From: Litchfieldia alkalitelluris
GTDB lineage: Bacteria; Bacillota; Bacilli; Bacillales; Salisediminibacteriaceae
Assembly (NCBI RefSeq): GCF_002153425.1
Contig: NZ_KZ119600.1
Span: 4,522,442 to 4,585,181, forward strand
DNA: 62,740 nucleotides
Direction: 5' to 3'
Shown here: positions 1 to 62,740 of the stretch, piece by piece
Position numbering within the stretch: position 1 is the stretch's first letter
Layout: each line of letters starts with the position of its first letter
The notes under the pieces: generated by a model
What the model saw: only the letters and a program-made list of their open reading frames with translations
Told to the model about the DNA's origin: nothing
Database searches by the model: none
Made by a program: the position numbers and the translations under genes

Positions 1-204
1 AACAGAAACGCCCATATTTGTTTATCAATTCTAATTTTTTCATGTGACTTAGGTGTTATGGAAATAAAGTAGTCGTTTAAATATATATTCTCTAATACAA
101 CTTGTATTCCTCAGAAAATTCATTTTTTTCAAACGGTTTTGTGGTTGGTTCGATTTAATAGATATATAATATTCGTAAGTACTAACTAGCGAAGGGGGGA
201 TTTT

Positions 205-462
205 GTGACAGCCATCGTTGATTTCATCGAATATTTGTTTTCTACTAAAAAAGCTTTGGTGTATACTACTTTCAAAATGGATGATTATTATCGGGTTACG
301 GATAAACTAAAGGCGGGCTCAATAAAATACCGAGTTGTGTCAAGGTCAAATGCCTCACAGGCTGGTGTTGGGTACGGTGCGGTGAATCACATTTATAAAA
401 TATACGTGAAGAAGTCCGAAAAGGCGAAAGCGCAATATTGCATTCAAAAGAAAGCAAACTAA
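205..462 (+). CDS. small soluble protein of unknown function (85 aa)
   Basis: GTG start at 205 lies just behind a G-rich ribosome site (GAAGGGGGGA, 191-200). The 85-residue product has no membrane segment or signal peptide. It has a beta-alpha-beta look: a Val/Tyr/Thr-rich strand near residue 20, a helix containing DDYYRVTDKL, then KYRVVSR and a Lys-rich end. The layout resembles small DUF2007-like 'putative signal transducing' proteins of Bacillaceae, but I cannot assign it firmly. It is followed by a strong hairpin shared with the convergent nitrilase gene, so it is probably a single-gene transcript. Confidence 0.6.
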   Translation: MTAIVDFIEYLFSTKKALVYTTFKMDDYYRVTDKLKAGSIKYRVVSRSNASQAGVGYGAVNHIYKIYVKKSEKAKAQYCIQKKAN

Positions 463-516
463 GTACGAAATCAGCGCGTGCATATGTAAAGGCTGCCCGG
501 GCTCAAATAACACATT

Positions 517-566
517 AAAAAGGTGAACGGACAAGAACGTTTTGTTCTTACCAGTTCACCTTTTAA
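517..566. terminator. bidirectional intrinsic terminator
   Basis: Stem AAAAGGTGAAC (517-527) pairs with GTTCACCTTTT (554-564), with an inner AAGAAC/GTTCTT stem. The A-tract and T-tract on either side suit both the 205-462 gene and the convergent 609-1481 gene. Confidence 0.75.
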
Positions 567-608
567 CTTCCACTATTGTCATTACTGTCATTATTGTCTT
601 GCAACATT

Positions 609-1481
609 TTAGGCTCCTTTCATTTTGTCTTCTGAATGGCCGATATTAACAGGAGCAAAATCTGCTGGATAGTCTTTCATATAAGGAATATCCTCTCGTG
701 TTTTTATGAGCTGCTGCTTATCAATAGTTCCATAGATGACTTCTTCTGAGCCTCTCGATGCTTCCTGCATGATCCTCCCTTTTGAATCTAGGAATTTACT
801 TTTTCCACAAGTCCCTTCTCCCACGGCGTTTACCCCTAACACATACAAAGAGTTATCTAACGCCCGCGCCGGCAGTTGAATATCCCATCTTTGCTCTGCC
901 TCCAAGCTCCAGACTGACGGGACAACGATGAGATCTGCACCACTTAAAGCAAGAACTCTCGATGTCTCGGGAAATTCCACATCATAGCAGATGAGGACCC
1001 CAATCTTTCCAACCGCTGTGTCAAAAATTGGGTAGGATCTCTGTCCAGGAGTGAACGTTCCCTTTTCCGCCCCCCACAGCATGGACTTGCGATAAACGCC
1101 ACAAAGTGAACCATCCTTATCAATCACCGTTGCAGAAATAAAGATATTTTCAAAACTTTGCTCAAGGTCGTTTTCGTTTGATTGAGCAAGAGCAAATTCT
1201 CCCACAGCTTCTACCTTTTCTGGAAAAGGAACGATAAGAACGACTTGAAGCTCTCTTGCTAGATTTTGAAACAATGTGATGGTTTCTCCATTTTGCTTTT
1301 CCGCAAGTTTGCTGAACAAATCTGTCCCAATCCCATAGCCTGTAACCCATAATTCTGGCAGGGCGATTAGTTCCGCACCATGTGACGCAGCTTCCCTTAT
1401 TAGTTCTACTGCCCTTTCACGATTTTTTTCCACTTCCCCTTTTATGGAGCGCATTTGCACCCCTGCAACTTGAATTGTCAT
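609..1481 (-). CDS. carbon-nitrogen hydrolase (nitrilase superfamily)
   Basis: A 290-residue single-domain hydrolase of the nitrilase/omega-amidase superfamily, which cleaves non-peptide C-N bonds of amides or nitriles. The three catalytic residues are visible: Glu43 in ALPELW, Lys132 in YRKSMLW and nucleophile Cys165 in LICYDVEFPE. Length is normal and there is no signal peptide, so it is cytoplasmic. ATG at 1481 follows AAAGGAGGT with good spacing. It appears to be monocistronic. The substrate cannot be read from sequence; omega-amidase, carbamoylputrescine-type amidase and general amidase are all possible. Confidence 0.88.
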   Translation of the reverse strand: MTIQVAGVQMRSIKGEVEKNRERAVELIREAASHGAELIALPELWVTGYGIGTDLFSKLAEKQNGETITLFQNLARELQVVLIVPFPEKVEAVGEFALAQSNENDLEQSFENIFISATVIDKDGSLCGVYRKSMLWGAEKGTFTPGQRSYPIFDTAVGKIGVLICYDVEFPETSRVLALSGADLIVVPSVWSLEAEQRWDIQLPARALDNSLYVLGVNAVGEGTCGKSKFLDSKGRIMQEASRGSEEVIYGTIDKQQLIKTREDIPYMKDYPADFAPVNIGHSEDKMKGA

Positions 1482-1672
1482 TATTCATACCTCCTTTTTA
1501 GGTTGCTCTACATCTAAAGGTATCTTGGGTTGGTTGGTGGTTGATGGTTGGTAGTTGGTTCAAATCACTCGCTATCCGACTAAATATGAACCTTAATTCC
1601 ATTTATACGGGATGGACAATATATTCGCAACAGAAGTTTATATTTTTGGGGAGATGAGGAGGTGGGGACTGC
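1482..1672. other. gene-free stretch with GGTT-rich low-complexity sequence
   Basis: Upstream of the nitrilase gene. Positions 1523-1560 are a run of TTGGTTGG/TGGTTG steps, like the TTGGTTYGTC-rich tract at 7085-7300. No gene is seen; promoters were not resolved. Confidence 0.5.
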
Positions 1673-2183
1673 TGCGGACATTTCATTGCTTTTCTCATCT
1701 AGTTTTGTCCGCTGAGCTAGTGCCTGCGGACATTTCATTGCTTTTCTCGTTGCGTTTTGTCCGCTGAGACTTTGGCTGCGGACATTTCATTGCTTTTCTC
1801 TTGTAGTTTTGTCCGCAAATCTAGTGCCTGCGGACATTTAACTGCTTTTCTCGTTGCGTTTTGTCCGCAGATCTAGTGCCTGTGGACATTTTGACGCTCT
1901 TCTCGTTTAGTTTTGTCCGCTGAGCCTTGGACTGCGGACATTTCGTTGCTTTTCTCTTTTAGTTTTGTCCGCTGAGACTTTGGCTGCGGACATTTCATTG
2001 CTTTTCTCGTTGCGTTTTGTCCGCAGATCTAGTGCCTGCGGACATTTAACTGCTTTTCTTGTTGCGTATTGTCCGCTGAGCCTTGGACTGCGGACATTTC
2101 AATGCTTTTATCGTCTAGTTTTGTCCACAGATCCTATTGCTGCGGACATTTTCATATTAATTCCATCAAGTTTTGTCCGCAGA
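1673..2183. repeat. tandem array 1: ten 52-bp palindromic units
   Basis: Units begin at 1673, 1725, 1777, 1829, 1881, 1933, 1985, 2037, 2089 and 2141, exactly 52 bp apart. Each carries the arm TGCGGACA and, ending 41 bp from the arm start, TGTCCGC(A/T). The inner sequence is TTTCATTGCTTTTCTC-like with variants, and linkers alternate between GAGACTTTGGC-like and GATCTAGTGCC-like forms. The array sits between the divergent nitrilase and metal ATPase genes. Short open frames across it (1965-2251) are not coding. Confidence 0.92.
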
Positions 2184-2447
2184 CGCCCCCTGAACTACAC
2201 AAACTAAAAGAGTACCACCCCTTTTTTGACCAACAAAATAAAATTAATTAATGAGGATTGACTTCCCGCCAAATTGGGTATAGATTTATAACTAACAAAT
2301 AAATAACATATGAAAATAACGTTCATCAATTTTTCATAAAATAGTTAAAGCACTATAGCTTAACTGCATATAATTTAGCAAAGCCAGGCCAAGAATTTTA
2401 AATTAAATAGTTTGAAACAAACAGATTGATCAGTCTATATGTAAGTT

Positions 2448-2484
2448 GCTGTCACCATTGGGTGGCAGCATTTTCTGCTTTTTA
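2448..2484 (+). terminator. hairpin plus T-rich tract upstream of the metal ATPase
   Basis: GCTGTCACC (2448-2456) pairs with GGTGGCAGC (2461-2469) around a 4-base loop, followed by ATTTTCTGCTTTTT. It looks like an intrinsic terminator but no gene precedes it on this strand. It may be a transcription barrier against array read-through, or an attenuator if a promoter lies near 2400. Confidence 0.5.
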
Positions 2485-2491
2485 GGGGTAA

Positions 2492-2512
2492 TGATTATGA
2501 TTCTAATTCTCA
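2492..2512 (+). promoter_or_regulatory. candidate Fur/PerR-type box before the P1B-4 ATPase
   Basis: Three adjoining heptamers TGATTAT, GATTCTA, ATTCTCA form two overlapping 7-1-7 motifs (2492-2506 and 2498-2512). Each matches the consensus TGATAAT-N-ATTATCA at 11 of 14 positions; the first also fits the PerR form TTATAAT-N-ATTATAA about equally well. The box lies 116 bp upstream of the chosen start. The related ATPase PfeT of B. subtilis is PerR controlled, which fits. Confidence 0.5.
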
Positions 2513-2627
2513 ATAAGAATGAGCAATTGCCTCTGATTAGCTAAAAAATGATTTTCTAATGTTTCACTTAAGAAAATCACCATCGAAAAAGCAGCATCAT
2601 TCAAGTTTTTCAAAAGGAGATGATCAC

Positions 2628-4619
2628 ATGGGCTTACCTAAACCTCGTACACAAGAAGCACAACAGCCTTCATCAAACAAACAAGCAAAAGCAAAAACAA
2701 ATCAGTCAACATTTATTAAATGCTGTCACGTAGCAGCGACAGGCGCATCAAAACATAGAGAACTACTCTTCGCGCTCCTTGGGGGAATATTCCTCCTTGC
2801 CGGATATATTGCAGAACAAACAGCTTTGGCAGGGAGTAGCGCCATTACACTTTACTTACTTTCGTATGCAATTGGAGGATACTACAAGACGAAGGAAGGT
2901 GTCCTCGACCTTGTGAAAGATCGCTCCTTGAATGTAGAAATATTAATGATCCTCGCTGCTATTGGCGCCGCTTATATCGGCTACTGGAACGAGGGCGCCA
3001 TTCTTATTTTCATATTTTCATTGAGTGGAGCGATGGAGACTTATACCTTCCAAAAAAGTGAGAAGGACCTGTCTGCATTGATTGAAATGGCTCCAGCAGA
3101 AGCTAACCTTATTGACGAGAAAACTGGAAACGCGAGAACCGTCCCTGTGGACACGATTGAAGTGGGGGACAGGGTGCTGATTCGTCCTGGAGAGAGAGTT
3201 CCAGTTGATGGAGTAGTAATCAATGGGGAGACGACCGTTGATGAAGCTGCCCTTACTGGAGAGGCAGTACCTGTGACGAAGACATACGATAGCCAAGTTT
3301 TTAACGGAACCATTAACGGAAAAGGTTCCATGACAGTAGAAGTGACGAAAAAGAATGCCGACTCCCTTTTTCAAAAAATGATTCAGCTCGTCCAACAGGC
3401 AAAATCCGAGCGCCCACCGACACAACTGTGGATTGAAAAAATTGAAGGCCCGTACGTCATTACGGTGTTGATGATGGTAGCCTTGATGATCGTTATTCCA
3501 TACACCTTTCTTAACTGGGGATTTGAAGAAACCTTCTATCGGGCCATGGTCCTGCTGGTTGTGGCGTCCCCGTGTGCCGTGGTGGCGTCCGTTATGCCCG
3601 CCCTCCTATCTGCCATTTCGACAGGGGCACGAAACGGCGTGCTAATGAAAGGTGGCATGTATTTGGAACAGCTATCGAAAGCGAACGCCATCGCCTTTGA
3701 TAAAACAGGAACGATCACGAAAGGTCAACCCGAAGTAACAGACTCGATCCTTACCGATAAGAGAGCATCAGACGAGATTTTTGCAGCCGTGGCAGCGGTA
3801 GAGCATCAATCAAACCACCCTTTGGCAAAAGCAATATTTAAGTTTTGCCAGAAGGAAACGGAGAAGCAGCTCCCTGAAGTACTAACAATCGAGGATGTCA
3901 CTGGGTATGGGGTTCAAGCAGAAATTGCCTCCGACAAATGGCTACTTGGAAGCATCGCCTTCATGAAGCGTTCAAATATAGTGGGATACCCGTCAGACTG
4001 GAAAGCGTGGGAGCGGAACCGCCAAGAAGAAGGAAAAACCATTGTTTACGCAGCTGTAAATGATGAAGTGGTTGGCGCTTTTGCTATTAAAGATCAAATT
4101 AGGAAAGATGCTAAAGAAACGTTGAGGGAGCTGCAGAAAGCTGGTGTGAAAACCATTATGATAACCGGTGATCATGAAGCTACGGCCGCTTCCATTGCCA
4201 AAGAAGCAGGTGTAGATGATTGGATATCCGAAAGCTTACCGGAACAAAAAGTAGAAGAAGTTGTGCGACTGAAGAAGAAGTACGGCTCTGTCATTATGGT
4301 GGGCGATGGTGTCAATGATGCCCCTGCATTGGCCAAAGCAGATATTGGGATTGCCATGGGATCTGGAACAGACGTCGCTATTGACACGGCCGACCTTGTT
4401 TTAATGAAAAGCGAGTTAGACAAAATCCGTTTGTCTTTACGATTATCAAAGCGTATGAACCGTATCGTGAAGCAAAATTTAGTTTTCTCCATGTCCGTCA
4501 TTGTCTTATTAATTATCGGTAACTTCTTTCAGCAAGTGAGCCTTCCCCTTGGCGTCATCGGACACGAAGGCAGTACTATTCTCGTTATACTAAATGGACT
4601 TAGGCTTCTAAAAACTTAA
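2628..4619 (+). CDS. pfeT: P1B-4 type metal-exporting P-type ATPase (Fe2+/Co2+ efflux, PfeT-like)
   Basis: An ATP-driven inner-membrane exporter of 663 residues. ATG at 2628 is preferred over an upstream in-frame ATG at 2559 because AAAGGAG sits just before it. Visible features: TGEA actuator motif, phosphorylated Asp358 in DKTGT, GDGVNDAP hinge, transmembrane S314-P315-C316, and HEGST starting at His646. SPC plus HEG(G/S)T defines the P1B-4 subgroup, unlike the CPC of Zn/Cd/Cu pumps. There is no N-terminal CxxC metal-binding domain, only a short Lys/Gln-rich tail with a CCH. The Fur/PerR-like box upstream points to iron efflux; cobalt or zinc remain possible. Confidence 0.85.
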   Translation: MGLPKPRTQEAQQPSSNKQAKAKTNQSTFIKCCHVAATGASKHRELLFALLGGIFLLAGYIAEQTALAGSSAITLYLLSYAIGGYYKTKEGVLDLVKDRSLNVEILMILAAIGAAYIGYWNEGAILIFIFSLSGAMETYTFQKSEKDLSALIEMAPAEANLIDEKTGNARTVPVDTIEVGDRVLIRPGERVPVDGVVINGETTVDEAALTGEAVPVTKTYDSQVFNGTINGKGSMTVEVTKKNADSLFQKMIQLVQQAKSERPPTQLWIEKIEGPYVITVLMMVALMIVIPYTFLNWGFEETFYRAMVLLVVASPCAVVASVMPALLSAISTGARNGVLMKGGMYLEQLSKANAIAFDKTGTITKGQPEVTDSILTDKRASDEIFAAVAAVEHQSNHPLAKAIFKFCQKETEKQLPEVLTIEDVTGYGVQAEIASDKWLLGSIAFMKRSNIVGYPSDWKAWERNRQEEGKTIVYAAVNDEVVGAFAIKDQIRKDAKETLRELQKAGVKTIMITGDHEATAASIAKEAGVDDWISESLPEQKVEEVVRLKKKYGSVIMVGDGVNDAPALAKADIGIAMGSGTDVAIDTADLVLMKSELDKIRLSLRLSKRMNRIVKQNLVFSMSVIVLLIIGNFFQQVSLPLGVIGHEGSTILVILNGLRLLKT

Positions 4620-4698
4620 TATGTGATGAGTGCGTGCCGTAATCCAACCGATTCAGATTCAGCTTCGTGGGTGAGTTGAATGGTCGTTCCATTCAAAA

Positions 4699-4728
4699 AA
4701 ACCGGGTATGAGCTGCCCGGTTTAATTT
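4699..4728 (+). terminator. intrinsic terminator of the metal ATPase gene
   Basis: AAACCGGG (4699-4706) pairs with CCCGGTTT (4716-4723), followed by AATTT. Confidence 0.65.
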
Positions 4729-4746
4729 AGTCAAATACTGCTGTAG

Positions 4747-4797
4747 AAAAACACATGCTATTCATTCCAACTGTGAAATGAAATCGCATGTGTTTTT
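4747..4797. repeat. inverted repeat spanning 51 bp, with a further copy of one arm
   Basis: AAAAACACATGC (4747-4758) is inverted at 4786-4797 as GCATGTGTTTTT, and the GCATGTGTTTTT arm recurs from 4810. The spacing recalls the 51/52-bp array units in this window. On the minus strand it may also serve as transcript end for the 4889-5683 gene. Confidence 0.5.
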
Positions 4798-4888
4798 CGG
4801 GTGGATATCGCATGTGTTTTTTTGCTAGAAAGCTCATGTGGTTATTCACAAAATAGCTTGTTTACAGTTCGCCAGTAAAAGCCATTAA

Positions 4889-5683
4889 TTAAGCTAGACT
4901 TGGGTTTCTTTCTGTATCCTTAATAAAGTTCTTTATGATTTGGTTTATGGCGCTTCCCTTTTTGGTTGGCGTCTGGTGGGCAACATTTCCGACTAGAATC
5001 ACTGTAACTGGACCTTGAACATATTTTTTAAAGAGATGACGATAATGATGAACATAATCGTCCCGCTCCCCATAAATAAGGGTGACTGGACAAGTTACCT
5101 TCGTTAATCGCTCAGTCGATTCATATTCAAGTCCCATACGGTAATATGCTTCTAAAATTTCTGGGTTCGATTGCTTAATGTAGGAGGAAAGCTGAAACAT
5201 TTTAATTGGATTCCACTCATGGGCACCTGCAAGGACATTGGATAGGAGACCCATCAGTTTGTTCTCCATCGCCCAAATCCCAAGCTTGAATTCGTTTCTT
5301 AAAAGAAAACTATTTACTTCTGGAAAACTTCCAAGGAGAACAATCCCTTTAATCCGCTCTGGATAGGATATCGCCAACTCTTGTACGACAGATCCTCCAT
5401 TTGAATAGCCACATGCATATGTTTTTTCAATACCACAGTTATCGAGCACTCTTATGACATCTTCTGCCACCGTCTCCATCGTTAATGGCCGCTTGTCCAT
5501 ACCACTCCGCCCATTACCCCTAAGGTCTACAGCAACTACAGTATAAAATTTCTTGAGTTCATCCTTTTGCCTTCTAAATGTTACATGCCCCATTCCTGGT
5601 GGATGCACGAAGACAATTGCAGGACCTTGGCCTTCCACTTCATAGAATATTCTTGCCTTTCCATCTTTCACTGTCCACGGCAT
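4889..5683 (-). CDS. alpha/beta hydrolase
   Basis: 264-residue alpha/beta-hydrolase fold protein without signal peptide. The oxyanion-loop motif HPPGMG follows the first strand (AIVFVHPPG), the nucleophile elbow is GYSNGG, and a late His lies in GNVAHQTPTKKG, giving a plausible Ser-Asp-His triad. The lid region near 120-190 is helical. ATG follows AAAGGTG. It seems monocistronic. Families like this include lactonases, esterases and haloperoxidase-like enzymes; the substrate is not readable. Confidence 0.85.
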   Translation of the reverse strand: MPWTVKDGKARIFYEVEGQGPAIVFVHPPGMGHVTFRRQKDELKKFYTVVAVDLRGNGRSGMDKRPLTMETVAEDVIRVLDNCGIEKTYACGYSNGGSVVQELAISYPERIKGIVLLGSFPEVNSFLLRNEFKLGIWAMENKLMGLLSNVLAGAHEWNPIKMFQLSSYIKQSNPEILEAYYRMGLEYESTERLTKVTCPVTLIYGERDDYVHHYRHLFKKYVQGPVTVILVGNVAHQTPTKKGSAINQIIKNFIKDTERNPSLA

Positions 5684-5773
5684 GCAATCACCTTTTCCGA
5701 CATAGTGTCTTACTTTACTTTATCTGTTCCCTTGTAAAGTAGTTTTTGCAGTTTGCAGTATTTCATGCCCAGC

Positions 5774-6244
5774 TTATTTAGTATAGTGTCCGATTGCGAG
5801 TGCACCATTGTCTAATAAAATCTTTTCAATCGTTTCCTTCTGTTCCAACTTGCAATTGATTGCCAGGAAAACCTCTGCCGTGTTCATGTTTAGTTTCTTT
5901 CTTTTCTTTATTCTGCGGTTCTTTATAAATTTTTCAACCAGAATTCCTGTTAAAAAGCCGATGGCCAAGCCAATTAAACCCCATATTACTGGTCCCATCG
6001 TTAACACAAACCCGTAAATCGTTCCGAGCAACATAAAGATAAGTCCTAAAAAGAAAGCATAATCTAGGCCACTTGATCCTGCAGATAAATTAACACTTTC
6101 CAACACGCGCTTTTCCTCTGACCTCCTATCAAGGGGGAGGGCTATTACCTGGTCTTGTTTAATTTCTTTCTCCTCTAGCTTTTTCAACGTTGCTTCTAAG
6201 TATGGTGAGTACTCAAAGGACGCAATAATATACACTACTATCAC
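5774..6244 (-). CDS. membrane protein with soluble ends, unknown function
   Basis: 156 residues. A soluble N-terminal part (EYSPYLEATLKKLEEKEI, helix-rich) is followed by two hydrophobic segments at about 62-105, the second opening with a Gly-rich stretch (GLIGLAIGFLTG). A basic RRIKKRKK stretch follows and then a second small soluble part (EVFLAINCKLEQKE). The flanking parts look like two halves of one alpha/beta unit, as in proteins where a glycine-rich double helix is inserted into a sensor-like domain. It starts 16 bp after the stop of the upstream membrane gene, so they are probably co-transcribed. Confidence 0.65.
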   Translation of the reverse strand: MIVVYIIASFEYSPYLEATLKKLEEKEIKQDQVIALPLDRRSEEKRVLESVNLSAGSSGLDYAFFLGLIFMLLGTIYGFVLTMGPVIWGLIGLAIGFLTGILVEKFIKNRRIKKRKKLNMNTAEVFLAINCKLEQKETIEKILLDNGALAIGHYTK

Positions 6245-6260
6245 CTAAACTTCCCTTACT

Positions 6261-7058
6261 TTATGTAAATAAGTCTTCCAAGCTTCCTTCTTGATAAGTA
6301 CTTCTAAGATGATGTATCATTTCCAATTCATACATTTTGTTATTTTCAATTGCTTTCGTATGTACGTCAAAAATTGTGAATGTATAAACAGATGGAAGAT
6401 TTAATACCCACTGTGGATCTAATATTTCCTTCGTCTTGGAAAACTCACCAATTGCACTATAGTAAACTGCCTCCATGATATTAGTAAAATATAATAGCGC
6501 TCCCCACCAAATTGCAGTAAACACAAGTGTTATAAAACGGTGAATATAGATATACAACATCGGTGGCATAATGAAAGCCCATAGCAAAGTCATCGCTGTA
6601 TTCTTTTTTCTTAAGGAATTGACTTCTAGAATCGACAAATGAAACGGATTAATATTGAACTTCTCTTTGCTTGTAATTGTGAGTTCGATATCCATATTTA
6701 ACTCAATTGCCTTTCTGTAGCTATCCCATACGGCAAATATATAAATGGGAATGTAAACAAAGAAGTATTTTAACTCAATCGCTTCTTTAGCCTCCTGAAA
6801 ATCCCCGAGCATCGAAAAATAAATTGCTGTATTTAATCCACTTAGGGTATTTATTAAAAATTCAAAAACAACAAGAATGACACCGAATAAGTGGTTTCCT
6901 AACAAGAAGTGTCCAAAACCAGGAAAGGCTAAGGACCACCAAGCTACCATTAGTGGTTTTTTATAACTTAATGAATTAGTAGCTAATGAATTAGATACAA
7001 CTATACGTCGACGGGGTTGATTCTGACCGCCATCCTTTCTGTACTTGTTTTTTTCCAT
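6261..7058 (-). CDS. polytopic membrane protein, unknown function
   Basis: 265 residues from ATG at 7058. A TTG two codons earlier is too close to the AGAGG ribosome site. After a basic 35-residue N-terminus there are four to five hydrophobic segments. Two halves look alike: each has a membrane pair followed by an amphipathic stretch and a 'D-x-Y/H-x-K-A-I-E' motif (DSYRKAIELN, DVHTKAIENN), suggesting an internal duplication. The motif AWWSLAFPGFGHFLLG resembles the start of small TM2-type membrane proteins. It forms an operon with the 5774-6244 gene. Confidence 0.65.
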   Translation of the reverse strand: MEKNKYRKDGGQNQPRRRIVVSNSLATNSLSYKKPLMVAWWSLAFPGFGHFLLGNHLFGVILVVFEFLINTLSGLNTAIYFSMLGDFQEAKEAIELKYFFVYIPIYIFAVWDSYRKAIELNMDIELTITSKEKFNINPFHLSILEVNSLRKKNTAMTLLWAFIMPPMLYIYIHRFITLVFTAIWWGALLYFTNIMEAVYYSAIGEFSKTKEILDPQWVLNLPSVYTFTIFDVHTKAIENNKMYELEMIHHLRSTYQEGSLEDLFT

Positions 7059-7084
7059 TGGCAAGACCTCTTTTAATTATCTTT

Positions 7085-7310
7085 GTTGGTATTTGTCTTA
7101 GTTGGTTTGTCGCTGGTTCGTGGCTGGTTGACTTGGTTCGTCGCTCATTCGTCTTTGTTTGACTTGTTTTGTGCGGGTTCCTCGCTAGATTGACGTTGTT
7201 TCTTCTTTAGTCTGTCTTTGATTCGATGTTGGTTTATCGTGGTTCTTCATTGGTTTGTCTTTGGTTTGTCTTTGATTCGACTCAATTTTGTCGTTGTTTC
7301 GTATAGTTTC
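7085..7310. repeat. TTGGTTYGTC-rich low-complexity tract
   Basis: About 220 bp of degenerate short direct repeats (TTGGTTTGTC, TTGGTTCGTC, TTTGATTCGA) upstream of the 6261-7058 gene. No stable frame and no fixed period were found. A shorter tract of the same style lies at 1523-1560. Confidence 0.5.
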
Positions 7311-7410
7311 CTAATATTTGTATTTTCTTCTAAAAGAATGGTAATCATTCAGTTAATTAGAAAATCCAACTTTAGACTCATATTATGTTGAGAGCTATAT
7401 GCTTAAGGAA

Positions 7411-7960
7411 TGCGGACTGAGTTTCATTCAATCTCTGTTTTCAGTCCGCATTTCCCAATATTGCGGACTGAGTTTCATTCAATCCCCGTTTTCAGTCCGC
7501 ATTTCCCATTAATGCGGACTGAGTTACCTTCAATCTCAATTTTCAGTCCGCATTTCCCATTAATGCGGACTGAGTTACCTTCAATCTCAATTTTCAGTCC
7601 GCATTTCCCAATATTGCGGACTGAGTTACCTTCAATCTCAATTTTCAGTCCGCATTTTCTAATATTGCGGACTGAATTACCATCAATCTCAATTCTCAGT
7701 CCGCATTTCCCAATATTGCGGACTGAGTTTCATTCAATCCCCGTTTTCAGTCCGCATTTCCCATTAATGCGGACTGAGTTACCTTCAATCTCAATTTTCA
7801 GTCCGCATTTCCCATTAATGCGGACTGAGTTACCTTCAATCTCAATTTTCAGTCCGCATTTTCTAATATTGCGGACTGAGTTACCATCAATCTCAATTCT
7901 CAGTCCGCATTTTCCATTAATGCGGACTGAGTTTCACAAATCTTCATTACCCAGTCCGCA
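7411..7960. repeat. tandem array 2: eleven 51-bp palindromic units
   Basis: Units start at 7411 and every 51 bp up to 7921. Each has a perfect 10-bp inverted pair TGCGGACTGA / TCAGTCCGCA spanning 40 bp, separated from the next unit by an 11-bp linker (TTTCCCATTAA or TTTCCCAATAT). The middle alternates between TTTCATTCAATCTC-like and TTACCTTCAATCTC-like forms. Because 51 is a multiple of 3, an artefactual 207-codon frame runs through the array on the plus strand. Confidence 0.93.
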
Positions 7961-7989
7961 GTTCGACAAAAAGACCGGCTTTCAATCAA

Positions 7990-8025
7990 CCAAAAAAGTC
8001 CGCAGAAATCACTATCTCTGCGGAC
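7990..8025 (-). terminator. intrinsic terminator of argS
   Basis: GTCCGCAGA (7998-8006) pairs perfectly with TCTGCGGAC (8017-8025); on the minus strand a run of six T follows. It ends the ywiB-argS transcript. The stem shares GTCCGCA with arms of arrays 1 and 2. Confidence 0.85.
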
Positions 8026-8050
8026 ATAACTAATATTTACTTATACGATA

Positions 8051-9733
8051 TTACATTTTTTCAGGAGCTACTACACCGACTAAGTCAAGGGCATTTGCAA
8101 TAGTCAGGCGTACTGCTTCCATTAGGGCAAGGCGAGCCTTCGTAAGCTCTGCATCATCTTCGTTAATTACTTTTTCAGCATTATAGAAGCTGTGAAGTGC
8201 TTGGGCAAGCTCGTATACGTAGTTCGTCATTCTGTGAGGAGCACGCTTCTTCGCCGCATCCGTCACCGCTTCAGGGTATTCACCTAATTTTTTCATCAAA
8301 TCAAGCTCTTTCTCAGACTTCAAGAGATCTAAATTCAACTCGCTAGGGGAAGCCGCTGCCACGTCATAACCGGCATCTGCCGCCTGGCGCAGCATACTAC
8401 AAATTCGGGCGTGCGCATATTGAACGTAATAAACAGGATTCTCCGTTGACTGTGATTTAGCTAAATCTAGGTCGAAATCTAGATGAGTGTCTGCAGCACG
8501 CATAGCAAAGAAATAACGGGTTGCATCTATACCCACTTCCTCCATCAACTCACGCATTGTAACAGCCTTTCCTGTACGCTTACTCATCTTCACCTTCTCG
8601 CCGTTTTCAAACAGGTTCACCATCTGAATAATTTGGACACTTAATTGGTCTTCCCTATAGCCAAGGGCTTGAACTGCCGCTTTCATACGAGGAATATAGC
8701 CGTGGTGGTCAGCTCCCCAAATATTAATGAGCTCCTCAAATCCTCGGGCAAACTTATCCTTATGGTAAGAAATATCAGGCGTCAAGTACGTATAAGATCC
8801 ATCGCTTTTTACAAGAACACGGTCTTTATCATCACCGTAAGTCTTGGAGCGGAACCAAAGTGCCCCATCCTCTTCATACGTTTCACCTCGACGATCCAAC
8901 TCCTCTAAAACATCCTTAACTTTCCCACTCGTATACAAGGAGGTTTCTGAAAACCAGTTGTCAAAGCGGACACGGAAGTCCCCTAAATCATTTTGCAGCT
9001 TATCGAGCTCGCGCTTTAAGCCGTATTCTTTTAAAAATGCTAGACGCTCTTCGCTTGATTGATCCTTAAAACGGTCTCCATATGTATCCACGATTTCTTT
9101 CGCGAAACCAATGATATCTTGACCGTGGTAACCATCCTCTGGCATCGGACGATCTTCACCTAGCTCTTGGAAGTAGCGAGCCTCAATAGAAGTGGCCAAA
9201 TTATCAATTTGGTTACCAGCATCATTAATGTAGTACTCTCGTGCCACATCGTATCCTGCCTTTTGTAATATATTACAAAGAGAATCACCAACTGCCGCTC
9301 CACGGGCATGTCCTAAATGAAGTGTTCCTGTCGGGTTTGCGGAAACGAACTCCACTTGGATTTTCTTCCCTTGTCCAAAATCAGTAGAACCAAACTTCTC
9401 ACCTTGTTCCAAGACTGTAGACACTACTTTTGCTAAATAATCCTTCTTCATGAAAAAGTTAATGAATCCAGGTCCCGCAATATCTACCTTCTCTACACTG
9501 GCACGTCCCATATCCAAATGCTTTACAATATCTTCAGCAATCATTCTTGGTGCTTTTTTCGCGATTCTTGCTAGCTGCATTGCCATATTTGTTGCATAAT
9601 CACCGTGATCCTTATCCTTTGGTGATTCAATGACGACTGCAGGAACTTCCTCTTCCGTTGCTAGTCCAGCTGCAACGACAGCCGACACAATTTCCTGCTT
9701 CAATTGTTCCTTCACCTGTTCCACTTGGCTCAT
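8051..9733 (-). CDS. argS: arginyl-tRNA synthetase
   Basis: Class I synthetase that charges tRNA-Arg in the cytoplasm. 560 residues, near the 556 typical of Bacillus. The ArgS N-terminal additional domain comes first, then the HIGH signature HLGH (139-142) in [13 protein letters not shown], then KMSKRTGK at about residue 385, and an alpha-helical anticodon-binding end with the DALRF-like C-terminus. It overlaps the ywiB stop by 4 bp (ATGA), which indicates translational coupling. Confidence 0.98.
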
Positions 9734-10185
9734 TGCATTTCATCCTCCTTTATTTTTACACGCATATCATAATCTCCCGCCTTTGATCCTTGCAGCTGAA
9801 GACTGTACCGTAAACGGATCATACCACTGCCAACACTATTTCCTGTGCGTTCGTTCCAATCAAACAAGACATCCTTTGTCTTTGTGCGCATAGCCATTGG
9901 ACCGTACGGACTTTGATACATTCCCTCAGTAGTCGTGCCCGGTATAAATCGCTGATTCATGGAGATGGCTCCTTTACGTAACACGGTCATCTCATTACCT
10001 TGTATTTTAACAGTTTGAACTGTCTCTGCTTCGTCACCTTCTATAGGCTCGAGAAAACGAAGAAATACTGCCCTACCTTTTTCAAACATATGTCCTTTAG
10101 TAGAAAACGAATTAGTATCTTTTTGTGAACCGTCTTTAATAATTGTTGTCATTTCAATCATTACGGGTATTCCATTGGAATTCAT
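9730..10185 (-). CDS. ywiB: DUF1934 family beta-barrel protein YwiB
   Basis: 151 residues matching the YwiB/DUF1934 family found directly upstream of argS in Bacillus. It is predicted to form a small calycin-like beta barrel (alternating strands such as [35 protein letters not shown]). The function is unknown. ATG at 10185 follows GGCGGGGA. First gene of a two-gene operon with argS. Confidence 0.85.
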
Positions 10186-10559
10186 AACATCCCCGCCTTT
10201 TCATTAGTAACCTATGTATTATATCGAATTTTGGCCTTTTTCTTCAAGCCTAACCTTTTTAGATAGAATTTCTACCTAGCCTATGAAAAAATCATTCTTT
10301 GTTTCTGAATAAGTCTACCTTGAAATAAGGTTTGTTGAAACAACCTCAGGTGGAAGTCTACCCTAAAAATATGCTCTTTGAAACAGACGAGGTCCTTCAA
10401 GTTTTTTATAGCAAAAAGAGGCTAGGTCATATCATGTTTCACTGAAAATACGAACGGCAATAAGTAAATTTCCGAATAGCAGTTATCACTATTCTATTTG
10501 GTTCGTATTCTCAATGATTAAAAACATTCATGTACCCGCCTCTGTATTTGAGCGCTCTA
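10186..10559. other. 374-bp intergenic stretch
   Basis: Holds GGTTTGTTGAAACAACCTC near 10328, a short relic of the GGTTTGTTGGAACAAAC element also seen at 18640 and 33306. No gene and no clear speB terminator are seen. Confidence 0.4.
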
Positions 10560-11435
10560 TTATTTTTTTGTCCAGCCAAGAAGCATTTCTCGCACGAATT
10601 TACTTGCAGCGATAGCCGTTTGGTCCGCAGCATCATAAGGAGGAGAAACCTCTACTAAGTCACAGCCTACAACATTAATCTCAGAATTTGAAATAGCTAC
10701 GATTGCTTCAAGAAGTTCTTTTGATGTGATTCCGCCTGCTTCTTGCGTTCCTGTTCCTGGGGCTGCTGCTGGGTCTAGTACATCAATATCGATGGTGACA
10801 TAGACAGGTCGTCCCTTTAACTTTGGAAGCACTTCCTTTAAAGGAGCAGCTACCTCGTATTTTGCCATATACATTCCTGATTCGTTGGCATACTGGAATT
10901 CTTCTCTCATACCAGAACGGATACCAAAGGAGTAAACATTCTCTGGCCCGATTAACTCACATGCTTTTCTAATAGGCGTGGAGTGTGATAATGGCTCCCC
11001 TTCATATTGTTCTCGCAAATCGGCGTGAGCATCAATATGAATGATAGCTAAGTCATCATATTTTTTAAAAAAGGAGCGAATGATCGGCCAAGATACAAGA
11101 TGTTCTCCCCCAAGTCCAAGAGGGAATTTTCCATCATCTAGGAGCTTGTCCACAAATTGTTCGATCATATCGATACTCTTTGCTGCATTACCGAACGGCA
11201 AAAGCATGTCCCCTGCATCATGGAAGTTTACTTCTTCTAGGTGTCGATCCATATATGGGCTGTACTCCTCTAATCCGATAGACACTTCACGAATTCTATT
11301 CGGACCGAATCTAGATCCTGGGCGGAAGCTTACAGTATAATCCATCGGCATGCCAAAAATGACGACATCACTTTTTTCATAGGAGCCATTTCCCATAATA
11401 AATACTTTTCCTGAATAAGCATCATCGAAAAACAT
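10560..11435 (-). CDS. speB: agmatinase
   Basis: Mn-dependent ureohydrolase converting agmatine to putrescine and urea. 291 residues. All family metal motifs are present: GGEH, HIDAHADLR and DIDVLDPAAAPGTGTQEAGG. Start ATG follows AAGGGGGCG. It lies 12 bp downstream of speE, forming the Bacillus speE-speB polyamine operon: SpeB makes putrescine and SpeE turns it into spermidine. Confidence 0.97.
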   Translation of the reverse strand: MFFDDAYSGKVFIMGNGSYEKSDVVIFGMPMDYTVSFRPGSRFGPNRIREVSIGLEEYSPYMDRHLEEVNFHDAGDMLLPFGNAAKSIDMIEQFVDKLLDDGKFPLGLGGEHLVSWPIIRSFFKKYDDLAIIHIDAHADLREQYEGEPLSHSTPIRKACELIGPENVYSFGIRSGMREEFQYANESGMYMAKYEVAAPLKEVLPKLKGRPVYVTIDIDVLDPAAAPGTGTQEAGGITSKELLEAIVAISNSEINVVGCDLVEVSPPYDAADQTAIAASKFVREMLLGWTKK

Positions 11436-11447
11436 TGGTGCGCCCCC

Positions 11448-12275
11448 TTATTCCGTCAAATCCTTCACAAACTTCGGTAGAACGAAAGATGCAAAGTGAA
11501 TTTCTGGTGTGTAGTATTTCGTTTCCATATCTGTGAATCGTTCCTTCGGAGTTTCTAATGGATCATGTTTCTTAGATCCCATCGTAAATGTCCAAAGTCC
11601 ACTTGGATATGTTGGAATATTCGCAGTATATAGGCGCGTTACCGGGAACGTTTCCTTCACATCACGATATGCATTTTTAATTAGATCTTGATGGAACCAT
11701 GGGTTATCTGTTTGCGCAACAAACAATCCGTCTTCCTTTAGCGCTTTAGAAATGCCTTCGTAAAAACCTTTTGTAAATAAATTCACGGCAGGGCCTACTG
11801 GTTCCGTTGAGTCAACCATAATTACATCGTATGCATTCTCACTTTGAGCAATATGCATAAAGCCGTCCCCAACTTTCACTTCTACTCGTGGGTCTTCTAG
11901 CTTACCTGCGATAGATGGAAGATACTTTTTCGAATACTCGATAACTTTCCCATCAATATCTACTAACGTCGCTTTTTCTACTTCTGGGTGCTTTAAGATT
12001 TCACGAATAACGCCACCATCTCCGCCACCTACAACAAGAACATGCTTAGGATTAGGGTGAGTATGTAAAGGCACGTGAGCCACCATCTCATGATAAACGA
12101 ACTCGTCCTTTTCCGTCGTCATCACCATTCCGTCTAGAAGCAGCATGTTACCGAACTCAGCAGTTTCGACCATGTCTAACTGTTGAAAATCCGTTTTCTC
12201 ACTGTGATACGTCTTTTTCACACGCATTGTAATCCCAAAATCCTTCGTTTGCTTTTCTGTATACCAAAATTCCAT
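11448..12275 (-). CDS. speE: spermidine synthase
   Basis: Aminopropyltransferase making spermidine from putrescine and decarboxylated SAM. 275 residues from ATG at 12275, close to the 276 of B. subtilis. A GTG three codons earlier overlaps the AGAGGTG ribosome site and is not the start. Rossmann-like SAM-binding motif [18 protein letters not shown], catalytic Asp region [10 protein letters not shown] and the N-terminal WYTEKQT strand are visible. First gene of speE-speB. Confidence 0.97.
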
Positions 12276-12435
12276 TCCAATCACCTCTATTTTCTATCTT
12301 TCACTCTGAACTAGTTATAAAACATATTATCCATTCCAGTTTATTGTCAGCGGAAGCTATTCATTTTATCCAGTCTCAGTGTAACAAGAGAATTATAATT
12401 CATCGTTGGAAAAATAGGAAATGTTTTTTATACAA

Positions 12436-12466
12436 GTATATCCAAGTAGTGGTTGTGGAAAACTGT
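12436..12466 (+). promoter_or_regulatory. candidate SigF-like promoter for pbpG
   Basis: GTATA (12436-12440), 16-bp spacer, then GGAAAACTGT (12457-12466), roughly matching a forespore SigF promoter (GYATA-N16-GGNNANAHTR) but with mismatches. pbpG of B. subtilis is expressed in the forespore. A weak call. Confidence 0.3.
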
Positions 12467-12522
12467 GGTAATAACTCTAAATTTATTCAATTCGAGCACG
12501 ATTTACTTAAGGGGTGACATAA

Positions 12523-14649
12523 GTGGAGGTATTGACTAGAAGAGCTTATCGCAAAAAGAGGAAGCGCAAGCTAAAAAGGCTATTCCAAGCATTCATACTT
12601 TGTATTACCATAACCCTCGGCGCAATAGCCGCCGTTGTCACATATGCATATCAACTGGAACCTCCATCATTATCTGTTCCTGAAACTACTGTATTGTACT
12701 CCAAGAATGATGAAGTGATAGGTGAGTTCCACCATGGACAAAATCGCCACTGGATCCCAATTGAAAACATGGGCGATGCCATTGTCGATGCCACCCTTGC
12801 AATAGAAGACAGGCGCTTTCACGATCACTACGGACTAGATTTTTACCGAATTGGTGGTGCTGTAGTCGCGAATTTAAGGGCTAACTCCATGGCACAAGGT
12901 GGAAGTACTATTACACAACAATATGCAAGAAACCTTTATTTAGATCACTCCAAAACATGGACAAGAAAGTTAAACGAAGCACTTTATGCTTTAAGACTAG
13001 AGCTTCATTATTCGAAAGAAGACATATTAGAAGGGTACTTAAATACAATCTATTACGGTCATGGTGCCTATGGAATTGAAGCAGCTGCGAATGTTTACTT
13101 TCAAAAACATGCAGAAGATTTAACCCATGCTGAAGCAGCGTTATTGGCAGGCATTCCAAAAGGACCAAATATATATTCCCCATTTGTAAACGAAGAGCGG
13201 GCGATAGAGCGCCAGCAAGTTGTATTAAGCACGATGGTAGAGAGTGGGTTTATTACATCAGAGGAGCGACAAGAGTATGCAAACGAACCACTCGAGTTTT
13301 CACTAAATGAAGATTATAATGCTAGGAAAATAGCACCTGCCTTTCAAGATGTCGTTCGAAGTTTTTTAACAGATGAACTGAATATAAGCGAGGAAGTCAT
13401 TGAATCAGGAGGGCTAGAAGTACACACCACCCTAGACCCAGACATGCAGAAAAAAGCAGAGGACGCCCTTTTCAGTCAAATTGGGGACGAAGAAGAGTTA
13501 GAGGCCGCATTTGTTGCAATGGACCCTCGAACTGGTGAGGTAAAAGCAATGATTGGGGGCACTAATTATACAGAAGGTGGATTCAACCGAGCAACGATGG
13601 CAAACAGGCAGCCAGGGTCTACGATTAAACCATTTTTATATTACGCTGCCTTAGAACATGGTATGAGACCTAACTCCATGTTAAAAAGCGAATACACTAG
13701 CTTTTTATATGAAGGTGCACAGGAGCCATATCAGCCTGAAAACTTTAATGACAAATATAAAGATGATTATATTACAATGCTACAGGCATTAGCTGTTTCA
13801 GATAATATTTTTGCTGTGAAAACTCATTTTCTACTTGGTTTTGACACCTTAGAAAAAACAGTGAGGCGGTTTGGAATTGAGAGTCCGATGAATTCTGCGT
13901 TTCCTGCTGTTTCCTTAGGCTCATCTGAGGTTGGTGTAATGGAGATCATTAACGCCTATAGTCCTTTCGCTAACGGTGGATACGTTGTAGAACCTCAGTT
14001 TGTTACAAAAGTAGTTGATAGAGATGGAGATATTTTATATGAAGCCGACAATGAGCCAATACAGGAGTTAGATCCTTCGTTAACGGCAATTATGACCAAT
14101 ATGATGGAAGGTGTATTTGAACCAAATTTACGTGTGCAAGGGATAGCAAATCCTACTGGAAGCAGTGTGTCTGGTTACTTTGACCGGCCAATTGCAGGAA
14201 AAAGTGGAACTACTGAAAATGATAGTTGGATGATAGGATATACGCCTCAGCTTCTATCTGGAGTCTGGGTTGGATATGACAACCCTAAACGCCTAGAAGG
14301 AATGAGTGGACATACGAAGGAAATCTGGGCTAAATTTATGCATGATGCCTTAGAAGGTGAAGTTAAACTCCCTTTTCCAACGACTGATAATGTGATAGAA
14401 GTAGATATTAATCCTGAAACGGGAATGCTGGCAACAGATGATTGTCCTGTAAGTCGCCCTACCCTCTTTTATGTGGGAACCCAACCTACGGAATATTGCA
14501 CTGAGCATATAGAGGAAGAGGTGGAAGAGCAACCGAAAGACCCTAATAAAAAGTCAGAAGAAGAGAAAAAAGAAAAATGGTTAGATCGCTTTTTCGATTG
14601 GATTGGCGGAGATCCCGAGTTACCAGACAATGTCGTTGTAGTAGATTAG
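12523..14649 (+). CDS. pbpG: class A penicillin-binding protein (PBP1A family, PbpG/PBP2d-like)
   Basis: Bifunctional peptidoglycan glycosyltransferase/transpeptidase, 708 residues, GTG start behind AAGGGGTG. A Lys/Arg-rich N-terminus precedes one membrane anchor (about 20-42). GT51 domain: Glu95 in EDRRFHDH and GGSTITQQYARNLY. Transpeptidase: S366-T-I-K369, S426-D-N428, K560-S-G-T563. The C-terminal tail is rich in Glu and Lys. Position beside speE-speB and ywhD matches B. subtilis pbpG, whose product helps make spore germ-cell-wall peptidoglycan. Confidence 0.95.
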   Translation: MEVLTRRAYRKKRKRKLKRLFQAFILCITITLGAIAAVVTYAYQLEPPSLSVPETTVLYSKNDEVIGEFHHGQNRHWIPIENMGDAIVDATLAIEDRRFHDHYGLDFYRIGGAVVANLRANSMAQGGSTITQQYARNLYLDHSKTWTRKLNEALYALRLELHYSKEDILEGYLNTIYYGHGAYGIEAAANVYFQKHAEDLTHAEAALLAGIPKGPNIYSPFVNEERAIERQQVVLSTMVESGFITSEERQEYANEPLEFSLNEDYNARKIAPAFQDVVRSFLTDELNISEEVIESGGLEVHTTLDPDMQKKAEDALFSQIGDEEELEAAFVAMDPRTGEVKAMIGGTNYTEGGFNRATMANRQPGSTIKPFLYYAALEHGMRPNSMLKSEYTSFLYEGAQEPYQPENFNDKYKDDYITMLQALAVSDNIFAVKTHFLLGFDTLEKTVRRFGIESPMNSAFPAVSLGSSEVGVMEIINAYSPFANGGYVVEPQFVTKVVDRDGDILYEADNEPIQELDPSLTAIMTNMMEGVFEPNLRVQGIANPTGSSVSGYFDRPIAGKSGTTENDSWMIGYTPQLLSGVWVGYDNPKRLEGMSGHTKEIWAKFMHDALEGEVKLPFPTTDNVIEVDINPETGMLATDDCPVSRPTLFYVGTQPTEYCTEHIEEEVEEQPKDPNKKSEEEKKEKWLDRFFDWIGGDPELPDNVVVVD

Positions 14650-14905
14650 AAAAGCGGAAGTGCCTTGGTCATCGGCCACAAAAACTGCCTCTTCCTCTGC
14701 TAGTAACACTCTGGAGTTTATCCGTCGAGGCAACTCGTAGCTTACTCGTGATGTAAACGCTAGTTGGAGTAGTTAATTCGAAGAAGCTATCGTGAGATAA
14801 AGGAAACACAACGAACGTAGTGAGTTGATGTTGACTTATCGTAGACGAGGTGAAGGAAGTTTCTTGGGCTGATAGGCACTGGAGCTAGACATTAATTCAA
14901 AGAAA
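14649..14905. repeat. dispersed structured element, full copy (about 250 bp)
   Basis: Starts AAAAGCGGAAGTGCCTTGGT and ends GGGCTGATAGGCACTGGAGC before TAGACATTAATTCAAAG. The ends are inverted (GTGCCTTGGTCATCGGCC against GGGCTGATAGGCAC), so the whole element could fold. Incomplete copies occur at 14934-14972, 24335-24410, 24690-24802, 24871-24901 (reversed) and 31365-31400. Similar elements are widespread in Bacillaceae intergenic DNA. Confidence 0.65.
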
Positions 14906-14933
14906 ATACTTTTTTTGAAACCTATTTGAACCG

Positions 14934-14972
14934 AAAAGCGAAAGTGCCTTGATCATCGGCCACAAAAACTGG
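14934..14972. repeat. truncated left end of the dispersed element
   Basis: Repeats the first 39 bp of the element at 14649 with two or three changes, directly before the pbpG terminator. Confidence 0.6.
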
Positions 14973-14986
14973 TATTTATCAAAATG

Positions 14987-15030
14987 AAAGGCAGGCGAAG
15001 GAATTTAAACTCCTTCGCCTGCCTTTTTGT
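14987..15030. terminator. bidirectional terminator between pbpG and ywhD
   Basis: A perfect 16-bp stem, AAAGGCAGGCGAAGGA (14987-15002) with its complement at 15011-15026, loop ATTTAAAC, T-tract after it. Serves the convergent genes pbpG and ywhD. Confidence 0.9.
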
Positions 15031-15145
15031 CTTAGTCTATCTTAGTGTGTGTGTCGAATTTAAGTTTACTCATTAAGGCACATTTTCGCAAGACCTCTAA
15101 AGTAATTTTTAACCTGTTCACAAAATAGACACATTTAGCCCTCCG

Positions 15146-15676
15146 TTACATTCCCAAATCTTCTTTTAATTGATCAGAAGAGTTATCCCACATGTCATTG
15201 TTAAATTCCTTTAAGTAATTCCTTAAAACTACTTTTGACTTTTCGTCCATTTGGTCCACGATAATTCTCCCTTTAAGGGATTTATCCATATTGTTTACAT
15301 GCTCAGGCAAGCTTTTATAGCCACGACGAATTTCTCGGTCAACTGTTAGTTCACATGCAGCGACACCACTATATGCCGGCTTTCCATTAATGTGATCTAC
15401 AGTTACCCATACAAGCCAGTAAGGCTTTCCATTTGGAACTTGATCTTTTTCTTTTAAAAACTTAATTCCTTTTTCTACAGAGCTGCGGGCATGAAGCGCG
15501 CCCATATCAACAAATGCCTCTCCTTCATTCACATCAATAAACACAGGAGATACGTTATTCAAATTCAGCGTTCCTGCACCGTATCCACCATGCCCATCAT
15601 TAGAGTCAGAGCTTAATATATTGAACCCTTGCCCTCGTTTACTGTTTTTCTTTTTATATTCATCAAACAAATCCAT
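15146..15676 (-). CDS. ywhD: YwhD family protein
   Basis: 176 residues, close to B. subtilis YwhD (172). Features: N-terminal KRGQGFNILSSD, a Gly-rich GHGGYGAGTLNLNNVSPVFID, and a helical C-terminus. Soluble; no catalytic motif recognised; function unknown. Its place beside pbpG and ywhB is conserved in Bacillus. ATG follows GTGAGG. Confidence 0.85.
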   Translation of the reverse strand: MDLFDEYKKKNSKRGQGFNILSSDSNDGHGGYGAGTLNLNNVSPVFIDVNEGEAFVDMGALHARSSVEKGIKFLKEKDQVPNGKPYWLVWVTVDHINGKPAYSGVAACELTVDREIRRGYKSLPEHVNNMDKSLKGRIIVDQMDEKSKVVLRNYLKEFNNDMWDNSSDQLKEDLGM

Positions 15677-15936
15677 GATGAAAACCTCACTTTCAAGTTA
15701 GTTAATTATATTTGAATCTAATTATTTGTGTATACATGTAGTCTAGTTTCGTCATTCCCCATTTAGTTTATCATATCTAGTTTTTCAGATGCACATAGGA
15801 GAAACTGACAAAGGGTTATTAATACAATATTCTGGTGGATACCACTGGTCACGTATAAAAACATCCAGTATATTAGTAATAACCGTATAATGTACCCTAA
15901 TAAAAAATAATATAAAATGAAATGAGGTCTTTTATT

Positions 15937-16122
15937 ATGCCAATCGTAACTGTAAAAATGCTAGAAGGACGTTCAGATGATCAAAAGAGAGCACTTGTGG
16001 AAAAGGTAACTGAAGCAGTGTCAGAAACAACTAACGCTCCAAAAGAAAGAGTATCAGTTGTCATTGAGGAAATGTCTCCAGCTAATTTTGGTGTTGCTGG
16101 AAAGCGTCCGAGCGATTCATAA
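15937..16122 (+). CDS. ywhB: 4-oxalocrotonate tautomerase family protein
   Basis: 61-residue tautomerase. The start is placed at ATG 15937, not the upstream in-frame ATG at 15922, because GAGGT lies before 15937 and because the family needs Pro directly after Met: the product begins M-PIVTVKML, so Pro becomes the N-terminal catalytic base. A downstream VVIEEMSPANFGVAGKR matches the family end, including the Arg cluster. Small homohexameric enzyme in relatives; physiological substrate in Bacillus unknown. Confidence 0.92.
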   Translation: MPIVTVKMLEGRSDDQKRALVEKVTEAVSETTNAPKERVSVVIEEMSPANFGVAGKRPSDS

Positions 16123-16338
16123 TTTAATGCCCAGTTACTAGGTTAACCAGTTTGGTTTTTGTTTTGGGAGACATAATCAAAAATAACACTTCATTAATCA
16201 GATCAATTCAACAACTGGATTGGTCTGTTTATTTTTGTAGATATTTAAGAGTTATTACCCCTTTTAAAACTATATACAGAAATCAACTAACAACGGTTGT
16301 GCATATTGCGTATAGGGGGGTGGGGGGCGAAGATTGAT
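16123..16338. other. gene-free spacer with a G-rich tract
   Basis: Positions 16313-16328 read GGGGGGTGGGGGGCGA immediately before array 3. The short frame at 16152-16337 lacks a ribosome site and is not called. Confidence 0.45.
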
Positions 16339-16632
16339 TGCTCTTATTGACAGTTTTGCAATTTCGAGCTACGAATCTGCCGTTATTACATGCTCTTATC
16401 GACTGTTTTGCGTTTCTGAGCTTCAAAACTGTCGATAACCTATCCTCTTTTCGACAGTTTTGTGTTTTCTAACATCAAAACTGTCGGTAACCCATGCTCT
16501 TACCGACAGTTTTGCGTTCCTGAGCTTCAAATCTGTCGGTATTCCTTGCTCTTTTCGACAGTTTTGCGTTTCTGAGCTTCAAAACTGTCGATAACCTATC
16601 CTCTTTTCGACAGTTTTGTGTTTTTTAGGATC
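16339..16632. repeat. tandem array 3: six 52-bp palindromic units
   Basis: Left arms (CGACAGTTTTG and variants) begin at 16348, 16400, 16452, 16504, 16556 and 16608, exactly 52 bp apart. Right arm CAAAACTGTCG ends 35 bp after the left arm start. Linker resembles ATAACCTATCCTCTTTT. The last unit loses its right arm where it runs into the ywgA terminator. The unit layout is that of array 5 (same 35+17 split, shared GCTCTTACCGAC). Confidence 0.92.
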
Positions 16633-16660
16633 AAAAAAACACCGCAAATATTGCGGTGTT
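16632..16660 (-). terminator. intrinsic terminator of ywfO-ywgA
   Basis: AACACCGCAA (16638-16647) pairs with TTGCGGTGTT (16651-16660); on the minus strand a T-run follows. It abuts array 3. Confidence 0.85.
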
Positions 16661-16688
16661 TAAAAGCAAATTCTATTTACATTGAAAT

Positions 16689-17204
16689 TCAACTAACCTG
16701 CCCTTGGGAAGACGCCTTTAGCCTATCAATAAACTGATAAGCTTCCTCGAGGTCAGTTTCCGTGTAGTTCTGCTTTGCCTTCAATGTATAGACCTTATCC
16801 GCCACTTCCTCCTTAGGAAGATCATCAAAATAAAGGATAGTCGAAACTAGCTCAAGGAATTTAGCACTTTGCTCATTGAGCTCATTTAAAATCCCCTTTT
16901 CTTCCGGCAATTCATAGTTAGATAAATTAAGGAACTCGTCCCCTTGCTCAGATAGCGTATAACGATATTGATAATACCCCGCCTTTTTCTCTCTCACTTC
17001 CTCTACAAAAGAGAGGTGGCACATCTCCTCCATGCGGAGATTTAGTTCTTCTGAGTAGGGTCCATAAAAGTGAAACTGATATTTTTCAAAAAAAGGAAAG
17101 TTCATTTTCTTCGCAATATAGATAAGCTTTTGCAGCTTTTTTCGCCCAACAATTTCCCCAGTTTGCTTAAAGACAGCTAATAGCTTAGCATGCTCGTTTA
17201 ACAT
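16689..17204 (-). CDS. ywgA: YwgA family protein
   Basis: 171 residues matching YwgA, conserved downstream of ywfO in Bacillus. Begins with a helical region holding GRKKLQKLIYIAKKMN, then FHFYGPYSEELNLRMEEM, a pattern shared with SocA/Panacea-like (DUF4065) proteins, followed by YTLSEQGDEFL (winged-helix-like) and a helical tail. Soluble; function unknown. It starts 4 bp after the ywfO stop, so one operon. Confidence 0.82.
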   Translation of the reverse strand: MLNEHAKLLAVFKQTGEIVGRKKLQKLIYIAKKMNFPFFEKYQFHFYGPYSEELNLRMEEMCHLSFVEEVREKKAGYYQYRYTLSEQGDEFLNLSNYELPEEKGILNELNEQSAKFLELVSTILYFDDLPKEEVADKVYTLKAKQNYTETDLEEAYQFIDRLKASSQGQVS

Positions 17205-17208
17205 TTCA

Positions 17209-18513
17209 TTACCCCTCCTGTGCCATGAGCAGCTTCAAAATTCGTTGTTTCTCTTCTGCAAAGGTCTGCTGATTATCTAGTAAGTCCTTTGGAAAATAAA
17301 GCTTGTGATCTGTCCGCTTTTTACCTGATATAGCCTCCACCACATCTGATTCCCGTGATAACTCTCGTAAATCACCGTTAGGCTTTAACAAATTAATAGG
17401 GACACGCTCCTCTTCCTCTCCTGGACGGTAAAAGTCATATGGAAGGTCGGAAGATGAATCGATCACCAAATAATAATTATGGTCGAGCCCGATTTTATTA
17501 AAAAGCTGAATTAATTCAGGCCATATTTTCATTTGTTCACTAGGGTCACACTCTACGTATTTGAAAAGTTTACGATCCATAAACCTACGGCAAAGATCCT
17601 GTAAAATAGGATCCTCTTCCTCTTGCCACTCTTGGAAATAATAAAGTATGACAGACTCGTCTAACTTTAAATAATCCCCCAACGTGATTTTTCCAGAGAA
17701 GAGGGAATAAAAATGCTTTGGCTTATCTTTAAACTCATAGCCTTGCTCATATAAATCCTTTGCCCTGTGAAGAATTCTGCTTAAAATAACTTCCGCACTA
17801 CGTGTAACAGGGTGAAAATACACTTGCCAGTACATTTGATAACGACTCATAATATAATCCTCAACCGCATGCATACCGCTATGCTTAAATACGGCCTGGT
17901 CCTCCGTAGGTCGCATCACCCTTAACAGCCGCTCCATATCAAAGTGACCATAACTAACCCCCGTGTAGAAAGCATCCCTTTGGAGATAATCCATACGGTC
18001 TGCATCAATTTGGCTGGAGATTAAGCTAACGACCAGCTTGTTATGGTAAGTCTTTGCAATGACATCGGCCACCTTTTTCGGGAATTCCTCGCCCATTACT
18101 TTAAGGACGTTATGCACTTCCGTATCCCCTAAAATAATTCCTTTTGTCCACTCTTCATGATCTGTATGAAAAACCTTTTCAAAGGAATGGGAAAAGGGGC
18201 CATGACCTATATCGTGAAGAAGTGCTGCAGCAAGACAAACGAGACGCTCTTCTGAATCCCATGCCATGTCCTGTTCAATCGTTTCTACCATTCTGCGCAT
18301 AATCTCATAAACGCCAAGAGAATGATTGAACCGCGTGTGTTCAGCGCCATGGAATGTTAAGTACGTAGTCCCAAGTTGTCTAATCCGCCGCAGTCTTTGG
18401 AACTCCTTCGTTCCAATCAACTCCCAAATTAACTCATCACGAACGTGTATGTACCTATGAACTGGGTCTTTAAAAACCTTTTCCTCTTCCAGAACACCAA
18501 AACGTTTAGCCAT
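17209..18513 (-). CDS. ywfO: HD-domain phosphohydrolase YwfO
   Basis: 434 residues, almost the same as B. subtilis YwfO. The metal-binding HD motif is in AALLHDIGHGPFSHSFE, after an upstream His (NHSLGVYEIMRR); a later DADRMDYLQRDAFYTG motif holds the fourth metal ligand region. The dGTPase-like family includes Enterococcus EF1143, a dNTP triphosphohydrolase, so nucleotide hydrolysis is likely though not proven here. Start follows AAAGGGGGAAGG. First gene of ywfO-ywgA. Confidence 0.93.
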   Translation of the reverse strand: MAKRFGVLEEEKVFKDPVHRYIHVRDELIWELIGTKEFQRLRRIRQLGTTYLTFHGAEHTRFNHSLGVYEIMRRMVETIEQDMAWDSEERLVCLAAALLHDIGHGPFSHSFEKVFHTDHEEWTKGIILGDTEVHNVLKVMGEEFPKKVADVIAKTYHNKLVVSLISSQIDADRMDYLQRDAFYTGVSYGHFDMERLLRVMRPTEDQAVFKHSGMHAVEDYIMSRYQMYWQVYFHPVTRSAEVILSRILHRAKDLYEQGYEFKDKPKHFYSLFSGKITLGDYLKLDESVILYYFQEWQEEEDPILQDLCRRFMDRKLFKYVECDPSEQMKIWPELIQLFNKIGLDHNYYLVIDSSSDLPYDFYRPGEEEERVPINLLKPNGDLRELSRESDVVEAISGKKRTDHKLYFPKDLLDNQQTFAEEKQRILKLLMAQEG

Positions 18514-18639
18514 GACCTTCCCCCTTTCTCTTCACCATATAGTAGCTTCATTCGTTCCTTTCATTATACTAAATGCTCAGCATATTAAAAGGGAACATAT
18601 GGCAAAAAATAAGTAAATATGACAAAATGGGCGCACTAT

Positions 18640-18870
18640 TTTTCGACAAAACTCTTCCCAATAAAAACAACTATCATGATAACAGGTTTGTTGGAACAAA
18701 CTACAGTCTACTTCGCTTTCACGCAAGGTACAAGTGCGTCATCTGCTCATTCTTCGCAGTGTCTTCTTTGCCGTGGAGAAGTCGGCAAGCCGCTTCGAGC
18801 TTCGCACTGCAGGGTCTTGCCCTTACTTCACTTTCCGCGGGCGGCTGGTAAGCCTCATCCGAAAAGAAAA
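18640..18870. repeat. dispersed element of the GGTTTGTTGGAACAAAC type
   Basis: Begins GGTTTGTTGGAACAAACTAC followed by AGTCTACTTCGCTTTC and continues with CTTCG-rich imperfect palindromes to TAAGCCTCATCC. The same first 35 bp start the element at 33306. Fills much of the gap between ywfO and the DUF1450 gene. Open frames here (18573-18973) are artefacts. Confidence 0.55.
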
Positions 18871-18936
18871 GCTATTCCCACTAAAATCAGGAATAGCTCC
18901 ACGCTCATGTATCTATCGTTGCAAAGGCAGGCCACA

Positions 18937-19158
18937 TTATTTCATTCGTTTCTCCACTTTTTCAAGTAGCTGATCTTCATCTGGTGCAGCAACGGGGCGG
19001 TCATTAACAAAGGCAAATGACTTTTTTCGCCCTGGCCCACAGTATGACTGACAAGCAATCTTAATCTCAGCCTCAGGATCCAGCTTTTTCAAACGCGGTA
19101 CTAATGTTTTTATATTCGTGGCCTGGCATTCATCACAAATACGAAATTCGTTTGCCAT
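18937..19158 (-). CDS. DUF1450 (YuzB-like) cysteine-containing small protein
   Basis: 73 residues from ATG at 19158 ([12 protein letters not shown]). Upstream ATGs lie on or above the AAGGATG ribosome site and are less likely. Four cysteines, C-D-E-C and CQSYCGPG, suggest a thioredoxin-like or metal/redox site; the family is DUF1450, of unknown function. It is monocistronic and divergent from lipL. Confidence 0.75.
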
Positions 19159-19334
19159 CCTAAACCACATCCTTCTATATTGAAGCAATGCAATGAACAG
19201 AAATGTCACTGCATTATAGCTTGTATTGAATCACTAACGAGTATTTTACAACGATTCACCCCACATTTGCAAAGGTAAGGTTGTCCAATTTATGATATAC
19301 TCTTGAAGAAAATGAATCAGAAGGAGCAAAAGGC

Positions 19335-20177
19335 ATGAAACAGCAACAATTGCCACTGTTTCGAAAACACTGGTATATCATAGATCAATCCCTGACAGGA
19401 CTAGGTATGAACCCCGTGCAGTCCTTCGCTTATGACGATACACTCTGCCGAATTGTAGCAGAACAACCAGACTGGGGTATAGCGAGGACATGGGTTCATG
19501 ACAAGACAATTGTATTAGGAATACAGGACAGCAGATTGCCACATGTTGAAGACGGCATTCAATTTTTGAAAAATCAAGGCTATAACGTCATCGTCCGAAA
19601 CTCAGGCGGTTTAGCAGTAGTATTAGATGAAGAAGTCCTCAACCTGTCTATCATGCTTAAAGATAGCAAAACCATGTCCATCGATTACGGCTATGAACTG
19701 ATGGTTGCACTCACCAAATCATTGCTTGAAGAGCTTGGGGGTGGAGAGTCCGGTCAAATCGTTGATGGTGAAATAAAAGAGTCCTATTGCCCAGGCCGTT
19801 ACGACCTAAGTATCTTTGGGAAAAAGTTTGCGGGGATTTCCCAACGAAGATTGCGTGGCGGAGTAGCAGTCCAAATATATATGGCTGTCAGGGGAAGTGG
19901 TTCGACCAGAGCCGAACTCATACGTCAGTTTTATGAGCACGCAGTAAAAGGAATGCCTACAAAATATGAATACCCTAAAATCGTTCCAGACAAAATGGCT
20001 TCCCTAGAAGAGCTTGGGTTTGAAGATATTACGATACAAAAACTCGTCCATACTTTGCTCCTAAAGTTACACGCCATCTCCGATGAACTCTCAACATATG
20101 AATTCAAGGCTGAGGACTGGAACCATTACGAAGCTAACTTGAAGAGAATACTGAAGAGAAATGAAAAAATGACCTAA
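19335..20177 (+). CDS. lipL: octanoyl-[GcvH]:protein N-octanoyltransferase
   Basis: Amidotransferase that moves octanoyl groups from lipoyl-GcvH to the E2 subunits of dehydrogenase complexes. 280 residues against 281 in B. subtilis. The catalytic Cys is C152 in ESYCPGRYDLS and the conserved Lys lies in FGKKFAGISQRR; RNSGGLAVVLD forms the substrate loop. ATG follows AAGGAG. Monocistronic with its own terminator. Confidence 0.94.
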   Translation: MKQQQLPLFRKHWYIIDQSLTGLGMNPVQSFAYDDTLCRIVAEQPDWGIARTWVHDKTIVLGIQDSRLPHVEDGIQFLKNQGYNVIVRNSGGLAVVLDEEVLNLSIMLKDSKTMSIDYGYELMVALTKSLLEELGGGESGQIVDGEIKESYCPGRYDLSIFGKKFAGISQRRLRGGVAVQIYMAVRGSGSTRAELIRQFYEHAVKGMPTKYEYPKIVPDKMASLEELGFEDITIQKLVHTLLLKLHAISDELSTYEFKAEDWNHYEANLKRILKRNEKMT

Positions 20178-20229
20178 GAGAGACATGCTAACACGTTTAC
20201 TTCAGAGGTGCTTACAAGTCTTTAAAAGT

Positions 20230-20273
20230 AAAATCACATGCGATTTCACGCAGAAATCATATGTGATTTTTTG
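20230..20273 (+). terminator. intrinsic terminator of lipL
   Basis: AAAATCACATGCGATTTC is matched by GAAATCATATGTGATTTT (imperfect), followed by TTTTTTG. Confidence 0.75.
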
Positions 20274-20632
20274 TAATTGCACACGTTTTTTAAAAATAAT
20301 GAAAGCCAAATGATATTTCAATTAGTCTAATAGACGAAAGTCAAAATAAGGAAGGGTGAACTACAATTATCAGGTTTTATATGGGATATTCTTTTAAGGA
20401 AATTAAAAATTATATAGTAAATCGAGACATTTCAAATAGTGAATTTGTCTCGTTTTTCAGCCTAAAAAGGATAGTAAAAATACAACTAAATAGTTCGTTT
20501 TTGCTGGGTTCATAATTCCGCTTATTTTGGAAGGCGGATGGGAAATTTTATAGTATAATTAGTAATGAGACTTAGATTGCGAAAACAAACTGGTGGCTTT
20601 CCTTCAATAAGTCTATAAAGAGGTGTTTAAAA
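20274..20632. other. AT-rich gap with two small hairpins
   Basis: CGAGACA (20422-20428) and TGTCTCG (near 20446-20454) with a following T-tract look like a terminator, but no gene precedes it. TCCGC/GCGGA at 20517-20538 with AATTCCGCTTATTTT resembles the degenerate units at 24429-24610. No gene is called. Confidence 0.4.
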
Positions 20633-20866
20633 TTGTTAGTTGTTTTAAAAGTGATTTTTGCGGTAATCGCTGCTTTCTTCGCAGGATATGGATTGATTAC
20701 TAAGAATTTTGAGTTCCAATCGTATATGATGTTTTTCTTAAGTTTAATGGTGTTAATAATTGGATTAGAAGAATTTCGGAAAGAACGAAAAGTAACGGGT
20801 TGGATCAGCATAGTTGCTTTTTTATTTGTATTATTTGCATCAATTCTAGTCTTCTTATTGAACTAA
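20633..20866 (+). CDS. small membrane protein, DUF3953-like
   Basis: 77 residues, TTG start behind AGAGGTG. Three hydrophobic segments (about 2-18, 24-44, 54-76) with a charged EEFRKERKVTG loop, the pattern of the DUF3953/YczI family of small membrane proteins. Function unknown. First gene of an AT-rich run of short genes. Confidence 0.65.
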   Translation: MLVVLKVIFAVIAAFFAGYGLITKNFEFQSYMMFFLSLMVLIIGLEEFRKERKVTGWISIVAFLFVLFASILVFLLN

Positions 20867-21002
20867 CGGAACTATTAGAACTAATTCGAGTTGCATTATT
20901 GCAGCTTATTTTTTTGCGCTTATCAACTGGATAAATATGTTAAAATAGTAAGGTGAATAGTTTTAAGAATTTCACACTAAATGTAGAAAAGAGGATACGG
21001 AA

Positions 21003-21569
21003 ATGGAGCAACTATGGAGAGCCTTTAGTGGTGTGATACCATTATTTCTGGTTATTATTCCTATCGTAATACTAATTGGGTGGTTTTTTTATAGAAGAGC
21101 TTTAAAAAAGGAAACTGAGCAGAAAACTGCATTATTATTTTCAGTGTTATATATCCTTTTTGCCCTTTCGATAATTGGAGTAATGATGGTAACTCTCTTT
21201 CCAAGACCATTTACGGAGGGTAGAACACTTCAAATAGTTCCATTTGGAAGTATTTTAGATGTTTTACTTAACCCTGTTCATTACACAGTACCTATTAGAT
21301 TGTTAGGTTTTAATATTATTTTATTCATCCCATTTGGCATAATTTTGGCTTTGGTATTAAAATCGACCTCCAAAGTAATATTAAAAACTACCTTGTTAGG
21401 TATGGCGTTCTCCATAACAATTGAAATTTTACAATTCCTACTTAACAGTGGAAGAACATCAAATATAGATGATGTGATTTTAAATACTACAGGAGCTTTT
21501 ATGGGAGCTGTAATTGGATTTATTATTAGGCATAAAACAAAAAATTCTTTTTCGGATATAAAGGAATAG
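21003..21569 (+). CDS. VanZ-like membrane protein
   Basis: 188 residues with four to five membrane segments. The VanZ-like signature is visible: GRTLQIVPFGSI, then NIILFIPFGIILAL, EILQFLLNSGRTSNIDDVILNTTGAFMGAVIG. Family members occur near glycopeptide-resistance genes but most, like this one, have no known role. 21 bp separate it from rpiA, so the two may be co-transcribed. Confidence 0.85.
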   Translation: MEQLWRAFSGVIPLFLVIIPIVILIGWFFYRRALKKETEQKTALLFSVLYILFALSIIGVMMVTLFPRPFTEGRTLQIVPFGSILDVLLNPVHYTVPIRLLGFNIILFIPFGIILALVLKSTSKVILKTTLLGMAFSITIEILQFLLNSGRTSNIDDVILNTTGAFMGAVIGFIIRHKTKNSFSDIKE

Positions 21570-21590
21570 TATGTTAGGAGGGTTACATAT

Positions 21591-22259
21591 ATGAATGCTA
21601 AACAGCTTGCTGGTGAGAAAGCTGTTGAACATGTCAAAGACGGAATGCTTTTAGGTCTTGGAACTGGCTCCACAGTCTATTGGTCAATTTTAAAACTTGG
21701 AGATTTAGTTAAAAAAGGACTAAATATTAAGGGGGTCCCTACTTCTACAAACACTGAAAAGCTTGCTATTAATTTAGGGATTCCATTAGTTAGTCTGTCT
21801 TCGATAAATCAATTAGATTTAACAATAGATGGTGCTGATGAAGCCAATAGGAATTTTGAACTGATAAAGGGTGGAGGTGGAGCTTTATTACGAGAAAAAA
21901 TGGTTGCTTCTATTTCCAGACGTTTCATTACAGTTATTGATGATACTAAAATGGTTACTGATTTAGGTGAATTTCCGTTACCCGTTGAGATTATACAATT
22001 TGGTTGGGAATTAACTTTAAAACAGGTAAGTGAATTGGGCTCCAAACCTAAATTACGAATGGATAATAATGCCCCTTTTATCACTGATAATGGTAACTAT
22101 ATATTGGATTGCTATTTTGGGAAAATACAAGATGCTAACGGACTGAAAAATACATTAAATATGATTCCAGGTGTAGTTGAGAATGGTCTTTTTGTTAATA
22201 TGGCTGATACTATTATAATTGGCAATAAAAACGGAAGTGTAAGTACCTTGTATAAATAA
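21591..22259 (+). CDS. rpiA: ribose-5-phosphate isomerase A
   Basis: Pentose-phosphate enzyme interconverting ribose 5-phosphate and ribulose 5-phosphate. 222 residues. Motifs: GLGTGSTVYW, TIDGADEANRNFELIKGGGGALLREKM with the catalytic Asp/Glu, and GNYILDCYFG. ATG follows AGGAGGG. The gene is clearly AT-richer than the argS-lipL core. B. subtilis uses the unrelated RpiB type, so this copy may be an addition to, or replacement of, RpiB. Confidence 0.95.
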   Translation: MNAKQLAGEKAVEHVKDGMLLGLGTGSTVYWSILKLGDLVKKGLNIKGVPTSTNTEKLAINLGIPLVSLSSINQLDLTIDGADEANRNFELIKGGGGALLREKMVASISRRFITVIDDTKMVTDLGEFPLPVEIIQFGWELTLKQVSELGSKPKLRMDNNAPFITDNGNYILDCYFGKIQDANGLKNTLNMIPGVVENGLFVNMADTIIIGNKNGSVSTLYK

Positions 22260-22584
22260 TTATTTTCAAAAACATTGCCTTTGGAAAGAACTAATAAGTA
22301 ATTTCAGTTGGAAATCATCGATAGTTTTTTTAGCTTGGATATTTGTAAGGAATGTAGTTTGTAAAAAAATGCACTTAAACTATCGGGTGTTAGTTGAATA
22401 TACTTAGGCAAGTCAGACAGTCCCTATTAGATATTCACTTAAAGTGACGCAGTGCGTTTCTGTAATAAGCAGAGACATTTTTTTACATATTTATACCAAA
22501 TAAAACGGGACTAGTGGTAACATTAAAATAGAGTAAAGAAGATATTGAAGTAATGCGGAGATTTGAAAAAGTGGAGGTGTCAAA
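22260..22584. other. 325-bp gap after rpiA
   Basis: CGATAGTTT (near 22319) and AACTATCG (near 22378) are inverted about 65 bp apart. A GGCAAGTCAG motif near 22408 recurs near 22850. No gene seen. Confidence 0.35.
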
Positions 22585-22776
22585 ATGGGAGGTTTAGTTA
22601 TTTTATTTCCAATCATTACAGTTTTGGTTGGGCTATATTTAATAACATTAGGGTTATGGGAATTAAGAGAAGGCGTAAATAGAAAACAATACATAAAGTA
22701 TATGTTCACTGGACTATTCTTACTAGTTATATTAACCCCTATGGTTTGGCTTTTGGGAAGCAGCCTTCTGATCTGA
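22585..22776 (+). CDS. small membrane protein of unknown function (63 aa)
   Basis: ATG behind GTGGAGGTG. Two hydrophobic segments (3-22 and 39-62) around the charged loop WELREGVNRKQYIKYM. Composition and size resemble the 20633-20866 protein. No family recognised. Confidence 0.55.
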   Translation: MGGLVILFPIITVLVGLYLITLGLWELREGVNRKQYIKYMFTGLFLLVILTPMVWLLGSSLLI

Positions 22777-22958
22777 ATTGTTTAGGTATTGAAATGCTGT
22801 ATTTATGGAACGGATAGCAATAGCTAAAAAGTAATGACTGTCCATGGGCAAGTCAGGAACGTTCCTATTTTTAAGCTTTATATGGTTTTAGCTAGCAGAA
22901 CCTACTTCTATAATATGTTATTATGATTATAAGAAATAGTCGTATGGGAGGAATTCTT

Positions 22959-23153
22959 ATGGCTGTAAGAAGAGAAGAACTATACAAAATCATTGACAAT
23001 ATTTCAGAAAGAAATTTAGAAAAGGTAAAAGAAATTCTTGAAACCTTGACAAAATATGAAGAACAATTTGAAGAAGTTGAACCGACTAATGATGAGAAAA
23101 AAGTAATTGAAGAGGCCATGAATGAAGATTTTCATTCTTTTGATAGAGGTTAA
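22959..23153 (+). CDS. small acidic helical protein, antitoxin-like
   Basis: 64 residues from ATG at 22959 behind GGGAGGA (an upstream in-frame ATG at 22923 has no ribosome site). Basic N-terminus (AVRREELYKIIDNI) then strongly acidic (EEQFEEVEPTNDEKKVIEEAMNEDF). The shape resembles short antitoxin-type proteins, but no partner toxin gene follows; the next feature is a terminator. Confidence 0.55.
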   Translation: MAVRREELYKIIDNISERNLEKVKEILETLTKYEEQFEEVEPTNDEKKVIEEAMNEDFHSFDRG

Positions 23154-23154
23154 T

Positions 23155-23183
23155 AGGTTAGGTCTAATCCTGACCTTTTTTAT
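23155..23183 (+). terminator. intrinsic terminator after 22959-23153
   Basis: AGGTTAGG pairs with the TCCTGACCT that follows (23155-23175), then a T-run. Confidence 0.75.
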
Positions 23184-23283
23184 TTTTAAAAATGAGTATC
23201 CCCTTAGCTAAGAATATGAAAAATATAAATAAAAGATAATCTTTAAAGTTATCGCAAGAACGCATAACATCCAATATTGCTAA

Positions 23284-23324
23284 GAAAAAGGCTGGGACAT
23301 CACTAAACACTCTTGTCCCAGACT
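23284..23324 (-). terminator. terminator of the polysaccharide deacetylase gene
   Basis: GGCTGGGACA (23290-23299) pairs with TGTCCCAGA (23314-23322); T-run on the minus strand. Confidence 0.75.
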
Positions 23325-23337
23325 CTTTGTTTAAAAC

Positions 23338-24204
23338 CTATAAGTGAAACTCCCTTCTTGGTGAAGTTTCTGATAAAGTTTTAAACGTATATCCCCAAGA
23401 CTTTAATTCACTTAAAATGATTGGTAATGCCTCCACAGTGGCTTGTTTATTTATCCCATCATGAAATAAAGCAATTGCCTTTTTTCTTCCTTTTACTTGT
23501 TCAAGAGTTTGGTTTGCAATAACTATTGCGTCGAGCTCATTACTTGTAGAATCACCTGAATCCACATCCCAGTCAAAAAACACATACCCTAGATCGCTTA
23601 AAGCAGCCCTTGCTTCATGTAGAATCTGTTCCCCACCATACTTTTTAGCCATAGATGAATTAGACCCTCCAGGGAATCTAAAAAAATTTGTTCTCTCCCC
23701 TGTAATTTCCTTAATATAATTTTCCAACTGAAGAACGTCTGCTTTAAACTCTTCAACGTCTGAGTAAATTTTGTCATATTCATGGGTATAAGTATGATTT
23801 CCTAGTACATGCCCCTCGTTGATAATGGCTTCATACATCTGCACAGCTTCCCCAGACTCTCTCCCGTTCACAAAAAATGTAGCATGAGCATTGTATGCAT
23901 CTAAAATGTCAAGAATCTCTCTTGTATGTACTGACGGTCCATCATCAAAGGTAAGGTAAACGATTTTTTCCTCTTCATTATTTCCCTCTTCATTATTTAC
24001 GTTGCCTTCCCTCGTTTCAAGCTCAGCCTCCTTCTCTTTAAAATAAACAAAATCTTGAGAATCGAGATATTTCTCTTTCTGTAATTCTGTCCCTGCTCTT
24101 TCTCCAAAGTTTTCTACATGGAGCGCTTGGTTGTCAGCCTCGCATTGCACTAACGCTAGAGAAATAATGATTAATGGAATTATGTGAGACAATTTACCGT
24201 ACAT
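23338..24204 (-). CDS. exported polysaccharide deacetylase (NodB domain)
   Basis: 288 residues. An N-terminal hydrophobic signal (HIIPLIIISLALVQC) is followed by a Glu/Asn-rich linker to about residue 75 and then a carbohydrate esterase 4 domain: TFDDGPS, metal-binding HTYTH, FFRFPGGSN and FFDWDVDSGDS, ending AIALFHDG. These enzymes remove acetyl groups from peptidoglycan or chitin-like sugars. The LVQC could be an unusual lipobox (Gln before Cys is rare), so lipid anchoring is uncertain. Confidence 0.9.
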   Translation of the reverse strand: MYGKLSHIIPLIIISLALVQCEADNQALHVENFGERAGTELQKEKYLDSQDFVYFKEKEAELETREGNVNNEEGNNEEEKIVYLTFDDGPSVHTREILDILDAYNAHATFFVNGRESGEAVQMYEAIINEGHVLGNHTYTHEYDKIYSDVEEFKADVLQLENYIKEITGERTNFFRFPGGSNSSMAKKYGGEQILHEARAALSDLGYVFFDWDVDSGDSTSNELDAIVIANQTLEQVKGRKKAIALFHDGINKQATVEALPIILSELKSWGYTFKTLSETSPRREFHL

Positions 24205-24334
24205 GGAAACACCTCCTCGCCCTAATTATGAAACCCTATATCTACGAAATTCTGAAGAACATTTATTAGTATTGGGGCTTCTTTGGGAGAAAATGAGATG
24301 TAAATGTTGGTTGTTTAAAACAGGAGGAGTAGTA

Positions 24335-24410
24335 CAAGTGCCGTGCCCCGTAGCAAGCAAGGGATGAAGCTAGACATACATGAATGCAAAGAATCTTACA
24401 TATTCTTATC
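24335..24410. repeat. dispersed-element fragment
   Basis: AGTACAAGTGCCGTGCCCCG to GAAGCTAGACATACATGAAT plus CAAAGAATCTTACA. The right half matches 24768-24800 and the end of the full copy at 14886. Confidence 0.5.
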
Positions 24411-24428
24411 TCCTTATATATTTTAACC

Positions 24429-24610
24429 GGAGAATTTCCCCTTAATTATGAAATAGCGCGAAAAATAGTCTAAATAGACGGAGAAATTCCGCTTACCCAC
24501 TCGAATCTATTTAAAAAGAGGAACTTTCCTTTGCATAGGCGTAAAAATTCCCCTTATTCCCCACGAAATAAGATAAATTATAATTTTAAACGGAAATTCT
24601 CCGCTTATTT
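24429..24610. repeat. degenerate array with 51-bp period
   Basis: GGAGAATTTCCCCTTA (24429) and GGAGAAATTCCGCTTA (24480) are 51 bp apart. Further on, AAATTCCCCTTA and AAATTCTCCGCTTA place their CTTA at 24553 and 24604, again 51 bp apart. A fifth, decayed copy lies at 24520 (GGAACTTTCC). GGAGAATTTCC and GGAAATTCTCC are inverted relatives. Confidence 0.6.
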
Positions 24611-24689
24611 TATTTCACAGGTAAGGAAAGGGGTACATGGACTTAGCGATAAGCCAAGTTTATCTAATAAAAAAGCACTAGCCCATGAT

Positions 24690-24802
24690 CATCGTTCATA
24701 AGAGTTGCACAAGTGCCTATGATTACAAGCATAGAGTCCCATAGCAAGCCTGCGTTGAAGCTAGACATACAATAGTTCAAAGAATCTTACAAATCCTTCT
24801 TA
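24690..24802. repeat. second dispersed-element fragment in the same gap
   Basis: CATGATCATCGTTCATAAG, CACAAGTGCC, GAAGCTAGACATACAATAG and TTCAAAGAATCTTACA repeat 24335-24410, so the degenerate array is flanked by two direct relics. Confidence 0.5.
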
Positions 24803-24808
24803 CCTATA

Positions 24809-24848
24809 AAAAAAGCCCATTTCACCTCGGTTGTAAGGTGAAATGGGC
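24809..24848 (-). terminator. intrinsic terminator of pta
   Basis: GCCCATTTCACCT (24815-24827) pairs with AGGTGAAATGGGC (24836-24848), with a T-run on the minus strand. Confidence 0.88.
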
Positions 24849-24906
24849 AAGACACACTTTTACTTTTCATGCCTCGCTAGGCTAGCTCCAGCGCCTGATA
24901 TTTAAT

Positions 24907-25884
24907 TTAGTCAGCCAACCCTTGCATAGCTGTGATTAATGCAAGCTTGTATACATCTTCCGCATTACAACCACGGGAAAGATCGTTTACTGGTTGGTTT
25001 AAGCCTTGAAGAATTGGACCAATCGCTTCATAGTTACCAAGACGTTGGGCGATTTTATAACCAATATTACCTGCTTCTAAGCTTGGGAATACAAATACAT
25101 TTGCTTCCCCATTTAGTGGGGAGTCAGGTGCTTTCTTTTTTGCCACTGCAGGTACAAACGCAGCGTCAAATTGGAATTCTCCATCTAATACAAGCTCAGG
25201 AGCAAGCTCTTTCGCAATCCTTGTAGCTTCTACTACCTTCTCTGTCTCCGGACTAACTGCAGAGCCTTTTGTAGAAAAGCTAAGCATAGCAACCTTAGGG
25301 TCAATATCAAATACTCTAGCTGTTTTCGCAGCTTCTACTGCAGTTTCCGCTAAATCATTGCTGTCAGGGGCAATATTAATTGCACAGTCTCCAAATATAT
25401 AGCGCTCGTCACCCTTTACCATCACGAATACACCAGAAGTTTTTCTTACCCCTTCTTTCGTTTTGATAATTTGTAACGCTGGACGAACTGTGTCACCAGT
25501 CGAGTGAGCGGCACCACTAACTAGACCCGCTGCTTTATTTAAGTAAACTAGCATTGTGCCGAAATAGTTTGGTGTTTTCAATATCTTTCTTGCATCTTCA
25601 GGGGAAGCTTTTCCTTTTCTTCGCTCCACAAAAGCATCTACTAGTTCCTCGAATTGTTCGTAAGTTTCTGGATCATAAATATCTAAATCAGAAGTATCTA
25701 AGTTAAGCTCTTTTGCTTTATTATTTACTTCATCAAGATTTCCAACTAAGATTGGATTTAAAATCCCTTCTTTTTTCAACCGAACAGTTGCTTCTAAAAT
25801 TCTTTCATCTGTACCCTCTGGAAACACAATCGATGGGTACCCACTCTTTACTTTTTCTGCGATGGCTACAAACATATCACTCAC
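24907..25884 (-). CDS. pta: phosphate acetyltransferase
   Basis: Converts acetyl-CoA and phosphate to acetyl-phosphate in overflow metabolism. 325 residues, the length of the short Bacillus type (323). GTG start behind AAAGGAGGT. Motifs: VFPEGTDERIL at the N-terminus, GLVSGAAHSTGDTVRPALQ, DSPLNGEANVFVFPSLEAGNIGYKIAQRLG. Monocistronic, as in B. subtilis. Confidence 0.98.
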   Translation of the reverse strand: MSDMFVAIAEKVKSGYPSIVFPEGTDERILEATVRLKKEGILNPILVGNLDEVNNKAKELNLDTSDLDIYDPETYEQFEELVDAFVERRKGKASPEDARKILKTPNYFGTMLVYLNKAAGLVSGAAHSTGDTVRPALQIIKTKEGVRKTSGVFVMVKGDERYIFGDCAINIAPDSNDLAETAVEAAKTARVFDIDPKVAMLSFSTKGSAVSPETEKVVEATRIAKELAPELVLDGEFQFDAAFVPAVAKKKAPDSPLNGEANVFVFPSLEAGNIGYKIAQRLGNYEAIGPILQGLNQPVNDLSRGCNAEDVYKLALITAMQGLAD

Positions 25885-26059
25885 AGAATTACCTCCTTTA
25901 ATACCTCTAGGTCTATCTCTATATAGTAAGCATACTCTTTATTGAGCAAAAAATAAATTATTCACAGGCTCTGTGGATAAAGTTTAAATTTTCAGAAATG
26001 TACACATTTTCACAAACATTCATTACGCATTTTCGCTCATCTTATTTTAAGCGTTTTCA

Positions 26060-26088
26060 TTGCTTCTATACTACTGATTTTGTATAAT
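26060..26088 (+). promoter_or_regulatory. SigA-type promoter of the fatty-acid operon
   Basis: TTGCTT (26060-26065), 17-bp spacer, TATAAT (26083-26088). The FadR-type box starts on the last base of the -10. Confidence 0.6.
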
Positions 26089-26105
26089 GAATGAATATTC
26101 AGTCA
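26088..26105 (+). promoter_or_regulatory. FadR (YsiA)-type operator
   Basis: TGAATGAATATTCAGTCA matches the Bacillus FadR consensus TGAATGANTANTCATTCA at all but one defined position. It overlaps the transcription start region, fitting repression relieved by long-chain acyl-CoA. Confidence 0.8.
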
Positions 26106-26126
26106 GTTTTATTTAGGGGGTAAAAA

Positions 26127-28055
26127 ATGAGTAGTGCTTTATTTCAACCAATAACCATTCAATCAATGACGTTAAGAAATCGAGTATTGATGGGTTCCAT
26201 GCACGTTGGACTGGAAGGAACGGAAAATGGAGATGAAAAGTTAATTGAGTTTTACAAGCTTCGGGCAAAAAATGAAGTGGGCTTAATCGTTACAGGTGGA
26301 GCTGCTGTAACGGCTGAAGGTAGCGGTGGTAATGACTTCATGACAATTTACAATGATGAAGATGTGAACCGTTGGAAGCCCCTTACGTCTGGGGTTCATC
26401 AAGAAGGGGGTAAAATCGCACTCCAGCTTTTTCATGCAGGCCGTTATGCATATAAAGCATTAACAGGAAAGGATCCTGTCGCGCCATCTGCGATACAATC
26501 ACCAATCAACCCTGACCAGCCACGGGAAATGACAGAAGAAGATATTGAACGAACAATTCAAGCATTCGCTCATGGAGCAAGACGCGCAAAAGAAGCTGGG
26601 TTTGACGCCGTTGAAATAATGGGTTCTGAGGGTTATTTAATAAATCAATTCGTTTCCCCTGTAACAAATAAGCGGACGGACGATTGGGGAGGGAGCTTTG
26701 AAAACCGTATCAAGTTTTCCATAAGAATCGTAGAAGAAGTGCGGAAGCAGATAGGAAATGATTTTCCAATTATTTTCCGCATGTCAGGACTAGACCTTAT
26801 AGAAAACAGTACAACAGAAGCTGAAACCATTGAATGGGCTAAAATCCTTGAAGAAGCAGGGGCTGATGTCCTTAACATTGGAATTGGATGGCATGAATCT
26901 CGCGTACCTACTATTTCAATGAAGGTGCCACGCCTTCATTTTGTTCAGATTCCAGCTACTATTAAAAAACACGTATCCATTCCAGTAGTAGCAAGTAATC
27001 GAATCAATGATCCAAGAGACGCGGAAAAAGTACTTGATAAAGGTGATGCTGATCTCATTTCCATGGCTAGACCATTTTTGGCAGACCCTGAAATTTTAAC
27101 AAAGGCAAAAGACAATCGTTTTGAAGAGATCAATACGTGTATTGCCTGTAACCAAGCCTGTCTCGACCATGTATTTGAAGGTTTGCCCGCCTCTTGCCTT
27201 GTGAATCCGGAAGCTGGTAGGGAAACGGAACTAAAGCTTATTCCTGCTGCAAAACCAAAAAATGTCCTCGTTATTGGTGCAGGCCCCGCAGGACTTGAAG
27301 CAAGTCGAGTAGCTGCTGAACGGGGTCATCAAGTAACTTTGGTAGACGGGAAAGGTGAGATTGGTGGACAGCTAAATTATTCTAAGCGAATTCCTGGAAA
27401 ACAAGAGTTTTACGAAACATTAAGATATTACAAAGTCCAGTTGGAGCGCTTAGGGGTCCAAATATTGTTAAATCATACAATGCAAGAGTCAGACCCACTT
27501 TTTGAAAAAGCAGATGAAATTATTATGGCAACAGGTATCACTCCTCGAATACCAGAAATTCCTGGTGTAGAAAACAAAGCTATTGTATCGTACCGTGATG
27601 TTTTCGATGGAAAAGTTGAAGTCGGTTCGAACGTTATTATTATTGGTGGCGGTGGTATTGCATGTGACTTAGCCTTGTTTTTAAAAGAAAGGAATGTGGA
27701 CGTCACCTTGCTACAACGCAGTAAATCGTTCGCAAAAGGAATTGGTAAGACGACTCGTTGGGCAACGTTAATGGAGCTACGCCAGCAAAAAGTGCAGATG
27801 ATCGGTCGAATTGAAAGCTATAAGGAAATTACAGATGATGGAAAAACAGTTGTCTTCCAACATGATGGAAAGGAACAGCGCGTTACTGGAGACACTGTCA
27901 TTCTTGCAGCTGGCCAGCTAGTAAACAACGACCTAGCTTCACATCTTGAAGGGGAAGGGAAATCCGTTACTGTAATTGGCGGCGCTAAACATGCCATGGG
28001 CCTTGATGCTAAAAAGGCTATCTACGATGGCACGATTGTAGGAAGAACAATTTAA
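26127..28055 (+). CDS. 2,4-dienoyl-CoA reductase-type NADH:flavin oxidoreductase
   Basis: 642 residues, the three-part layout of FadH-type flavoenzymes. Residues 1-330 form an old-yellow-enzyme TIM barrel (FMN). Cysteines in CIACNQACLDH and a later CLVNPE ligate a 4Fe-4S cluster. Two dinucleotide-binding motifs follow (VLVIGAGPAGLEAS and VIIIGGGGIACDLA) for FAD and NAD(P)H. It is probably needed to degrade unsaturated fatty acids. The FadR-type operator upstream and the enoyl-CoA hydratase 21 bp downstream support this. Related enzymes also reduce other enones or trimethylamine. Confidence 0.9.
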   Translation: MSSALFQPITIQSMTLRNRVLMGSMHVGLEGTENGDEKLIEFYKLRAKNEVGLIVTGGAAVTAEGSGGNDFMTIYNDEDVNRWKPLTSGVHQEGGKIALQLFHAGRYAYKALTGKDPVAPSAIQSPINPDQPREMTEEDIERTIQAFAHGARRAKEAGFDAVEIMGSEGYLINQFVSPVTNKRTDDWGGSFENRIKFSIRIVEEVRKQIGNDFPIIFRMSGLDLIENSTTEAETIEWAKILEEAGADVLNIGIGWHESRVPTISMKVPRLHFVQIPATIKKHVSIPVVASNRINDPRDAEKVLDKGDADLISMARPFLADPEILTKAKDNRFEEINTCIACNQACLDHVFEGLPASCLVNPEAGRETELKLIPAAKPKNVLVIGAGPAGLEASRVAAERGHQVTLVDGKGEIGGQLNYSKRIPGKQEFYETLRYYKVQLERLGVQILLNHTMQESDPLFEKADEIIMATGITPRIPEIPGVENKAIVSYRDVFDGKVEVGSNVIIIGGGGIACDLALFLKERNVDVTLLQRSKSFAKGIGKTTRWATLMELRQQKVQMIGRIESYKEITDDGKTVVFQHDGKEQRVTGDTVILAAGQLVNNDLASHLEGEGKSVTVIGGAKHAMGLDAKKAIYDGTIVGRTI

Positions 28056-28076
28056 TTTTTTGAGGAGCTGATTACA

Positions 28077-28826
28077 ATGTCCGAATCTAATAAAAACACA
28101 GTTTTGTATGAAGAAAATGATGGCGTCGCTGTTATTAGATTGAATCGTCCACACGTAAAAAACGCTATCAATAAAGAGATGCATCGGGATCTGTACGATG
28201 CATTTGATCGAGCTAGAAAGGCAGATGACGTGAAAGTCATTTTACTGACGGGACAGGAAAACTCTTTTTCTAGCGGAGCAGATATTAAGAGCATTCCTAT
28301 AGATGAAATGGAAAGCTTTGATCATGGAGAGTACTTGCGAGATACTTACAATAAGTTGATTCTTTTGATAGATTCTATTGAAAAGCCAGTCGTGGCCCAT
28401 TTGAACGGAACGGCTGTAGGAGCTGGATTAAGTATTGCTTTAGCATGCGATTATCGAGTTGCTTCTGATGATGCAAAACTCGCATTGAGCTTCTTTGGAA
28501 TTGGGCTGACTCCTGACGCTGGTGCATCCTACTTCCTCCCGAGACTTGTCGGTCTCTCTAAGGCGATGGAAATTGCATTAGGAGGTCCCTTATCTGCAAA
28601 GGAAGCACTTGAAGTTGGTTTAATTCACAGGATTGGTGATCCGAATCCATTGGTAGAATCACTGAAGCAGGCACCAGCACCAGCATTCGCCTGGATGAAA
28701 AAGAACATGAAAGCTGGCTGCCACCTCCCTCTCGATCAAGTCCTGGAGCTTGAAGTGGAAGGTCAACGACAGGCAGGCAAGTCAAAAGCACACTTTATGG
28801 CCGTTTCAAAGTTTATCAAGAGATAG
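28077..28826 (+). CDS. enoyl-CoA hydratase/isomerase family protein
   Basis: 249-residue crotonase-fold protein. ATG follows GAGGAGCTG. Oxyanion-hole and CoA motifs are visible: SSGADIKSIP, HLNGTAVGAGLSIALACDYRVASDDAKLALSFFGIGLTPDAG. Beta-oxidation hydration or double-bond isomerisation is likely from its operon with the dienoyl-CoA reductase. The first catalytic Glu of true hydratases appears replaced (NGTAVGAG), so isomerase or other acyl-CoA activity should be kept open. Confidence 0.9.
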   Translation: MSESNKNTVLYEENDGVAVIRLNRPHVKNAINKEMHRDLYDAFDRARKADDVKVILLTGQENSFSSGADIKSIPIDEMESFDHGEYLRDTYNKLILLIDSIEKPVVAHLNGTAVGAGLSIALACDYRVASDDAKLALSFFGIGLTPDAGASYFLPRLVGLSKAMEIALGGPLSAKEALEVGLIHRIGDPNPLVESLKQAPAPAFAWMKKNMKAGCHLPLDQVLELEVEGQRQAGKSKAHFMAVSKFIKR

Positions 28827-28915
28827 GGTTTGATTGAAAAACTCACGTGCTGCTTTTGGTTTCAAGTGGTGACTTTTTCGCCCTGTTTTTAGCTACAAGA
28901 ACTTCCTTTCTCAGG

Positions 28916-28960
28916 AAAAACTTCAGCCTCCCTCTAGCATGTGGGGGGCTGAAGTTTTTA
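28916..28960 (+). terminator. intrinsic terminator of the fatty-acid operon
   Basis: AAAAACTTCAGCCTCCC (28916-28932) is inverted at about 28943-28959, ending in a T-run. Confidence 0.88.
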
Positions 28961-29011
28961 ATTTGCTAGTGAAGAAAGCTTAAATCGGGCTTCTTGCTCT
29001 ACAAAGAAAGT

Positions 29012-29124
29012 GTAATTAACTTGGTTTAATTTACCGAAGCAGCACTTCCTCCTTCTTAAAGGGAAATTAAACTCGATTTATTTTACCGAAGCAGCGCGTA
29101 CTCCTTCTTAAAGGGAAATTAAAC
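29012..29124. repeat. small array with 52-bp period (two clear units, one decayed)
   Basis: ACCGAAGCAGC recurs at 29033 and 29085, and the arm AAATTAAAC at 29064 and 29116, both exactly 52 bp apart. In unit one GTTTAATTT (29024-29032) is the perfect inverse of AAATTAAAC (29064-29072). A decayed arm lies near 29012. Confidence 0.7.
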
Positions 29125-29262
29125 CCACTGTCATTCAATAAACCTTAAACCAATGATGCACTTCCCCATGAAATAACTCGCCACCAATAGCTAGAATTTC
29201 ACAGCAAATTCTCAACCTACTCTTCCATATATCATAAAACAACCCTTTATAGAGCCAAGTTT

Positions 29263-29291
29263 TTGGTTTTTCGAATACGACCTAGTATAAT
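29263..29291 (+). promoter_or_regulatory. SigA-type promoter of hemQ
   Basis: TTGGTT (29263-29268), 17 bp, TATAAT (29286-29291), about 80 bp before the hemQ start. Confidence 0.5.
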
Positions 29292-29370
29292 ATGAAGTAG
29301 AAGCAAACTATATTAAGTATTTCACATGATATAGTCACATAAATGAAAGCTAGAAATGGAGGATCAATTA

Positions 29371-30114
29371 ATGAGTGAACCGGCAAAAACACTAGAGGGT
29401 TGGTTTTGTTTACATGATTTCCGTACCATCAATTGGGCAGAATGGCGCAAGCTTGATTCTGAGGAACGGGAACAAATAATGGGTGAATTTTTGAACCTGT
29501 TGGAAAATTGGAATGAAACGCAAACTAAGTTTGAAGGTAGTCATGCATTGTACAGTATCGTAGGACAAAAAGCTGATTTTATGATCATGCTACTTAGACC
29601 TACAATGGACGAGCTTAATGAGCTTGAAAATGCTTTTAATAAAACACGTTTTGCAGAATACACAATTCCTGCATACTCTTACGTGTCAGTAGTAGAGTTA
29701 AGTAACTATTTACCTGCTGATAAAGATCCTAATGAGGATCCTGAAATTCAAGCACGTTTAAAACCAATTCTACCAAAATGGCAATATGTCTGTTTTTATC
29801 CAATGGACAAGCGACGTGATGGAAACGATAACTGGTACATGCTCCCAATGGAAGAGCGTCGTACTCTCATGAGAAGTCATGGAATGATAGGTAGACAGTA
29901 TGCAGGAAAAGTGCGTCAAATTATTTCTGGTTCTGTAGGTTTTGATGATTGGGAATGGGGAGTTACTCTTTTTGCACATGATGTACTACAATTCAAAAAG
30001 CTCGTTTACGAAATGCGTTTTGACGAAGTAAGTGCCCGCTATGGTGAATTTGGTTCATTCTTTGTTGGTACATTACTTGAAGAAGATAAAGTTAAATCGT
30101 TTTTGCATATTTAA
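29371..30114 (+). CDS. hemQ: coproheme decarboxylase HemQ
   Basis: Last step of the coproporphyrin-dependent haem pathway of Gram-positives: oxidative decarboxylation of coproheme to haem b with peroxide. 247 residues from ATG 29371 behind GGAGG; an ATG 15 bp earlier overlaps that site. Residues matching the active site are Tyr143 and Lys147 in FYPMDKRR and proximal His170 in MRSHG. Chlorite-dismutase-like fold. The neighbourhood with pta and cwlJ matches B. subtilis ywfI. Confidence 0.96.
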
Positions 30115-30139
30115 TTAAAAGAAGATAAATATGTCTTTC

Positions 30140-30180
30140 GAAGGCGTCACCAACATATCTTGGTGAGGTCTTCTTTTTTT
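30140..30180 (+). terminator. intrinsic terminator of hemQ
   Basis: GAAGGCGTCACCAA (30140-30153) pairs with TTGGTGAGGTCTTC (30160-30173), followed by seven T. Confidence 0.85.
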
Positions 30181-30301
30181 ACCCAAAAATGCATCACCAT
30201 CTTCTAGGTATTAGCATATGTATTTATTGTGGGCTAAAGGTGTGCCTCAACCCAATGTAAAGCGGTGCTAAAAAAGATTTGTATCATTCAACTTGTCCTT
30301 T

Positions 30302-30331
30302 GTCATAGGCTTAATTACCAAATCATACAAA
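30302..30331 (+). promoter_or_regulatory. candidate SigE promoter of cwlJ-gerQ
   Basis: GTCATAG (30302-30308), 15 bp, CATACAAA (30324-30331), close to the mother-cell SigE consensus (-35 with ATA, -10 CATACANT). cwlJ is SigE-dependent in B. subtilis. Confidence 0.5.
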
Positions 30332-30434
30332 TACAATAGTGGTTGTAGAGAGTAATGGAAGTTGACAAATGACAGTATTGAATTTCATTAAACACCTATT
30401 TACAACTTCATATTACTTCAAAGGGGGTGTTTTA

Positions 30435-30866
30435 TTGGCTGTCATAAAAGCTAGGGAAAATGATATTGCCCTCCTTGCCCGGCTCATGCGTGCTGAAGCT
30501 GAAGGGGAAGGAGAATTAGGAATGCTGAAAGCTGGTAACGTAATGGTTAACCGAGTTCGTGCAGACTGTTTGGATTTTACAGATATTAATGATGTAGAAA
30601 GAATGGTGTTTCAGTCTCCTGGTGGCTTTGAAGCCGTTCAGAAAAGCTATTTTTATCAGCATGCACGTGAAAAAGATAAACGACTGGCCAGAAAGTTAAT
30701 CCAAGGGGAGCGGCATCACCCAGCAGAGTTTTCACTTTGGTTTTTCAGGCCTGAAGGAGCATGCCCTGCCCAATGGTTTGGACAATGGAATACTGGCCGC
30801 TACAAATTACACTGCTTCTTTTCACCTTTACAATCTGAATGTCCTTCTGTTTACTCGACCTATTAG
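30435..30866 (+). CDS. cwlJ: spore cortex-lytic enzyme CwlJ
   Basis: Hydrolase of the cortex peptidoglycan during germination, placed in the coat. 143 residues from TTG 30435 behind AAGGGGGTG, giving the typical start (M)AVIKARENDIALLARLMRAEAEGEGE; the longer frame from 30369 adds 22 unrelated residues. The Hydrolase_2 Glu-containing motif RAEAEGEGELGM and the aromatic end LWFFRPEGACPAQWFGQWNTGRYKLHC are typical. Followed 43 bp later by gerQ, its partner. Confidence 0.95.
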   Translation: MAVIKARENDIALLARLMRAEAEGEGELGMLKAGNVMVNRVRADCLDFTDINDVERMVFQSPGGFEAVQKSYFYQHAREKDKRLARKLIQGERHHPAEFSLWFFRPEGACPAQWFGQWNTGRYKLHCFFSPLQSECPSVYSTY

Positions 30867-30909
30867 CAACCATTTTTTTGAAGATAAATCTATTTAAAGG
30901 AGTGATTAT

Positions 30910-31359
30910 ATGTATCCACAGCAAGGACAACAAGGCTATCCAGGATATGCTTATCCAGGAACAGGAGCGCAGGCGGGTGGATTACCTGGTCAACAAATGC
31001 CAGCCCCTCCTGGATATTATCAACAGTATTTACAAGCACAGCAAGCTCAAATTGCGCAAGCACCAGGTCAGCTACCAATTGAACAATCTTATATTGAGAA
31101 CATTCTCCGTTTAAACCGAGGTAAGGTTGGAACATTCTATATGACGTTTGAATACAATGAGCGTTGGAATGCAAAAGTTTTCAAAGGAGTTATTGAGGCT
31201 GCGGGGCGAGATCATATCATTATAAGTGATCCACAGACAGGTAAGAGGTACTTATTACTTATGGTTAATCTCGACTATGTAACTTTTGATGAAGAATTGA
31301 AGTACGATGCTGCCTTTGGTGGAGAACAGGCAGAGCTTGATACTTTCTCACCAAGATAA
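30910..31359 (+). CDS. gerQ: spore coat protein GerQ
   Basis: 149 residues; ATG behind AAAGGAGTG. The first 60 residues are Gln/Gly/Pro/Tyr-rich (YPQQGQQGYPGYAYPGTG), followed by a conserved domain (SYIENILRLNRGKVGTFYMTFEYN). GerQ is cross-linked by transglutaminase in the coat and is needed to hold CwlJ there, which explains the shared operon. Expressed in the mother cell in relatives. Confidence 0.95.
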   Translation: MYPQQGQQGYPGYAYPGTGAQAGGLPGQQMPAPPGYYQQYLQAQQAQIAQAPGQLPIEQSYIENILRLNRGKVGTFYMTFEYNERWNAKVFKGVIEAAGRDHIIISDPQTGKRYLLLMVNLDYVTFDEELKYDAAFGGEQAELDTFSPR

Positions 31360-31364
31360 TAAGA

Positions 31365-31400
31365 AAAGATGAAGTGACTTGGTCATTGGCCACAAAACTA
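31365..31400. repeat. dispersed-element left-end relic
   Basis: AAAGATGAAGTGACTTGGTC plus ATTGGCCACAAAACT is a diverged copy of the start of the element at 14649. Confidence 0.5.
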
Positions 31401-31445
31401 GAGGAGGTTGTTCCAAAGTTTGAAACTTTTGGAACAGCCTCCCTC
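31401..31445. terminator. hairpin between convergent gerQ and ywdK
   Basis: GAGGAGGTTGTTCCAAAGTT is inverted as CTTTTGGAACAGCCTCCCTC around GAAA. Long stable stem with only a weak T-tract. Confidence 0.65.
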
Positions 31446-31484
31446 TACTTTCTTATGACTAATATTCTAATGAGTATTTCTTTT

Positions 31485-31856
31485 CTAATGATTTAGTGCT
31501 GCTAAAAAGACAAGTACCCAGCCTACTAAAAAGGCTACACCACCAATAGGCGTAATCGCACCTAAAATGGATATTCCAGTCATACTTAGTACGTAAAGAC
31601 TTCCCGAAAATATAATGATACCAATGAAAAAAGCCCATCCGGCACCTTGCAAAAGTCCAGTCGATCCCATGAAATTCATTAAAATTGCTACTGCAATGAT
31701 AGCTAATGAATGTATCATATGGTACTGCACAGCAGTCTCATACGTCGCCAAATATCCCCCCGCCTCCAAACGAGGTTTTAGTGCATGTGCGCCGAACGCC
31801 CCTAAAGCCACAAATAAAAATGAAGAGATACTGCCTAACATTAGGAATAATTTCAT
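31485..31856 (-). CDS. ywdK: DUF423 membrane protein YwdK
   Basis: 123 residues from ATG 31856 behind AAAGGAG. Four membrane segments; signature ALGAFGAHALKPRLEAGGYLATYETAVQYHMIHSLA as in YwdK/YgdD proteins. Small conserved inner-membrane protein of unknown role. Confidence 0.88.
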   Translation of the reverse strand: MKLFLMLGSISSFLFVALGAFGAHALKPRLEAGGYLATYETAVQYHMIHSLAIIAVAILMNFMGSTGLLQGAGWAFFIGIIIFSGSLYVLSMTGISILGAITPIGGVAFLVGWVLVFLAALNH

Positions 31857-32033
31857 TATGTATTCTCCTTTGCACAAATGATATCGATATACTCTGAACA
31901 AAGAATATCATACTTTTTATGGAGTACAAAAAATCGTGCATCATCAACATTTGAATATTTTTCCTCATGAATGACTCTTTAAGGTAAGTTTTTCACATCT
32001 GCTTTGTCATCTACTCTAAATTCTACTCCAAAA

Positions 32034-32080
32034 AGAAGAGGATGCCACCAAATTTTATACTTTTGGGACATCCTCTCTTA
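32034..32080 (-). terminator. intrinsic terminator of the 32141-32455 gene
   Basis: AAGAGGATGCCACCAAA pairs imperfectly with TTTTGGGACATCCTCTCTT; a T-rich tract follows on the minus strand. Confidence 0.6.
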
Positions 32081-32140
32081 TATTTGTATGCTTTTTAAAA
32101 TTATGACACCCTAACGAAAATCAACCACCTAAGAAGACCT

Positions 32141-32455
32141 CTACCTGTTTTTTAAGAAAACAGAAAGTGCCTTTTCTATCCGCTCCGTATCTGCATTATC
32201 AGCTGAATGAACAATGATATGATCCCCTGTGACTTCCATATTAACATGACCAAAACCTTGTTGGTGTAGGAAATCTGAAATAGCAGAGGCATCTTCCTGT
32301 TGAACTAGAAAAGTATGTTTACCGATGTAATCATCATTCACGTAAAGGTCATAGCTATCTTCGTTTAACTTCACATTTGCATCTCCGTCATATGCGTTAT
32401 TAACAAGAAACATTGGTAATACACCAGGTATCCCTGCTTGCGTATTATTGTACAT
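32141..32455 (-). CDS. hypothetical protein (104 aa)
   Basis: ATG follows a strong AAAGGAGGG. Soluble and acidic. An N-terminal NNTQAGIPGVLPMFL segment, then alternating strands (YDLYVNDDYIGKHTFLV) and a C-terminal alpha/beta part (ISDFLHQQGFGHVNMEVTGDHIIVHS) ending in a helix. No family recognised. Monocistronic. Confidence 0.65.
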   Translation of the reverse strand: MYNNTQAGIPGVLPMFLVNNAYDGDANVKLNEDSYDLYVNDDYIGKHTFLVQQEDASAISDFLHQQGFGHVNMEVTGDHIIVHSADNADTERIEKALSVFLKNR

Positions 32456-32632
32456 AGAGTAACCCTCCTTTCCCCTTATTTTTTCCTACAATAAAAAAAC
32501 AATGTATTTCATTTGTGATGAAAATAACACTCACATATAATTAAACTACATTAAAATTTATTGATAATTTTTGCTACAGATATTTCCCTTTCTGCGGGTG
32601 GCTTGAAAAAATGTTTGAAAGGAGTGTCATGA

Positions 32633-33265
32633 TTGAATAAAAATAAAGTAAATGTACGGCAGTATACTGTTGAGGACTTTGAAAAACTGTTGATCATACA
32701 AAAGGAAGCATTTCCTCCACCTTTTCCAGAGGAACTTTGGTGGAATGTAGAGCAAATCAAAGCACATGTGACTACATTCCCTGAAGGTGCTCTATTAGCA
32801 GAGGTTGATGGAGTCCCTGTGGGGTCCGCAACGTCCCTTCTTACATACTACGACGGCACTCCTCACACTTGGGAAGAAGTTGCAGATAATGGCTATATTA
32901 AGGGTAGTCATCAGCCAAACGGGGATAGTTTATACGGAATAGATTTATGCGTGCGTCCAAGCTATAGGGGAAAAGGAATTGCGCAAGCACTATATCAGGC
33001 TAGAAAACAAACCGTGATGGATTTAGGTCTTCAGCGATTTATTGCAGGATGCCGCATTCCAAATTTCCATGAATTTGCAAAACAAATGTCTGTGGAGAAG
33101 TATGTGGAAAAAGTACAAGCTGGAGAACTCCATGACTTAGTATTATCGTTTATGTTAAAGCAAGGATTAATACCAATCCAAATCATGCCTAACTATTTAG
33201 ACGATGAAGAATCATTGGATTACGCTGTAATTGTAGAATGGAAAAACCCAAGCTTCTCTTCATAA
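32633..33265 (+). CDS. GNAT family N-acetyltransferase
   Basis: 210 residues, TTG start behind AAAGGAGTG. Acetyl-CoA binding motif A is IDLCVRPSYRGKGIAQALYQARKQ; an N-terminal PPPFPEELWW and long helical insert are similar to acetyltransferases of unknown substrate in Bacillus. Soluble. Its stop codon lies inside the terminator stem. Confidence 0.88.
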   Translation: MNKNKVNVRQYTVEDFEKLLIIQKEAFPPPFPEELWWNVEQIKAHVTTFPEGALLAEVDGVPVGSATSLLTYYDGTPHTWEEVADNGYIKGSHQPNGDSLYGIDLCVRPSYRGKGIAQALYQARKQTVMDLGLQRFIAGCRIPNFHEFAKQMSVEKYVEKVQAGELHDLVLSFMLKQGLIPIQIMPNYLDDEESLDYAVIVEWKNPSFSS

Positions 33266-33280
33266 GGGAGCTTGGGATTT
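33247..33280 (+). terminator. terminator overlapping the GNAT stop codon
   Basis: CCCAAGCTTCTC pairs with GGGAGCTTGGG around the stop; only a short T-tract follows. Confidence 0.55.
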
Positions 33281-33305
33281 CTATTACATTTGGCTACCCT
33301 TAAAA

Positions 33306-33450
33306 TAGGTTTGTTGGAAACAAACTACAGTCTACTCCCTTTCCGTGGGCGGATCGGGAGCCTCCTCGTTGCTTCGCTACTGTGGGGTCTCCCCTGATCT
33401 CGCTCTTCCCACAGGAGTCTCCTAGACTTCCGTTTGTTCCAACAGTATAT
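33306..33450. repeat. dispersed palindromic element (GGTTTGTTGGAA type)
   Basis: GGTTTGTTGGAAACAAACTA at the left is inverted by GTTTGTTCCAAC at the right. Inside are CTTTCCGTGGGCGGATCGGG, GGGGTCTCCCCTGATCTCGC and CCCACAGGAGTCTCC. Such elements are common in Bacillus intergenic regions. Left 35 bp match 18640. Confidence 0.7.
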
Positions 33451-33559
33451 CCAAATAATAAATTTCATCTACCATGGTGCAATTAAAATTGATTGGGTAT
33501 CTATGTTGAACTTTGATGGCGATTCTTTATCAACATTCTTCTTTAATAGAGATTTACAT

Positions 33560-33892
33560 TTAAAAATCCAACAGGCTATCGCTTTCTGGTTCTTCATCTG
33601 GGTCGTAAATGTTCATTCGGTCTTGCTGCTTACGAGATTTACCTACATTTTGATTCCCATCTGAACTTTTTGCCAAATCATTCACAGAAGCATGTTTTAC
33701 AACTGGCGCTTCCTTCCTCTTATAGGTTGATTCCGTATCAGAGGATAACAGTAACTCACAATACGTTTTGATGGCAGCAGCCTGTTCCTTATAAGTTGAT
33801 GTGCCACCAGCCTCTTCTTGAAGGAGTGAATCTTTAAGTTTCTCTAGTTCAGCCTCCATTTTTTCAACCACAATTCTTGCTGGGATATTCAC
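33560..33892 (-). CDS. ywdI: DUF5327 family protein YwdI
   Basis: 110 residues from GTG 33892; the upstream in-frame ATG sits before the GGGAGG ribosome site. A helical N-terminus (IPARIVVEKMEAELEKLKDSL), a Ser/Lys-rich middle and an acidic tail ending DEEPESDSLLDF. Soluble, function unknown. In B. subtilis it lies next to ung; here pepF and several genes separate them. Confidence 0.7.
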   Translation of the reverse strand: MNIPARIVVEKMEAELEKLKDSLLQEEAGGTSTYKEQAAAIKTYCELLLSSDTESTYKRKEAPVVKHASVNDLAKSSDGNQNVGKSRKQQDRMNIYDPDEEPESDSLLDF

Positions 33893-33922
33893 AGACGCGC
33901 CTCCCTTCTGCATTTTCTCTGT

Positions 33923-35704
33923 TTAATTTTCCGTAAGCTCCATAAAGGCTTGAAGGTCTTGCTTGATTAAGTCAATTGCCTTTTGCCAAAACTTAGGTTT
34001 TGTTATATCAACATTCAAGTGCTTTTTCGCTAATTCTTCCACTTCCATACGTCCAGTATCCCGTAATAATGCAATATAGCGTTCTTCGAAATCCTCTCCA
34101 CCCTCTGAAGCTTGTGCGTATATTCCCATGCTGAACAGATATCCAAACGTATACGGAAAGTTATAGAAAGGCACACCTGTGATATGGAAATGTAGCTTTG
34201 ACGCCCAGAAATGAGGGGAGTATTCACTTAAAGAATCACAATATGCTTCTTTCTGCGCTTCCAGCATGATTTGATTTAAGCGCTGAACACTAACAAGCCC
34301 CTTTTTACGCTCTTCATAAAACCTCGTTTCAAAAAGGAAACGGGAATGGATATTCATAAAGAAAGCAACACTACGATTTAGTTTGTCGTCTAACAACTGA
34401 ATTTTAGCTTCTTTTGTTTTAGCATTTTTCACTGTTGCATCTGCAACAACTACTTCAGCAAAGGTAGAAGCTGTTTCTGCTACATTCATGGCATATCGCT
34501 GTGCCATTTGAGGTAAATCGTTCATGACATATTGATGATATGCGTGGCCTAGCTCATGGGCAAGGGTAGCAACATTTGAAGCGGAGCCATCATATGTCAT
34601 GAAAATTCTTGATTCCTCACTGATTGGAAAACTCGTGCAGAATCCTCCTGGTCGCTTGCCAGAACGACTTTCAGCCTCAATCCAACTCTTTTCAAAAGCC
34701 ATTTTTGCAAAGTCGGTCATCTTTGGACTAAATTGCCCAAACTGTTCAACGATCATTTCTGCAGCATCGTCGTAACTTACTTCTTCTACGTTTTGAGACA
34801 AAGGCGCTCCAATATCCACCATATGTAATTGATCTAATCCAAGTAACTTTGCCTTTCTCCCCATATATCCTACAAAGTCTGGCTTGTTTTTTGTAATTGT
34901 ATCCCACATCACATCAAGAGTTTCTTGTTTCATTCGATTAATTTGTAAGGGCTCTTTTAGAACCGCGTCCCAACCACGGGCTTCGTATGTTTTTAAGCGA
35001 AAACCGGCTAAATGATTGAGGGTATTGGCAAATAGCTCTGATTCTTTTTCCCATGCTTTTTCATATTGCTCAAATGCATGCAGTCGCACATCACGATTTT
35101 TATCATTAAGTTTATTCATCGCTTGCCCAACTGAGTACTCCTTCGTTTCGTCCCCTACTTTCATTTGCACAGTCATACGTCCAACGATCGTATTGTAGAA
35201 GTCACCCCATGCATGATAACCATCCACAGAAAGTGCCTGAATTAACTTTTCCTTATCACCACTTAATTTTTCCTTTGCTTGATTGCGGCGTTCATTTAAG
35301 TTAAAAATAATAGCCTTCATGTTTTCTAATTCAATAAACTGTTTCCATTCCTCTTCAGAGAAGGACAATAATTTTTCATCAATCGTTGTCATTATGGTTG
35401 AGAAGACAGATGACAGTTGTTTAATTTGACCGACTAAAAGCTTTGCCTCTTCATCTTTTACATTTTGCGCTGACAAACAGCTGATGAAGGCTCCTGCTTC
35501 CCTTACCTTTTTTCCAATCTCCTGGGCTTTTTCAACACGATCAGCCCATAACTGAATGGACGTTCCTTCCGTTTTTTCCAGTTCCCCTGTAAACTCCTTC
35601 AATTCTTTGTCCAAGTCAGTTAAGAACTGCTGAAATACAGAGGAAGTACTTCCTCCTGGAAATATTGAATCTAAATCCCAAACTTGGTTATATTGTTGTG
35701 TCAT
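33923..35704 (-). CDS. pepF: oligoendopeptidase F family M3 metallopeptidase
   Basis: 593-residue cytoplasmic zinc peptidase that trims short peptides. Zn motif HELGHAYHQ, followed by a downstream Glu in NVAETASTFAE, both typical of M3B. N-terminal helical bundle. Start ATG overlaps the stop of the 35701-36408 gene by 4 bp, so the two are translationally coupled. 30 bp to ywdI. Confidence 0.94.
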   Translation of the reverse strand: MTQQYNQVWDLDSIFPGGSTSSVFQQFLTDLDKELKEFTGELEKTEGTSIQLWADRVEKAQEIGKKVREAGAFISCLSAQNVKDEEAKLLVGQIKQLSSVFSTIMTTIDEKLLSFSEEEWKQFIELENMKAIIFNLNERRNQAKEKLSGDKEKLIQALSVDGYHAWGDFYNTIVGRMTVQMKVGDETKEYSVGQAMNKLNDKNRDVRLHAFEQYEKAWEKESELFANTLNHLAGFRLKTYEARGWDAVLKEPLQINRMKQETLDVMWDTITKNKPDFVGYMGRKAKLLGLDQLHMVDIGAPLSQNVEEVSYDDAAEMIVEQFGQFSPKMTDFAKMAFEKSWIEAESRSGKRPGGFCTSFPISEESRIFMTYDGSASNVATLAHELGHAYHQYVMNDLPQMAQRYAMNVAETASTFAEVVVADATVKNAKTKEAKIQLLDDKLNRSVAFFMNIHSRFLFETRFYEERKKGLVSVQRLNQIMLEAQKEAYCDSLSEYSPHFWASKLHFHITGVPFYNFPYTFGYLFSMGIYAQASEGGEDFEERYIALLRDTGRMEVEELAKKHLNVDITKPKFWQKAIDLIKQDLQAFMELTEN

Positions 35705-36408
35705 TCTATCTCCCCCTTAGGAATTGTTTCATGATAACTTTCTTGAATAATTGCTTTTCCTAATTGCCTAATTTTGTCAGATTCGTAAATATGTACACCG
35801 CTACTTTCTTCTTGAGCAATGGCACACATTGTCATTGCGACATACTTACCTTTGACTGGACGATATTTTTCATAAGCTCCTACCAGTAAAAAAGATAAGG
35901 GTTTACTAACCCATTCACTAACACTTTCTCCAAGTCTGAATTCCTGGCGTTTACCTGTTAATAGAGATGGTCGGAAGATGTGAAGTGAGGGTAATCCAAT
36001 GGATACAAGTTCTTCTTCCAACTTACCTTTGACACGGCTATAGAAGAATTTAGCTTCTCGGTCTGCTCCTATTGCAGTAACGATTAAAAACTTTTTTACA
36101 CCCATTAGTTTGGCTAAATTGGCTAGTTTTAGTGGATAAACATAGTCAACCTTCACGAACTGCTTCCTACTTTTTGCTTTCTTCATTGTAGTACCTAAAC
36201 ATACGAAAACGTCATCAACGTCCTTGAACAGTTCTCCTTCTTTTTCCAGTTTATCAAAATCAACGATGTACTCTTGTACTTTCGATTGATTTTGAAAATC
36301 TGTTTTTCTTCGGGAAACGATTTTAACTACATCGTATTTAGCCAACAACTCGCTCACTAGATGTTGCCCCACAAGGCCTGTTGCACCAGCTACCAATGCT
36401 ATTTTCAA
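35701..36408 (-). CDS. NAD(P)-binding Rossmann-fold (NAD-dependent epimerase-like) protein
   Basis: 235 residues from TTG 36408 (MKIALVAGATGLVGQHLV), since the AGAGGTG ribosome site would swallow a GTG at 36417. Nucleotide-binding GATGLVGQ, DDVFVCLGTTMKKA, and an SDR-like YSRVKGKLE where Tyr..Lys may be catalytic. This is the atypical SDR / HTATIP2-like group. Coupled to pepF; function unknown. Confidence 0.85.
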   Translation of the reverse strand: MKIALVAGATGLVGQHLVSELLAKYDVVKIVSRRKTDFQNQSKVQEYIVDFDKLEKEGELFKDVDDVFVCLGTTMKKAKSRKQFVKVDYVYPLKLANLAKLMGVKKFLIVTAIGADREAKFFYSRVKGKLEEELVSIGLPSLHIFRPSLLTGKRQEFRLGESVSEWVSKPLSFLLVGAYEKYRPVKGKYVAMTMCAIAQEESSGVHIYESDKIRQLGKAIIQESYHETIPKGEIE

Positions 36409-36489
36409 GCCAATCACCTCTACCCCTCTAACCGTAATTAGTTACAATGTATCATGAATAATACGAAAAATAAAAGAATAACGGTATCA

Positions 36490-36526
36490 CAAAAACGCCA
36501 AGAACAGTATATCTTAGCGTTTTTGT
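36490..36526 (-). terminator. terminator overlapping the kinase stop codon
   Basis: AAAAACGC arms (36491 and inverted near 36518) around AAGA/TCTT; T-run on the minus strand. Confidence 0.75.
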
Positions 36527-38682
36527 TTTTTATTTGGTAAGCGAATTTCAAAAGTCGTCCCCTCACCTTTTTCCGATGAAACAGTTATTGTTCCACCCAT
36601 ATCTTCAATGATTTGAAAACTCGTTGTAAGCCCTAAACCTGTCCCGTCTTTTTTTGTTGTAAAAAAGGGAATTCCTAGCTGCTCTACTGTCTGTGGATCC
36701 ATTCCTATGCCAGTGTCCGTTATGGTAATGATTAAATCCTCCATAGGCCAATGATAAGAGGCATGGATCCTAAGTTTTCCACCATCATCTCCTAAAGCTT
36801 CTTCTGCATTTTGGACCAAATTGATTAATACTTGCTTTAATTTACTTTCCTTTGTAAAAATTAATGGCATTTCTTCATCAATAGAAGTGAAAACACGTAT
36901 ATTCTTATTTTTCATCTGTGTTTCAGTCAATAGAAGAATGTCATTAATTAGGTTTTTTACATTTACATAAGTGTTTTCCTCAGAATTGACCTTAGGTTTT
37001 GCTATATTCAATAAGTCGTTAATAATACCATTTACACGGTCAATTTCTTTAATAATAAGGTCATAATGTTTTATGTTTTTACTTTCCTTATTTTCTCCTA
37101 AAAGCTGAACAAAACCACGAATGGTTGTAAGGGGATTTTTTATTTCGTGTGCGAGGCCAGCTGAAATCTGGCCAACAATCTTCAACTTTTCTGAACGAAC
37201 TAACTTTTTCTCCATAAGACGAATTTCTGTTAAATCATGAAAGACTAATAAAATTTCGTCGTGTCTTGTCTCATCTTCTAAACTCGGTAAGGTTGATATA
37301 CTTATTAAAAAGTATTTTTTGCCACCATTACAGTTACATTCAATTTCAATCGTCTTTTCAGTTTCCACTTCCTCAATCTGTTGAAGAAGAGTTGCCTCCT
37401 CTACGAAAGACCTAAAATTAGGCGACATTTCCAACAATTCTCCCATTGTTTTTCCTAAAACAGTATCTTTCTCTTCTTCAAATAGAAGTTCACAAGTCCT
37501 GTTAAACAGTGTAATACGCTTTTCTAGCTTATTTACAGCAAGCACGCCATTATCCGTTGTCTCTAATATGAGAGTAGATTTCTTGTCATCTTGTTCTCGT
37601 TTCTCTAGTTTTCTCGTCATCTCGTAAAACGTTTGATTTAGCTGATCCATTTCTTTATATGCATTTATTTGAGGAACCTTCTCTATTTTTTTCCCAGAAG
37701 CGAATGCAGCTGTAGTTTCTACAAGTTGTTGGATTGGCTTTACTAAATAGTTAGCTAGCTTAAATACTGCAATTGTAATCAGAAGTAAAACTAAACCAAT
37801 AAAGAATACATACTGCTTTAACAGTCTTGACAATGGATAATACAGTTGGTTCTGATCTATAGCTATTCCTAAATACCAATCGTTATGAAAACCAGGCATA
37901 TTCTTTACTTTCGAAAATGCATGTACTTCTTCCAGATTAGGTATTTCTATAAAAGCAGGCATCTCTCTCATTTCTGCTAAAGTCATTGGAGATAATCCAT
38001 ATTCGACAAAGTAATTGTTGTGAAAAATAAAGTCGTCGTTTGGGTGAGAGATTATTTCTCCACTCCTATTAATTAAAAATGCATACCCTTCTGACCCTAC
38101 AATCTCGCGCTGCTGAAGCGTATATTTATCAATCGTTTCGTTAAGTGCATCAATATTAAAGTAGGGTGACACTACACCAATGATATTTTTATCTTCATCA
38201 TAAACTGGTGAAGCCATGACGATGACTGGAAAACGAAGTAACGGAGACATGTATATATCAGAAAAATAAAGCTCTCCTGACACTGCTCGCTGAAACCACT
38301 CCCGATTACTAATATCGTTATCTACTGTTTGTCCATCTCCATCGATAACTACCCTTCCATCAACATCAGCAAAGACGACCCCTTGATAAATTTGATGGAC
38401 ATCTAAAAATTGATGAATTTGTACCCTCATATCCCATGTATCACTCTCTTGGTCCATTAAAATTGGATTGCGAGCAAGGTATCTCGTATTAGTGATTCTT
38501 TCCTCAATGAACTTTTCTATTTCTACAGACATTATCTCACTGTTCATCATGAGCATCTGTTCTACACTGTTCGTCAGTTCTTCCTTCTGATTGTAATAGC
38601 CAATAATACCCACAATAATCATCGGTATGAAAGTTATTAACAGAAAGAAGACTAACAGCTTGAATCTCAACGTATGTTGCAT
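36514..38682 (-). CDS. membrane sensor histidine kinase (dCache-HAMP-PAS-HisKA-HATPase)
   Basis: 722 residues from ATG 38682 behind GAAGGAG. TM1 about 7-28; extracellular double-Cache-like sensor to about 280 (FADVDGRVVIDGDGQTVDNDISNRE); TM2 about 290-312; HAMP; PAS about 365-480; HisKA with phospho-His in LAHEIKNPLTTIRGF; HATPase with LVQNAEEAL, DTGIGMD and GTGLGL. C-terminal half resembles Bacillus sporulation kinases (KinA-E type). No response regulator is adjacent, so it is an orphan and may feed a Spo0F-like phosphorelay. Ligand unknown. Confidence 0.93.
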   Translation of the reverse strand: MQHTLRFKLLVFFLLITFIPMIIVGIIGYYNQKEELTNSVEQMLMMNSEIMSVEIEKFIEERITNTRYLARNPILMDQESDTWDMRVQIHQFLDVHQIYQGVVFADVDGRVVIDGDGQTVDNDISNREWFQRAVSGELYFSDIYMSPLLRFPVIVMASPVYDEDKNIIGVVSPYFNIDALNETIDKYTLQQREIVGSEGYAFLINRSGEIISHPNDDFIFHNNYFVEYGLSPMTLAEMREMPAFIEIPNLEEVHAFSKVKNMPGFHNDWYLGIAIDQNQLYYPLSRLLKQYVFFIGLVLLLITIAVFKLANYLVKPIQQLVETTAAFASGKKIEKVPQINAYKEMDQLNQTFYEMTRKLEKREQDDKKSTLILETTDNGVLAVNKLEKRITLFNRTCELLFEEEKDTVLGKTMGELLEMSPNFRSFVEEATLLQQIEEVETEKTIEIECNCNGGKKYFLISISTLPSLEDETRHDEILLVFHDLTEIRLMEKKLVRSEKLKIVGQISAGLAHEIKNPLTTIRGFVQLLGENKESKNIKHYDLIIKEIDRVNGIINDLLNIAKPKVNSEENTYVNVKNLINDILLLTETQMKNKNIRVFTSIDEEMPLIFTKESKLKQVLINLVQNAEEALGDDGGKLRIHASYHWPMEDLIITITDTGIGMDPQTVEQLGIPFFTTKKDGTGLGLTTSFQIIEDMGGTITVSSEKGEGTTFEIRLPNKKQKR

Positions 38683-38850
38683 TGTGGACTCCTTCATCAT
38701 GTACTATTTGCTCTGAATGGACTAAGCTAATTCTCTCTTTTCATATTATATTATATTTTATTCGACAAATCTCTATAAAATACGACAAATTACTCATTTT
38801 GTGGGCTACCGTCTAAGGGCTAGCTACGCTATTGGTCTAGTTAAATAACA

Positions 38851-38893
38851 AAAAGCTGTCCCTGAAAGTTCATCACCTTCTAGGACAGCTTTT
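38851..38893 (-). terminator. terminator of the oxidoreductase pair
   Basis: AAAAGCTGTCC (38851-38861) and GGACAGCTTTT (38883-38893). Confidence 0.75.
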
Positions 38894-38938
38894 CTTTCTA
38901 GGTACCTTTAACTCTCTAGGGAAAGCTAAAGCTAACTA

Positions 38939-39814
38939 TTATTGGTTTATATAATATTTATAGATGGCATGTGTTCCTGAATCGTCTTCACCTTTTTCGG
39001 TGAGTTCCTCATATAGTTTTTTCGCCAAGGCTAAGCCTGGTGTATGCAATCCCATTGTTTCGGCTGATTCCAATGCTATTTTCATATCTTTAATGAAGTG
39101 CTTAATATAGAAGCCTGGCTCAAAATTACCATCAATCATCCTTGGACCTAGATTACTGAGGGAAAAGCTCCCTGCAGCCCCCGTAGAGATACTATCTAGT
39201 ACCTTTTTCTGATCAAGGCCAGCTTTCTTCGCATAGGCTAGGGATTCGGCTACCCCCATCATTGTACTCGCAATCGCGATTTGATTTGCCATTTTTGTAT
39301 ACTGACCAGACCCTGCTGGACCTTGATGTTGAATATTCTGTCCCATCAGTGAGAGAATTGGATAGACCTCTTTAAATGTATCCTCATCTCCACCAACCAT
39401 GATGGCTAACCTCGCTTCCTTAGCACCAATATCACCACCCGAAACTGGGGCATCTAGACACCCTACTCCCTTATCCTTAGCCACATCATAAATTTTTTTC
39501 GAAAGCTGTGGATTGGAAGTAGTCATATCAATAAGATTCGCCCCTTGACGAACATGGGCAAGAATCCCCTCTTCACCCAAATAAATTTCCTCCACATCAT
39601 GTGGATATCCTACAATCGTAATAATGACATCGGACTTCTCCGCAAGTTCAGCCACCGTATTACACCATACAGCGCCTTGATTTAATAACTCTTCCGCCTT
39701 ACCTTTTGTCCGGTTGTAGACGAGGAGCTCATGTCCTCCCTTTTTAATATGTGAAGCCATGCTTTTTCCCATCACACCTGTTCCAATAAAACCAACTACA
39801 GGTTTGTCTGCCAT
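38939..39814 (-). CDS. NAD(P)-dependent beta-hydroxyacid dehydrogenase (YkwC-like)
   Basis: 291 residues of the 3-hydroxyisobutyrate/tartronate-semialdehyde dehydrogenase family. GFIGTGVMGKSMA binds the nucleotide, DAPVSGGDIGAKE is the substrate motif, and the catalytic Lys is in GSGQYTKMANQ. It lies 23 bp after an aldo/keto reductase gene, in the same direction, so the two probably share a transcript. Physiological substrate unknown. Confidence 0.92.
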   Translation of the reverse strand: MADKPVVGFIGTGVMGKSMASHIKKGGHELLVYNRTKGKAEELLNQGAVWCNTVAELAEKSDVIITIVGYPHDVEEIYLGEEGILAHVRQGANLIDMTTSNPQLSKKIYDVAKDKGVGCLDAPVSGGDIGAKEARLAIMVGGDEDTFKEVYPILSLMGQNIQHQGPAGSGQYTKMANQIAIASTMMGVAESLAYAKKAGLDQKKVLDSISTGAAGSFSLSNLGPRMIDGNFEPGFYIKHFIKDMKIALESAETMGLHTPGLALAKKLYEELTEKGEDDSGTHAIYKYYINQ

Positions 39815-39837
39815 ACCATTTCCTCCTCCATATCCTA

Positions 39838-40665
39838 CTAAAATGTATCTGGGTCTGGACCGAACCGTTTGTGTTCATTACAGCTATCCAGGATATTCAT
39901 ATCTTCCTCAGACAATTCAAAATCAAAAATCTCCGTGTTGGATTGAATTCTTGCTGGTGTTACTGATTTTGGAATTGTTACAACTTCCTTTTGAAGATCC
40001 CAACGTAATATGATTTGGGCTGGCGTTTTCCCATACTTTTCTGCCAATTTTACTAATCTCTCGTCATCGAACATATGCCCTCTAGTAAGTGGACTCCAAG
40101 CCTCTAACTGAATATCATTCTTTTTGCAAAACTCGTGTAGTTCCTCTTGGGTCAGAAGTGGGTGGAACTCCACTTGGTTAACTACGGGCTTTACCTTTGC
40201 ATCCTTTAGAAGATATTCTAGATGATGAATATTAAAATTACTCACACCAATAGCTCGGACTTTCCCCTCATCGTAAAGTTTTTCCATCGCTCTCCAAGTA
40301 TCCTTAAACTTTCCTGTGACTGGCCAATGTACTAAGTATAAATCTATGACATCTAACCCTAGTTTTGTACGGCTAGATTCAAATGCTTTTAATGTTTCCT
40401 CATATCCTTGTTCGTCATTCCACACTTTAGTAGTAACAAAAATTTCTTCCCTCGGCACATCTGTTTCACGAAGAGCCTCTCCTACACCAGCTTCATTATG
40501 GTAAAAAGATGCTGTATCAATGCTGCGATAACCCGCCTCAAGTGCCACTTTAATTGCATTTTTCACCTCATTACCATCTTCTGCTTTGTAAACGCCTAAA
40601 CCTAGCCAAGGCATTTTCACGCCGTTATTTAACGTCACTGTCGAATGAATATTTAATGTAGTCAT
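39838..40665 (-). CDS. yvgN: aldo/keto reductase (YvgN-like)
   Basis: 275-residue NADPH-dependent (beta/alpha)8 reductase, very like B. subtilis YvgN, which reduces methylglyoxal and other aldehydes. Catalytic tetrad visible: Asp and Tyr in SIDTASFYHNE, Lys in TTKVWND, His in LVHWPV. Cofactor-binding IPKSVTPARIQSN near the end. ATG follows AGGAGG. First of two probable co-transcribed genes. Confidence 0.93.
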   Translation of the reverse strand: MTTLNIHSTVTLNNGVKMPWLGLGVYKAEDGNEVKNAIKVALEAGYRSIDTASFYHNEAGVGEALRETDVPREEIFVTTKVWNDEQGYEETLKAFESSRTKLGLDVIDLYLVHWPVTGKFKDTWRAMEKLYDEGKVRAIGVSNFNIHHLEYLLKDAKVKPVVNQVEFHPLLTQEELHEFCKKNDIQLEAWSPLTRGHMFDDERLVKLAEKYGKTPAQIILRWDLQKEVVTIPKSVTPARIQSNTEIFDFELSEEDMNILDSCNEHKRFGPDPDTF

Positions 40666-40720
40666 ATGTATTCCTCCTATATTTTTTGCCTACCCAGAAA
40701 AGAATTATTGTTGGAACAAC

Positions 40721-41404
40721 CTACAATTTAACTGGCAGCTCCCAATTCACTTCTTTTAAACCGCTACTTCTTAGAAAACTATTTGTTTTTGAAAAGGGAC
40801 GGCTACCAAAAAAACCTCGATTGGCCGATAAGGGACTTGGATGTGGGGATTCAATAATGTGGTGCTGTTCCCCAGTAATAAACGATTTTTTCCCTTGGGC
40901 GTGTCTCCCCCATAATATAAATACGACAGGGGTAGATCGATTATTCAATTCCTGAATAACTGCATCTGTGAACTCTTCCCACCCTTTTTTCTGATGGGAG
41001 TAAGCTTTCCCCTCCTGAACTGTCAAAACTGTATTCAACAATAATACACCTTCATTCGCCCAGCTCTGTAAATAGCCATGACTCGGTATTTCATATCCGA
41101 GGTCACTATGTAGTTCCTTATAGATATTGCGCAAGGAAGGGGGAATCTTAACTCCAGGTTGCACAGAAAAACTCAAACCATGGGCTTGTCCTTTTCCATG
41201 GTATGGATCCTGCCCCAAGATTACAACTTTTGTATCTTCATACGATGTTGAGTTTAGTGCATGAAAGATGTTTTTATATGCTGGGAAAACTAGTTTTTCT
41301 TCATACTCTTTGTTTAAGAATTCCTTCAGCTCCACAAAGTAAGACTTCTGGAATTCCCTATTAATATACTTTTGCCAATCTGTATTAATCTCACTAATTG
41401 TCAT
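40721..41404 (-). CDS. ung: uracil-DNA glycosylase
   Basis: Base-excision repair enzyme removing uracil from DNA. 227 residues from ATG 41404 behind AAAGGTGG. Catalytic Asp in [18 protein letters not shown], catalytic His in [10 protein letters not shown], and the C-terminal GSRPFSKTN. Family 1 UNG. It follows the AlkD-like gene by 38 bp, making a small DNA-repair pair. Confidence 0.97.
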
Positions 41405-41442
41405 GGTACCACCTTTATTTTTCATAACATGTTGTACTGCGG

Positions 41443-42138
41443 TCAGTAGTTCTTCTTATCTCTTTCTCGTTTAATATGTTTCAGACCTTCTCTAATACTT
41501 AAGGGAGACAAGTCGTCGTTTTCTGAAATAAATGCTTCTACAGCTGCGGGATTTGTCTTACTATATTCTCTTAGTGCCCAACCAATCCCTTTTCGGATAA
41601 AAAAGTCAGTCTGATCCTTATTTACCTTGATGACATGGAACAATAAATCCTGATCTGTATTTCCTTTATACTTCAATTGAAATAGGATTGCAGTCCTTCT
41701 CAACCATAGATTTTCATGTTGTTCCCAATCTGGAATATATTGTTCAATGAACTGAGGCTCACGGGAAAATAATTCTCCTACAATTCCTCCTGCTATTGTA
41801 TCAACCGTATCCCACCATGATTTAGTAACTATCAAGTCAATTAAGAAGGGCACTTCATTCGCATGAAGCCATTGTGGACGATGTCCTAATATACCAAGGA
41901 CTACGTATTGATATTCCCTTTCAGGTTTTTTCCATACTTCTTGTAAAAAAGCTATAGGTAACACCTTTTCTTCTAGAATACTAGTTTCTTTGAAAAACTG
42001 CTTCAACAAAGCATTTCTTTCTGGCGTCTTAATTCCTAAAAATTCAAACTGATTTTTCATGTATGCCTTCATAGTTGGAATATTTTCTTCAACCTTATGT
42101 GCGGAAAATAATGCTTCTAATTCTTCTGTATACGACAT
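41443..42138 (-). CDS. DNA alkylation repair protein (AlkD-like)
   Basis: 231 residues from ATG 42138. All-helical HEAT-like repeats. Motifs typical of the AlkD family: [38 protein letters not shown]-like region, [14 protein letters not shown] and [19 protein letters not shown]. Proteins of this family excise bulky or alkylated bases without base flipping. In the same direction as ung. Confidence 0.92.
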
Positions 42139-42319
42139 CTTTAACACCCCTATCTTTTGTTTTTGTCAACCACTTGAAACTACTACTCATGTGTTGGTGA
42201 TCGTCTCTGCACATTCTCTTTTTCTGCGGGCGGTCAATAAGTTCATTACTCATTCGTGTACACCCGTTAATCATTTACAACTCTACAGTATAATAGACCT
42301 ATTTTCATAATAAGATCAA

Positions 42320-42348
42320 TTGACATTATATATCTTAAGTACTATATT
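42320..42348 (+). promoter_or_regulatory. SigA promoter of the CheY-type gene
   Basis: TTGACA (42320-42325), 17 bp, TATATT (42343-42348), 40 bp before the start codon. Confidence 0.75.
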
Positions 42349-42387
42349 AATAGAAAGGATACTGCTACAAGGGAGGACTGCTTTCGT

Positions 42388-42750
42388 ATGACAAAACTGC
42401 TAATTACAGATGATGCTGCTTTCATGAGAATGACTCTAAAAAGAATCGTAACAGATGCCGGTTTCGAAGTTGTAGGTGAAGCAGCAAACGGTCAAGAGGC
42501 AGTTGACCTATACCGTGAACATAAGCCAGATCTTGTTACAATGGATATTACCATGCCTACAATGGACGGAATAGAAGCATTAAAAGAAATTAAAAAACTA
42601 AATCCCCATGCGAAAGTGCTCATGTGTTCAGCGATGGGACAGCAGGCAAAAGTTGTGGAAGCCATTCAAAATGGTGCACTTGATTTCATTGTAAAACCAT
42701 TTGATAATGCTAGAATAATAGAAGCATTAAACAAAGCACTAGAACGATAG
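42388..42750 (+). CDS. stand-alone CheY-type response regulator
   Basis: 120 residues, receiver domain only. Acid pocket Asp8/Asp9, phospho-acceptor Asp53 (TMDITMP), Ser81 and Lys103 (VKPF). Very similar in style to B. subtilis CheY (DDAAFMRM, MCSAMGQQ), yet it sits alone between its own promoter and terminator, away from chemotaxis genes. Could be a CheY paralogue or the main CheY relocated. Cytoplasmic; no output domain. Confidence 0.92.
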   Translation: MTKLLITDDAAFMRMTLKRIVTDAGFEVVGEAANGQEAVDLYREHKPDLVTMDITMPTMDGIEALKEIKKLNPHAKVLMCSAMGQQAKVVEAIQNGALDFIVKPFDNARIIEALNKALER

Positions 42751-42770
42751 AATACTACTAACAGGCGTTC

Positions 42771-42808
42771 TTGGAGGCCACCTCCAACATAATGCCTGTT
42801 TTTTTATG
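42771..42808 (+). terminator. intrinsic terminator of the CheY-type gene
   Basis: ACAGGC...GCCTGT with inner TTGGAGG/CCTCCAA, followed by seven T. Confidence 0.85.
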
Positions 42809-42936
42809 TGTGTTTGCCTAGACACTTCCATTATATCTCAACTGAATTGGGTTATAAATTCAGGAAAAGAAATCTTAAACCTGTTACAATATTATTTACA
42901 CACTATTTTTATAATTTAATCAGCGGAGGTGTCAAC

Positions 42937-43878
42937 ATGACAAAGGTTTTTATACTCCATGAAAATGATGAATGGACAAAACCACTTATAGATGCATTAG
43001 CCGAATTACAAGTTCCCTTTGAAGATTGGCACTTACACCAAGGAGTCGTTCCATTAGACGAAGTGCCTCCTGAAGGTATATTTTATAATAGAATGAGTGC
43101 ATCATCCCATACAAGAGGGCATCGATATGCACCAGAATTGACCCACGCTACTTTAACTTGGTTAGAGGGTCATGGTAGACGCGTCCTTAATGGAAGAAAC
43201 GCCCTTCAATTAGAATTAAGTAAAGTTGCCCAATACGAGGCTTTAAAACGCTATGACGTCTTGGTCCCTAAAACAACAGCCGTAATGGGAAATGAAGCTT
43301 TATGTATTGCTACAGAGAGTTTCCCTTCTCCCTTTATCACAAAGCATAACAGGGCTGGAAAAGGTTTAGGGGTCCATAAATTTGATTCTAAAACTTCTTT
43401 AAAAGAATGGGTTGTCTCCAATAAAATTGAGCCTTCTATTGATGGTGTGATGTTATTACAAGAATATATTTCATCACCAACTCAAACTATTACACGTTGT
43501 GAGTTTATCGGTGGAAAGTTCATGTATGCTGTCCAAGTTGATACATCGGAAGGCTTTGAGCTCTGTCCTGCTGAAGCATGTGAAATAGGAGAGCAATTTT
43601 GCCCAACTGATGGCTCAAATAACTCAATCACTAAACCTAAGTTTGAGATTATTGAAAACTATGAAAGCCCATTGATTGAGAAATATGAAAAATTCTTACA
43701 AGGTGAAGGCATTTATTTTGCTGGAATCGAGAACATTACTGACAGCGATGGTAAAGTGTATACTTACGATGTAAATACGAATACCAATTATAACCCTCAA
43801 GCAGAAGAAAAAGCTGGTATTTTCGGAATGAAAGAAGCTGCTCGTAAACTAAAAGAAGAGTTAAAACGGCACTATTGA
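42937..43878 (+). CDS. ATP-grasp family ligase of unknown substrate
   Basis: 313 residues from ATG 42937 behind GCGGAGGTG. N-terminal pre-ATP-grasp part (KVFILHENDEWTKPLIDAL), then lysines and Gly-rich loop ITKHNRAGKGLGVHKF, and metal-binding end GIENITDSDGKVYTYDVNTNTNYNPQAEEKAG as in RimK-like carboxylate-amine ligases. Catalyses ATP-dependent amide or ester bond formation in this family. 26 bp before yojF, so probably one operon with yojF-bshB2. Confidence 0.88.
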   Translation: MTKVFILHENDEWTKPLIDALAELQVPFEDWHLHQGVVPLDEVPPEGIFYNRMSASSHTRGHRYAPELTHATLTWLEGHGRRVLNGRNALQLELSKVAQYEALKRYDVLVPKTTAVMGNEALCIATESFPSPFITKHNRAGKGLGVHKFDSKTSLKEWVVSNKIEPSIDGVMLLQEYISSPTQTITRCEFIGGKFMYAVQVDTSEGFELCPAEACEIGEQFCPTDGSNNSITKPKFEIIENYESPLIEKYEKFLQGEGIYFAGIENITDSDGKVYTYDVNTNTNYNPQAEEKAGIFGMKEAARKLKEELKRHY

Positions 43879-43904
43879 TTTTTTCAAACAGGAGGTGAAT
43901 ACGT

Positions 43905-44255
43905 TTGAAACCTATTGACCCAAGTTTTGCACAGGAAACACTATCAAAGTTAAAAGGCAAGAAATTGTATATACATCTAGAAACAACAAACGGAGCTTAT
44001 GCCTCCCACCACGATCAGGCATTTTTATCTGCAGGTACTTTTGTTAGAAATGTACCACTCACCTATATAAATGGTGGTATTAAGGGAGATGGACCATATA
44101 GGATTGGCCTTGAAACAGAATACGGCTACTTATATGCAGAAGGCCTTACTGATTGGACAATCGATGAGGAAAACCGCGTCCTATTTGCTGGTCACAATCA
44201 CGAGGGGAAACTAGCAATTGCTTTCCAACTAAGCGAAACTCCATTTCCAAAGTAA
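43905..44255 (+). CDS. yojF: DUF1806 protein YojF
   Basis: 116 residues, TTG start behind AGGAGGTG. Matches YojF, encoded next to bshB2 in Bacillus. Beta-rich small protein (KKLYIHLETTNGAYASHHDQ, AGTFVRNVPLTY) that may partner BshB2; exact role unknown. Confidence 0.88.
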   Translation: MKPIDPSFAQETLSKLKGKKLYIHLETTNGAYASHHDQAFLSAGTFVRNVPLTYINGGIKGDGPYRIGLETEYGYLYAEGLTDWTIDEENRVLFAGHNHEGKLAIAFQLSETPFPK

Positions 44256-44346
44256 AGAGAAAGTTGCACGCCAACATATGATTATTTTTTTTACGGTAGC
44301 TTACACAAATTAAGAAGCCATGTATTTAAAAAGGAAGTGTATTTTT

Positions 44347-45009
44347 ATGGAACGTCATGTTTTAGTCGTATTCCCACACCCAGATGACGAAGCATTTGGC
44401 GTCGCTGGGACCATTTTATCCCATACTAAAGCAGGTACTCCCGTTACTTATGTATGCCTGACTCTAGGTGAAATGGGGAGAAATATGGGGAGACCTCTCA
44501 TTGCTAATCGGGAAACTTTACCTAAAATTCGCAAGCAAGAATTGGAAGAAGCATGTCGCTTATTAGGAGTCAAAGATTTGCGAAAATTTGGTTTGAGAGA
44601 TAAAATGGTTGAGTTTACAGATCAGAAATTATTAATTGATCGTATTTCCAGTGTAATTGAAGAAACAAATCCATCGTTGATTATCACTTTTTATCCTGGA
44701 TATGCTGTTCACCCAGATCACGATGCAACAGGAGCTGCTGTTATTCAAGCAGTACAACGCATGGAAAAGGGGAAGCGCCCAGTTATACATGCGATAGCTT
44801 TTTCAGAAGGCTGCGAGGAAGTGATTGGTGCACCAGACGTAGTAGTTAATATAGAGGAATTTGCCGAAGAGAAACTAAAGGTTATTGAAGCACATGAATC
44901 ACAAACTGCAGGATCAATTGAAGCTATGAAAGAGCAGTACTACAATGGTGATGATTATACGAAGCAGCGATTAACTAGGGAACGATTCTGGACCTATCCT
45001 CTAGATTAA
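44347..45009 (+). CDS. bshB2: bacillithiol biosynthesis deacetylase BshB2
   Basis: 220 residues from ATG 44347 behind AAGGAAG (the ATG at 44320 lacks a site). PIG-L/LmbE zinc deacetylase: metal motif PHPDDEAFG and a later His pair in AVHPDHDATG. In Bacillus it removes acetyl from GlcNAc-malate during bacillithiol synthesis, with overlap to BshB1. Last gene of the ATP-grasp-yojF-bshB2 run. Confidence 0.93.
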   Translation: MERHVLVVFPHPDDEAFGVAGTILSHTKAGTPVTYVCLTLGEMGRNMGRPLIANRETLPKIRKQELEEACRLLGVKDLRKFGLRDKMVEFTDQKLLIDRISSVIEETNPSLIITFYPGYAVHPDHDATGAAVIQAVQRMEKGKRPVIHAIAFSEGCEEVIGAPDVVVNIEEFAEEKLKVIEAHESQTAGSIEAMKEQYYNGDDYTKQRLTRERFWTYPLD

Positions 45010-45077
45010 GTTTGTATGCTTAGAACTTAGAACACACACCTTTCACCATAATGACTTGTGAATAATTAATAATTAGA

Positions 45078-45110
45078 AATACCGGGCAAAAACCGCTCGG
45101 TATTTTTTTT
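45078..45110 (+). terminator. intrinsic terminator of bshB2 operon
   Basis: AATACCGGGC pairs with GCTCGGTATT, followed by a run of eight T. Confidence 0.85.
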
Positions 45111-45224
45111 GATGGGGCTTGTATTTCTTTTAAAGAAAAGAACGTTTTTGGATTTAAATTTGCTTTAGTTAAATTGACCAAAGCATGAGAGTGTTGAGAC
45201 CAGATAAAACCTTGCGATTGCGAT

Positions 45225-45265
45225 AGTGCCCGGAGCTGTATGGCGGCAAGGATTTCGGGAACTAT
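45225..45265. repeat. solitary unit of the array 4 type
   Basis: AGTGCCCGGAGCT at 45225 and TCGGGAACTAT from 45255 have the same arm sequences and the same 30-bp offset as units of the array at 51607-52715, while the inner 17 bp are unrelated. It lies upstream of the MerR promoter. Confidence 0.7.
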
Positions 45266-45298
45266 TTCTAAAAAAGTCCTCATTTTTCTATTTGGCTC

Positions 45299-45329
45299 TT
45301 GATAGTGACGTTACGTCATTTTATATAAT
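45299..45329 (+). promoter_or_regulatory. MerR-type promoter with 19-bp spacer and operator
   Basis: TTGATA (45299-45304), a 19-bp spacer, TATAAT (45324-45329). The spacer carries the perfect dyad TGACGTTACGTCA (45306-45318). A long spacer with a central palindrome is the hallmark of MerR-family activation by DNA twisting. Confidence 0.82.
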
Positions 45330-45351
45330 AGAAATAGAGGGAGGTTTTTCC

Positions 45352-46116
45352 ATGATATCCATTAAAGAAGTCACAAAACAAACAGGTGTTACGGTAAGGA
45401 CATTGAGGCATTACCACCAAATTGGACTGTTGATACCTGCAGGTAAAACTGACGGTGGGCACCGTTTGTACGGAGAAAGTGAACTGAAAAAACTTCAGGA
45501 AATCCAGTTTTTAAAGTCATTAGGATTTACTTTAAAAGAGATAGACACGATGCTTGTGGACGAAGACCATGATTGGTTTAGCAGGCTGCAAGGCCAGTTG
45601 AAATACATCATCAGGGAAAAAGAGAAACTGGACCAAATGGAAAAGCTGATCACAGGTTTAATGAATGAATTTGCCCTTGAGGGGAAAGTAGATATACATC
45701 ACATACAGCAGCTCACCCATTTTTCCCAGCAAAACAAGTTCAAGCGGAAGGAATTTTTACAGCAACAGTTCACTGAGGGTAAAGAAAAAATAAATGAGCT
45801 CCTTCCAAATATAAACAGCGGTGACCCTGATACATTGGAATGGGTTGCTTTACTAGCACAAATAAAAAAGCATATGGCAAAAGGCGTTGATGCCATAGAA
45901 GTGCAACGTATCATACGAAGGATTTTGGAAAAAGATCAAGAGTTATTCGAAGGAAATGATGAGCTGTCCAATGCATTCTGGGAAGTTAGGAAGTCACAAG
46001 AGAAGTCACAATCTGCTGGCTTATATCCGATTGAACAAGAAGTACTTGATTTTCTAGAACAAGCAACTGAATTTTTCCTTAAAAATGAAGCTAGAAACAT
46101 AGGAGGCAAGAAATAA
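45352..46116 (+). CDS. MerR family transcriptional regulator
   Basis: 254 residues from ATG 45352 behind GGGAGG. N-terminal winged helix (SIKEVTKQTGVTVRTLRHYHQIGLL, GGHRLYGESELKKLQEIQFLKSLGFTLKEI), coiled coil about 75-105, and a helical C-terminal domain of about 140 residues similar to the TipAS-type drug-binding region. Likely activates its own operon from the 19-bp-spacer promoter when a ligand is bound. The next gene starts 2 bp after its stop. Confidence 0.93.
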   Translation: MISIKEVTKQTGVTVRTLRHYHQIGLLIPAGKTDGGHRLYGESELKKLQEIQFLKSLGFTLKEIDTMLVDEDHDWFSRLQGQLKYIIREKEKLDQMEKLITGLMNEFALEGKVDIHHIQQLTHFSQQNKFKRKEFLQQQFTEGKEKINELLPNINSGDPDTLEWVALLAQIKKHMAKGVDAIEVQRIIRRILEKDQELFEGNDELSNAFWEVRKSQEKSQSAGLYPIEQEVLDFLEQATEFFLKNEARNIGGKK

Positions 46117-46118
46117 CC

Positions 46119-46754
46119 ATGGAATTATTAATCGAATACCAATGGGGAATTTTTATTGTAGCAGAAATACTGTCTATATTTGCCCTCCTTCTATTTGGAT
46201 TTTTCCGCTATTTTTTAGTCAAAAAGAAGTTGAGCCTCCTTTTTATCTACGCTTTCCTTGCACTTGTAGGACTGGAAGCAGTCTTAGGTATACTAATTTA
46301 TCAATATACAGGGGAGTTCTCCACCTTCCAGCTCGTCATCACAATCTTTGTTATATATGCCTGTACGTTTGGGATCTTTGATTTCCTTCGATTGGATCGA
46401 TGGATGAGGAGAAAAGTTGGAGAATGGCGTGGCATAGAACTTTTAAGTGAAAAAGACTATTATATACTGGAAAGAAACAAAGATCCCAAGCTTAAAGCAA
46501 AAAAATATCGTTGGAGTGCAACAATACACATGATTGTTTTTTTGACAGTACAATTTATTTTCTGGTCTCTGGGAACCCAAGGCTTTCAAGAAATGCTTTC
46601 ATATATCACTGATTTTTCCTGGATAGAAGCTGGCACCTCAGAACAATCTCCATATCCAACTGAGACCCTATACTATATTGGCATGATCTGGTCCGTGGTT
46701 TTCATAGTGGACTTTCTCTATTCATGGTCTTACACAATCTTTCCATCCAAATAG
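46119..46754 (+). CDS. membrane protein co-expressed with the MerR regulator
   Basis: 211 residues with about six membrane segments: two near the N-terminus, more at 65-90, 130-150 and 190-210. A soluble RLDRWMRRKVGEWRGIELLSEKDYYILERNKDPKLKAKKYRW loop separates the halves. Overlapping spacing with merR means it is the regulator's likely target. No transporter motif recognised; a role in response to a hydrophobic compound is only inference. Confidence 0.75.
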   Translation: MELLIEYQWGIFIVAEILSIFALLLFGFFRYFLVKKKLSLLFIYAFLALVGLEAVLGILIYQYTGEFSTFQLVITIFVIYACTFGIFDFLRLDRWMRRKVGEWRGIELLSEKDYYILERNKDPKLKAKKYRWSATIHMIVFLTVQFIFWSLGTQGFQEMLSYITDFSWIEAGTSEQSPYPTETLYYIGMIWSVVFIVDFLYSWSYTIFPSK

Positions 46755-46760
46755 AATAAA

Positions 46761-46798
46761 AAGAATGAGCATCCTATAAATAAAGGTGCTCATTCTTT
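46761..46798. terminator. bidirectional terminator
   Basis: AAGAATGAGCA (46761-46771) and TGCTCATTCTT (46787-46797), between convergent genes. Confidence 0.8.
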
Positions 46799-46858
46799 AC
46801 TCATCTTTTATGCATAGTATAGTTTGCATCGAAATATTGATCCCTTTCACCAATTTTA

Positions 46859-47374
46859 TTATATGCTGTGATTATGAAGCCGGTCATATTTATAAGGAAG
46901 TGACTCCCCTGTTAACTCCTTTAAAACTGGTAAAAACTTTTTCGAAGATATCAATGCGAAGGAAAAGACGTGGTAATTATTCGGTAGTTTAGCTATTATT
47001 TCTAACCCTAAACGCTCTGATTCGATACGCACAATTTGTTTTATTTCCACCACTGTTTTTATTTTTCGGAACACTGGTACAAATAAAACAAAACTATCGG
47101 TCACGACAAGGTAACCCCTTCTTTCTCTCTTCAAGCGGATTGCATCTACGACTACAAGCGGCTCCTCATTAACCATCGCTCTCACTTTACTTTTCACAAT
47201 ATATCGATATAGTAAATCAAGGCCGAAAGATAAACAAAATGCCACGAGCAAGCTAGCGATCCCATAGATCCAACTCCACTGCCACATATATAAACTGCCA
47301 AACAGACCAAATAAAAGCCAACTTATTACATAACGTAAATACTTATCTGTAAATGGTCTCGAAACCTTCACCAT
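46859..47374 (-). CDS. membrane protein with C-terminal PH-like domain
   Basis: 171 residues from ATG 47374 behind GAGGGGGTG. Two membrane helices about 14-55, then an all-beta domain (GYLVVTDSFVLFVPVFRKIKTVVEIKQIVRIESERLG) like bacterial PH/GRAM domains. Function unknown. Confidence 0.68.
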   Translation of the reverse strand: MVKVSRPFTDKYLRYVISWLLFGLFGSLYMWQWSWIYGIASLLVAFCLSFGLDLLYRYIVKSKVRAMVNEEPLVVVDAIRLKRERRGYLVVTDSFVLFVPVFRKIKTVVEIKQIVRIESERLGLEIIAKLPNNYHVFSFALISSKKFLPVLKELTGESLPYKYDRLHNHSI

Positions 47375-47755
47375 ATGATTCACCCCCTCTTATTATAATT
47401 ATTCTTCATTGTACCTTCATAAGTTAGGTAAATTACTATAACATATTTTCGGAATATATTTAATACATTCTACTTTTTCTATCAAAACCTCTTATCTTTC
47501 TTAATCAAATTCGACAAAACATGACAAATACCTAATTATTCCTTTCAAGTAGCTAAAAAGATTTTATAATTAATCCACATAAGTAATTTCCCTTCATTAA
47601 ATATGATCAAACAGTTTTTTTGATAAGAAAAAGCTAGGACATATTACGCCCCAGCTCTTTACCCTGAACTAATATGGAATGGCTGACACCACATCAGAAA
47701 AAACTATATCAATATATCATTTGTTACAATAGTTCAGTAAATTCGATCTAATCTA
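47375..47755. other. 381-bp gap
   Basis: A weak hairpin at 47627-47662 (AAAAAGCTAGGACAT / CCCAGCTCTTT) is probably the terminator of the LTA-synthase-family gene. Otherwise AT-rich with no gene. Confidence 0.45.
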
Positions 47756-49597
47756 CTATTCCCTGAATCTAAACAAATCACTGTAGATGATCTCATCTGA
47801 ATAAAATAACTCCATTTCCCCTCGTTTTACAGCTTCTTCACAGTTTTCTAATGGTATTTCTTCACCTGATTTTTCCTCATAACAAACACCATGGTGAAAA
47901 ATTATCTCATCAGTTATTACATTCCCATTACGAAGAACTGCAAAGTCTTCTCGATCTTCAGCAAATAAGTCACTGCCGAACATAATTTTATCCTGTTCTG
48001 GAATTCCAAGGAGGTTCAAAATGGTAGGCATCACATCTATTTGACCTGAAACTGTATCCAACCTCTCCCCTTCCATTCCTGGAATGTGAATAATAAGGGG
48101 GACACGTTCCAACTTTATTTCTTCAACAGGATCAATTTCTTTTCCAAGAAACTTCTCCAGTTCATCATAATGACTGTTTGCTATCCCGTAATGATCCCCG
48201 TACATGATAAGAATCGTATTTTCGTATAATCCCTCATCTTTTAAGCCCTCAACTAGAACCTTCATTGCCTCATCTGTATATCGAACTGTAGGGAAGTATT
48301 GATTGACAATCTCACTTTCTGAATCATAAGGATCAATAAAATGATCTTCTTGCCCTAATTCATAAGGGAAATGGTTTGTTAAGGTTAGGAAGGTACTATA
48401 AAACGGCTCTGGAAGCTCCTTCACATATTCCATAGACTGTTCAATCCAGTCAATGTCTTTCATTCCCCAGCCTACTGAATTTTCTTCAGTAATCTCATAA
48501 TCTTCCATTTCATAAAATCTATCATAGCCAAAGTTTTCATACATAATATCTCGGTTATAAAAAGTTTCAGTATTTGCATGGAATGATGCATTATAGTAGC
48601 CTTGTTCCTTTAAAATGCCAGGTAGTGCTTCAAATTCATTGTCTGTATGGGTGTGAAACACAGCCCCTCGTCCTAATGGATAAAGGGAATTGTTTATAAG
48701 GAACTCTGCATCGGATGTTTTCCCTTGACCAGTTTGATAATAAAAGTTTTCAAAATAAAAGCTCTCTTCAATCAACTCATTTAAAAATGGTGTTATTTCC
48801 TCTCCGTGTATCGTTTCACCAATTACAAAGCTCTCGACTGATTCAAGGGAAACGACGACGACATTCATGTCCTCTGCAACACCAAACATATCTTTATTAG
48901 GTTCTACCCTATTCTCTTCCAAATACCGTTCAATATTCCACCAGTCACCCACATCAGCAAATACAGTTTGTGTGCTAGTTAGGGTATGCACCCCCGCATC
49001 ATACACATAAAAGTTGTAGATACCCATTGACTGCACGAGATGGTCCCGGTTAAAAGAATGTGTGCGAGTTTCAGGGTGATTAAATTGAATGAGACCAACA
49101 ATTGTCAGCACAATCACTGCAATGACAGCAAATTTACTCCTCGTTTGTTTAAAGGAGGTCTGTGTGACGGTTAATACTGCTGGCGTTTTAAACATAAAAT
49201 ATCCAATAAGCAGTACATCTACAAAAAAGAAAACGTCGTACCATTGAATAAGGGCAAAGATACTAGTACTTAAATCTCCCATATTCGCCCCCATGACTAA
49301 CATGGGAAGCGTGATAATATCGCTAAACTCTCGAAAATAAACTGAGTTGGAGTAAAGCACGATTGATAACAATAAACTAATAATGAAATAGTATTTAGGC
49401 TGTACCTTTGGTTTGAACAGAACACCGATACTAAACACAACTAATAAAAAAGCAAGGGGATTCACAGCAAAAATAATCGCTTCCAAGTATTTATTTATAT
49501 TGATGTTAAACGTTAGGCTAGAAATCACAAAAGTCTTTACCCACAATATCCCAAGGCAAAGTAACATGAATCTATGACTTTTAAAAAAGGATTTCAT
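47756..49597 (-). CDS. lipoteichoic acid synthase family protein (LtaS-like)
   Basis: 613 residues: five membrane helices (to about 175) then an extracellular sulfatase-like domain. Metal/catalytic motifs: VVVSLES (Glu252), nucleophile Thr294 in YQTGQGKTSDAEF, GMKDIDW, and MYGDHYGIA. LtaS polymerises glycerol-phosphate from phosphatidylglycerol; paralogues act as primase or stress enzymes, and sequence alone does not tell which. Monocistronic. Confidence 0.92.
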   Translation of the reverse strand: MKSFFKSHRFMLLCLGILWVKTFVISSLTFNININKYLEAIIFAVNPLAFLLVVFSIGVLFKPKVQPKYYFIISLLLSIVLYSNSVYFREFSDIITLPMLVMGANMGDLSTSIFALIQWYDVFFFVDVLLIGYFMFKTPAVLTVTQTSFKQTRSKFAVIAVIVLTIVGLIQFNHPETRTHSFNRDHLVQSMGIYNFYVYDAGVHTLTSTQTVFADVGDWWNIERYLEENRVEPNKDMFGVAEDMNVVVVSLESVESFVIGETIHGEEITPFLNELIEESFYFENFYYQTGQGKTSDAEFLINNSLYPLGRGAVFHTHTDNEFEALPGILKEQGYYNASFHANTETFYNRDIMYENFGYDRFYEMEDYEITEENSVGWGMKDIDWIEQSMEYVKELPEPFYSTFLTLTNHFPYELGQEDHFIDPYDSESEIVNQYFPTVRYTDEAMKVLVEGLKDEGLYENTILIMYGDHYGIANSHYDELEKFLGKEIDPVEEIKLERVPLIIHIPGMEGERLDTVSGQIDVMPTILNLLGIPEQDKIMFGSDLFAEDREDFAVLRNGNVITDEIIFHHGVCYEEKSGEEIPLENCEEAVKRGEMELFYSDEIIYSDLFRFRE

Positions 49598-50026
49598 GAT
49601 TTGTCTTCCTTTCTATGATCTTTATAGACCATGTAAAACAATCCCATATTTATGGAAATGTATATATCATTTTATGTTATTAGACGTATCTGGCACAACA
49701 AAAGTTGCAGGTTTACATATTTTTATAGATTCATTGATTGAATACCACAATTCGACGACAGTTAATCTAGTTTTTATCAAGATTTGTCCAATCCTAATAG
49801 TCACGTCCATTATTTACGTCTTATCCAATATTACTTTCGAGTCTCGAAGTTTCATCATTGCATAAAAACTGTTACAATAAAACCGAAGTTAAAACAAAAT
49901 AAAGACTTTTCTAAAGGACCTGTTAAGCTTTGATGTGTGATCTTTTGTTTCAGGTACATACGTTACAGTAAATCAGCATTTTCTTTTAACAGAGCCATCT
50001 ATAAAAAAATGAAAAGGGAGATGACT
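49598..50026. other. 429-bp gap between divergent ltaS-like gene and ampS
   Basis: AT-rich. In-frame upstream ATGs of ampS (49937, 50008, 50021) lack proper ribosome sites. No repeat unit or gene recognised. Confidence 0.4.
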
Positions 50027-51259
50027 ATGACTCAATTTAACGAAAAACTCGAAAAATATGCAGAACTTGCTGTAAAAGTTGGTGTTAATGTTCAGCAAGG
50101 TCAGACGCTTGTTGTGAATGCACCTATCGCTTCTGTCGACTTCGTACGGTTAATCGCTAAGAAAGCTTATGAAGCAGGAGCAAAAAACGTTCATGTTGAA
50201 TGGAACGACGATGATTTAACTCGCATGAAGTACGACATGGCACCTTTTGAAGCATTTACAGAATTCCCAACCTGGAAAGCGAGAGGATTTGAAGAGCTTG
50301 AAGAAAATGGTGCAGCATTTATGTCTATTAAATCCACTGACCCTGAACTATTAAAGGGCGTTGACGGCAAAAAAATTGCAGCTGCTAATAAAGCAGCAGG
50401 CCAAGCAATGGACAAATATCGAGAATACATACAAACAGACAAAGTAAGTTGGTTAGTAATTTCGGCTCCTTCTAAATCGTGGGCCGCTAAAGTATTCCCT
50501 AATATACCAGAAGAAGAGCAAGAAGCAAAACTTTGGGAAGCGATGTTTGAAGCAGTTCGTATAAACACGCCAGACCCAGTAGCAGCTTGGAAAGAACATG
50601 ATCAGACTCTTCAAGATAAATCAAAGACTTTAAATGAAAAGAAGTATAAGAAGCTTCATTATAAAGCACCTGGAACAGACTTAACAATTGAGCTACCTGA
50701 AGGTCACATTTGGGTTGGTGGTGGCGGCCCTAACCAGGATGGCGTTCATTTTGTTGCAAATATGCCAACAGAGGAAGTTTTCACCGCAGCTAAAAAAGAT
50801 GGTGTAAATGGAACTGTTTCTAACACGAAGCCACTAAACTATGGTGGAAACACAATTGATGGGTTCACCCTGACTTTTGAAAACGGAAAAGTAGTAGATT
50901 TCAAGGCAGAAGTAGGAGAAGAAACTTTACAACATCTACTTGATACAGATGAAGGTGCCCGTCACATTGGTGAGGTTGCATTAGTTCCTCACAGTTCACC
51001 GATTTCCCAGTCTGGCATTCTTTTCTACAACACTTTATATGACGAAAATGCATCAAACCACCTTGCACTAGGTAGTGCCTATCCTACAAACGTAAAGGGC
51101 GGGGCACAAATGACGAAGGAAGAGCTTGAGGAAAATGGAATTAACACAAGTATTACACATGTTGATTTCATGATGGGATCTGGAGAAATGGACATTGATG
51201 GCATTAAAGAAGACGGAACCGTTGAACCAGTCTTCCGTAAAGGCGAATGGGCTTTTTAA
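50027..51259 (+). CDS. ampS: M29 family aminopeptidase AmpS
   Basis: 410 residues from ATG 50027 behind AAAGGGAG, exactly the length of B. subtilis AmpS. Cytosolic dinuclear metallo-aminopeptidase. Family motifs: NVQQGQTLVVNAPI at the N-terminus, ELPEGHIWVGGG, NMPTEEVFTAAKKDGVNGTV, GEVALVPHSSPISQSG, LFYNTLYDENASNHLALGSAY and VDFMMGSGEMDIDG, with the Glu/His/Asp metal ligands. Confidence 0.96.
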   Translation: MTQFNEKLEKYAELAVKVGVNVQQGQTLVVNAPIASVDFVRLIAKKAYEAGAKNVHVEWNDDDLTRMKYDMAPFEAFTEFPTWKARGFEELEENGAAFMSIKSTDPELLKGVDGKKIAAANKAAGQAMDKYREYIQTDKVSWLVISAPSKSWAAKVFPNIPEEEQEAKLWEAMFEAVRINTPDPVAAWKEHDQTLQDKSKTLNEKKYKKLHYKAPGTDLTIELPEGHIWVGGGGPNQDGVHFVANMPTEEVFTAAKKDGVNGTVSNTKPLNYGGNTIDGFTLTFENGKVVDFKAEVGEETLQHLLDTDEGARHIGEVALVPHSSPISQSGILFYNTLYDENASNHLALGSAYPTNVKGGAQMTKEELEENGINTSITHVDFMMGSGEMDIDGIKEDGTVEPVFRKGEWAF

Positions 51260-51261
51260 TT

Positions 51262-51325
51262 AGAAATTAGAGTTTGGGATTTGGAATTTTGGATTTGGAA
51301 TTTTGAGTTTGGAATTTAGCGGTCA
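51262..51325. repeat. GGATTTGGAATTTT low-complexity tract
   Basis: Repeated TTTGG(A/G)ATTT steps directly after ampS. No coding sense. Confidence 0.5.
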
Positions 51326-51431
51326 AACTGCTCATTGCGTTCTTTAAGGCGCTAGGAGCAATTACTGCGATCAATACTACCGTAGAATTAACTGTGGTTA
51401 CTTCGAAATGCGTTCAATGTAGCCGTAGCAG

Positions 51432-51482
51432 TCACCCTTGGTCAAAAAGCTAATTATAGCTTGTGGCCAAGGGTGATTTTTG
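51432..51482 (+). terminator. intrinsic terminator of ampS
   Basis: TCACCCTTGG pairs with CCAAGGGTGA with inner AAGCT/AGCTT; T-rich after it. Confidence 0.75.
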
Positions 51483-51606
51483 ATTTTTGCTTTTTTTGTT
51501 TTTTTGTTTTTTTGTGTTTTTAAGCATAGGGGATTTAATTAGTAAGCTCCATTTTCATTCTAACTGCGCTTGCGCGGCTTTACTTAGGGAACACTCAGTG
51601 CTGAAT

Positions 51607-52715
51607 AGTTCCCGGAGCTATTGACTCAACTTTGCTTCGGGCACTATCAACCTATATTAGTGCCCGGAACACTCCACTCAACTTCGCTCCGGGCACTATC
51701 TAACAATATTAGTGCCCGGAGCTCTCCATTCAACTTTGCTTCGGGCACTATCAACCTATATTAGTGCCCGGAGCTCTCCATCCAACTTCGCTTCGGGCAC
51801 TATCAACCTAGAATAGTGCCCAGAACACTCCATTCAACTTTGCTTCGGGCACTATCAACCTAGAATAGTGCCCGGAACACTCCATTCAACTTCGCTTCGG
51901 GCACTATCAACCTAGAATAGTGCCCGGAACACTCCATTCAACTTCGCTTCGGGCACTATCAACCTATATTAGTGCCCGGAGCTCTCCATCCAACTTCGCT
52001 TCGGGCACTATTAAACAATATTAGTGCCCGAAACACTCCACTCAACTTCGCTTCGAGCACTATCAACCTATATTAGTGCCCGGAACACTCCATTCAACTT
52101 TGCTTCGGGCACTATCTAACAATATTAGTGCCCGGAGCTTTCCATTCAACTTTGCTTCGGGCACTATCAACCTAGAATAGTGACCGAAACACTCCACTCA
52201 ACTTCGCTCCGGGCACTATCAACCTATATTAGTGCCCGGAGCTCTCCATTCAACTTTGCTTCGGGCACTATCTAACAATATTAGTGCCCGGAGCTTTCCA
52301 TTCAACTTCGCTTCGGGCACTATCAACCTATATTAGTGCCCAAAACACTCCATTCAACTTCGCTTCGGGCACTATCTAACAATATTAGTGACCGGAGCTT
52401 TCCAATCAACTTTGCTTCGGGCACTATCTAACAATATTAGTGCCCGAAACACTCCACTCAACTTTGCTTCGGGCACTATCTAACAATATTAGTGCCCGAA
52501 ACACTCCACTCAACTTCGCTTCGGGAACTATCAACCTATATTAGTGCCCGAAACACTTCACTCAACTTCGCTTCGGGCACTATCAACTTAGAATAGTGCT
52601 CGGAGCAATCGACTCAGCTTTGTTTCGGGCACTATCTAACAATATTAGTGCCCGGAGCTCTCCAATCTACTTCACTCCGAGCACTATCAACCAAAAATAA
52701 AGCTCGGAGCACACT
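51607..52715. repeat. tandem array 4: twenty-one 52-bp palindromic units plus a partial one
   Basis: Units start at 51607 and every 52 bp to 52647 without a single indel, then a decayed partial unit at 52699. Arms AGTGCCCGG(A/G) and TTCGGGCACT span 39 bp; middle AGCTCTCCATTCAACTTTGC-like; linker ATCAACCTATATT or ATCTAACAATATT, alternating. Lies between ampS and the AGCS transporter, both on the plus strand. Confidence 0.95.
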
Positions 52716-52845
52716 GAACATAACCTCCAGCGCCACTCCCACCAACCACTTCAAAAAAAATTTACATTTTCTGAGACAAAACTATTTCTATTTTTCTGAA
52801 TATTAAATATAATTTAAACAACTTATATATAAGGGGGTCTTTTTA

Positions 52846-54210
52846 TTGGTAGAAACTATTGAAGGAATAATTGGTAGTGTTAACGATGTCGTCTGGGGCA
52901 TCCCAATGCTTGTTTTAATCGTAGGTACAGGTGTTTATTTAACATTTCGATTGGCATTTTTACAATTCCGTACTCTTCCTTACGCATTAAAACTTGTTTT
53001 TACCCGCCAAGGGCACGACAAAGAATCTAAAGGTGACATCACGCATTATCAAGCTTTGACAACAGCATTGGCAGCAACCATCGGAACAGGGAACATCGCC
53101 GGGGTTGCCGCAGCCGTATTCCTCGGTGGACCTGGCGCCGTGTTCTGGATGTGGATCACCGCATTATTTGGGATGGCAACGAAATATGCTGAGGCCATTC
53201 TAGCTGTGAAATACCGCGTTCAGGGGAAAAACGGGGAATATTCCGGTGGTCCAATGTATTACTTAGAGAAAGGGCTAAAGCAGAAATGGTTAGCAGTATT
53301 GTTTGCTATATTCGGGGCTTTAGCAGCCTTCGGTATCGGTAATGTCGTACAGGCAAATGAAGTTTCCTCCGCTCTAGGTGGAACCTTTAACATTCCGACA
53401 TGGGTTACTGGTATTGTTTTAACAGTATTAGCTGGTCTTGTTATTCTTGGTGGTATTAAAAGCATAGGTAAAGTAACGGCTTATTTCGTACCTATCATGG
53501 CACTCTTCTATATCGGTGCTGGTGTTGTCTTAATGGTCATGAACTTTGATCTCGTACCAGCAGCAGTTGGACTTATTTTCACAGATGCTTTCACTGGGCA
53601 GGCAGTAGCAGGTGGTGCCATCGGTGCTGTAATCCGTTGGGGGGTTGCACGTGGAGTATTCTCTAACGAGGCAGGTCTCGGGTCCGCACCAATTGCAGCA
53701 GCTGCAGCAAAAACGGATTATCCAGGACGTCAAGCACTCGTATCCATGACACAAGTATTTATCGATACAATCATCGTGTGTTCCATCACTGGTATTACTA
53801 TCGTTATGGGTAACTTGTATCTAGGTGACCTCTCAGGTGCAGCATTAACATCTAGCACTTTCGAGTTCTTCCTTGGAACAACAGGTGGTGCTATCGTTTC
53901 TATCGGCCTTGCGTTCTTCGCATTCTCAACGATTCTTGGTTGGTCTTATTACGGTGAAAAATGCTTTGGTTACTTATTTAAAGAGGAAAGTATTAAATTT
54001 TACCGTATCGTATTTGTTCTCTTCATTCTTGTCGGTGCACTAGGTTCAAACGATATTATCTGGGGCTTCGCAGATATTATGAACGGACTTATGGCTGTTC
54101 CGAACTTAATTGGTCTCCTTGGTCTGTCAGGAATTGTAGTAACAGAAACGCACCGATTCTTGAAGGTAGCTAAGCAAGAGAAGGAAGATGCGAAATCTGA
54201 AGCAAGTTAA
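52846..54210 (+). CDS. sodium:alanine/glutamine symporter (AGCS family)
   Basis: 454 residues, TTG start behind AAGGGGGT. About ten to eleven membrane helices; AGCS signature in ALAATIGTGNIAGVAAAVFLGGPGAVFWMWITALFGMATKYAE and GVARGVFSNEAGLGSAPIAAA. Imports small neutral amino acids with sodium; the B. subtilis relative AlsT carries glutamine. Terminator follows. Confidence 0.94.
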   Translation: MVETIEGIIGSVNDVVWGIPMLVLIVGTGVYLTFRLAFLQFRTLPYALKLVFTRQGHDKESKGDITHYQALTTALAATIGTGNIAGVAAAVFLGGPGAVFWMWITALFGMATKYAEAILAVKYRVQGKNGEYSGGPMYYLEKGLKQKWLAVLFAIFGALAAFGIGNVVQANEVSSALGGTFNIPTWVTGIVLTVLAGLVILGGIKSIGKVTAYFVPIMALFYIGAGVVLMVMNFDLVPAAVGLIFTDAFTGQAVAGGAIGAVIRWGVARGVFSNEAGLGSAPIAAAAAKTDYPGRQALVSMTQVFIDTIIVCSITGITIVMGNLYLGDLSGAALTSSTFEFFLGTTGGAIVSIGLAFFAFSTILGWSYYGEKCFGYLFKEESIKFYRIVFVLFILVGALGSNDIIWGFADIMNGLMAVPNLIGLLGLSGIVVTETHRFLKVAKQEKEDAKSEAS

Positions 54211-54240
54211 TAGGATAAGGATAGTTTCTTCGAAAAAATC

Positions 54241-54293
54241 AAAAACGGCTGCTATAGGGGAGCAAATCAAACTTCCCTAAGCAGTCGTTTTTA
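54241..54293. terminator. bidirectional terminator
   Basis: AAAACGGCTGC with AGGGGAG pairs with TTCCCTAAGCAGTCGTTTT (imperfect), between convergent genes. Confidence 0.78.
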
Positions 54294-54989
54294 TTAATCG
54301 TCTGTTTTCGTCTTTTTAAAACATATAAGGGTGAACAGTGCGGCTCCAATTACCCAAATCGTAACAACACCCAATGGTAGCCATGAGCCCGTATCACTCA
54401 CTTTCATTACTTGCATAAGTGGGAAGTTGTCAGCTAGTTTTAACCCAAAACTCCCCTCCGGTAAACCGAGAAATTCAATCATTGGTGTGAACCCGAATAA
54501 AAACATAACTGGCATCATGTAGGCAGATGTTGATGCAATCGATTTGGAGAATAACCCAATCCCAATGCCAAGGAATAGAAAAAACAAAAACAATAAAAAT
54601 AAGCCAATTATTGTATAGATATTTAAAATAGGCCCAAAACCTATGATGGAGAATGAAATGACTAAAGTAATTAGAGTCATCAGACCTGTTACAAGACTTT
54701 TCCCGATTATGATATCTAGAAACGATGCTGGTGATAGCATAAGTCCCCTTAAAGTTTTCTTCTCATTCTCCTCCGCCATCATCGTCATCATGATACTTGT
54801 TGTAACTGCTGAAAAAATGACTCCAACAACGATATATATGACTACCAGTGGAAGCTCTTCACCTTCTCCAAGTCTACTATAAACAACTGCTAATACAATT
54901 GGTATGATCGGCATCATTAAGAGCATCATGTTTTTCATGAAGTCTTTTAAATCCTTTTCAAAGATGGCACTTATGCGCTGCGTATTCAT
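54294..54989 (-). CDS. ABC-2 type permease
   Basis: 231 residues with six membrane helices, ABC-2 permease layout: N-terminal cytosolic ISAIFEKDLKDFMKN, then helices separated by EENEKKTLRGLMLSP, the conserved 'EKE' type loop of this family. Starts on the last base of the ATPase gene, so it is its membrane partner. Confidence 0.88.
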   Translation of the reverse strand: MNTQRISAIFEKDLKDFMKNMMLLMMPIIPIVLAVVYSRLGEGEELPLVVIYIVVGVIFSAVTTSIMMTMMAEENEKKTLRGLMLSPASFLDIIIGKSLVTGLMTLITLVISFSIIGFGPILNIYTIIGLFLLFLFFLFLGIGIGLFSKSIASTSAYMMPVMFLFGFTPMIEFLGLPEGSFGLKLADNFPLMQVMKVSDTGSWLPLGVVTIWVIGAALFTLICFKKTKTDD

Positions 54990-55837
54990 TACACCAACTC
55001 CTTTCCAGTAACTTTCAAGAAGATTTGACCAAGCGTCGGTTTATCAGTATGCAATGATTTTACGCGGTCATTTACAATGAGGTCTCGAATTTTATCACCA
55101 TTCTTCGCTTCATTTTCAATTATTAACTTTTTCCCATCAAAGGTTTCCACATGAAAAGCGTGGGTAGAATATTTATAACGGAGTTCCTCAGGACTGCCCA
55201 TCTCTTGCAGCTCCCCTTTATTTAAAAATGCAACACGATCACATAACAAGGTAGCTTCTTCCATATCGTGTGTGGTCAGAAAGATTGTCGTACCCGCTTC
55301 ATTCAGTTTCTGTAGGCCACGGTGGATATGCGCCATATTTCCAGGATCTAACGCAGAAGTAGGCTCATCAAGAAACACAATTTCAGGTTGATGAATCAGT
55401 GCTTTAGCAAGCAATACTCGTTGCTTCATTCCTTTTGATAACTTTGACACTATTTTTTTCCGCGCATCCACCAAATCTACTTCATGAAGTATCACATCTA
55501 TTTGTTCAAGCGGTGCATGATATAACTTACAAAACAGTTTCAAGTTATCATAGACTGTTAGACGTTCATATAACGAACTATTATCTGATAAAATTCCAAT
55601 TCTTGATCTAAAGTTAGCCCTGCTAAATTTCTGTGAATGAACATCTAGTACTTTCACGTAACCATCTTTTTGAACAAGTTCTCCTGTCAAAATTTTAATT
55701 GTCGTAGTTTTCCCAGAACCACTTGGCCCGAGAAATCCAAATATTTCACCTTTTTTCACTTGAAAGCTAATATCATTAATTACTTGATTTTGGTGAAAAG
55801 CCTTCTTTAATCCTTGTACCTCAATTGCATAATCCAA
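54989..55837 (-). CDS. ABC transporter ATP-binding protein
   Basis: 282 residues from TTG 55837 behind AAAGGAGG; a longer frame from 55870 reads through that site. Walker A GPSGSGKTT, Q-loop region, signature LSKGMKQRV, Walker B EIVFLDEPTSALD, His-switch TTHD. ABC-2 exporter ATPase of the drug/bacteriocin-type group. The substrate is unknown. Encoded with the permease and downstream of the LytTR regulator. Confidence 0.94.
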   Translation of the reverse strand: MDYAIEVQGLKKAFHQNQVINDISFQVKKGEIFGFLGPSGSGKTTTIKILTGELVQKDGYVKVLDVHSQKFSRANFRSRIGILSDNSSLYERLTVYDNLKLFCKLYHAPLEQIDVILHEVDLVDARKKIVSKLSKGMKQRVLLAKALIHQPEIVFLDEPTSALDPGNMAHIHRGLQKLNEAGTTIFLTTHDMEEATLLCDRVAFLNKGELQEMGSPEELRYKYSTHAFHVETFDGKKLIIENEAKNGDKIRDLIVNDRVKSLHTDKPTLGQIFLKVTGKELV

Positions 55838-55908
55838 TATTGAAAACCTCCTTTGATAAGCTACATTCATCGTATACTGTAACTGTTGTCTTTACAGCCA
55901 TATCAAGA

Positions 55909-55939
55909 TGAAATGTACATAAAAGAGGTTGAAGTGTAC
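55909..55939 (-). promoter_or_regulatory. candidate LytTR operator (two direct repeats)
   Basis: TGAAATGTAC (55909-55918) and TGAAGTGTAC (55930-55939) are direct repeats 21 bp apart, two helical turns, upstream of the ABC operon. LytTR proteins bind such spaced direct repeats. Confidence 0.5.
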
Positions 55940-55991
55940 CGATATAATATTCAATACGACTCATTTTTTCCCATGGCATACCGAACTGTAC

Positions 55992-56942
55992 TTATTTAAG
56001 GTTGAACATTTCTTGGATATCTTGTATTTTGGTCCGTGACAGTGGAATAGTCGATTGGACTCGATTATCAATTCTAAGGGAGTACGTGTTTTTTGACCAA
56101 GTGATGATCTCACGAACTTTTTGTAAATTTACTATGTAAGACCGGTGACACCTAAAAAACCCATAAATCTCTAACGTTTTTTCAGTTTCAGCAAGTGTAG
56201 CATCCATAGCGTAAGATGTATCATTTATAACAATCATCGATTTACCATCTTGACTTTCAATGTAATCAATTTCAAGGGGGTCAAATAATATCACTTTGTC
56301 ATCTACTTTCGCAGGAATCTTAAATAGTTTTACCGTCGATGGTGTGAAAGCTTGCCCTTCATCTATAGGCTCTGAATCACTACTCTCTACTTCGATCTCA
56401 TGAAGCCCTTTCTCATTCAGCTTATAAGCAACATTTCCTAGAAGCAGCGCGTGCTCCATATTAGAAACGAGAATAAGGGTGGGAATATTGTACTTCTTAA
56501 ATTGTTCTAACAGCGTAAGAAAAGTATTAGTCGTTTTAATATCGACACCATGTATTGGCTCCACAAAAACTTTTGGGTGAGTATTAGTCATATAGTATTT
56601 AGCGAAATACACTCTCCTTTGCTCGGATCGGGTACACTTTTTAAGAACCTTTTTTACACAAGCCTGTAAATCAAAGAGCACAAGTACCTCTGCAATTGGT
56701 ATTTTACATTCAAACCACTTATGGTAAAAAGCAATGTTATCTTCTACAGTTAATCGTTCGTATAATCCTTCCTTCATATCAAAAACTGAAATTCCACTCT
56801 CATGCATTAAGGTATTTATTAATTCTGCCTGCAATTCCATATCACTGTGTACAGCAGTAATATTGGCTTCGTCCAAGTCTAGGGTGAATTGAGGCAGGAT
56901 TTCATTTTTTTCATTTTGGTTATTTATTTTAAAACTAGTCAT
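55992..56942 (-). CDS. LytTR regulator fused to a degenerate ABC-ATPase domain
   Basis: 316 residues. Residues 1-205 resemble a shrunken ABC ATPase: GLYERLTVEDNIAFYHKWF, KKCTRSEQRRVYFAKYY, PKVFVEPIHGVD and LVSNMEHALLLG line up with SLYERLTVYDNLKLF, SKGMKQRVLLAK, PEIVFLDEPTSALD and TTHDMEEATLLCD in the neighbouring ATPase. Walker A is missing and Walker B Asp-Glu is lost. Residues 215-316 are a LytTR DNA-binding domain (IDYIESQDGKSMIVI, FFRCHRSYIVNLQKV). Probably regulates the ABC operon 150 bp downstream. Confidence 0.88.
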   Translation of the reverse strand: MTSFKINNQNEKNEILPQFTLDLDEANITAVHSDMELQAELINTLMHESGISVFDMKEGLYERLTVEDNIAFYHKWFECKIPIAEVLVLFDLQACVKKVLKKCTRSEQRRVYFAKYYMTNTHPKVFVEPIHGVDIKTTNTFLTLLEQFKKYNIPTLILVSNMEHALLLGNVAYKLNEKGLHEIEVESSDSEPIDEGQAFTPSTVKLFKIPAKVDDKVILFDPLEIDYIESQDGKSMIVINDTSYAMDATLAETEKTLEIYGFFRCHRSYIVNLQKVREIITWSKNTYSLRIDNRVQSTIPLSRTKIQDIQEMFNLK

Positions 56943-57163
56943 GTTTTAGACTCCAGTTCTCAAAGTGAAATTCACATAAGCTTATGGTTTTCATTCCTAT
57001 ACATATTTTACATACGATGTTGGAAATCCTTCTAAATGTATATGAACGCCCCTCAAAGTTGCGTACTATTAAAAATATTTCAACAATTTACTATACTAAA
57101 CTAACTTATTGACGAGTCGATATTCTATAAATATTCAAAAAATATTATAAAAACACTTTATAT

Positions 57164-57180
57164 ATGCAATTTTGTTGCAT
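57164..57180. promoter_or_regulatory. palindrome, candidate operator of the YjiH-type gene
   Basis: ATGCAA-TTTTG-TTGCAT in the AT-rich leader, 18 bp upstream of the promoter below. Confidence 0.35.
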
Positions 57181-57197
57181 AAAAATAAATTTTTATG

Positions 57198-57226
57198 TTG
57201 ATTAATTCATGATTGTGTATTAATAT
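57198..57226 (+). promoter_or_regulatory. SigA-type promoter of the YjiH-type gene
   Basis: TTGATT (57198-57203), 17 bp, TAATAT (57221-57226). Confidence 0.45.
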
Positions 57227-57271
57227 AGATTTTGTTGAATAATAATTTATTTATTTTTGGAGGAGAACACG

Positions 57272-58675
57272 TTGAGTAATAATAGCAATCATACAAATAA
57301 TAATATATCACCTAAAGCTTTTTGGAAATTTTTGATTCCATCACTGATTGGTATCGGATTGTTTATGACTCCAGTACCAGTCGATGGGGGTTTTACAATC
57401 CCTGTTGCCCTTCTTGCAAATTGGTTAAAGGATTTAGTAGGGGCATTTCTACCTGAAATTATGACCGCTATCATAACTTTAAGTTTTGTAGGTGTCGCGA
57501 TACAAAAACACGTAAAGCCAAAAGTGCTAACATCAAGCCCATTCTTTGTTAAGCTGTTTGATGTGAGTCCTTTCTGGTATGCTACCCGCCTTATTGGGAT
57601 GGTCTTAGCAATCATGACTTACTTCCAAATCGGACCAGACTATGTACACGACCCGTATACTGGTGGATTACTATTAGGGGACGGAGGACTTCTTCATACT
57701 CTATTTGCAATCTTTATTTTTGCAGGACTATTCCTACCATTATTACTTAATTTCGGTTTATTAGAATTCTTTGGTTCCATGCTTACAAAAGTGATGCGTC
57801 CTTTATTTAAACTTCCTGGACGTTCTTCAATTGATTCCCTTACTTCTTGGTTAGGGGACGGAACTCTAGGGGTTGTGTTAACTAACAAGCAATACGAAGA
57901 AGGCTATTACTCTCAGCGAGAAGCAGCTGTAATCGGTACAACATTCTCTGTTGTTTCTATTACGTTTTCTTTAGTAGTAATTGAGGAAGTTGGACTTCAA
58001 CACATGTTCCTGCCTTTCTATGCAACTATCTTATTCGCTGGTTTCGTAGCAGCAATTATTATGCCGCGAATTCCACCTTTATCTAGAAAACCGTTAACGT
58101 ATGCAAACGGACAAGAAGTAAAGCTTGATGAAACAGTACCTGCTCATGTGAAGCCTTTGAAATTTGGATTCATTAATCTTACTCCAGCAAAATGGGGATT
58201 CACAAAAGCAAAAGAGCAAGCTGATAAAAACACAAGTATTAAATCGTTTTTACAAGACGGATCTAAGAATGTTCTAGACTTATTACTAGGAGTTACTCCT
58301 GTTGTTATGGCTTTTGGTACAATTGCATTAATCATAGCTGAAAACACAAGCTTCTTTGCTTGGGTTGGTTATCCTTTTGTTCCTATTCTAGAGCTCATGC
58401 AAGTACCTGAGGCTGCTGCTGCATCTGAAACGTTAGTTGTAGGATTTGCAGACATGTTCTTACCAGCTATTTTTGCAAGTGGCATAGAAAGTGAAATGAC
58501 TCGATTCATTATCGCCTGTGTATCTGTCACACAGTTAATCTATTTATCGGAAGTTGGGGGCGTACTTCTCGGTTCCAAAATTCCGATTAACTTTAAAGAC
58601 TTAGTAATTATTTTCTTAGAAAGAACAATCATCACACTACCAATTATTGTTGTCATCGCACATTTTATATTTTAA
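57272..58675 (+). CDS. YjiH family membrane protein (nucleoside-gate domain)
   Basis: 467 residues from TTG 57272 behind GGAGGAG. About ten membrane helices; Asn/Ser-rich cytosolic start, GLFMTPVPVDGGFTIPVALL and a C-terminal half carrying 'gate' motifs (LLNFGLLEFFGSMLTKVMRPLF, SWLGDGTLGVVLTNKQYEEGYYSQREAAVIGTTFSVVS). Matches YjiH, often linked to transport of small organic ions in other bacteria; substrate here unknown. Confidence 0.88.
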   Translation: MSNNSNHTNNNISPKAFWKFLIPSLIGIGLFMTPVPVDGGFTIPVALLANWLKDLVGAFLPEIMTAIITLSFVGVAIQKHVKPKVLTSSPFFVKLFDVSPFWYATRLIGMVLAIMTYFQIGPDYVHDPYTGGLLLGDGGLLHTLFAIFIFAGLFLPLLLNFGLLEFFGSMLTKVMRPLFKLPGRSSIDSLTSWLGDGTLGVVLTNKQYEEGYYSQREAAVIGTTFSVVSITFSLVVIEEVGLQHMFLPFYATILFAGFVAAIIMPRIPPLSRKPLTYANGQEVKLDETVPAHVKPLKFGFINLTPAKWGFTKAKEQADKNTSIKSFLQDGSKNVLDLLLGVTPVVMAFGTIALIIAENTSFFAWVGYPFVPILELMQVPEAAAASETLVVGFADMFLPAIFASGIESEMTRFIIACVSVTQLIYLSEVGGVLLGSKIPINFKDLVIIFLERTIITLPIIVVIAHFIF

Positions 58676-58676
58676 G

Positions 58677-58708
58677 AAAAGTCGGGGACCTGGTCCCCGA
58701 CTTTTTTG
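58677..58708 (+). terminator. intrinsic terminator of the YjiH-type gene
   Basis: AAAAGTCGGGGACC pairs with GGTCCCCGACTTTT; near-copy at 60027-60056. Confidence 0.88.
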
Positions 58709-58731
58709 TGAACTTTAAAGAATTTGTGCTG

Positions 58732-59603
58732 GACCACGATTAAGCGGGTTCATAACGACTGTTTTCAAATTTTATCAGAGCAAACGGTCGATTAAGCGGG
58801 TTCATACCGACCGTTCAGAAGTTTTGTCAGAGCAAACGGTCGATTAAACAAGCTCTTATCGACTGTTTTCAAATTTTGTCACAGCAAACAGTCGATTAAA
58901 CAACCTCTTACCGACCGTTTTCAAATTTTTTCATAGCAAACGGTCGATTAAACAAGCTCTTACCGACTGTATTCAAATTCTGTCACAGCAAACGGTCGAT
59001 TAAACAAGCTCTTACCGACCGTTTTCAAATTTTTTCATAGCAAACGGTCGATAAAACAACCTCTTACCGACCGTTTTCAAATTTTGTCACAGCATACGGT
59101 CGATTAAACAACCTCTTATCGACTGTTTTCAAATTTTGTCATAGCAAACGGTCGATTAAACAACCTCTTACCGACTGTTTAGAAGTTTTATCAGAGCAAA
59201 CGGTCGATTAAACAACCTCTTACCGACCGTTTAGAAGTTTTGTCACAGCAAACGGTCGATAAAACAACCTCTTATCTACTGTTTTCAAATTTTGTCATAG
59301 CAAACAGTCGATAAAACAAGCTCTTATCGACCGTTTAGAAGTTTTATCAGAGCAAACGGTCGATTAAACAAGCTCTTATCGACTGTTTTCAAATTTTGTC
59401 ACAGCAAACAGTCGATAAAACAAGTTAATAACGACTGTTTAGAAGTTTTGTCACAGCAAACGGTCGATTAAACAAGCTCTTACCGACTGTTTAGAAGTTT
59501 TGTCACAGCAAACAGTCGATTAAACATGCTCTTACCGACTGTTTTCAAATTTTGTCACAGCAAACAGTCGATTAAACAAGTTAATAACGACCGTTTAGAA
59601 GCT
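58732..59603. repeat. tandem array 5: about seventeen 52-bp palindromic units
   Basis: Right arms AAC(G/A)GTCG recur every 52 bp (58784 to 59564 in exact register). Left arm CGAC(C/T)GTT and right arm enclose TTCAAATTTTGTCACAGCA or TAGAAGTTTTGTCACAGCA; linker ATTAAACAAGCTCTTAC-like. Sixteen units have both arms; the last has lost its right arm. Layout as in array 3. Confidence 0.94.
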
Positions 59604-59701
59604 TAACTAAGCAGATCAAACAGCCTGGTCCCCGAATTTTCCCGAAATTTTAACTTTAAGACACTCAGAGGACTCAAGCTCTTTGGTTTTCTTTTCTAAA
59701 T

Positions 59702-59920
59702 TTAAGATACGCCCTTATCTTTTGTTTCTTTATTAGTTGTCATTTCCCATCCAAATGCAGTTTCAAGTTTCACCCATATAAATATGCCAACTGAAATCCA
59801 TATAATGGGTCCTACTATCCGTGAGCCAAAAAATAATCCATAAATAAATGATTCATTAATTATCCCTAGGGTTAAAAGTATAAAAGCTCCAAAAATTGCG
59901 GACTTATGTTTATTTTGCAT
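59702..59920 (-). CDS. small membrane protein of unknown function (72 aa)
   Basis: ATG behind GAGGAGGTGG. Two membrane helices (about 7-30 and 34-50) and a charged tail (TTNKETKDKGVS). No family recognised. Confidence 0.6.
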   Translation of the reverse strand: MQNKHKSAIFGAFILLTLGIINESFIYGLFFGSRIVGPIIWISVGIFIWVKLETAFGWEMTTNKETKDKGVS

Positions 59921-60026
59921 ATAACCACCTCCTCACTCACCCTTCCAGTATTTGTTATTCCATATACAATTTTTATTCTATACCACTAACATTTATCCTT
60001 TATTTTCCATAAGATTTTAACATCGA

Positions 60027-60085
60027 AAATTCGGGGACCTGGTCCCCGAATTTTTTGTGAACTTTAACAAATTTGTGCGGGACCA
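60027..60085. repeat. second copy of the GGGGACCTGGTCCCC terminator-like block
   Basis: AATTCGGGGACCTGGTCCCC and the following TTTTTTGTGAACTTTAA plus AATTTGTGCGGGACCA repeat about 55 bp of 58681-58735, then add a further GGGACCAGGTCCC. Confidence 0.65.
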
Positions 60086-60121
60086 GGTCCCCGACTATAA
60101 TGTGAACTAGAGGTGATTTCA

Positions 60122-60859
60122 GTGAAAACGAAAAAATCAAAACAGGAAATTCGTGAGGCAGTTTGGGATACCATGATGGAACAAAAGGTTGGCAGGTTTC
60201 CATTTCCTTTAAAAGGGCGGATACCCAACTTTAAAGGAGCAGAAAAGGCTGCGGCTCATGTTTTTCAAATGAAAGAATACATAGAAGCGAAGGTAGTAAA
60301 GGTGAACCCTGATTCTCCAATGCTACCAATCCGCACACAAGTTTTAAAGGACGGAAAAATACTGCTAGTTCCAACACCACGCCTAAAAGACGGATTTATT
60401 CATGTAGATCCCGCTTCTGTACCGCCTGGAGAAGAAAAGAAAGCAGCTAGCTTAAAAAACATATTAAACTATGGAGAAGTAATCCCATTAAAGGAACTGC
60501 CAACTATTGATCTGTTATTTGTTGGTTCGGTTGCCCTGCACAGGGATGGACGAAGACTCGGAAAAGGAGAAGGCTACGCGGACAGGGAATACGCAATTAT
60601 AAGGGAGCTTGGTAACCCACCAATTCCTATTATTGGAACAATCCACTCTGTCCAACTTGTGGAAGATGACCTTCCAAAGGACGAATATGATTTAACGGTG
60701 GACTGGATCGCAACGGAGGAAGGATTGATCAAAACTAATTCCCCTTACGAAAAACCTTCAGGAATTATTTGGGAAGAAGTAACAGATGAAGAGATGGAGA
60801 AAATGCCTGTCCTACAGGAAATATGGAATATAACTAGGGGAACTGAAACTAGAAAATAA
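60122..60859 (+). CDS. 5-formyltetrahydrofolate cyclo-ligase family protein
   Basis: 245 residues from GTG 60122 behind AGAGGTG. Family motif GKGEGYADREYAII (counterpart of GxGxGYYD), VGSVALHRDGRRLG and TIHSVQLVEDDLPKDEYDLTVDWIATE. N-terminal KQEIREAVWDTM as in the family. Longer than the usual 180-200 residues and closer to the archaeal/MTHFSD-like branch, so the true substrate may differ from 5-formyl-THF. Confidence 0.88.
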   Translation: MKTKKSKQEIREAVWDTMMEQKVGRFPFPLKGRIPNFKGAEKAAAHVFQMKEYIEAKVVKVNPDSPMLPIRTQVLKDGKILLVPTPRLKDGFIHVDPASVPPGEEKKAASLKNILNYGEVIPLKELPTIDLLFVGSVALHRDGRRLGKGEGYADREYAIIRELGNPPIPIIGTIHSVQLVEDDLPKDEYDLTVDWIATEEGLIKTNSPYEKPSGIIWEEVTDEEMEKMPVLQEIWNITRGTETRK

Positions 60860-60939
60860 AATGCCTACTAAGACGCACTTGTCCTAAAAGTTATAAAAAA
60901 ATAGAGGAATATATTAGTGTTGCACTAACTTTATTACTA

Positions 60940-61491
60940 CTATGGCTGGGTTAAAATAGGGTCAGAAAAGTTAATTTCTATTAAATTAATTTTCCAGCCC
61001 TCCTCCTCTATTTTTAAATGTATATCCCACAAATATGTAATCTCCTCAGGCAGTATTTCATGATAATGTAATACAACCCCTTCGATATTTATTTGAAAGT
61101 CCATTAACTCCAGATCAGGCTCTGAAACAAATTCATATAATTGCTTTGATGGAAATGTTATTAGGTTTTCTTCCCCCTCTGTGTCCTCTTCAAAAGTCAC
61201 TGATTTGGAAAAATAAGGCTTCGCTTCTTCAATACTACTAGTTTCTAAGAAGGTCTCTACTGTTTTTATAGCAGATACAATCTCTTTAGTGTCTACTAAA
61301 TCTGCCGCGGCCATCAACGCCTCCTGCTCTAGTAATTCAGTCTTCAATCGTTCATTTTCACTTTGCAGCTGTCCAACATTCAAATCCTCACTTGCAGTTT
61401 TACCGCTGTTTCCCTGCGGTTCACTGAAAACAAACAGCACAGTAATGACTAAAACAACCATTACAAATATGCTAAAGTAGCTTTTACTCAT
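60940..61491 (-). CDS. membrane-anchored extracellular protein of unknown function
   Basis: 183 residues. One N-terminal hydrophobic helix (about 5-24), a coiled coil (QLQSENERLKTELLEQEALM), then an alpha+beta domain resembling nuclear-transport-factor-2-like folds (ETFLETSSIEEAKPYFSKSVTFEED ... WDIHLKIEEEGWKINLIEI). Acidic. Probably anchored outside the membrane. Confidence 0.65.
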   Translation of the reverse strand: MSKSYFSIFVMVVLVITVLFVFSEPQGNSGKTASEDLNVGQLQSENERLKTELLEQEALMAAADLVDTKEIVSAIKTVETFLETSSIEEAKPYFSKSVTFEEDTEGEENLITFPSKQLYEFVSEPDLELMDFQINIEGVVLHYHEILPEEITYLWDIHLKIEEEGWKINLIEINFSDPILTQP

Positions 61492-61666
61492 ATATGTTTA
61501 ACTGCACTCCTTTCTAAATTATGCCTCCCTCTATAAAGTAAAAATATCTCTTAAATGCTCCTGATATCTCAGGATTTTAAAACCAACCAATAGTAAAGAC
61601 AAAAGAATCGTTGGATGAGAGTGGTAGAGCTTAATAATATTTACAGATAATAGGCCATCCTAACGT

Positions 61667-61685
61667 CCAAACTGGATGAGTTTGG
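61667..61685. repeat. perfect hairpin next to the insertion-sequence end
   Basis: CCAAACT-GGATG-AGTTTGG, flanked by AAAAAA. May be the target or end structure of the IS110-family element. Confidence 0.4.
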
Positions 61686-61689
61686 AAAA

Positions 61690-61912
61690 AATAGTATGAC
61701 CGTGCTCCTAATCTCCACGACACTCGCGGCCGCTCACCCTCCCATGTCTCTCCGGATGGTTCTCCATACATTCCTTCGTCCTGCGTATCCACGAGGTGGA
61801 GGTCGGATAAGCTCCTATGCTGGGTCTATGCCCGTATGGAATAAATATGCTCCGACTCTGCACTATTGGTATTTGTCATTAACTATAGTTCTTGCTTTGC
61901 TTTTAAATTAGA
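61690..61912 (-). ncRNA. candidate bridge RNA region of an IS1111-group element
   Basis: About 220 bp, GC-richer than its surroundings and without a credible gene, directly downstream of the transposase. On the minus strand GTCGGA (61856-61851) pairs with TCCGAC (61807-61802) around an internal loop with further short helices, and a second block (CTCCACC..TATGGAG) can fold. In IS1111-group IS110 elements the bridge RNA lies in this 3' non-coding end. Exact ends not determined. Confidence 0.5.
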
Positions 61913-62740
61913 TTATGCTACCTCAAGTCTTTCAGATTTAGACAATCCTTGTGTTAATTTCGTTGGATCAAAAGGACATTGTTTCTGTCCAATCACAAAT
62001 AAGACGCGTAGTAATTTACAACACAATGCAATCAATGACTGCTGTTTCTTCAGTGGGCGTTCAGGGCGATGAGTATAATGATGATGCAGGGTTTTGAATG
62101 TTGGATTGTGGGCAACGAGCGGTCGAATCGCTAAATATAATGCTTTGCGTAGTCGTTTTCGGCCTCTCTTGCAAATCCTCGACTGCCCTTTATACTTACC
62201 TGAACTGTGCTCCTTCAAAGACAAGCCCGCTAAGTTCACGAGTTGTTGGGGGTGGTTGTAATTTTTAATATCCCCGACTTCAGCGAAGAACGTTGCGACT
62301 GTCACGGGTCCTAACCCTGGTATAGCGATCATTTCTTCGGCACCAGGAATCGTCATAACCAACAATTCTAACTCCTCATCCAACTCGTTGAGTTGGGTTT
62401 TAAAGAGTTCGTGTTGGTCAAGAAGACTTTGAATTTCACGCTTGGCAAAGGTTAAACCGACCGTGATGCCAATGCTCTTTTGTGCGGTTTCCACGAGTTT
62501 AGTTGCTCGTTTAATGCCAACCCCTCTTTGGACAAAGGGCTTCCAACTTTGTAAGACTTCTTCTGGTGTCATCTGAGAGATGTCTTCCGGAAATGGAAAC
62601 AGCTTCAACGTACATTGAGCCGCTTTTCCTTCCCAATCACCAAATACGTTAAAGAATTCAGGGAAGTACCGCTGAATATGATTTTGGATCCGACCTTCAA
62701 TCGTGATGAGTTGTTTGATGAGCTGATCTCTTAATTTGAC
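61913..62740 (-). CDS. IS110/IS1111-family transposase, C-terminal part (runs off the window)
   Basis: 275 codons are visible and the frame stays open to the right edge, so the start and the DEDD RuvC-like domain lie beyond 62740. The frame continues upstream of the TTG at 62608. The C-terminal Transposase_20 domain is clear: AIPGLGPVTVATFFAEVGDI, QLVNLAGLSLKEHSSGKYKGQSRI (with the region of the catalytic Ser) and GRKRLRKALYLA. Coiled-coil linker before it. The gene looks intact as far as seen. Confidence 0.9.
   Translation of the reverse strand, partial: VKLRDQLIKQLITIEGRIQNHIQRYFPEFFNVFGDWEGKAAQCTLKLFPFPEDISQMTPEEVLQSWKPFVQRGVGIKRATKLVETAQKSIGITVGLTFAKREIQSLLDQHELFKTQLNELDEELELLVMTIPGAEEMIAIPGLGPVTVATFFAEVGDIKNYNHPQQLVNLAGLSLKEHSSGKYKGQSRICKRGRKRLRKALYLAIRPLVAHNPTFKTLHHHYTHRPERPLKKQQSLIALCCKLLRVLFVIGQKQCPFDPTKLTQGLSKSERLEVA

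Follow-up and report, generated by a model that had tools for sequence, protein, structure and literature searches.

Intergenic tandem arrays of unlike sequence share a unit of 51 or 52 bp in a Bacillales genome

Tandem repeats in bacteria are usually treated as by-products of slippage or as typing markers, whose units vary freely. Among the described systems closest to the arrays investigated in this study are the RacA motifs of Bacillus subtilis, centromere-like inverted repeats found at several origin-proximal sites in Bacillaceae, and plasmid iterons, which are direct repeats of about 20-22 bp or two turns. The BIME-2 and tandem REP elements of enterobacteria are intergenic, tandemly arranged and equipped with palindromic arms in alternating orientation, all of which also applies here. 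Of 58 segments from 200 kb of E. coli that served as control, two were periodic, with lags of 101 and 113; these are presumably BIMEs, whereas the unit described here is fixed at 51/52. E. coli BIMEs are bound by gyrase, according to the available part of PMC6379681. Further topological proteins are also partners of these elements. A GTAG or CGTC tag characterises REPs, with a RAYT partner for the GTAG type, as described in the accessible text of PMC3733652, in contrast to the many unlike words of the present arrays, which no RAYT-type gene adjoins. Noncoding bacterial satellites similarly form intergenic tandem arrays, those of one family being dispersed over the genome, and the portion of PMC6749651 at hand gives families of 37, 46 and 69 nt in Leptospira interrogans, Bacillus families with units of 36-45 nt, all multiples of three, and a table of long-repeat families with no bacterial unit of 51/52 and one of 51 from an archaeon; unlike our observations, that portion reports no common pitch of unrelated families. 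Finally, eukaryotic satellites set by the nucleosome turn over fast between species at a length near the footprint of the bound protein (compare PMC8122249), whereas the units found here, with 51/52 bp, are not nucleosomal, their arrays are short (up to about 1.8 kb) and dispersed, and their protein is putative. In the literature searched, we have found no earlier description of such arrays.

The features of the window, the whole stretch of 62,740 nucleotides that was analysed, are as follows, with copy numbers marked TRF taken from Tandem Repeats Finder:

1672..2191, + strand: array 1, family F1, 52-bp unit in about 10 copies, arms TGCGGACA/TGTCCGC(A/T)
7409..7960, + strand: array 2, family F2, 51-bp unit in 10.3 copies (TRF), arms AATGCGGACTGA/TCAGTCCGCATT
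7998..8025, - strand: terminator-like hairpin between argS and array 2, by pattern match
16339..16632, + strand: array 3, family F3, 52-bp unit in 5.5 copies, arms (TAT)CGACAGTTTTG/CAAAACTGTCG
16637..16661, - strand: terminator-like hairpin between the gene at 16689-17204 and array 3, by pattern match
24433..24556, + strand: decayed motif series, motif at 24433, 24484 and 24545, steps of 51 then 61 bp
29007..29124, + strand: short array, 52-bp unit in 2.3 copies (TRF), autocorrelation z of 8.9 at lag 52
51612..52715, + strand: array 4, family F4, 52-bp unit in 20.5 copies (TRF, 51626-52692), arms TAGTGCCCGGA/TTCGGGCACTA
58752..59603, + strand: array 5, 52-bp unit in 15.9 copies (TRF, 58756-59580), arms CGAC(C/T)GTTT/AAAC(G/A)GTCG

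The five large arrays, with units of 52, 51, 52, 52 and 52 bp in register and inverted arms in each, were thus recovered by Tandem Repeats Finder where an earlier note on this DNA had placed them. That note had also described two decayed arrays, at 24429 and 29012, as keeping the same step, which is true of the latter and not of the former, whose spacings change and whose signal at lag 52 is weak (z 1.6). Where it had described arm sequences that differ between most arrays, the five arrays make up four families, the units of arrays 3 and 5 (16339 and 58756) being united by single-linkage BLAST, and arrays 1 and 2 have the word TGCGGAC in common in their arms, which is thereby common to families F1 and F2. 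By eye, the short array at 29007-29124 is similar to family F8. Array 2 lies directly on the downstream side of argS, and the stem of the hairpin between them includes GTCCGCA, the core word of families F1 and F2. In E. tamaricis, the gap equivalent to the site of array 3 is occupied by a 52-bp array that differs in sequence. The word TGCCCGAA is common to the units of F4 and F8 and to the E. tamaricis array.

The pitch of these arrays extends beyond the window. In 842,740 bases, which combine a systematic sample of this Evansella-like genome with the window, itself picked for its arrays, 34 of the 37 arrays with at least three copies have a unit of 51 or 52 bp, the others having periods of 18, 18 and 31, and arrays of 51/52 bp account for 24,459 of 24,724 repeat bases or about 2.9% of the sample (24,459/842,740). 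The sharp peak at 51-52 that the earlier note had anticipated for a genome-wide survey is hence evident in this sample. Autocorrelation of noncoding DNA revealed 48 periodic segments in the genome, 39 of them with a top lag of 51, 52, 102 or 104 and the remaining nine with lags of 21, 30, 45, 57, 93, 99 and 126. Chance is ruled out as the source of the common period in the window and the sampled genome. The values 51 and 52 are separate, one being fixed in each family. Repeats outside this rule are found in a wider set, among them an array with a period of 43 bp (L200) and others next to transposase genes with periods of 91 and 101 bp. With noncoding copies arranged head to tail, the arrays correspond to intergenic satellites or minisatellites, and an open frame is kept throughout in 3 of 34.

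Single-linkage BLAST of units assigned the 36 arrays of this pitch with a length of at least 150 bp to ten families with no linkage between them at 1e-3, each with one period (seven at 52, three at 51), and 24 of the arrays belong to the four largest clusters. Within the sampled arrays of the genome, 447 of the 460 intervals show exact spacing between units, so the proposed lack of indels holds for nearly all of them and is violated in 13, of which seven are off by one, two by -2 and four by +4 to +8. The same arrays contain 1,943 substitutions in 441 units (4.4 per unit), a contrast between indels and substitutions that was measured on arrays alone, without a matched neutral control from the genome. 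Together with the equal pitch of unlike families and of other genera, this makes a constraint on length well supported.

Outside this genome the pitch recurs in sparser form. Of 117 loci outside Evansella, 10 contain arrays of at least three copies at 51/52 and with unlike units; these come from Alkalihalobacterium, Rossellomorea, Peribacillus, Mesobacillus, Gracilibacillus, Paraliobacillus, Lysinibacillus, two 'Bacillus sp.' and one further genome. The other 107 loci contain none, from which it follows that the arrays are not needed everywhere, and none was seen in a small sample of Paenibacillus-type loci. Spacing outside this genome, congeners included, is exact in 139 of 154 intervals, and 14 of the other 15 are off by one. 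A search of eight congeners with units of F1, F3 and F4 gave no match at E <= 0.001, which for these three families implies that sequence turns over while the pitch stays. Among 966 noncoding segments from 120 loci of other Bacillota, 36 are periodic, with top lags at 20-21 (9), 40-42 (8), 51-52 (12), 102-104 (2) and other values (5). Their distribution suggests helical quantisation, as 27 of the 36 deviate by no more than 1.5 bp from a multiple of 10.4 bp, a period that was fitted on the very lags tested and whose support becomes weaker with one vote per distinct lag (R 0.63, p about 0.004). They also reveal a second class of repeats near 20.5 bp, whose spacing wanders between 19 and 21 within one array. 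With direct cores and variable linkers at 20/21 bp, this class has an iteron-like geometry; it differs from iterons in being dispersed in chromosomal contigs.

These data bear on a neutral account in which all families are minisatellites descended from one ancestral 52-bp array, whose length was rarely altered by concerted evolution. The short words in common (TGCGGAC and TGCCCGAA) and the concentration of arrays in four clusters would fit such descent, which is nevertheless hard to reconcile with ten families unlinked by BLAST, with unlike units of equal length in other genera and with the lack of F1, F3 and F4 in congeners. We consider it very unlikely, and a length that outlasts the whole sequence during descent would itself amount to a length constraint.

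Besides length, it is the arms that are preserved. They are less divergent than the remainder of the unit in 31 of the 32 arrays with at least five units and a stem (4 of the 36 being left out), with means of 0.038 and 0.121, respectively. In the window, the corresponding values are 0.016 and 0.175 for array 1, 0.021 and 0.107 for array 2, 0.093 and 0.173 for array 3, 0.018 and 0.138 for array 4, and 0.017 and 0.124 for array 5. A significant palindrome, as in REP/BIME elements, is present in 33 of 38 arrays of the genome on the basis of TRF consensus units, compared to 7 of 21 arrays of 51/52 pitch outside it, congeners included; with units cut at a fixed step, where arrays bearing indels lose register, the numbers are 29 of 36 and 7 of 24. 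Palindromes are thus strong here and weak in other genomes, indicating that the pitch is not determined by the hairpin. This weakens the previous idea of a replicating hairpin of fixed size, as does the location of putative hairpin transposase genes, which are not beside the arrays. The matched arm spacing that had been expected across arrays is not observed. Arm-to-arm distances vary by family. Among 23 arrays in which an exact 7-base pair exists, the smaller spacing is 20 in seven, 14 in five, 24 in four and another value in seven, and a pattern of two plus three turns perceived by eye failed an automatic test. A CRISPR array was rejected as a candidate, since the whole unit of 51/52 bp repeats, with a divergence of only 0.121 outside the arms and no non-repeated spacers; no cas gene is found among the annotated part of the window genes.

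The distribution of arrays on the chromosome, with origin and terminus placed by GC skew only and the respective loci tallied by hand, is uneven. Arrays were found in 17 of 20 sampled 20-kb loci on the origin side compared to 4 of 20 near the terminus, and 51 of 61 family loci reside in the origin half. In one congener (G002), the values are 5 of 15 and 1 of 15, with periods of 51, 52, 102-104 and 156. The 11 loci of F1 in the genome have a single orientation relative to the fork (11/11) and orientation is fork-linked in 19 of 25 cases for F3, with no such link for F4 (10 vs 15). In 29 of 36 arrays, the strand rich in purines is the leading one. The origin-proximal bias, the inverted repeats, the several sites and the occurrence in Bacillaceae resemble the RacA motifs. 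The profile NF009646 of RacA, a candidate reader of the arrays, has no match in this genome at E <= 0.001, although it is a weak detector, whose matches in the B. subtilis control and in six of nine genomes of the genus all fall below the curated cut-off. The flanks of the arrays have no common sequence except for one pair (L111/L120, 82% over 307 bp), other flank matches resembling decayed repeat units or, for L134, whose array begins at the locus edge, a slip in coordinates. An origin from mobile elements was not favoured, array 4 being unmatched in a plasmid collection and one long F3 array in a phage collection, and neither was a seeding of arrays by terminator hairpins, a proposal based on the word GTCCGCA that the argS terminator has in common with array 2, where the flank test is confounded by decayed units and neighbouring arrays.

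The link to replication invites an explanation in which the pitch reflects a copying machine rather than selection. A recombination, repair or replication process of Bacillales would make or enlarge tandem duplications of about 52 bp, and also of about 20.5 bp, assisted by hairpins that are not required. The common pitch of unlike units, including those without a significant palindrome, would be expected from such a ruler, and the orientation of F1 and F3, the purines on the leading strand and the excess near the origin imply that the arrays feel replication. The purine skew may, however, merely track the strand bias of the genome, the orientation of F4 is independent of the fork, the variation by one around 20.5 within one array of the 20-21 class looks like tolerance instead of the copying of a fixed piece, and the conservation of arms above linkers is not predicted by pure copying. 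We thus regard this explanation as possible, though on balance unlikely.

A different aspect of location concerns the adjacent genes, which were assigned with a home-made dicodon gene model for 31 of the 36 arrays, five at locus edges being left out. One or both neighbours have their 3' end towards the array in 30 of 31 cases, and gaps between divergent genes hold arrays in 1 of 31 cases compared to 78 of 463 gaps overall (p 0.04). Arrays located 3' of genes could be where DNA gyrase, a different topoisomerase or a bending protein docks to handle transcription-driven supercoils. Gyrase is general in bacteria, in contrast to 51/52 arrays, which are missing from most sampled loci. The accessible text of PMC6379681 offers points on either side, as it describes an enrichment of gyrase sites in E. 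coli BIME-2 elements, a motif with flanks of 10.75-bp periodicity and pieces of 35-52 bp, cited as DNA wrapped on the C-terminal domains of GyrA, whereas the same motif is called degenerate, at odds with the strong conservation of arms within each array. We consider this assignment distinctly improbable, although it constitutes a special case of the protein platform discussed below, in which the protein is named.

Two further proposals concern the palindromes. In the first, the arrays are REP/REPIN elements moved by RAYT-type Y1 transposases, where tandem growth would proceed by a hairpin-recognising enzyme on lagging-strand DNA. Y1_Tnp is matched 3 to 9 times in each of nine genomes of the genus, the arrays are palindromic here (33/38), the orientation of F1 and F3 follows the fork, and a 52-bp array is located about 3.6 kb from such genes in 2 of 15 stretches of relatives (L230, L234). 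Yet around the four genes in this genome that are labelled RAYT-like by their length, the 16-kb stretches contain no 51/52 array within about 7.6 kb of the gene, and the arrays found within about 400 bp of the gene in 3 of the 15 stretches have periods of 91, 101 and 101, suggesting that the enzyme's own substrates belong to another class. RAYT/REP elements are thus disfavoured as direct source, and we assign this proposal hardly any probability. The second proposal places the function in RNA, with transcribed arrays forming strings of hairpins for termination, as RNase barrier or as small RNAs. Although it would account for conserved stems and for a position on the downstream side of genes, G-T mismatches are not preferred to A-C mismatches on any consistent strand (153 GT and 111 AC on the + strand), compensatory changes are few, with at most two pairs per array, Rfam has zero matches in the window, and a terminator-like hairpin separates the gene from the array in two cases. 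The arrays themselves do not resemble terminators with a GC stem and a T run, the interior of array 5 containing four weak 5-pair matches only. The helically quantised pitch points to duplex DNA, and an RNA-level role appears highly improbable.

Collectively, the arrays constitute a class of intergenic satellites that populate this genome densely and occur at scattered places in other Bacillales, with a unit of five turns (51 or 52 bp). We tentatively favour, while holding it to be somewhat short of probable, that these fast-evolving satellites keep to five helical turns because they serve a putative protein as a repetitive platform of duplex DNA. Each unit would offer a site in the same rotational position as its neighbours', and adjacent proteins might touch or jointly bend the DNA. 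Unequal recombination or slippage would lengthen and shorten the arrays, thereby homogenising them and allowing the sequence to change but not the length, which purifying selection would preserve because of the rotational position of the sites. The role would likely be architectural or topological, to hold, bend or relax DNA between transcription units, and would involve neither coding, RNA nor adaptive memory. The suggestion in the earlier note that all units expose the same helix face finds indirect support in the lags on multiples of 10.4 bp and is limited by a drift of about 34 degrees per unit between families of 51 and 52 bp, which precludes a single face along the whole array for both. 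Moreover, phase alone would also permit 21, 42 and 62 bp and the arrays with at least three copies found here are nearly all of five turns, so something else must pick five. A/T tracts within units show weak phasing (mean z 1.0, with 7 of 36 above 2), and intrinsic curvature, likewise weak, was rejected.

A broader reading, which we regard as conceivable but rather doubtful, is that of a satellite-based chromosome-organising system of Bacillales, composed of dispersed, origin-biased and fast-evolving arrays, where the helically set pitch would be the sole conserved property and reader proteins would change their sequence taste between species. Such a reading takes in both pitches, five turns and the two turns of the sister class. 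If true, it would provide a bacterial parallel of eukaryotic satellites, where a chromatin protein sets length and not sequence. The pitch common to unlike families suggests a cellular factor that gauges the repeats or takes hold of them. A reader protein, if real, would be a new nucleoid organiser and copying by a ruler, if real, a new mutation process, and the arrays thus pose the testable physical question of how a living bacterium gauges a length of five DNA turns.

The description of the window (G000:C1:4522442-4585181 in a genome of 4.88 Mb) as holding five large arrays with units of 52, 51, 52, 52 and 52 bp and a decayed array on the same step near 29012 is borne out by Tandem Repeats Finder.

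Tandem arrays of the window (start, feature, period; Tandem Repeats Finder)
1672, array 1, period 52 bp
7409, array 2, period 51 bp
16339, array 3, period 52 bp
29007, short array of 2.3 copies, period 52 bp
51626, array 4, period 52 bp
58756, array 5, period 52 bp

A second decayed array, placed by the earlier note on the common step near 24429, did not hold up, as the motif near 24433 has spacings of 51 and 61 bp. The ArgS of the window is closest to that of Evansella tamaricis (86% identity) and also to those of other Evansella, and YwhD, an M29 peptidase and AgcS among its genes are consistent with Bacillaceae. Array 2 is adjoined by a 31-bp array of 3.2 copies (7102-7201), equivalent to about three helical turns, and a 171-aa protein at 16689-17204 weakly resembles the profile of DarG, a DNA ADP-ribosyl glycohydrolase, with an E of 4e-6 that leaves it far short of the cut-off.

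The 51/52-bp pitch is a genome-wide rule in this organism. A sample of 842,740 bases, comprising the window and 40 evenly stepped stretches of 20 kb minus one stretch falling inside the window, contains 37 arrays of at least three copies (26 at 52 bp, 8 at 51, 2 at 18 and 1 at 31), 34 of which form the sharp peak expected from a genome-wide repeat scan. When all score-passing arrays of the 40 stretches alone are considered, 38 of 58 have a period of 51 or 52 bp, accounting for 22,980 of 26,210 repeat bases, and the remaining 20 are scattered over periods from 18 to 477 bp. By autocorrelation, the top lag is 51, 52, 102 or 104 in 39 of 48 periodic noncoding segments, with lags of 21 (2), 30, 45, 57, 93, 99 and 126 (2) in the other nine.

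Single-linkage BLAST of units divides the 36 arrays that measure 150 bp or more into 10 families (with 10, 6, 5, 3, 3, 3, 2, 2, 1 and 1 members), each with a single period, which is 52 bp in seven families and 51 bp in three. The window arrays at 16339 and 58756 belong to one family. Intervals between successive anchor words are exact multiples of the array's own period in 447 of 460 cases, the 13 others deviating by -2 (2), -1 (4), +1 (3), +4 (2), +6 (1) and +8 (1); the proposed absence of indels is nearly borne out. Across the 441 units of these sampled arrays there are 1,943 substitutions, or 4.4 per unit. Length is better conserved than sequence, a strong contrast, though one uncalibrated by a neutral ratio of indels to substitutions from this genome. 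The large window arrays stay in register at a fixed step for up to 1.1 kb. The only clear shared flank is found in two 51-bp arrays of one family (L111:4315 and L120:18482, in sampled stretches of the genome), whose left flanks are 82% alike over 307 bp. Long open frames inside arrays are taken for genes by a gene finder (L149:14821-16587, 588 aa; L144:8895-9887, 330 aa; L147:10640-11248, 202 aa; L120:18483-19055, 190 aa) and may give rise to spurious repeat proteins in annotations.

In 33 of the genome's 38 arrays, the inverted arms of the units make a statistically significant stem. Once 4 of 36 arrays are dropped, the 32 that have a stem and at least five units can be compared, and arms diverge less than the rest of the unit in 31 of them (means 0.038 versus 0.121), with L135:13459 as the sole exception. 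Arm-to-arm distances vary between families, contrary to the anticipated matched arm spacing. Mismatch asymmetry and compensatory changes gave no sign of an RNA constraint, because few arm changes are compensated and the balance of G-T and A-C mismatches does not favour the same strand throughout. In E. tamaricis (L031:2516-3628), inspection by eye reveals mosaic units, in which identical arms enclose by turns inner segments that differ in sequence but not in length, so that units with different loops still measure 52 bp.

The pitch extends past the species and past the palindrome. In genomes other than the home genome, those of congeners among them, 139 of 154 intervals are exact and 14 of the remaining 15 miss by one, and the palindrome is significant in just 7 of 21 arrays, which argues against the replicating hairpin of fixed size that had been offered as an explanation. 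It is the length in helical turns that is constant, rather than sequence or hairpin. Our search covered the regions around argS in 80 Bacillota and, for 40 genomes of the order, a single 20-kb stretch per genome, or 117 loci after leaving out three of Evansella. Since 51/52-bp arrays with three or more copies occur in just 10 of these (L035, Alkalihalobacterium; L062 and L063, Bacillus sp.; L066, Rossellomorea; L069, Peribacillus; L073, Mesobacillus; L076, Gracilibacillus; L078, Paraliobacillus; L101, Lysinibacillus; L183), the class is much sparser outside Evansella than in the home genome. Shorter arrays of 2.2 to 2.7 copies are found in L061 (Lederbergia), L080, L180, L181 and L217. A scan for the strongest repeat lag in 966 noncoding segments of 120 loci returned 36 periodic segments with top lags of 20-21 (9), 40-42 (8), 51-52 (12), 102-104 (2) and five others (16, 71, 86, 92, 126), where some lags divisible by three may reflect missed coding repeats. 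Of the 36 top lags, 27 differ by no more than 1.5 bp from a multiple of 10.4, a period that was itself fitted to these lags. Arrays of the 20-21 class repeat a core word every 19-21 bp, with spacings mixed within a single array, or at 40-42, 60-63 and 80-82 bp where copies have decayed. Exceptions to the pitch are a 43-bp array (L200) and 91- and 101-bp arrays near Y1 transposase genes. Identical treatment of E. coli (58 segments, 200 kb) yielded lags of 101 and 113 only, and Tandem Repeats Finder also detected short arrays there, with periods of 33 and 30 bp.

Array families turn over between species. A BLAST search with three of the ten families (F1, F3 and F4, those of arrays 1, 3 and 4, with 11, 25 and 25 loci at home) against eight congeners, one 76% complete, gave no match at E <= 0.001, and the congeners carry 51/52-bp arrays of their own. 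One corresponding gap, judged from order and length of neighbouring genes, holds F3 in the home genome and a 52-bp array of other units in E. tamaricis, with no array seen in the matching gap of E. vedderi. Across genera, the gap 3' of argS is a hot spot for arrays that share helical spacing but not sequence: it is periodic in 8 of 53 cases, compared to 20 of the 626 gaps elsewhere in these loci (p 7e-4), with one lag a multiple of 52 (104) and the others 20, 21, 40, 42 or 102. Arrays occupy this gap in L035, L038, L043, L051, L070, L076, L087, L093, the window (7065-8050) and L173. The core word GTCCGCA of array 2 also occurs in the stem of the adjacent argS terminator (window 7998-8025), possibly as the seed of the array or by chance.

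Arrays with both neighbours visible lie in 21 co-oriented, 9 convergent and 1 divergent gaps, compared to 310, 75 and 78 of all 463 gaps (divergent 1/31 versus 78/463, p 0.04), array 1 being the sole divergent case. Arrays are present in 17 of the 20 sampled loci of the origin half and in 4 of the 20 of the terminus half (p 9e-5), and F1, F3 and F4 together place 51 of 61 loci in the origin half and 10 in the terminus half. The terminus-proximal half of the genome shows a strong shortage of arrays. The congener G002 points in the same direction in small numbers (5/15 versus 1/15, counting periods of 51, 52, 102-104 and 156). In 29 of 36 arrays the leading strand is the one rich in purines, and this holds for the four arrays flanked on both sides by genes that run the opposite way (window 51626 and 58756, L150, L138). 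One orientation relative to the fork prevails in F1 (11/11) and F3 (19/25), and F4 shows no fork-linked orientation (10 versus 15). The origin bias and the orientation of F1 and F3 would suit the main rival explanation, a copying process whose built-in ruler sets the pitch, which would not, however, account for the conservation of the arms.

Y1 transposases match in 9/9 genomes of the genus, with 3 to 9 per genome; REP/RAYT systems are the subject of PMC3733652. The four genes of the home genome labelled as RAYT by their length have no 51/52-bp array within about 7.6 kb. Among 15 stretches around such genes in relatives, three contain an array within about 400 bp (periods 91, 101, 101) and two a 52-bp array about 3.6 kb from the gene. 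The 91-bp arrays with AACCCGGGTT hairpins constitute a second repeat class (L227:9148-10651 in G002; L154:17390-17955; G002 near 3.1, 3.76 and 3.95 Mb); one adjoins a Y1 transposase gene, as do 101-bp arrays in L231 and L235. The profile of RacA matches nothing in the home genome, G002 or G007; its hits in the six other genomes of the genus, in B. subtilis and elsewhere all fall below cut-off, which makes it a weak detector. No Rfam family matched in the window, and single arrays, array 4 against a plasmid collection and an F3 array against a phage collection, gave no match.

Among the open-access papers that literature searches brought up, none mentions in its title or abstract opening a 51/52-bp or helically quantised intergenic repeat class in Bacillaceae. 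In the table of long-repeat families of a survey of satellites across 119 bacterial genomes (PMC6749651), bacterial families with units of 51 or 52 bp are absent, and one archaeal family has a unit of 51 bp. We favour the arrays as a protein-binding platform, since conserved core words at a constant rotational setting and free linkers fit an ordered string of DNA-bound proteins, which would require such a duplex. The platform would be sited where promoters and transcripts stay undisturbed and would serve an architectural or topological role, for which the analogy with BIME-2 (PMC6379681) makes gyrase a candidate reader.
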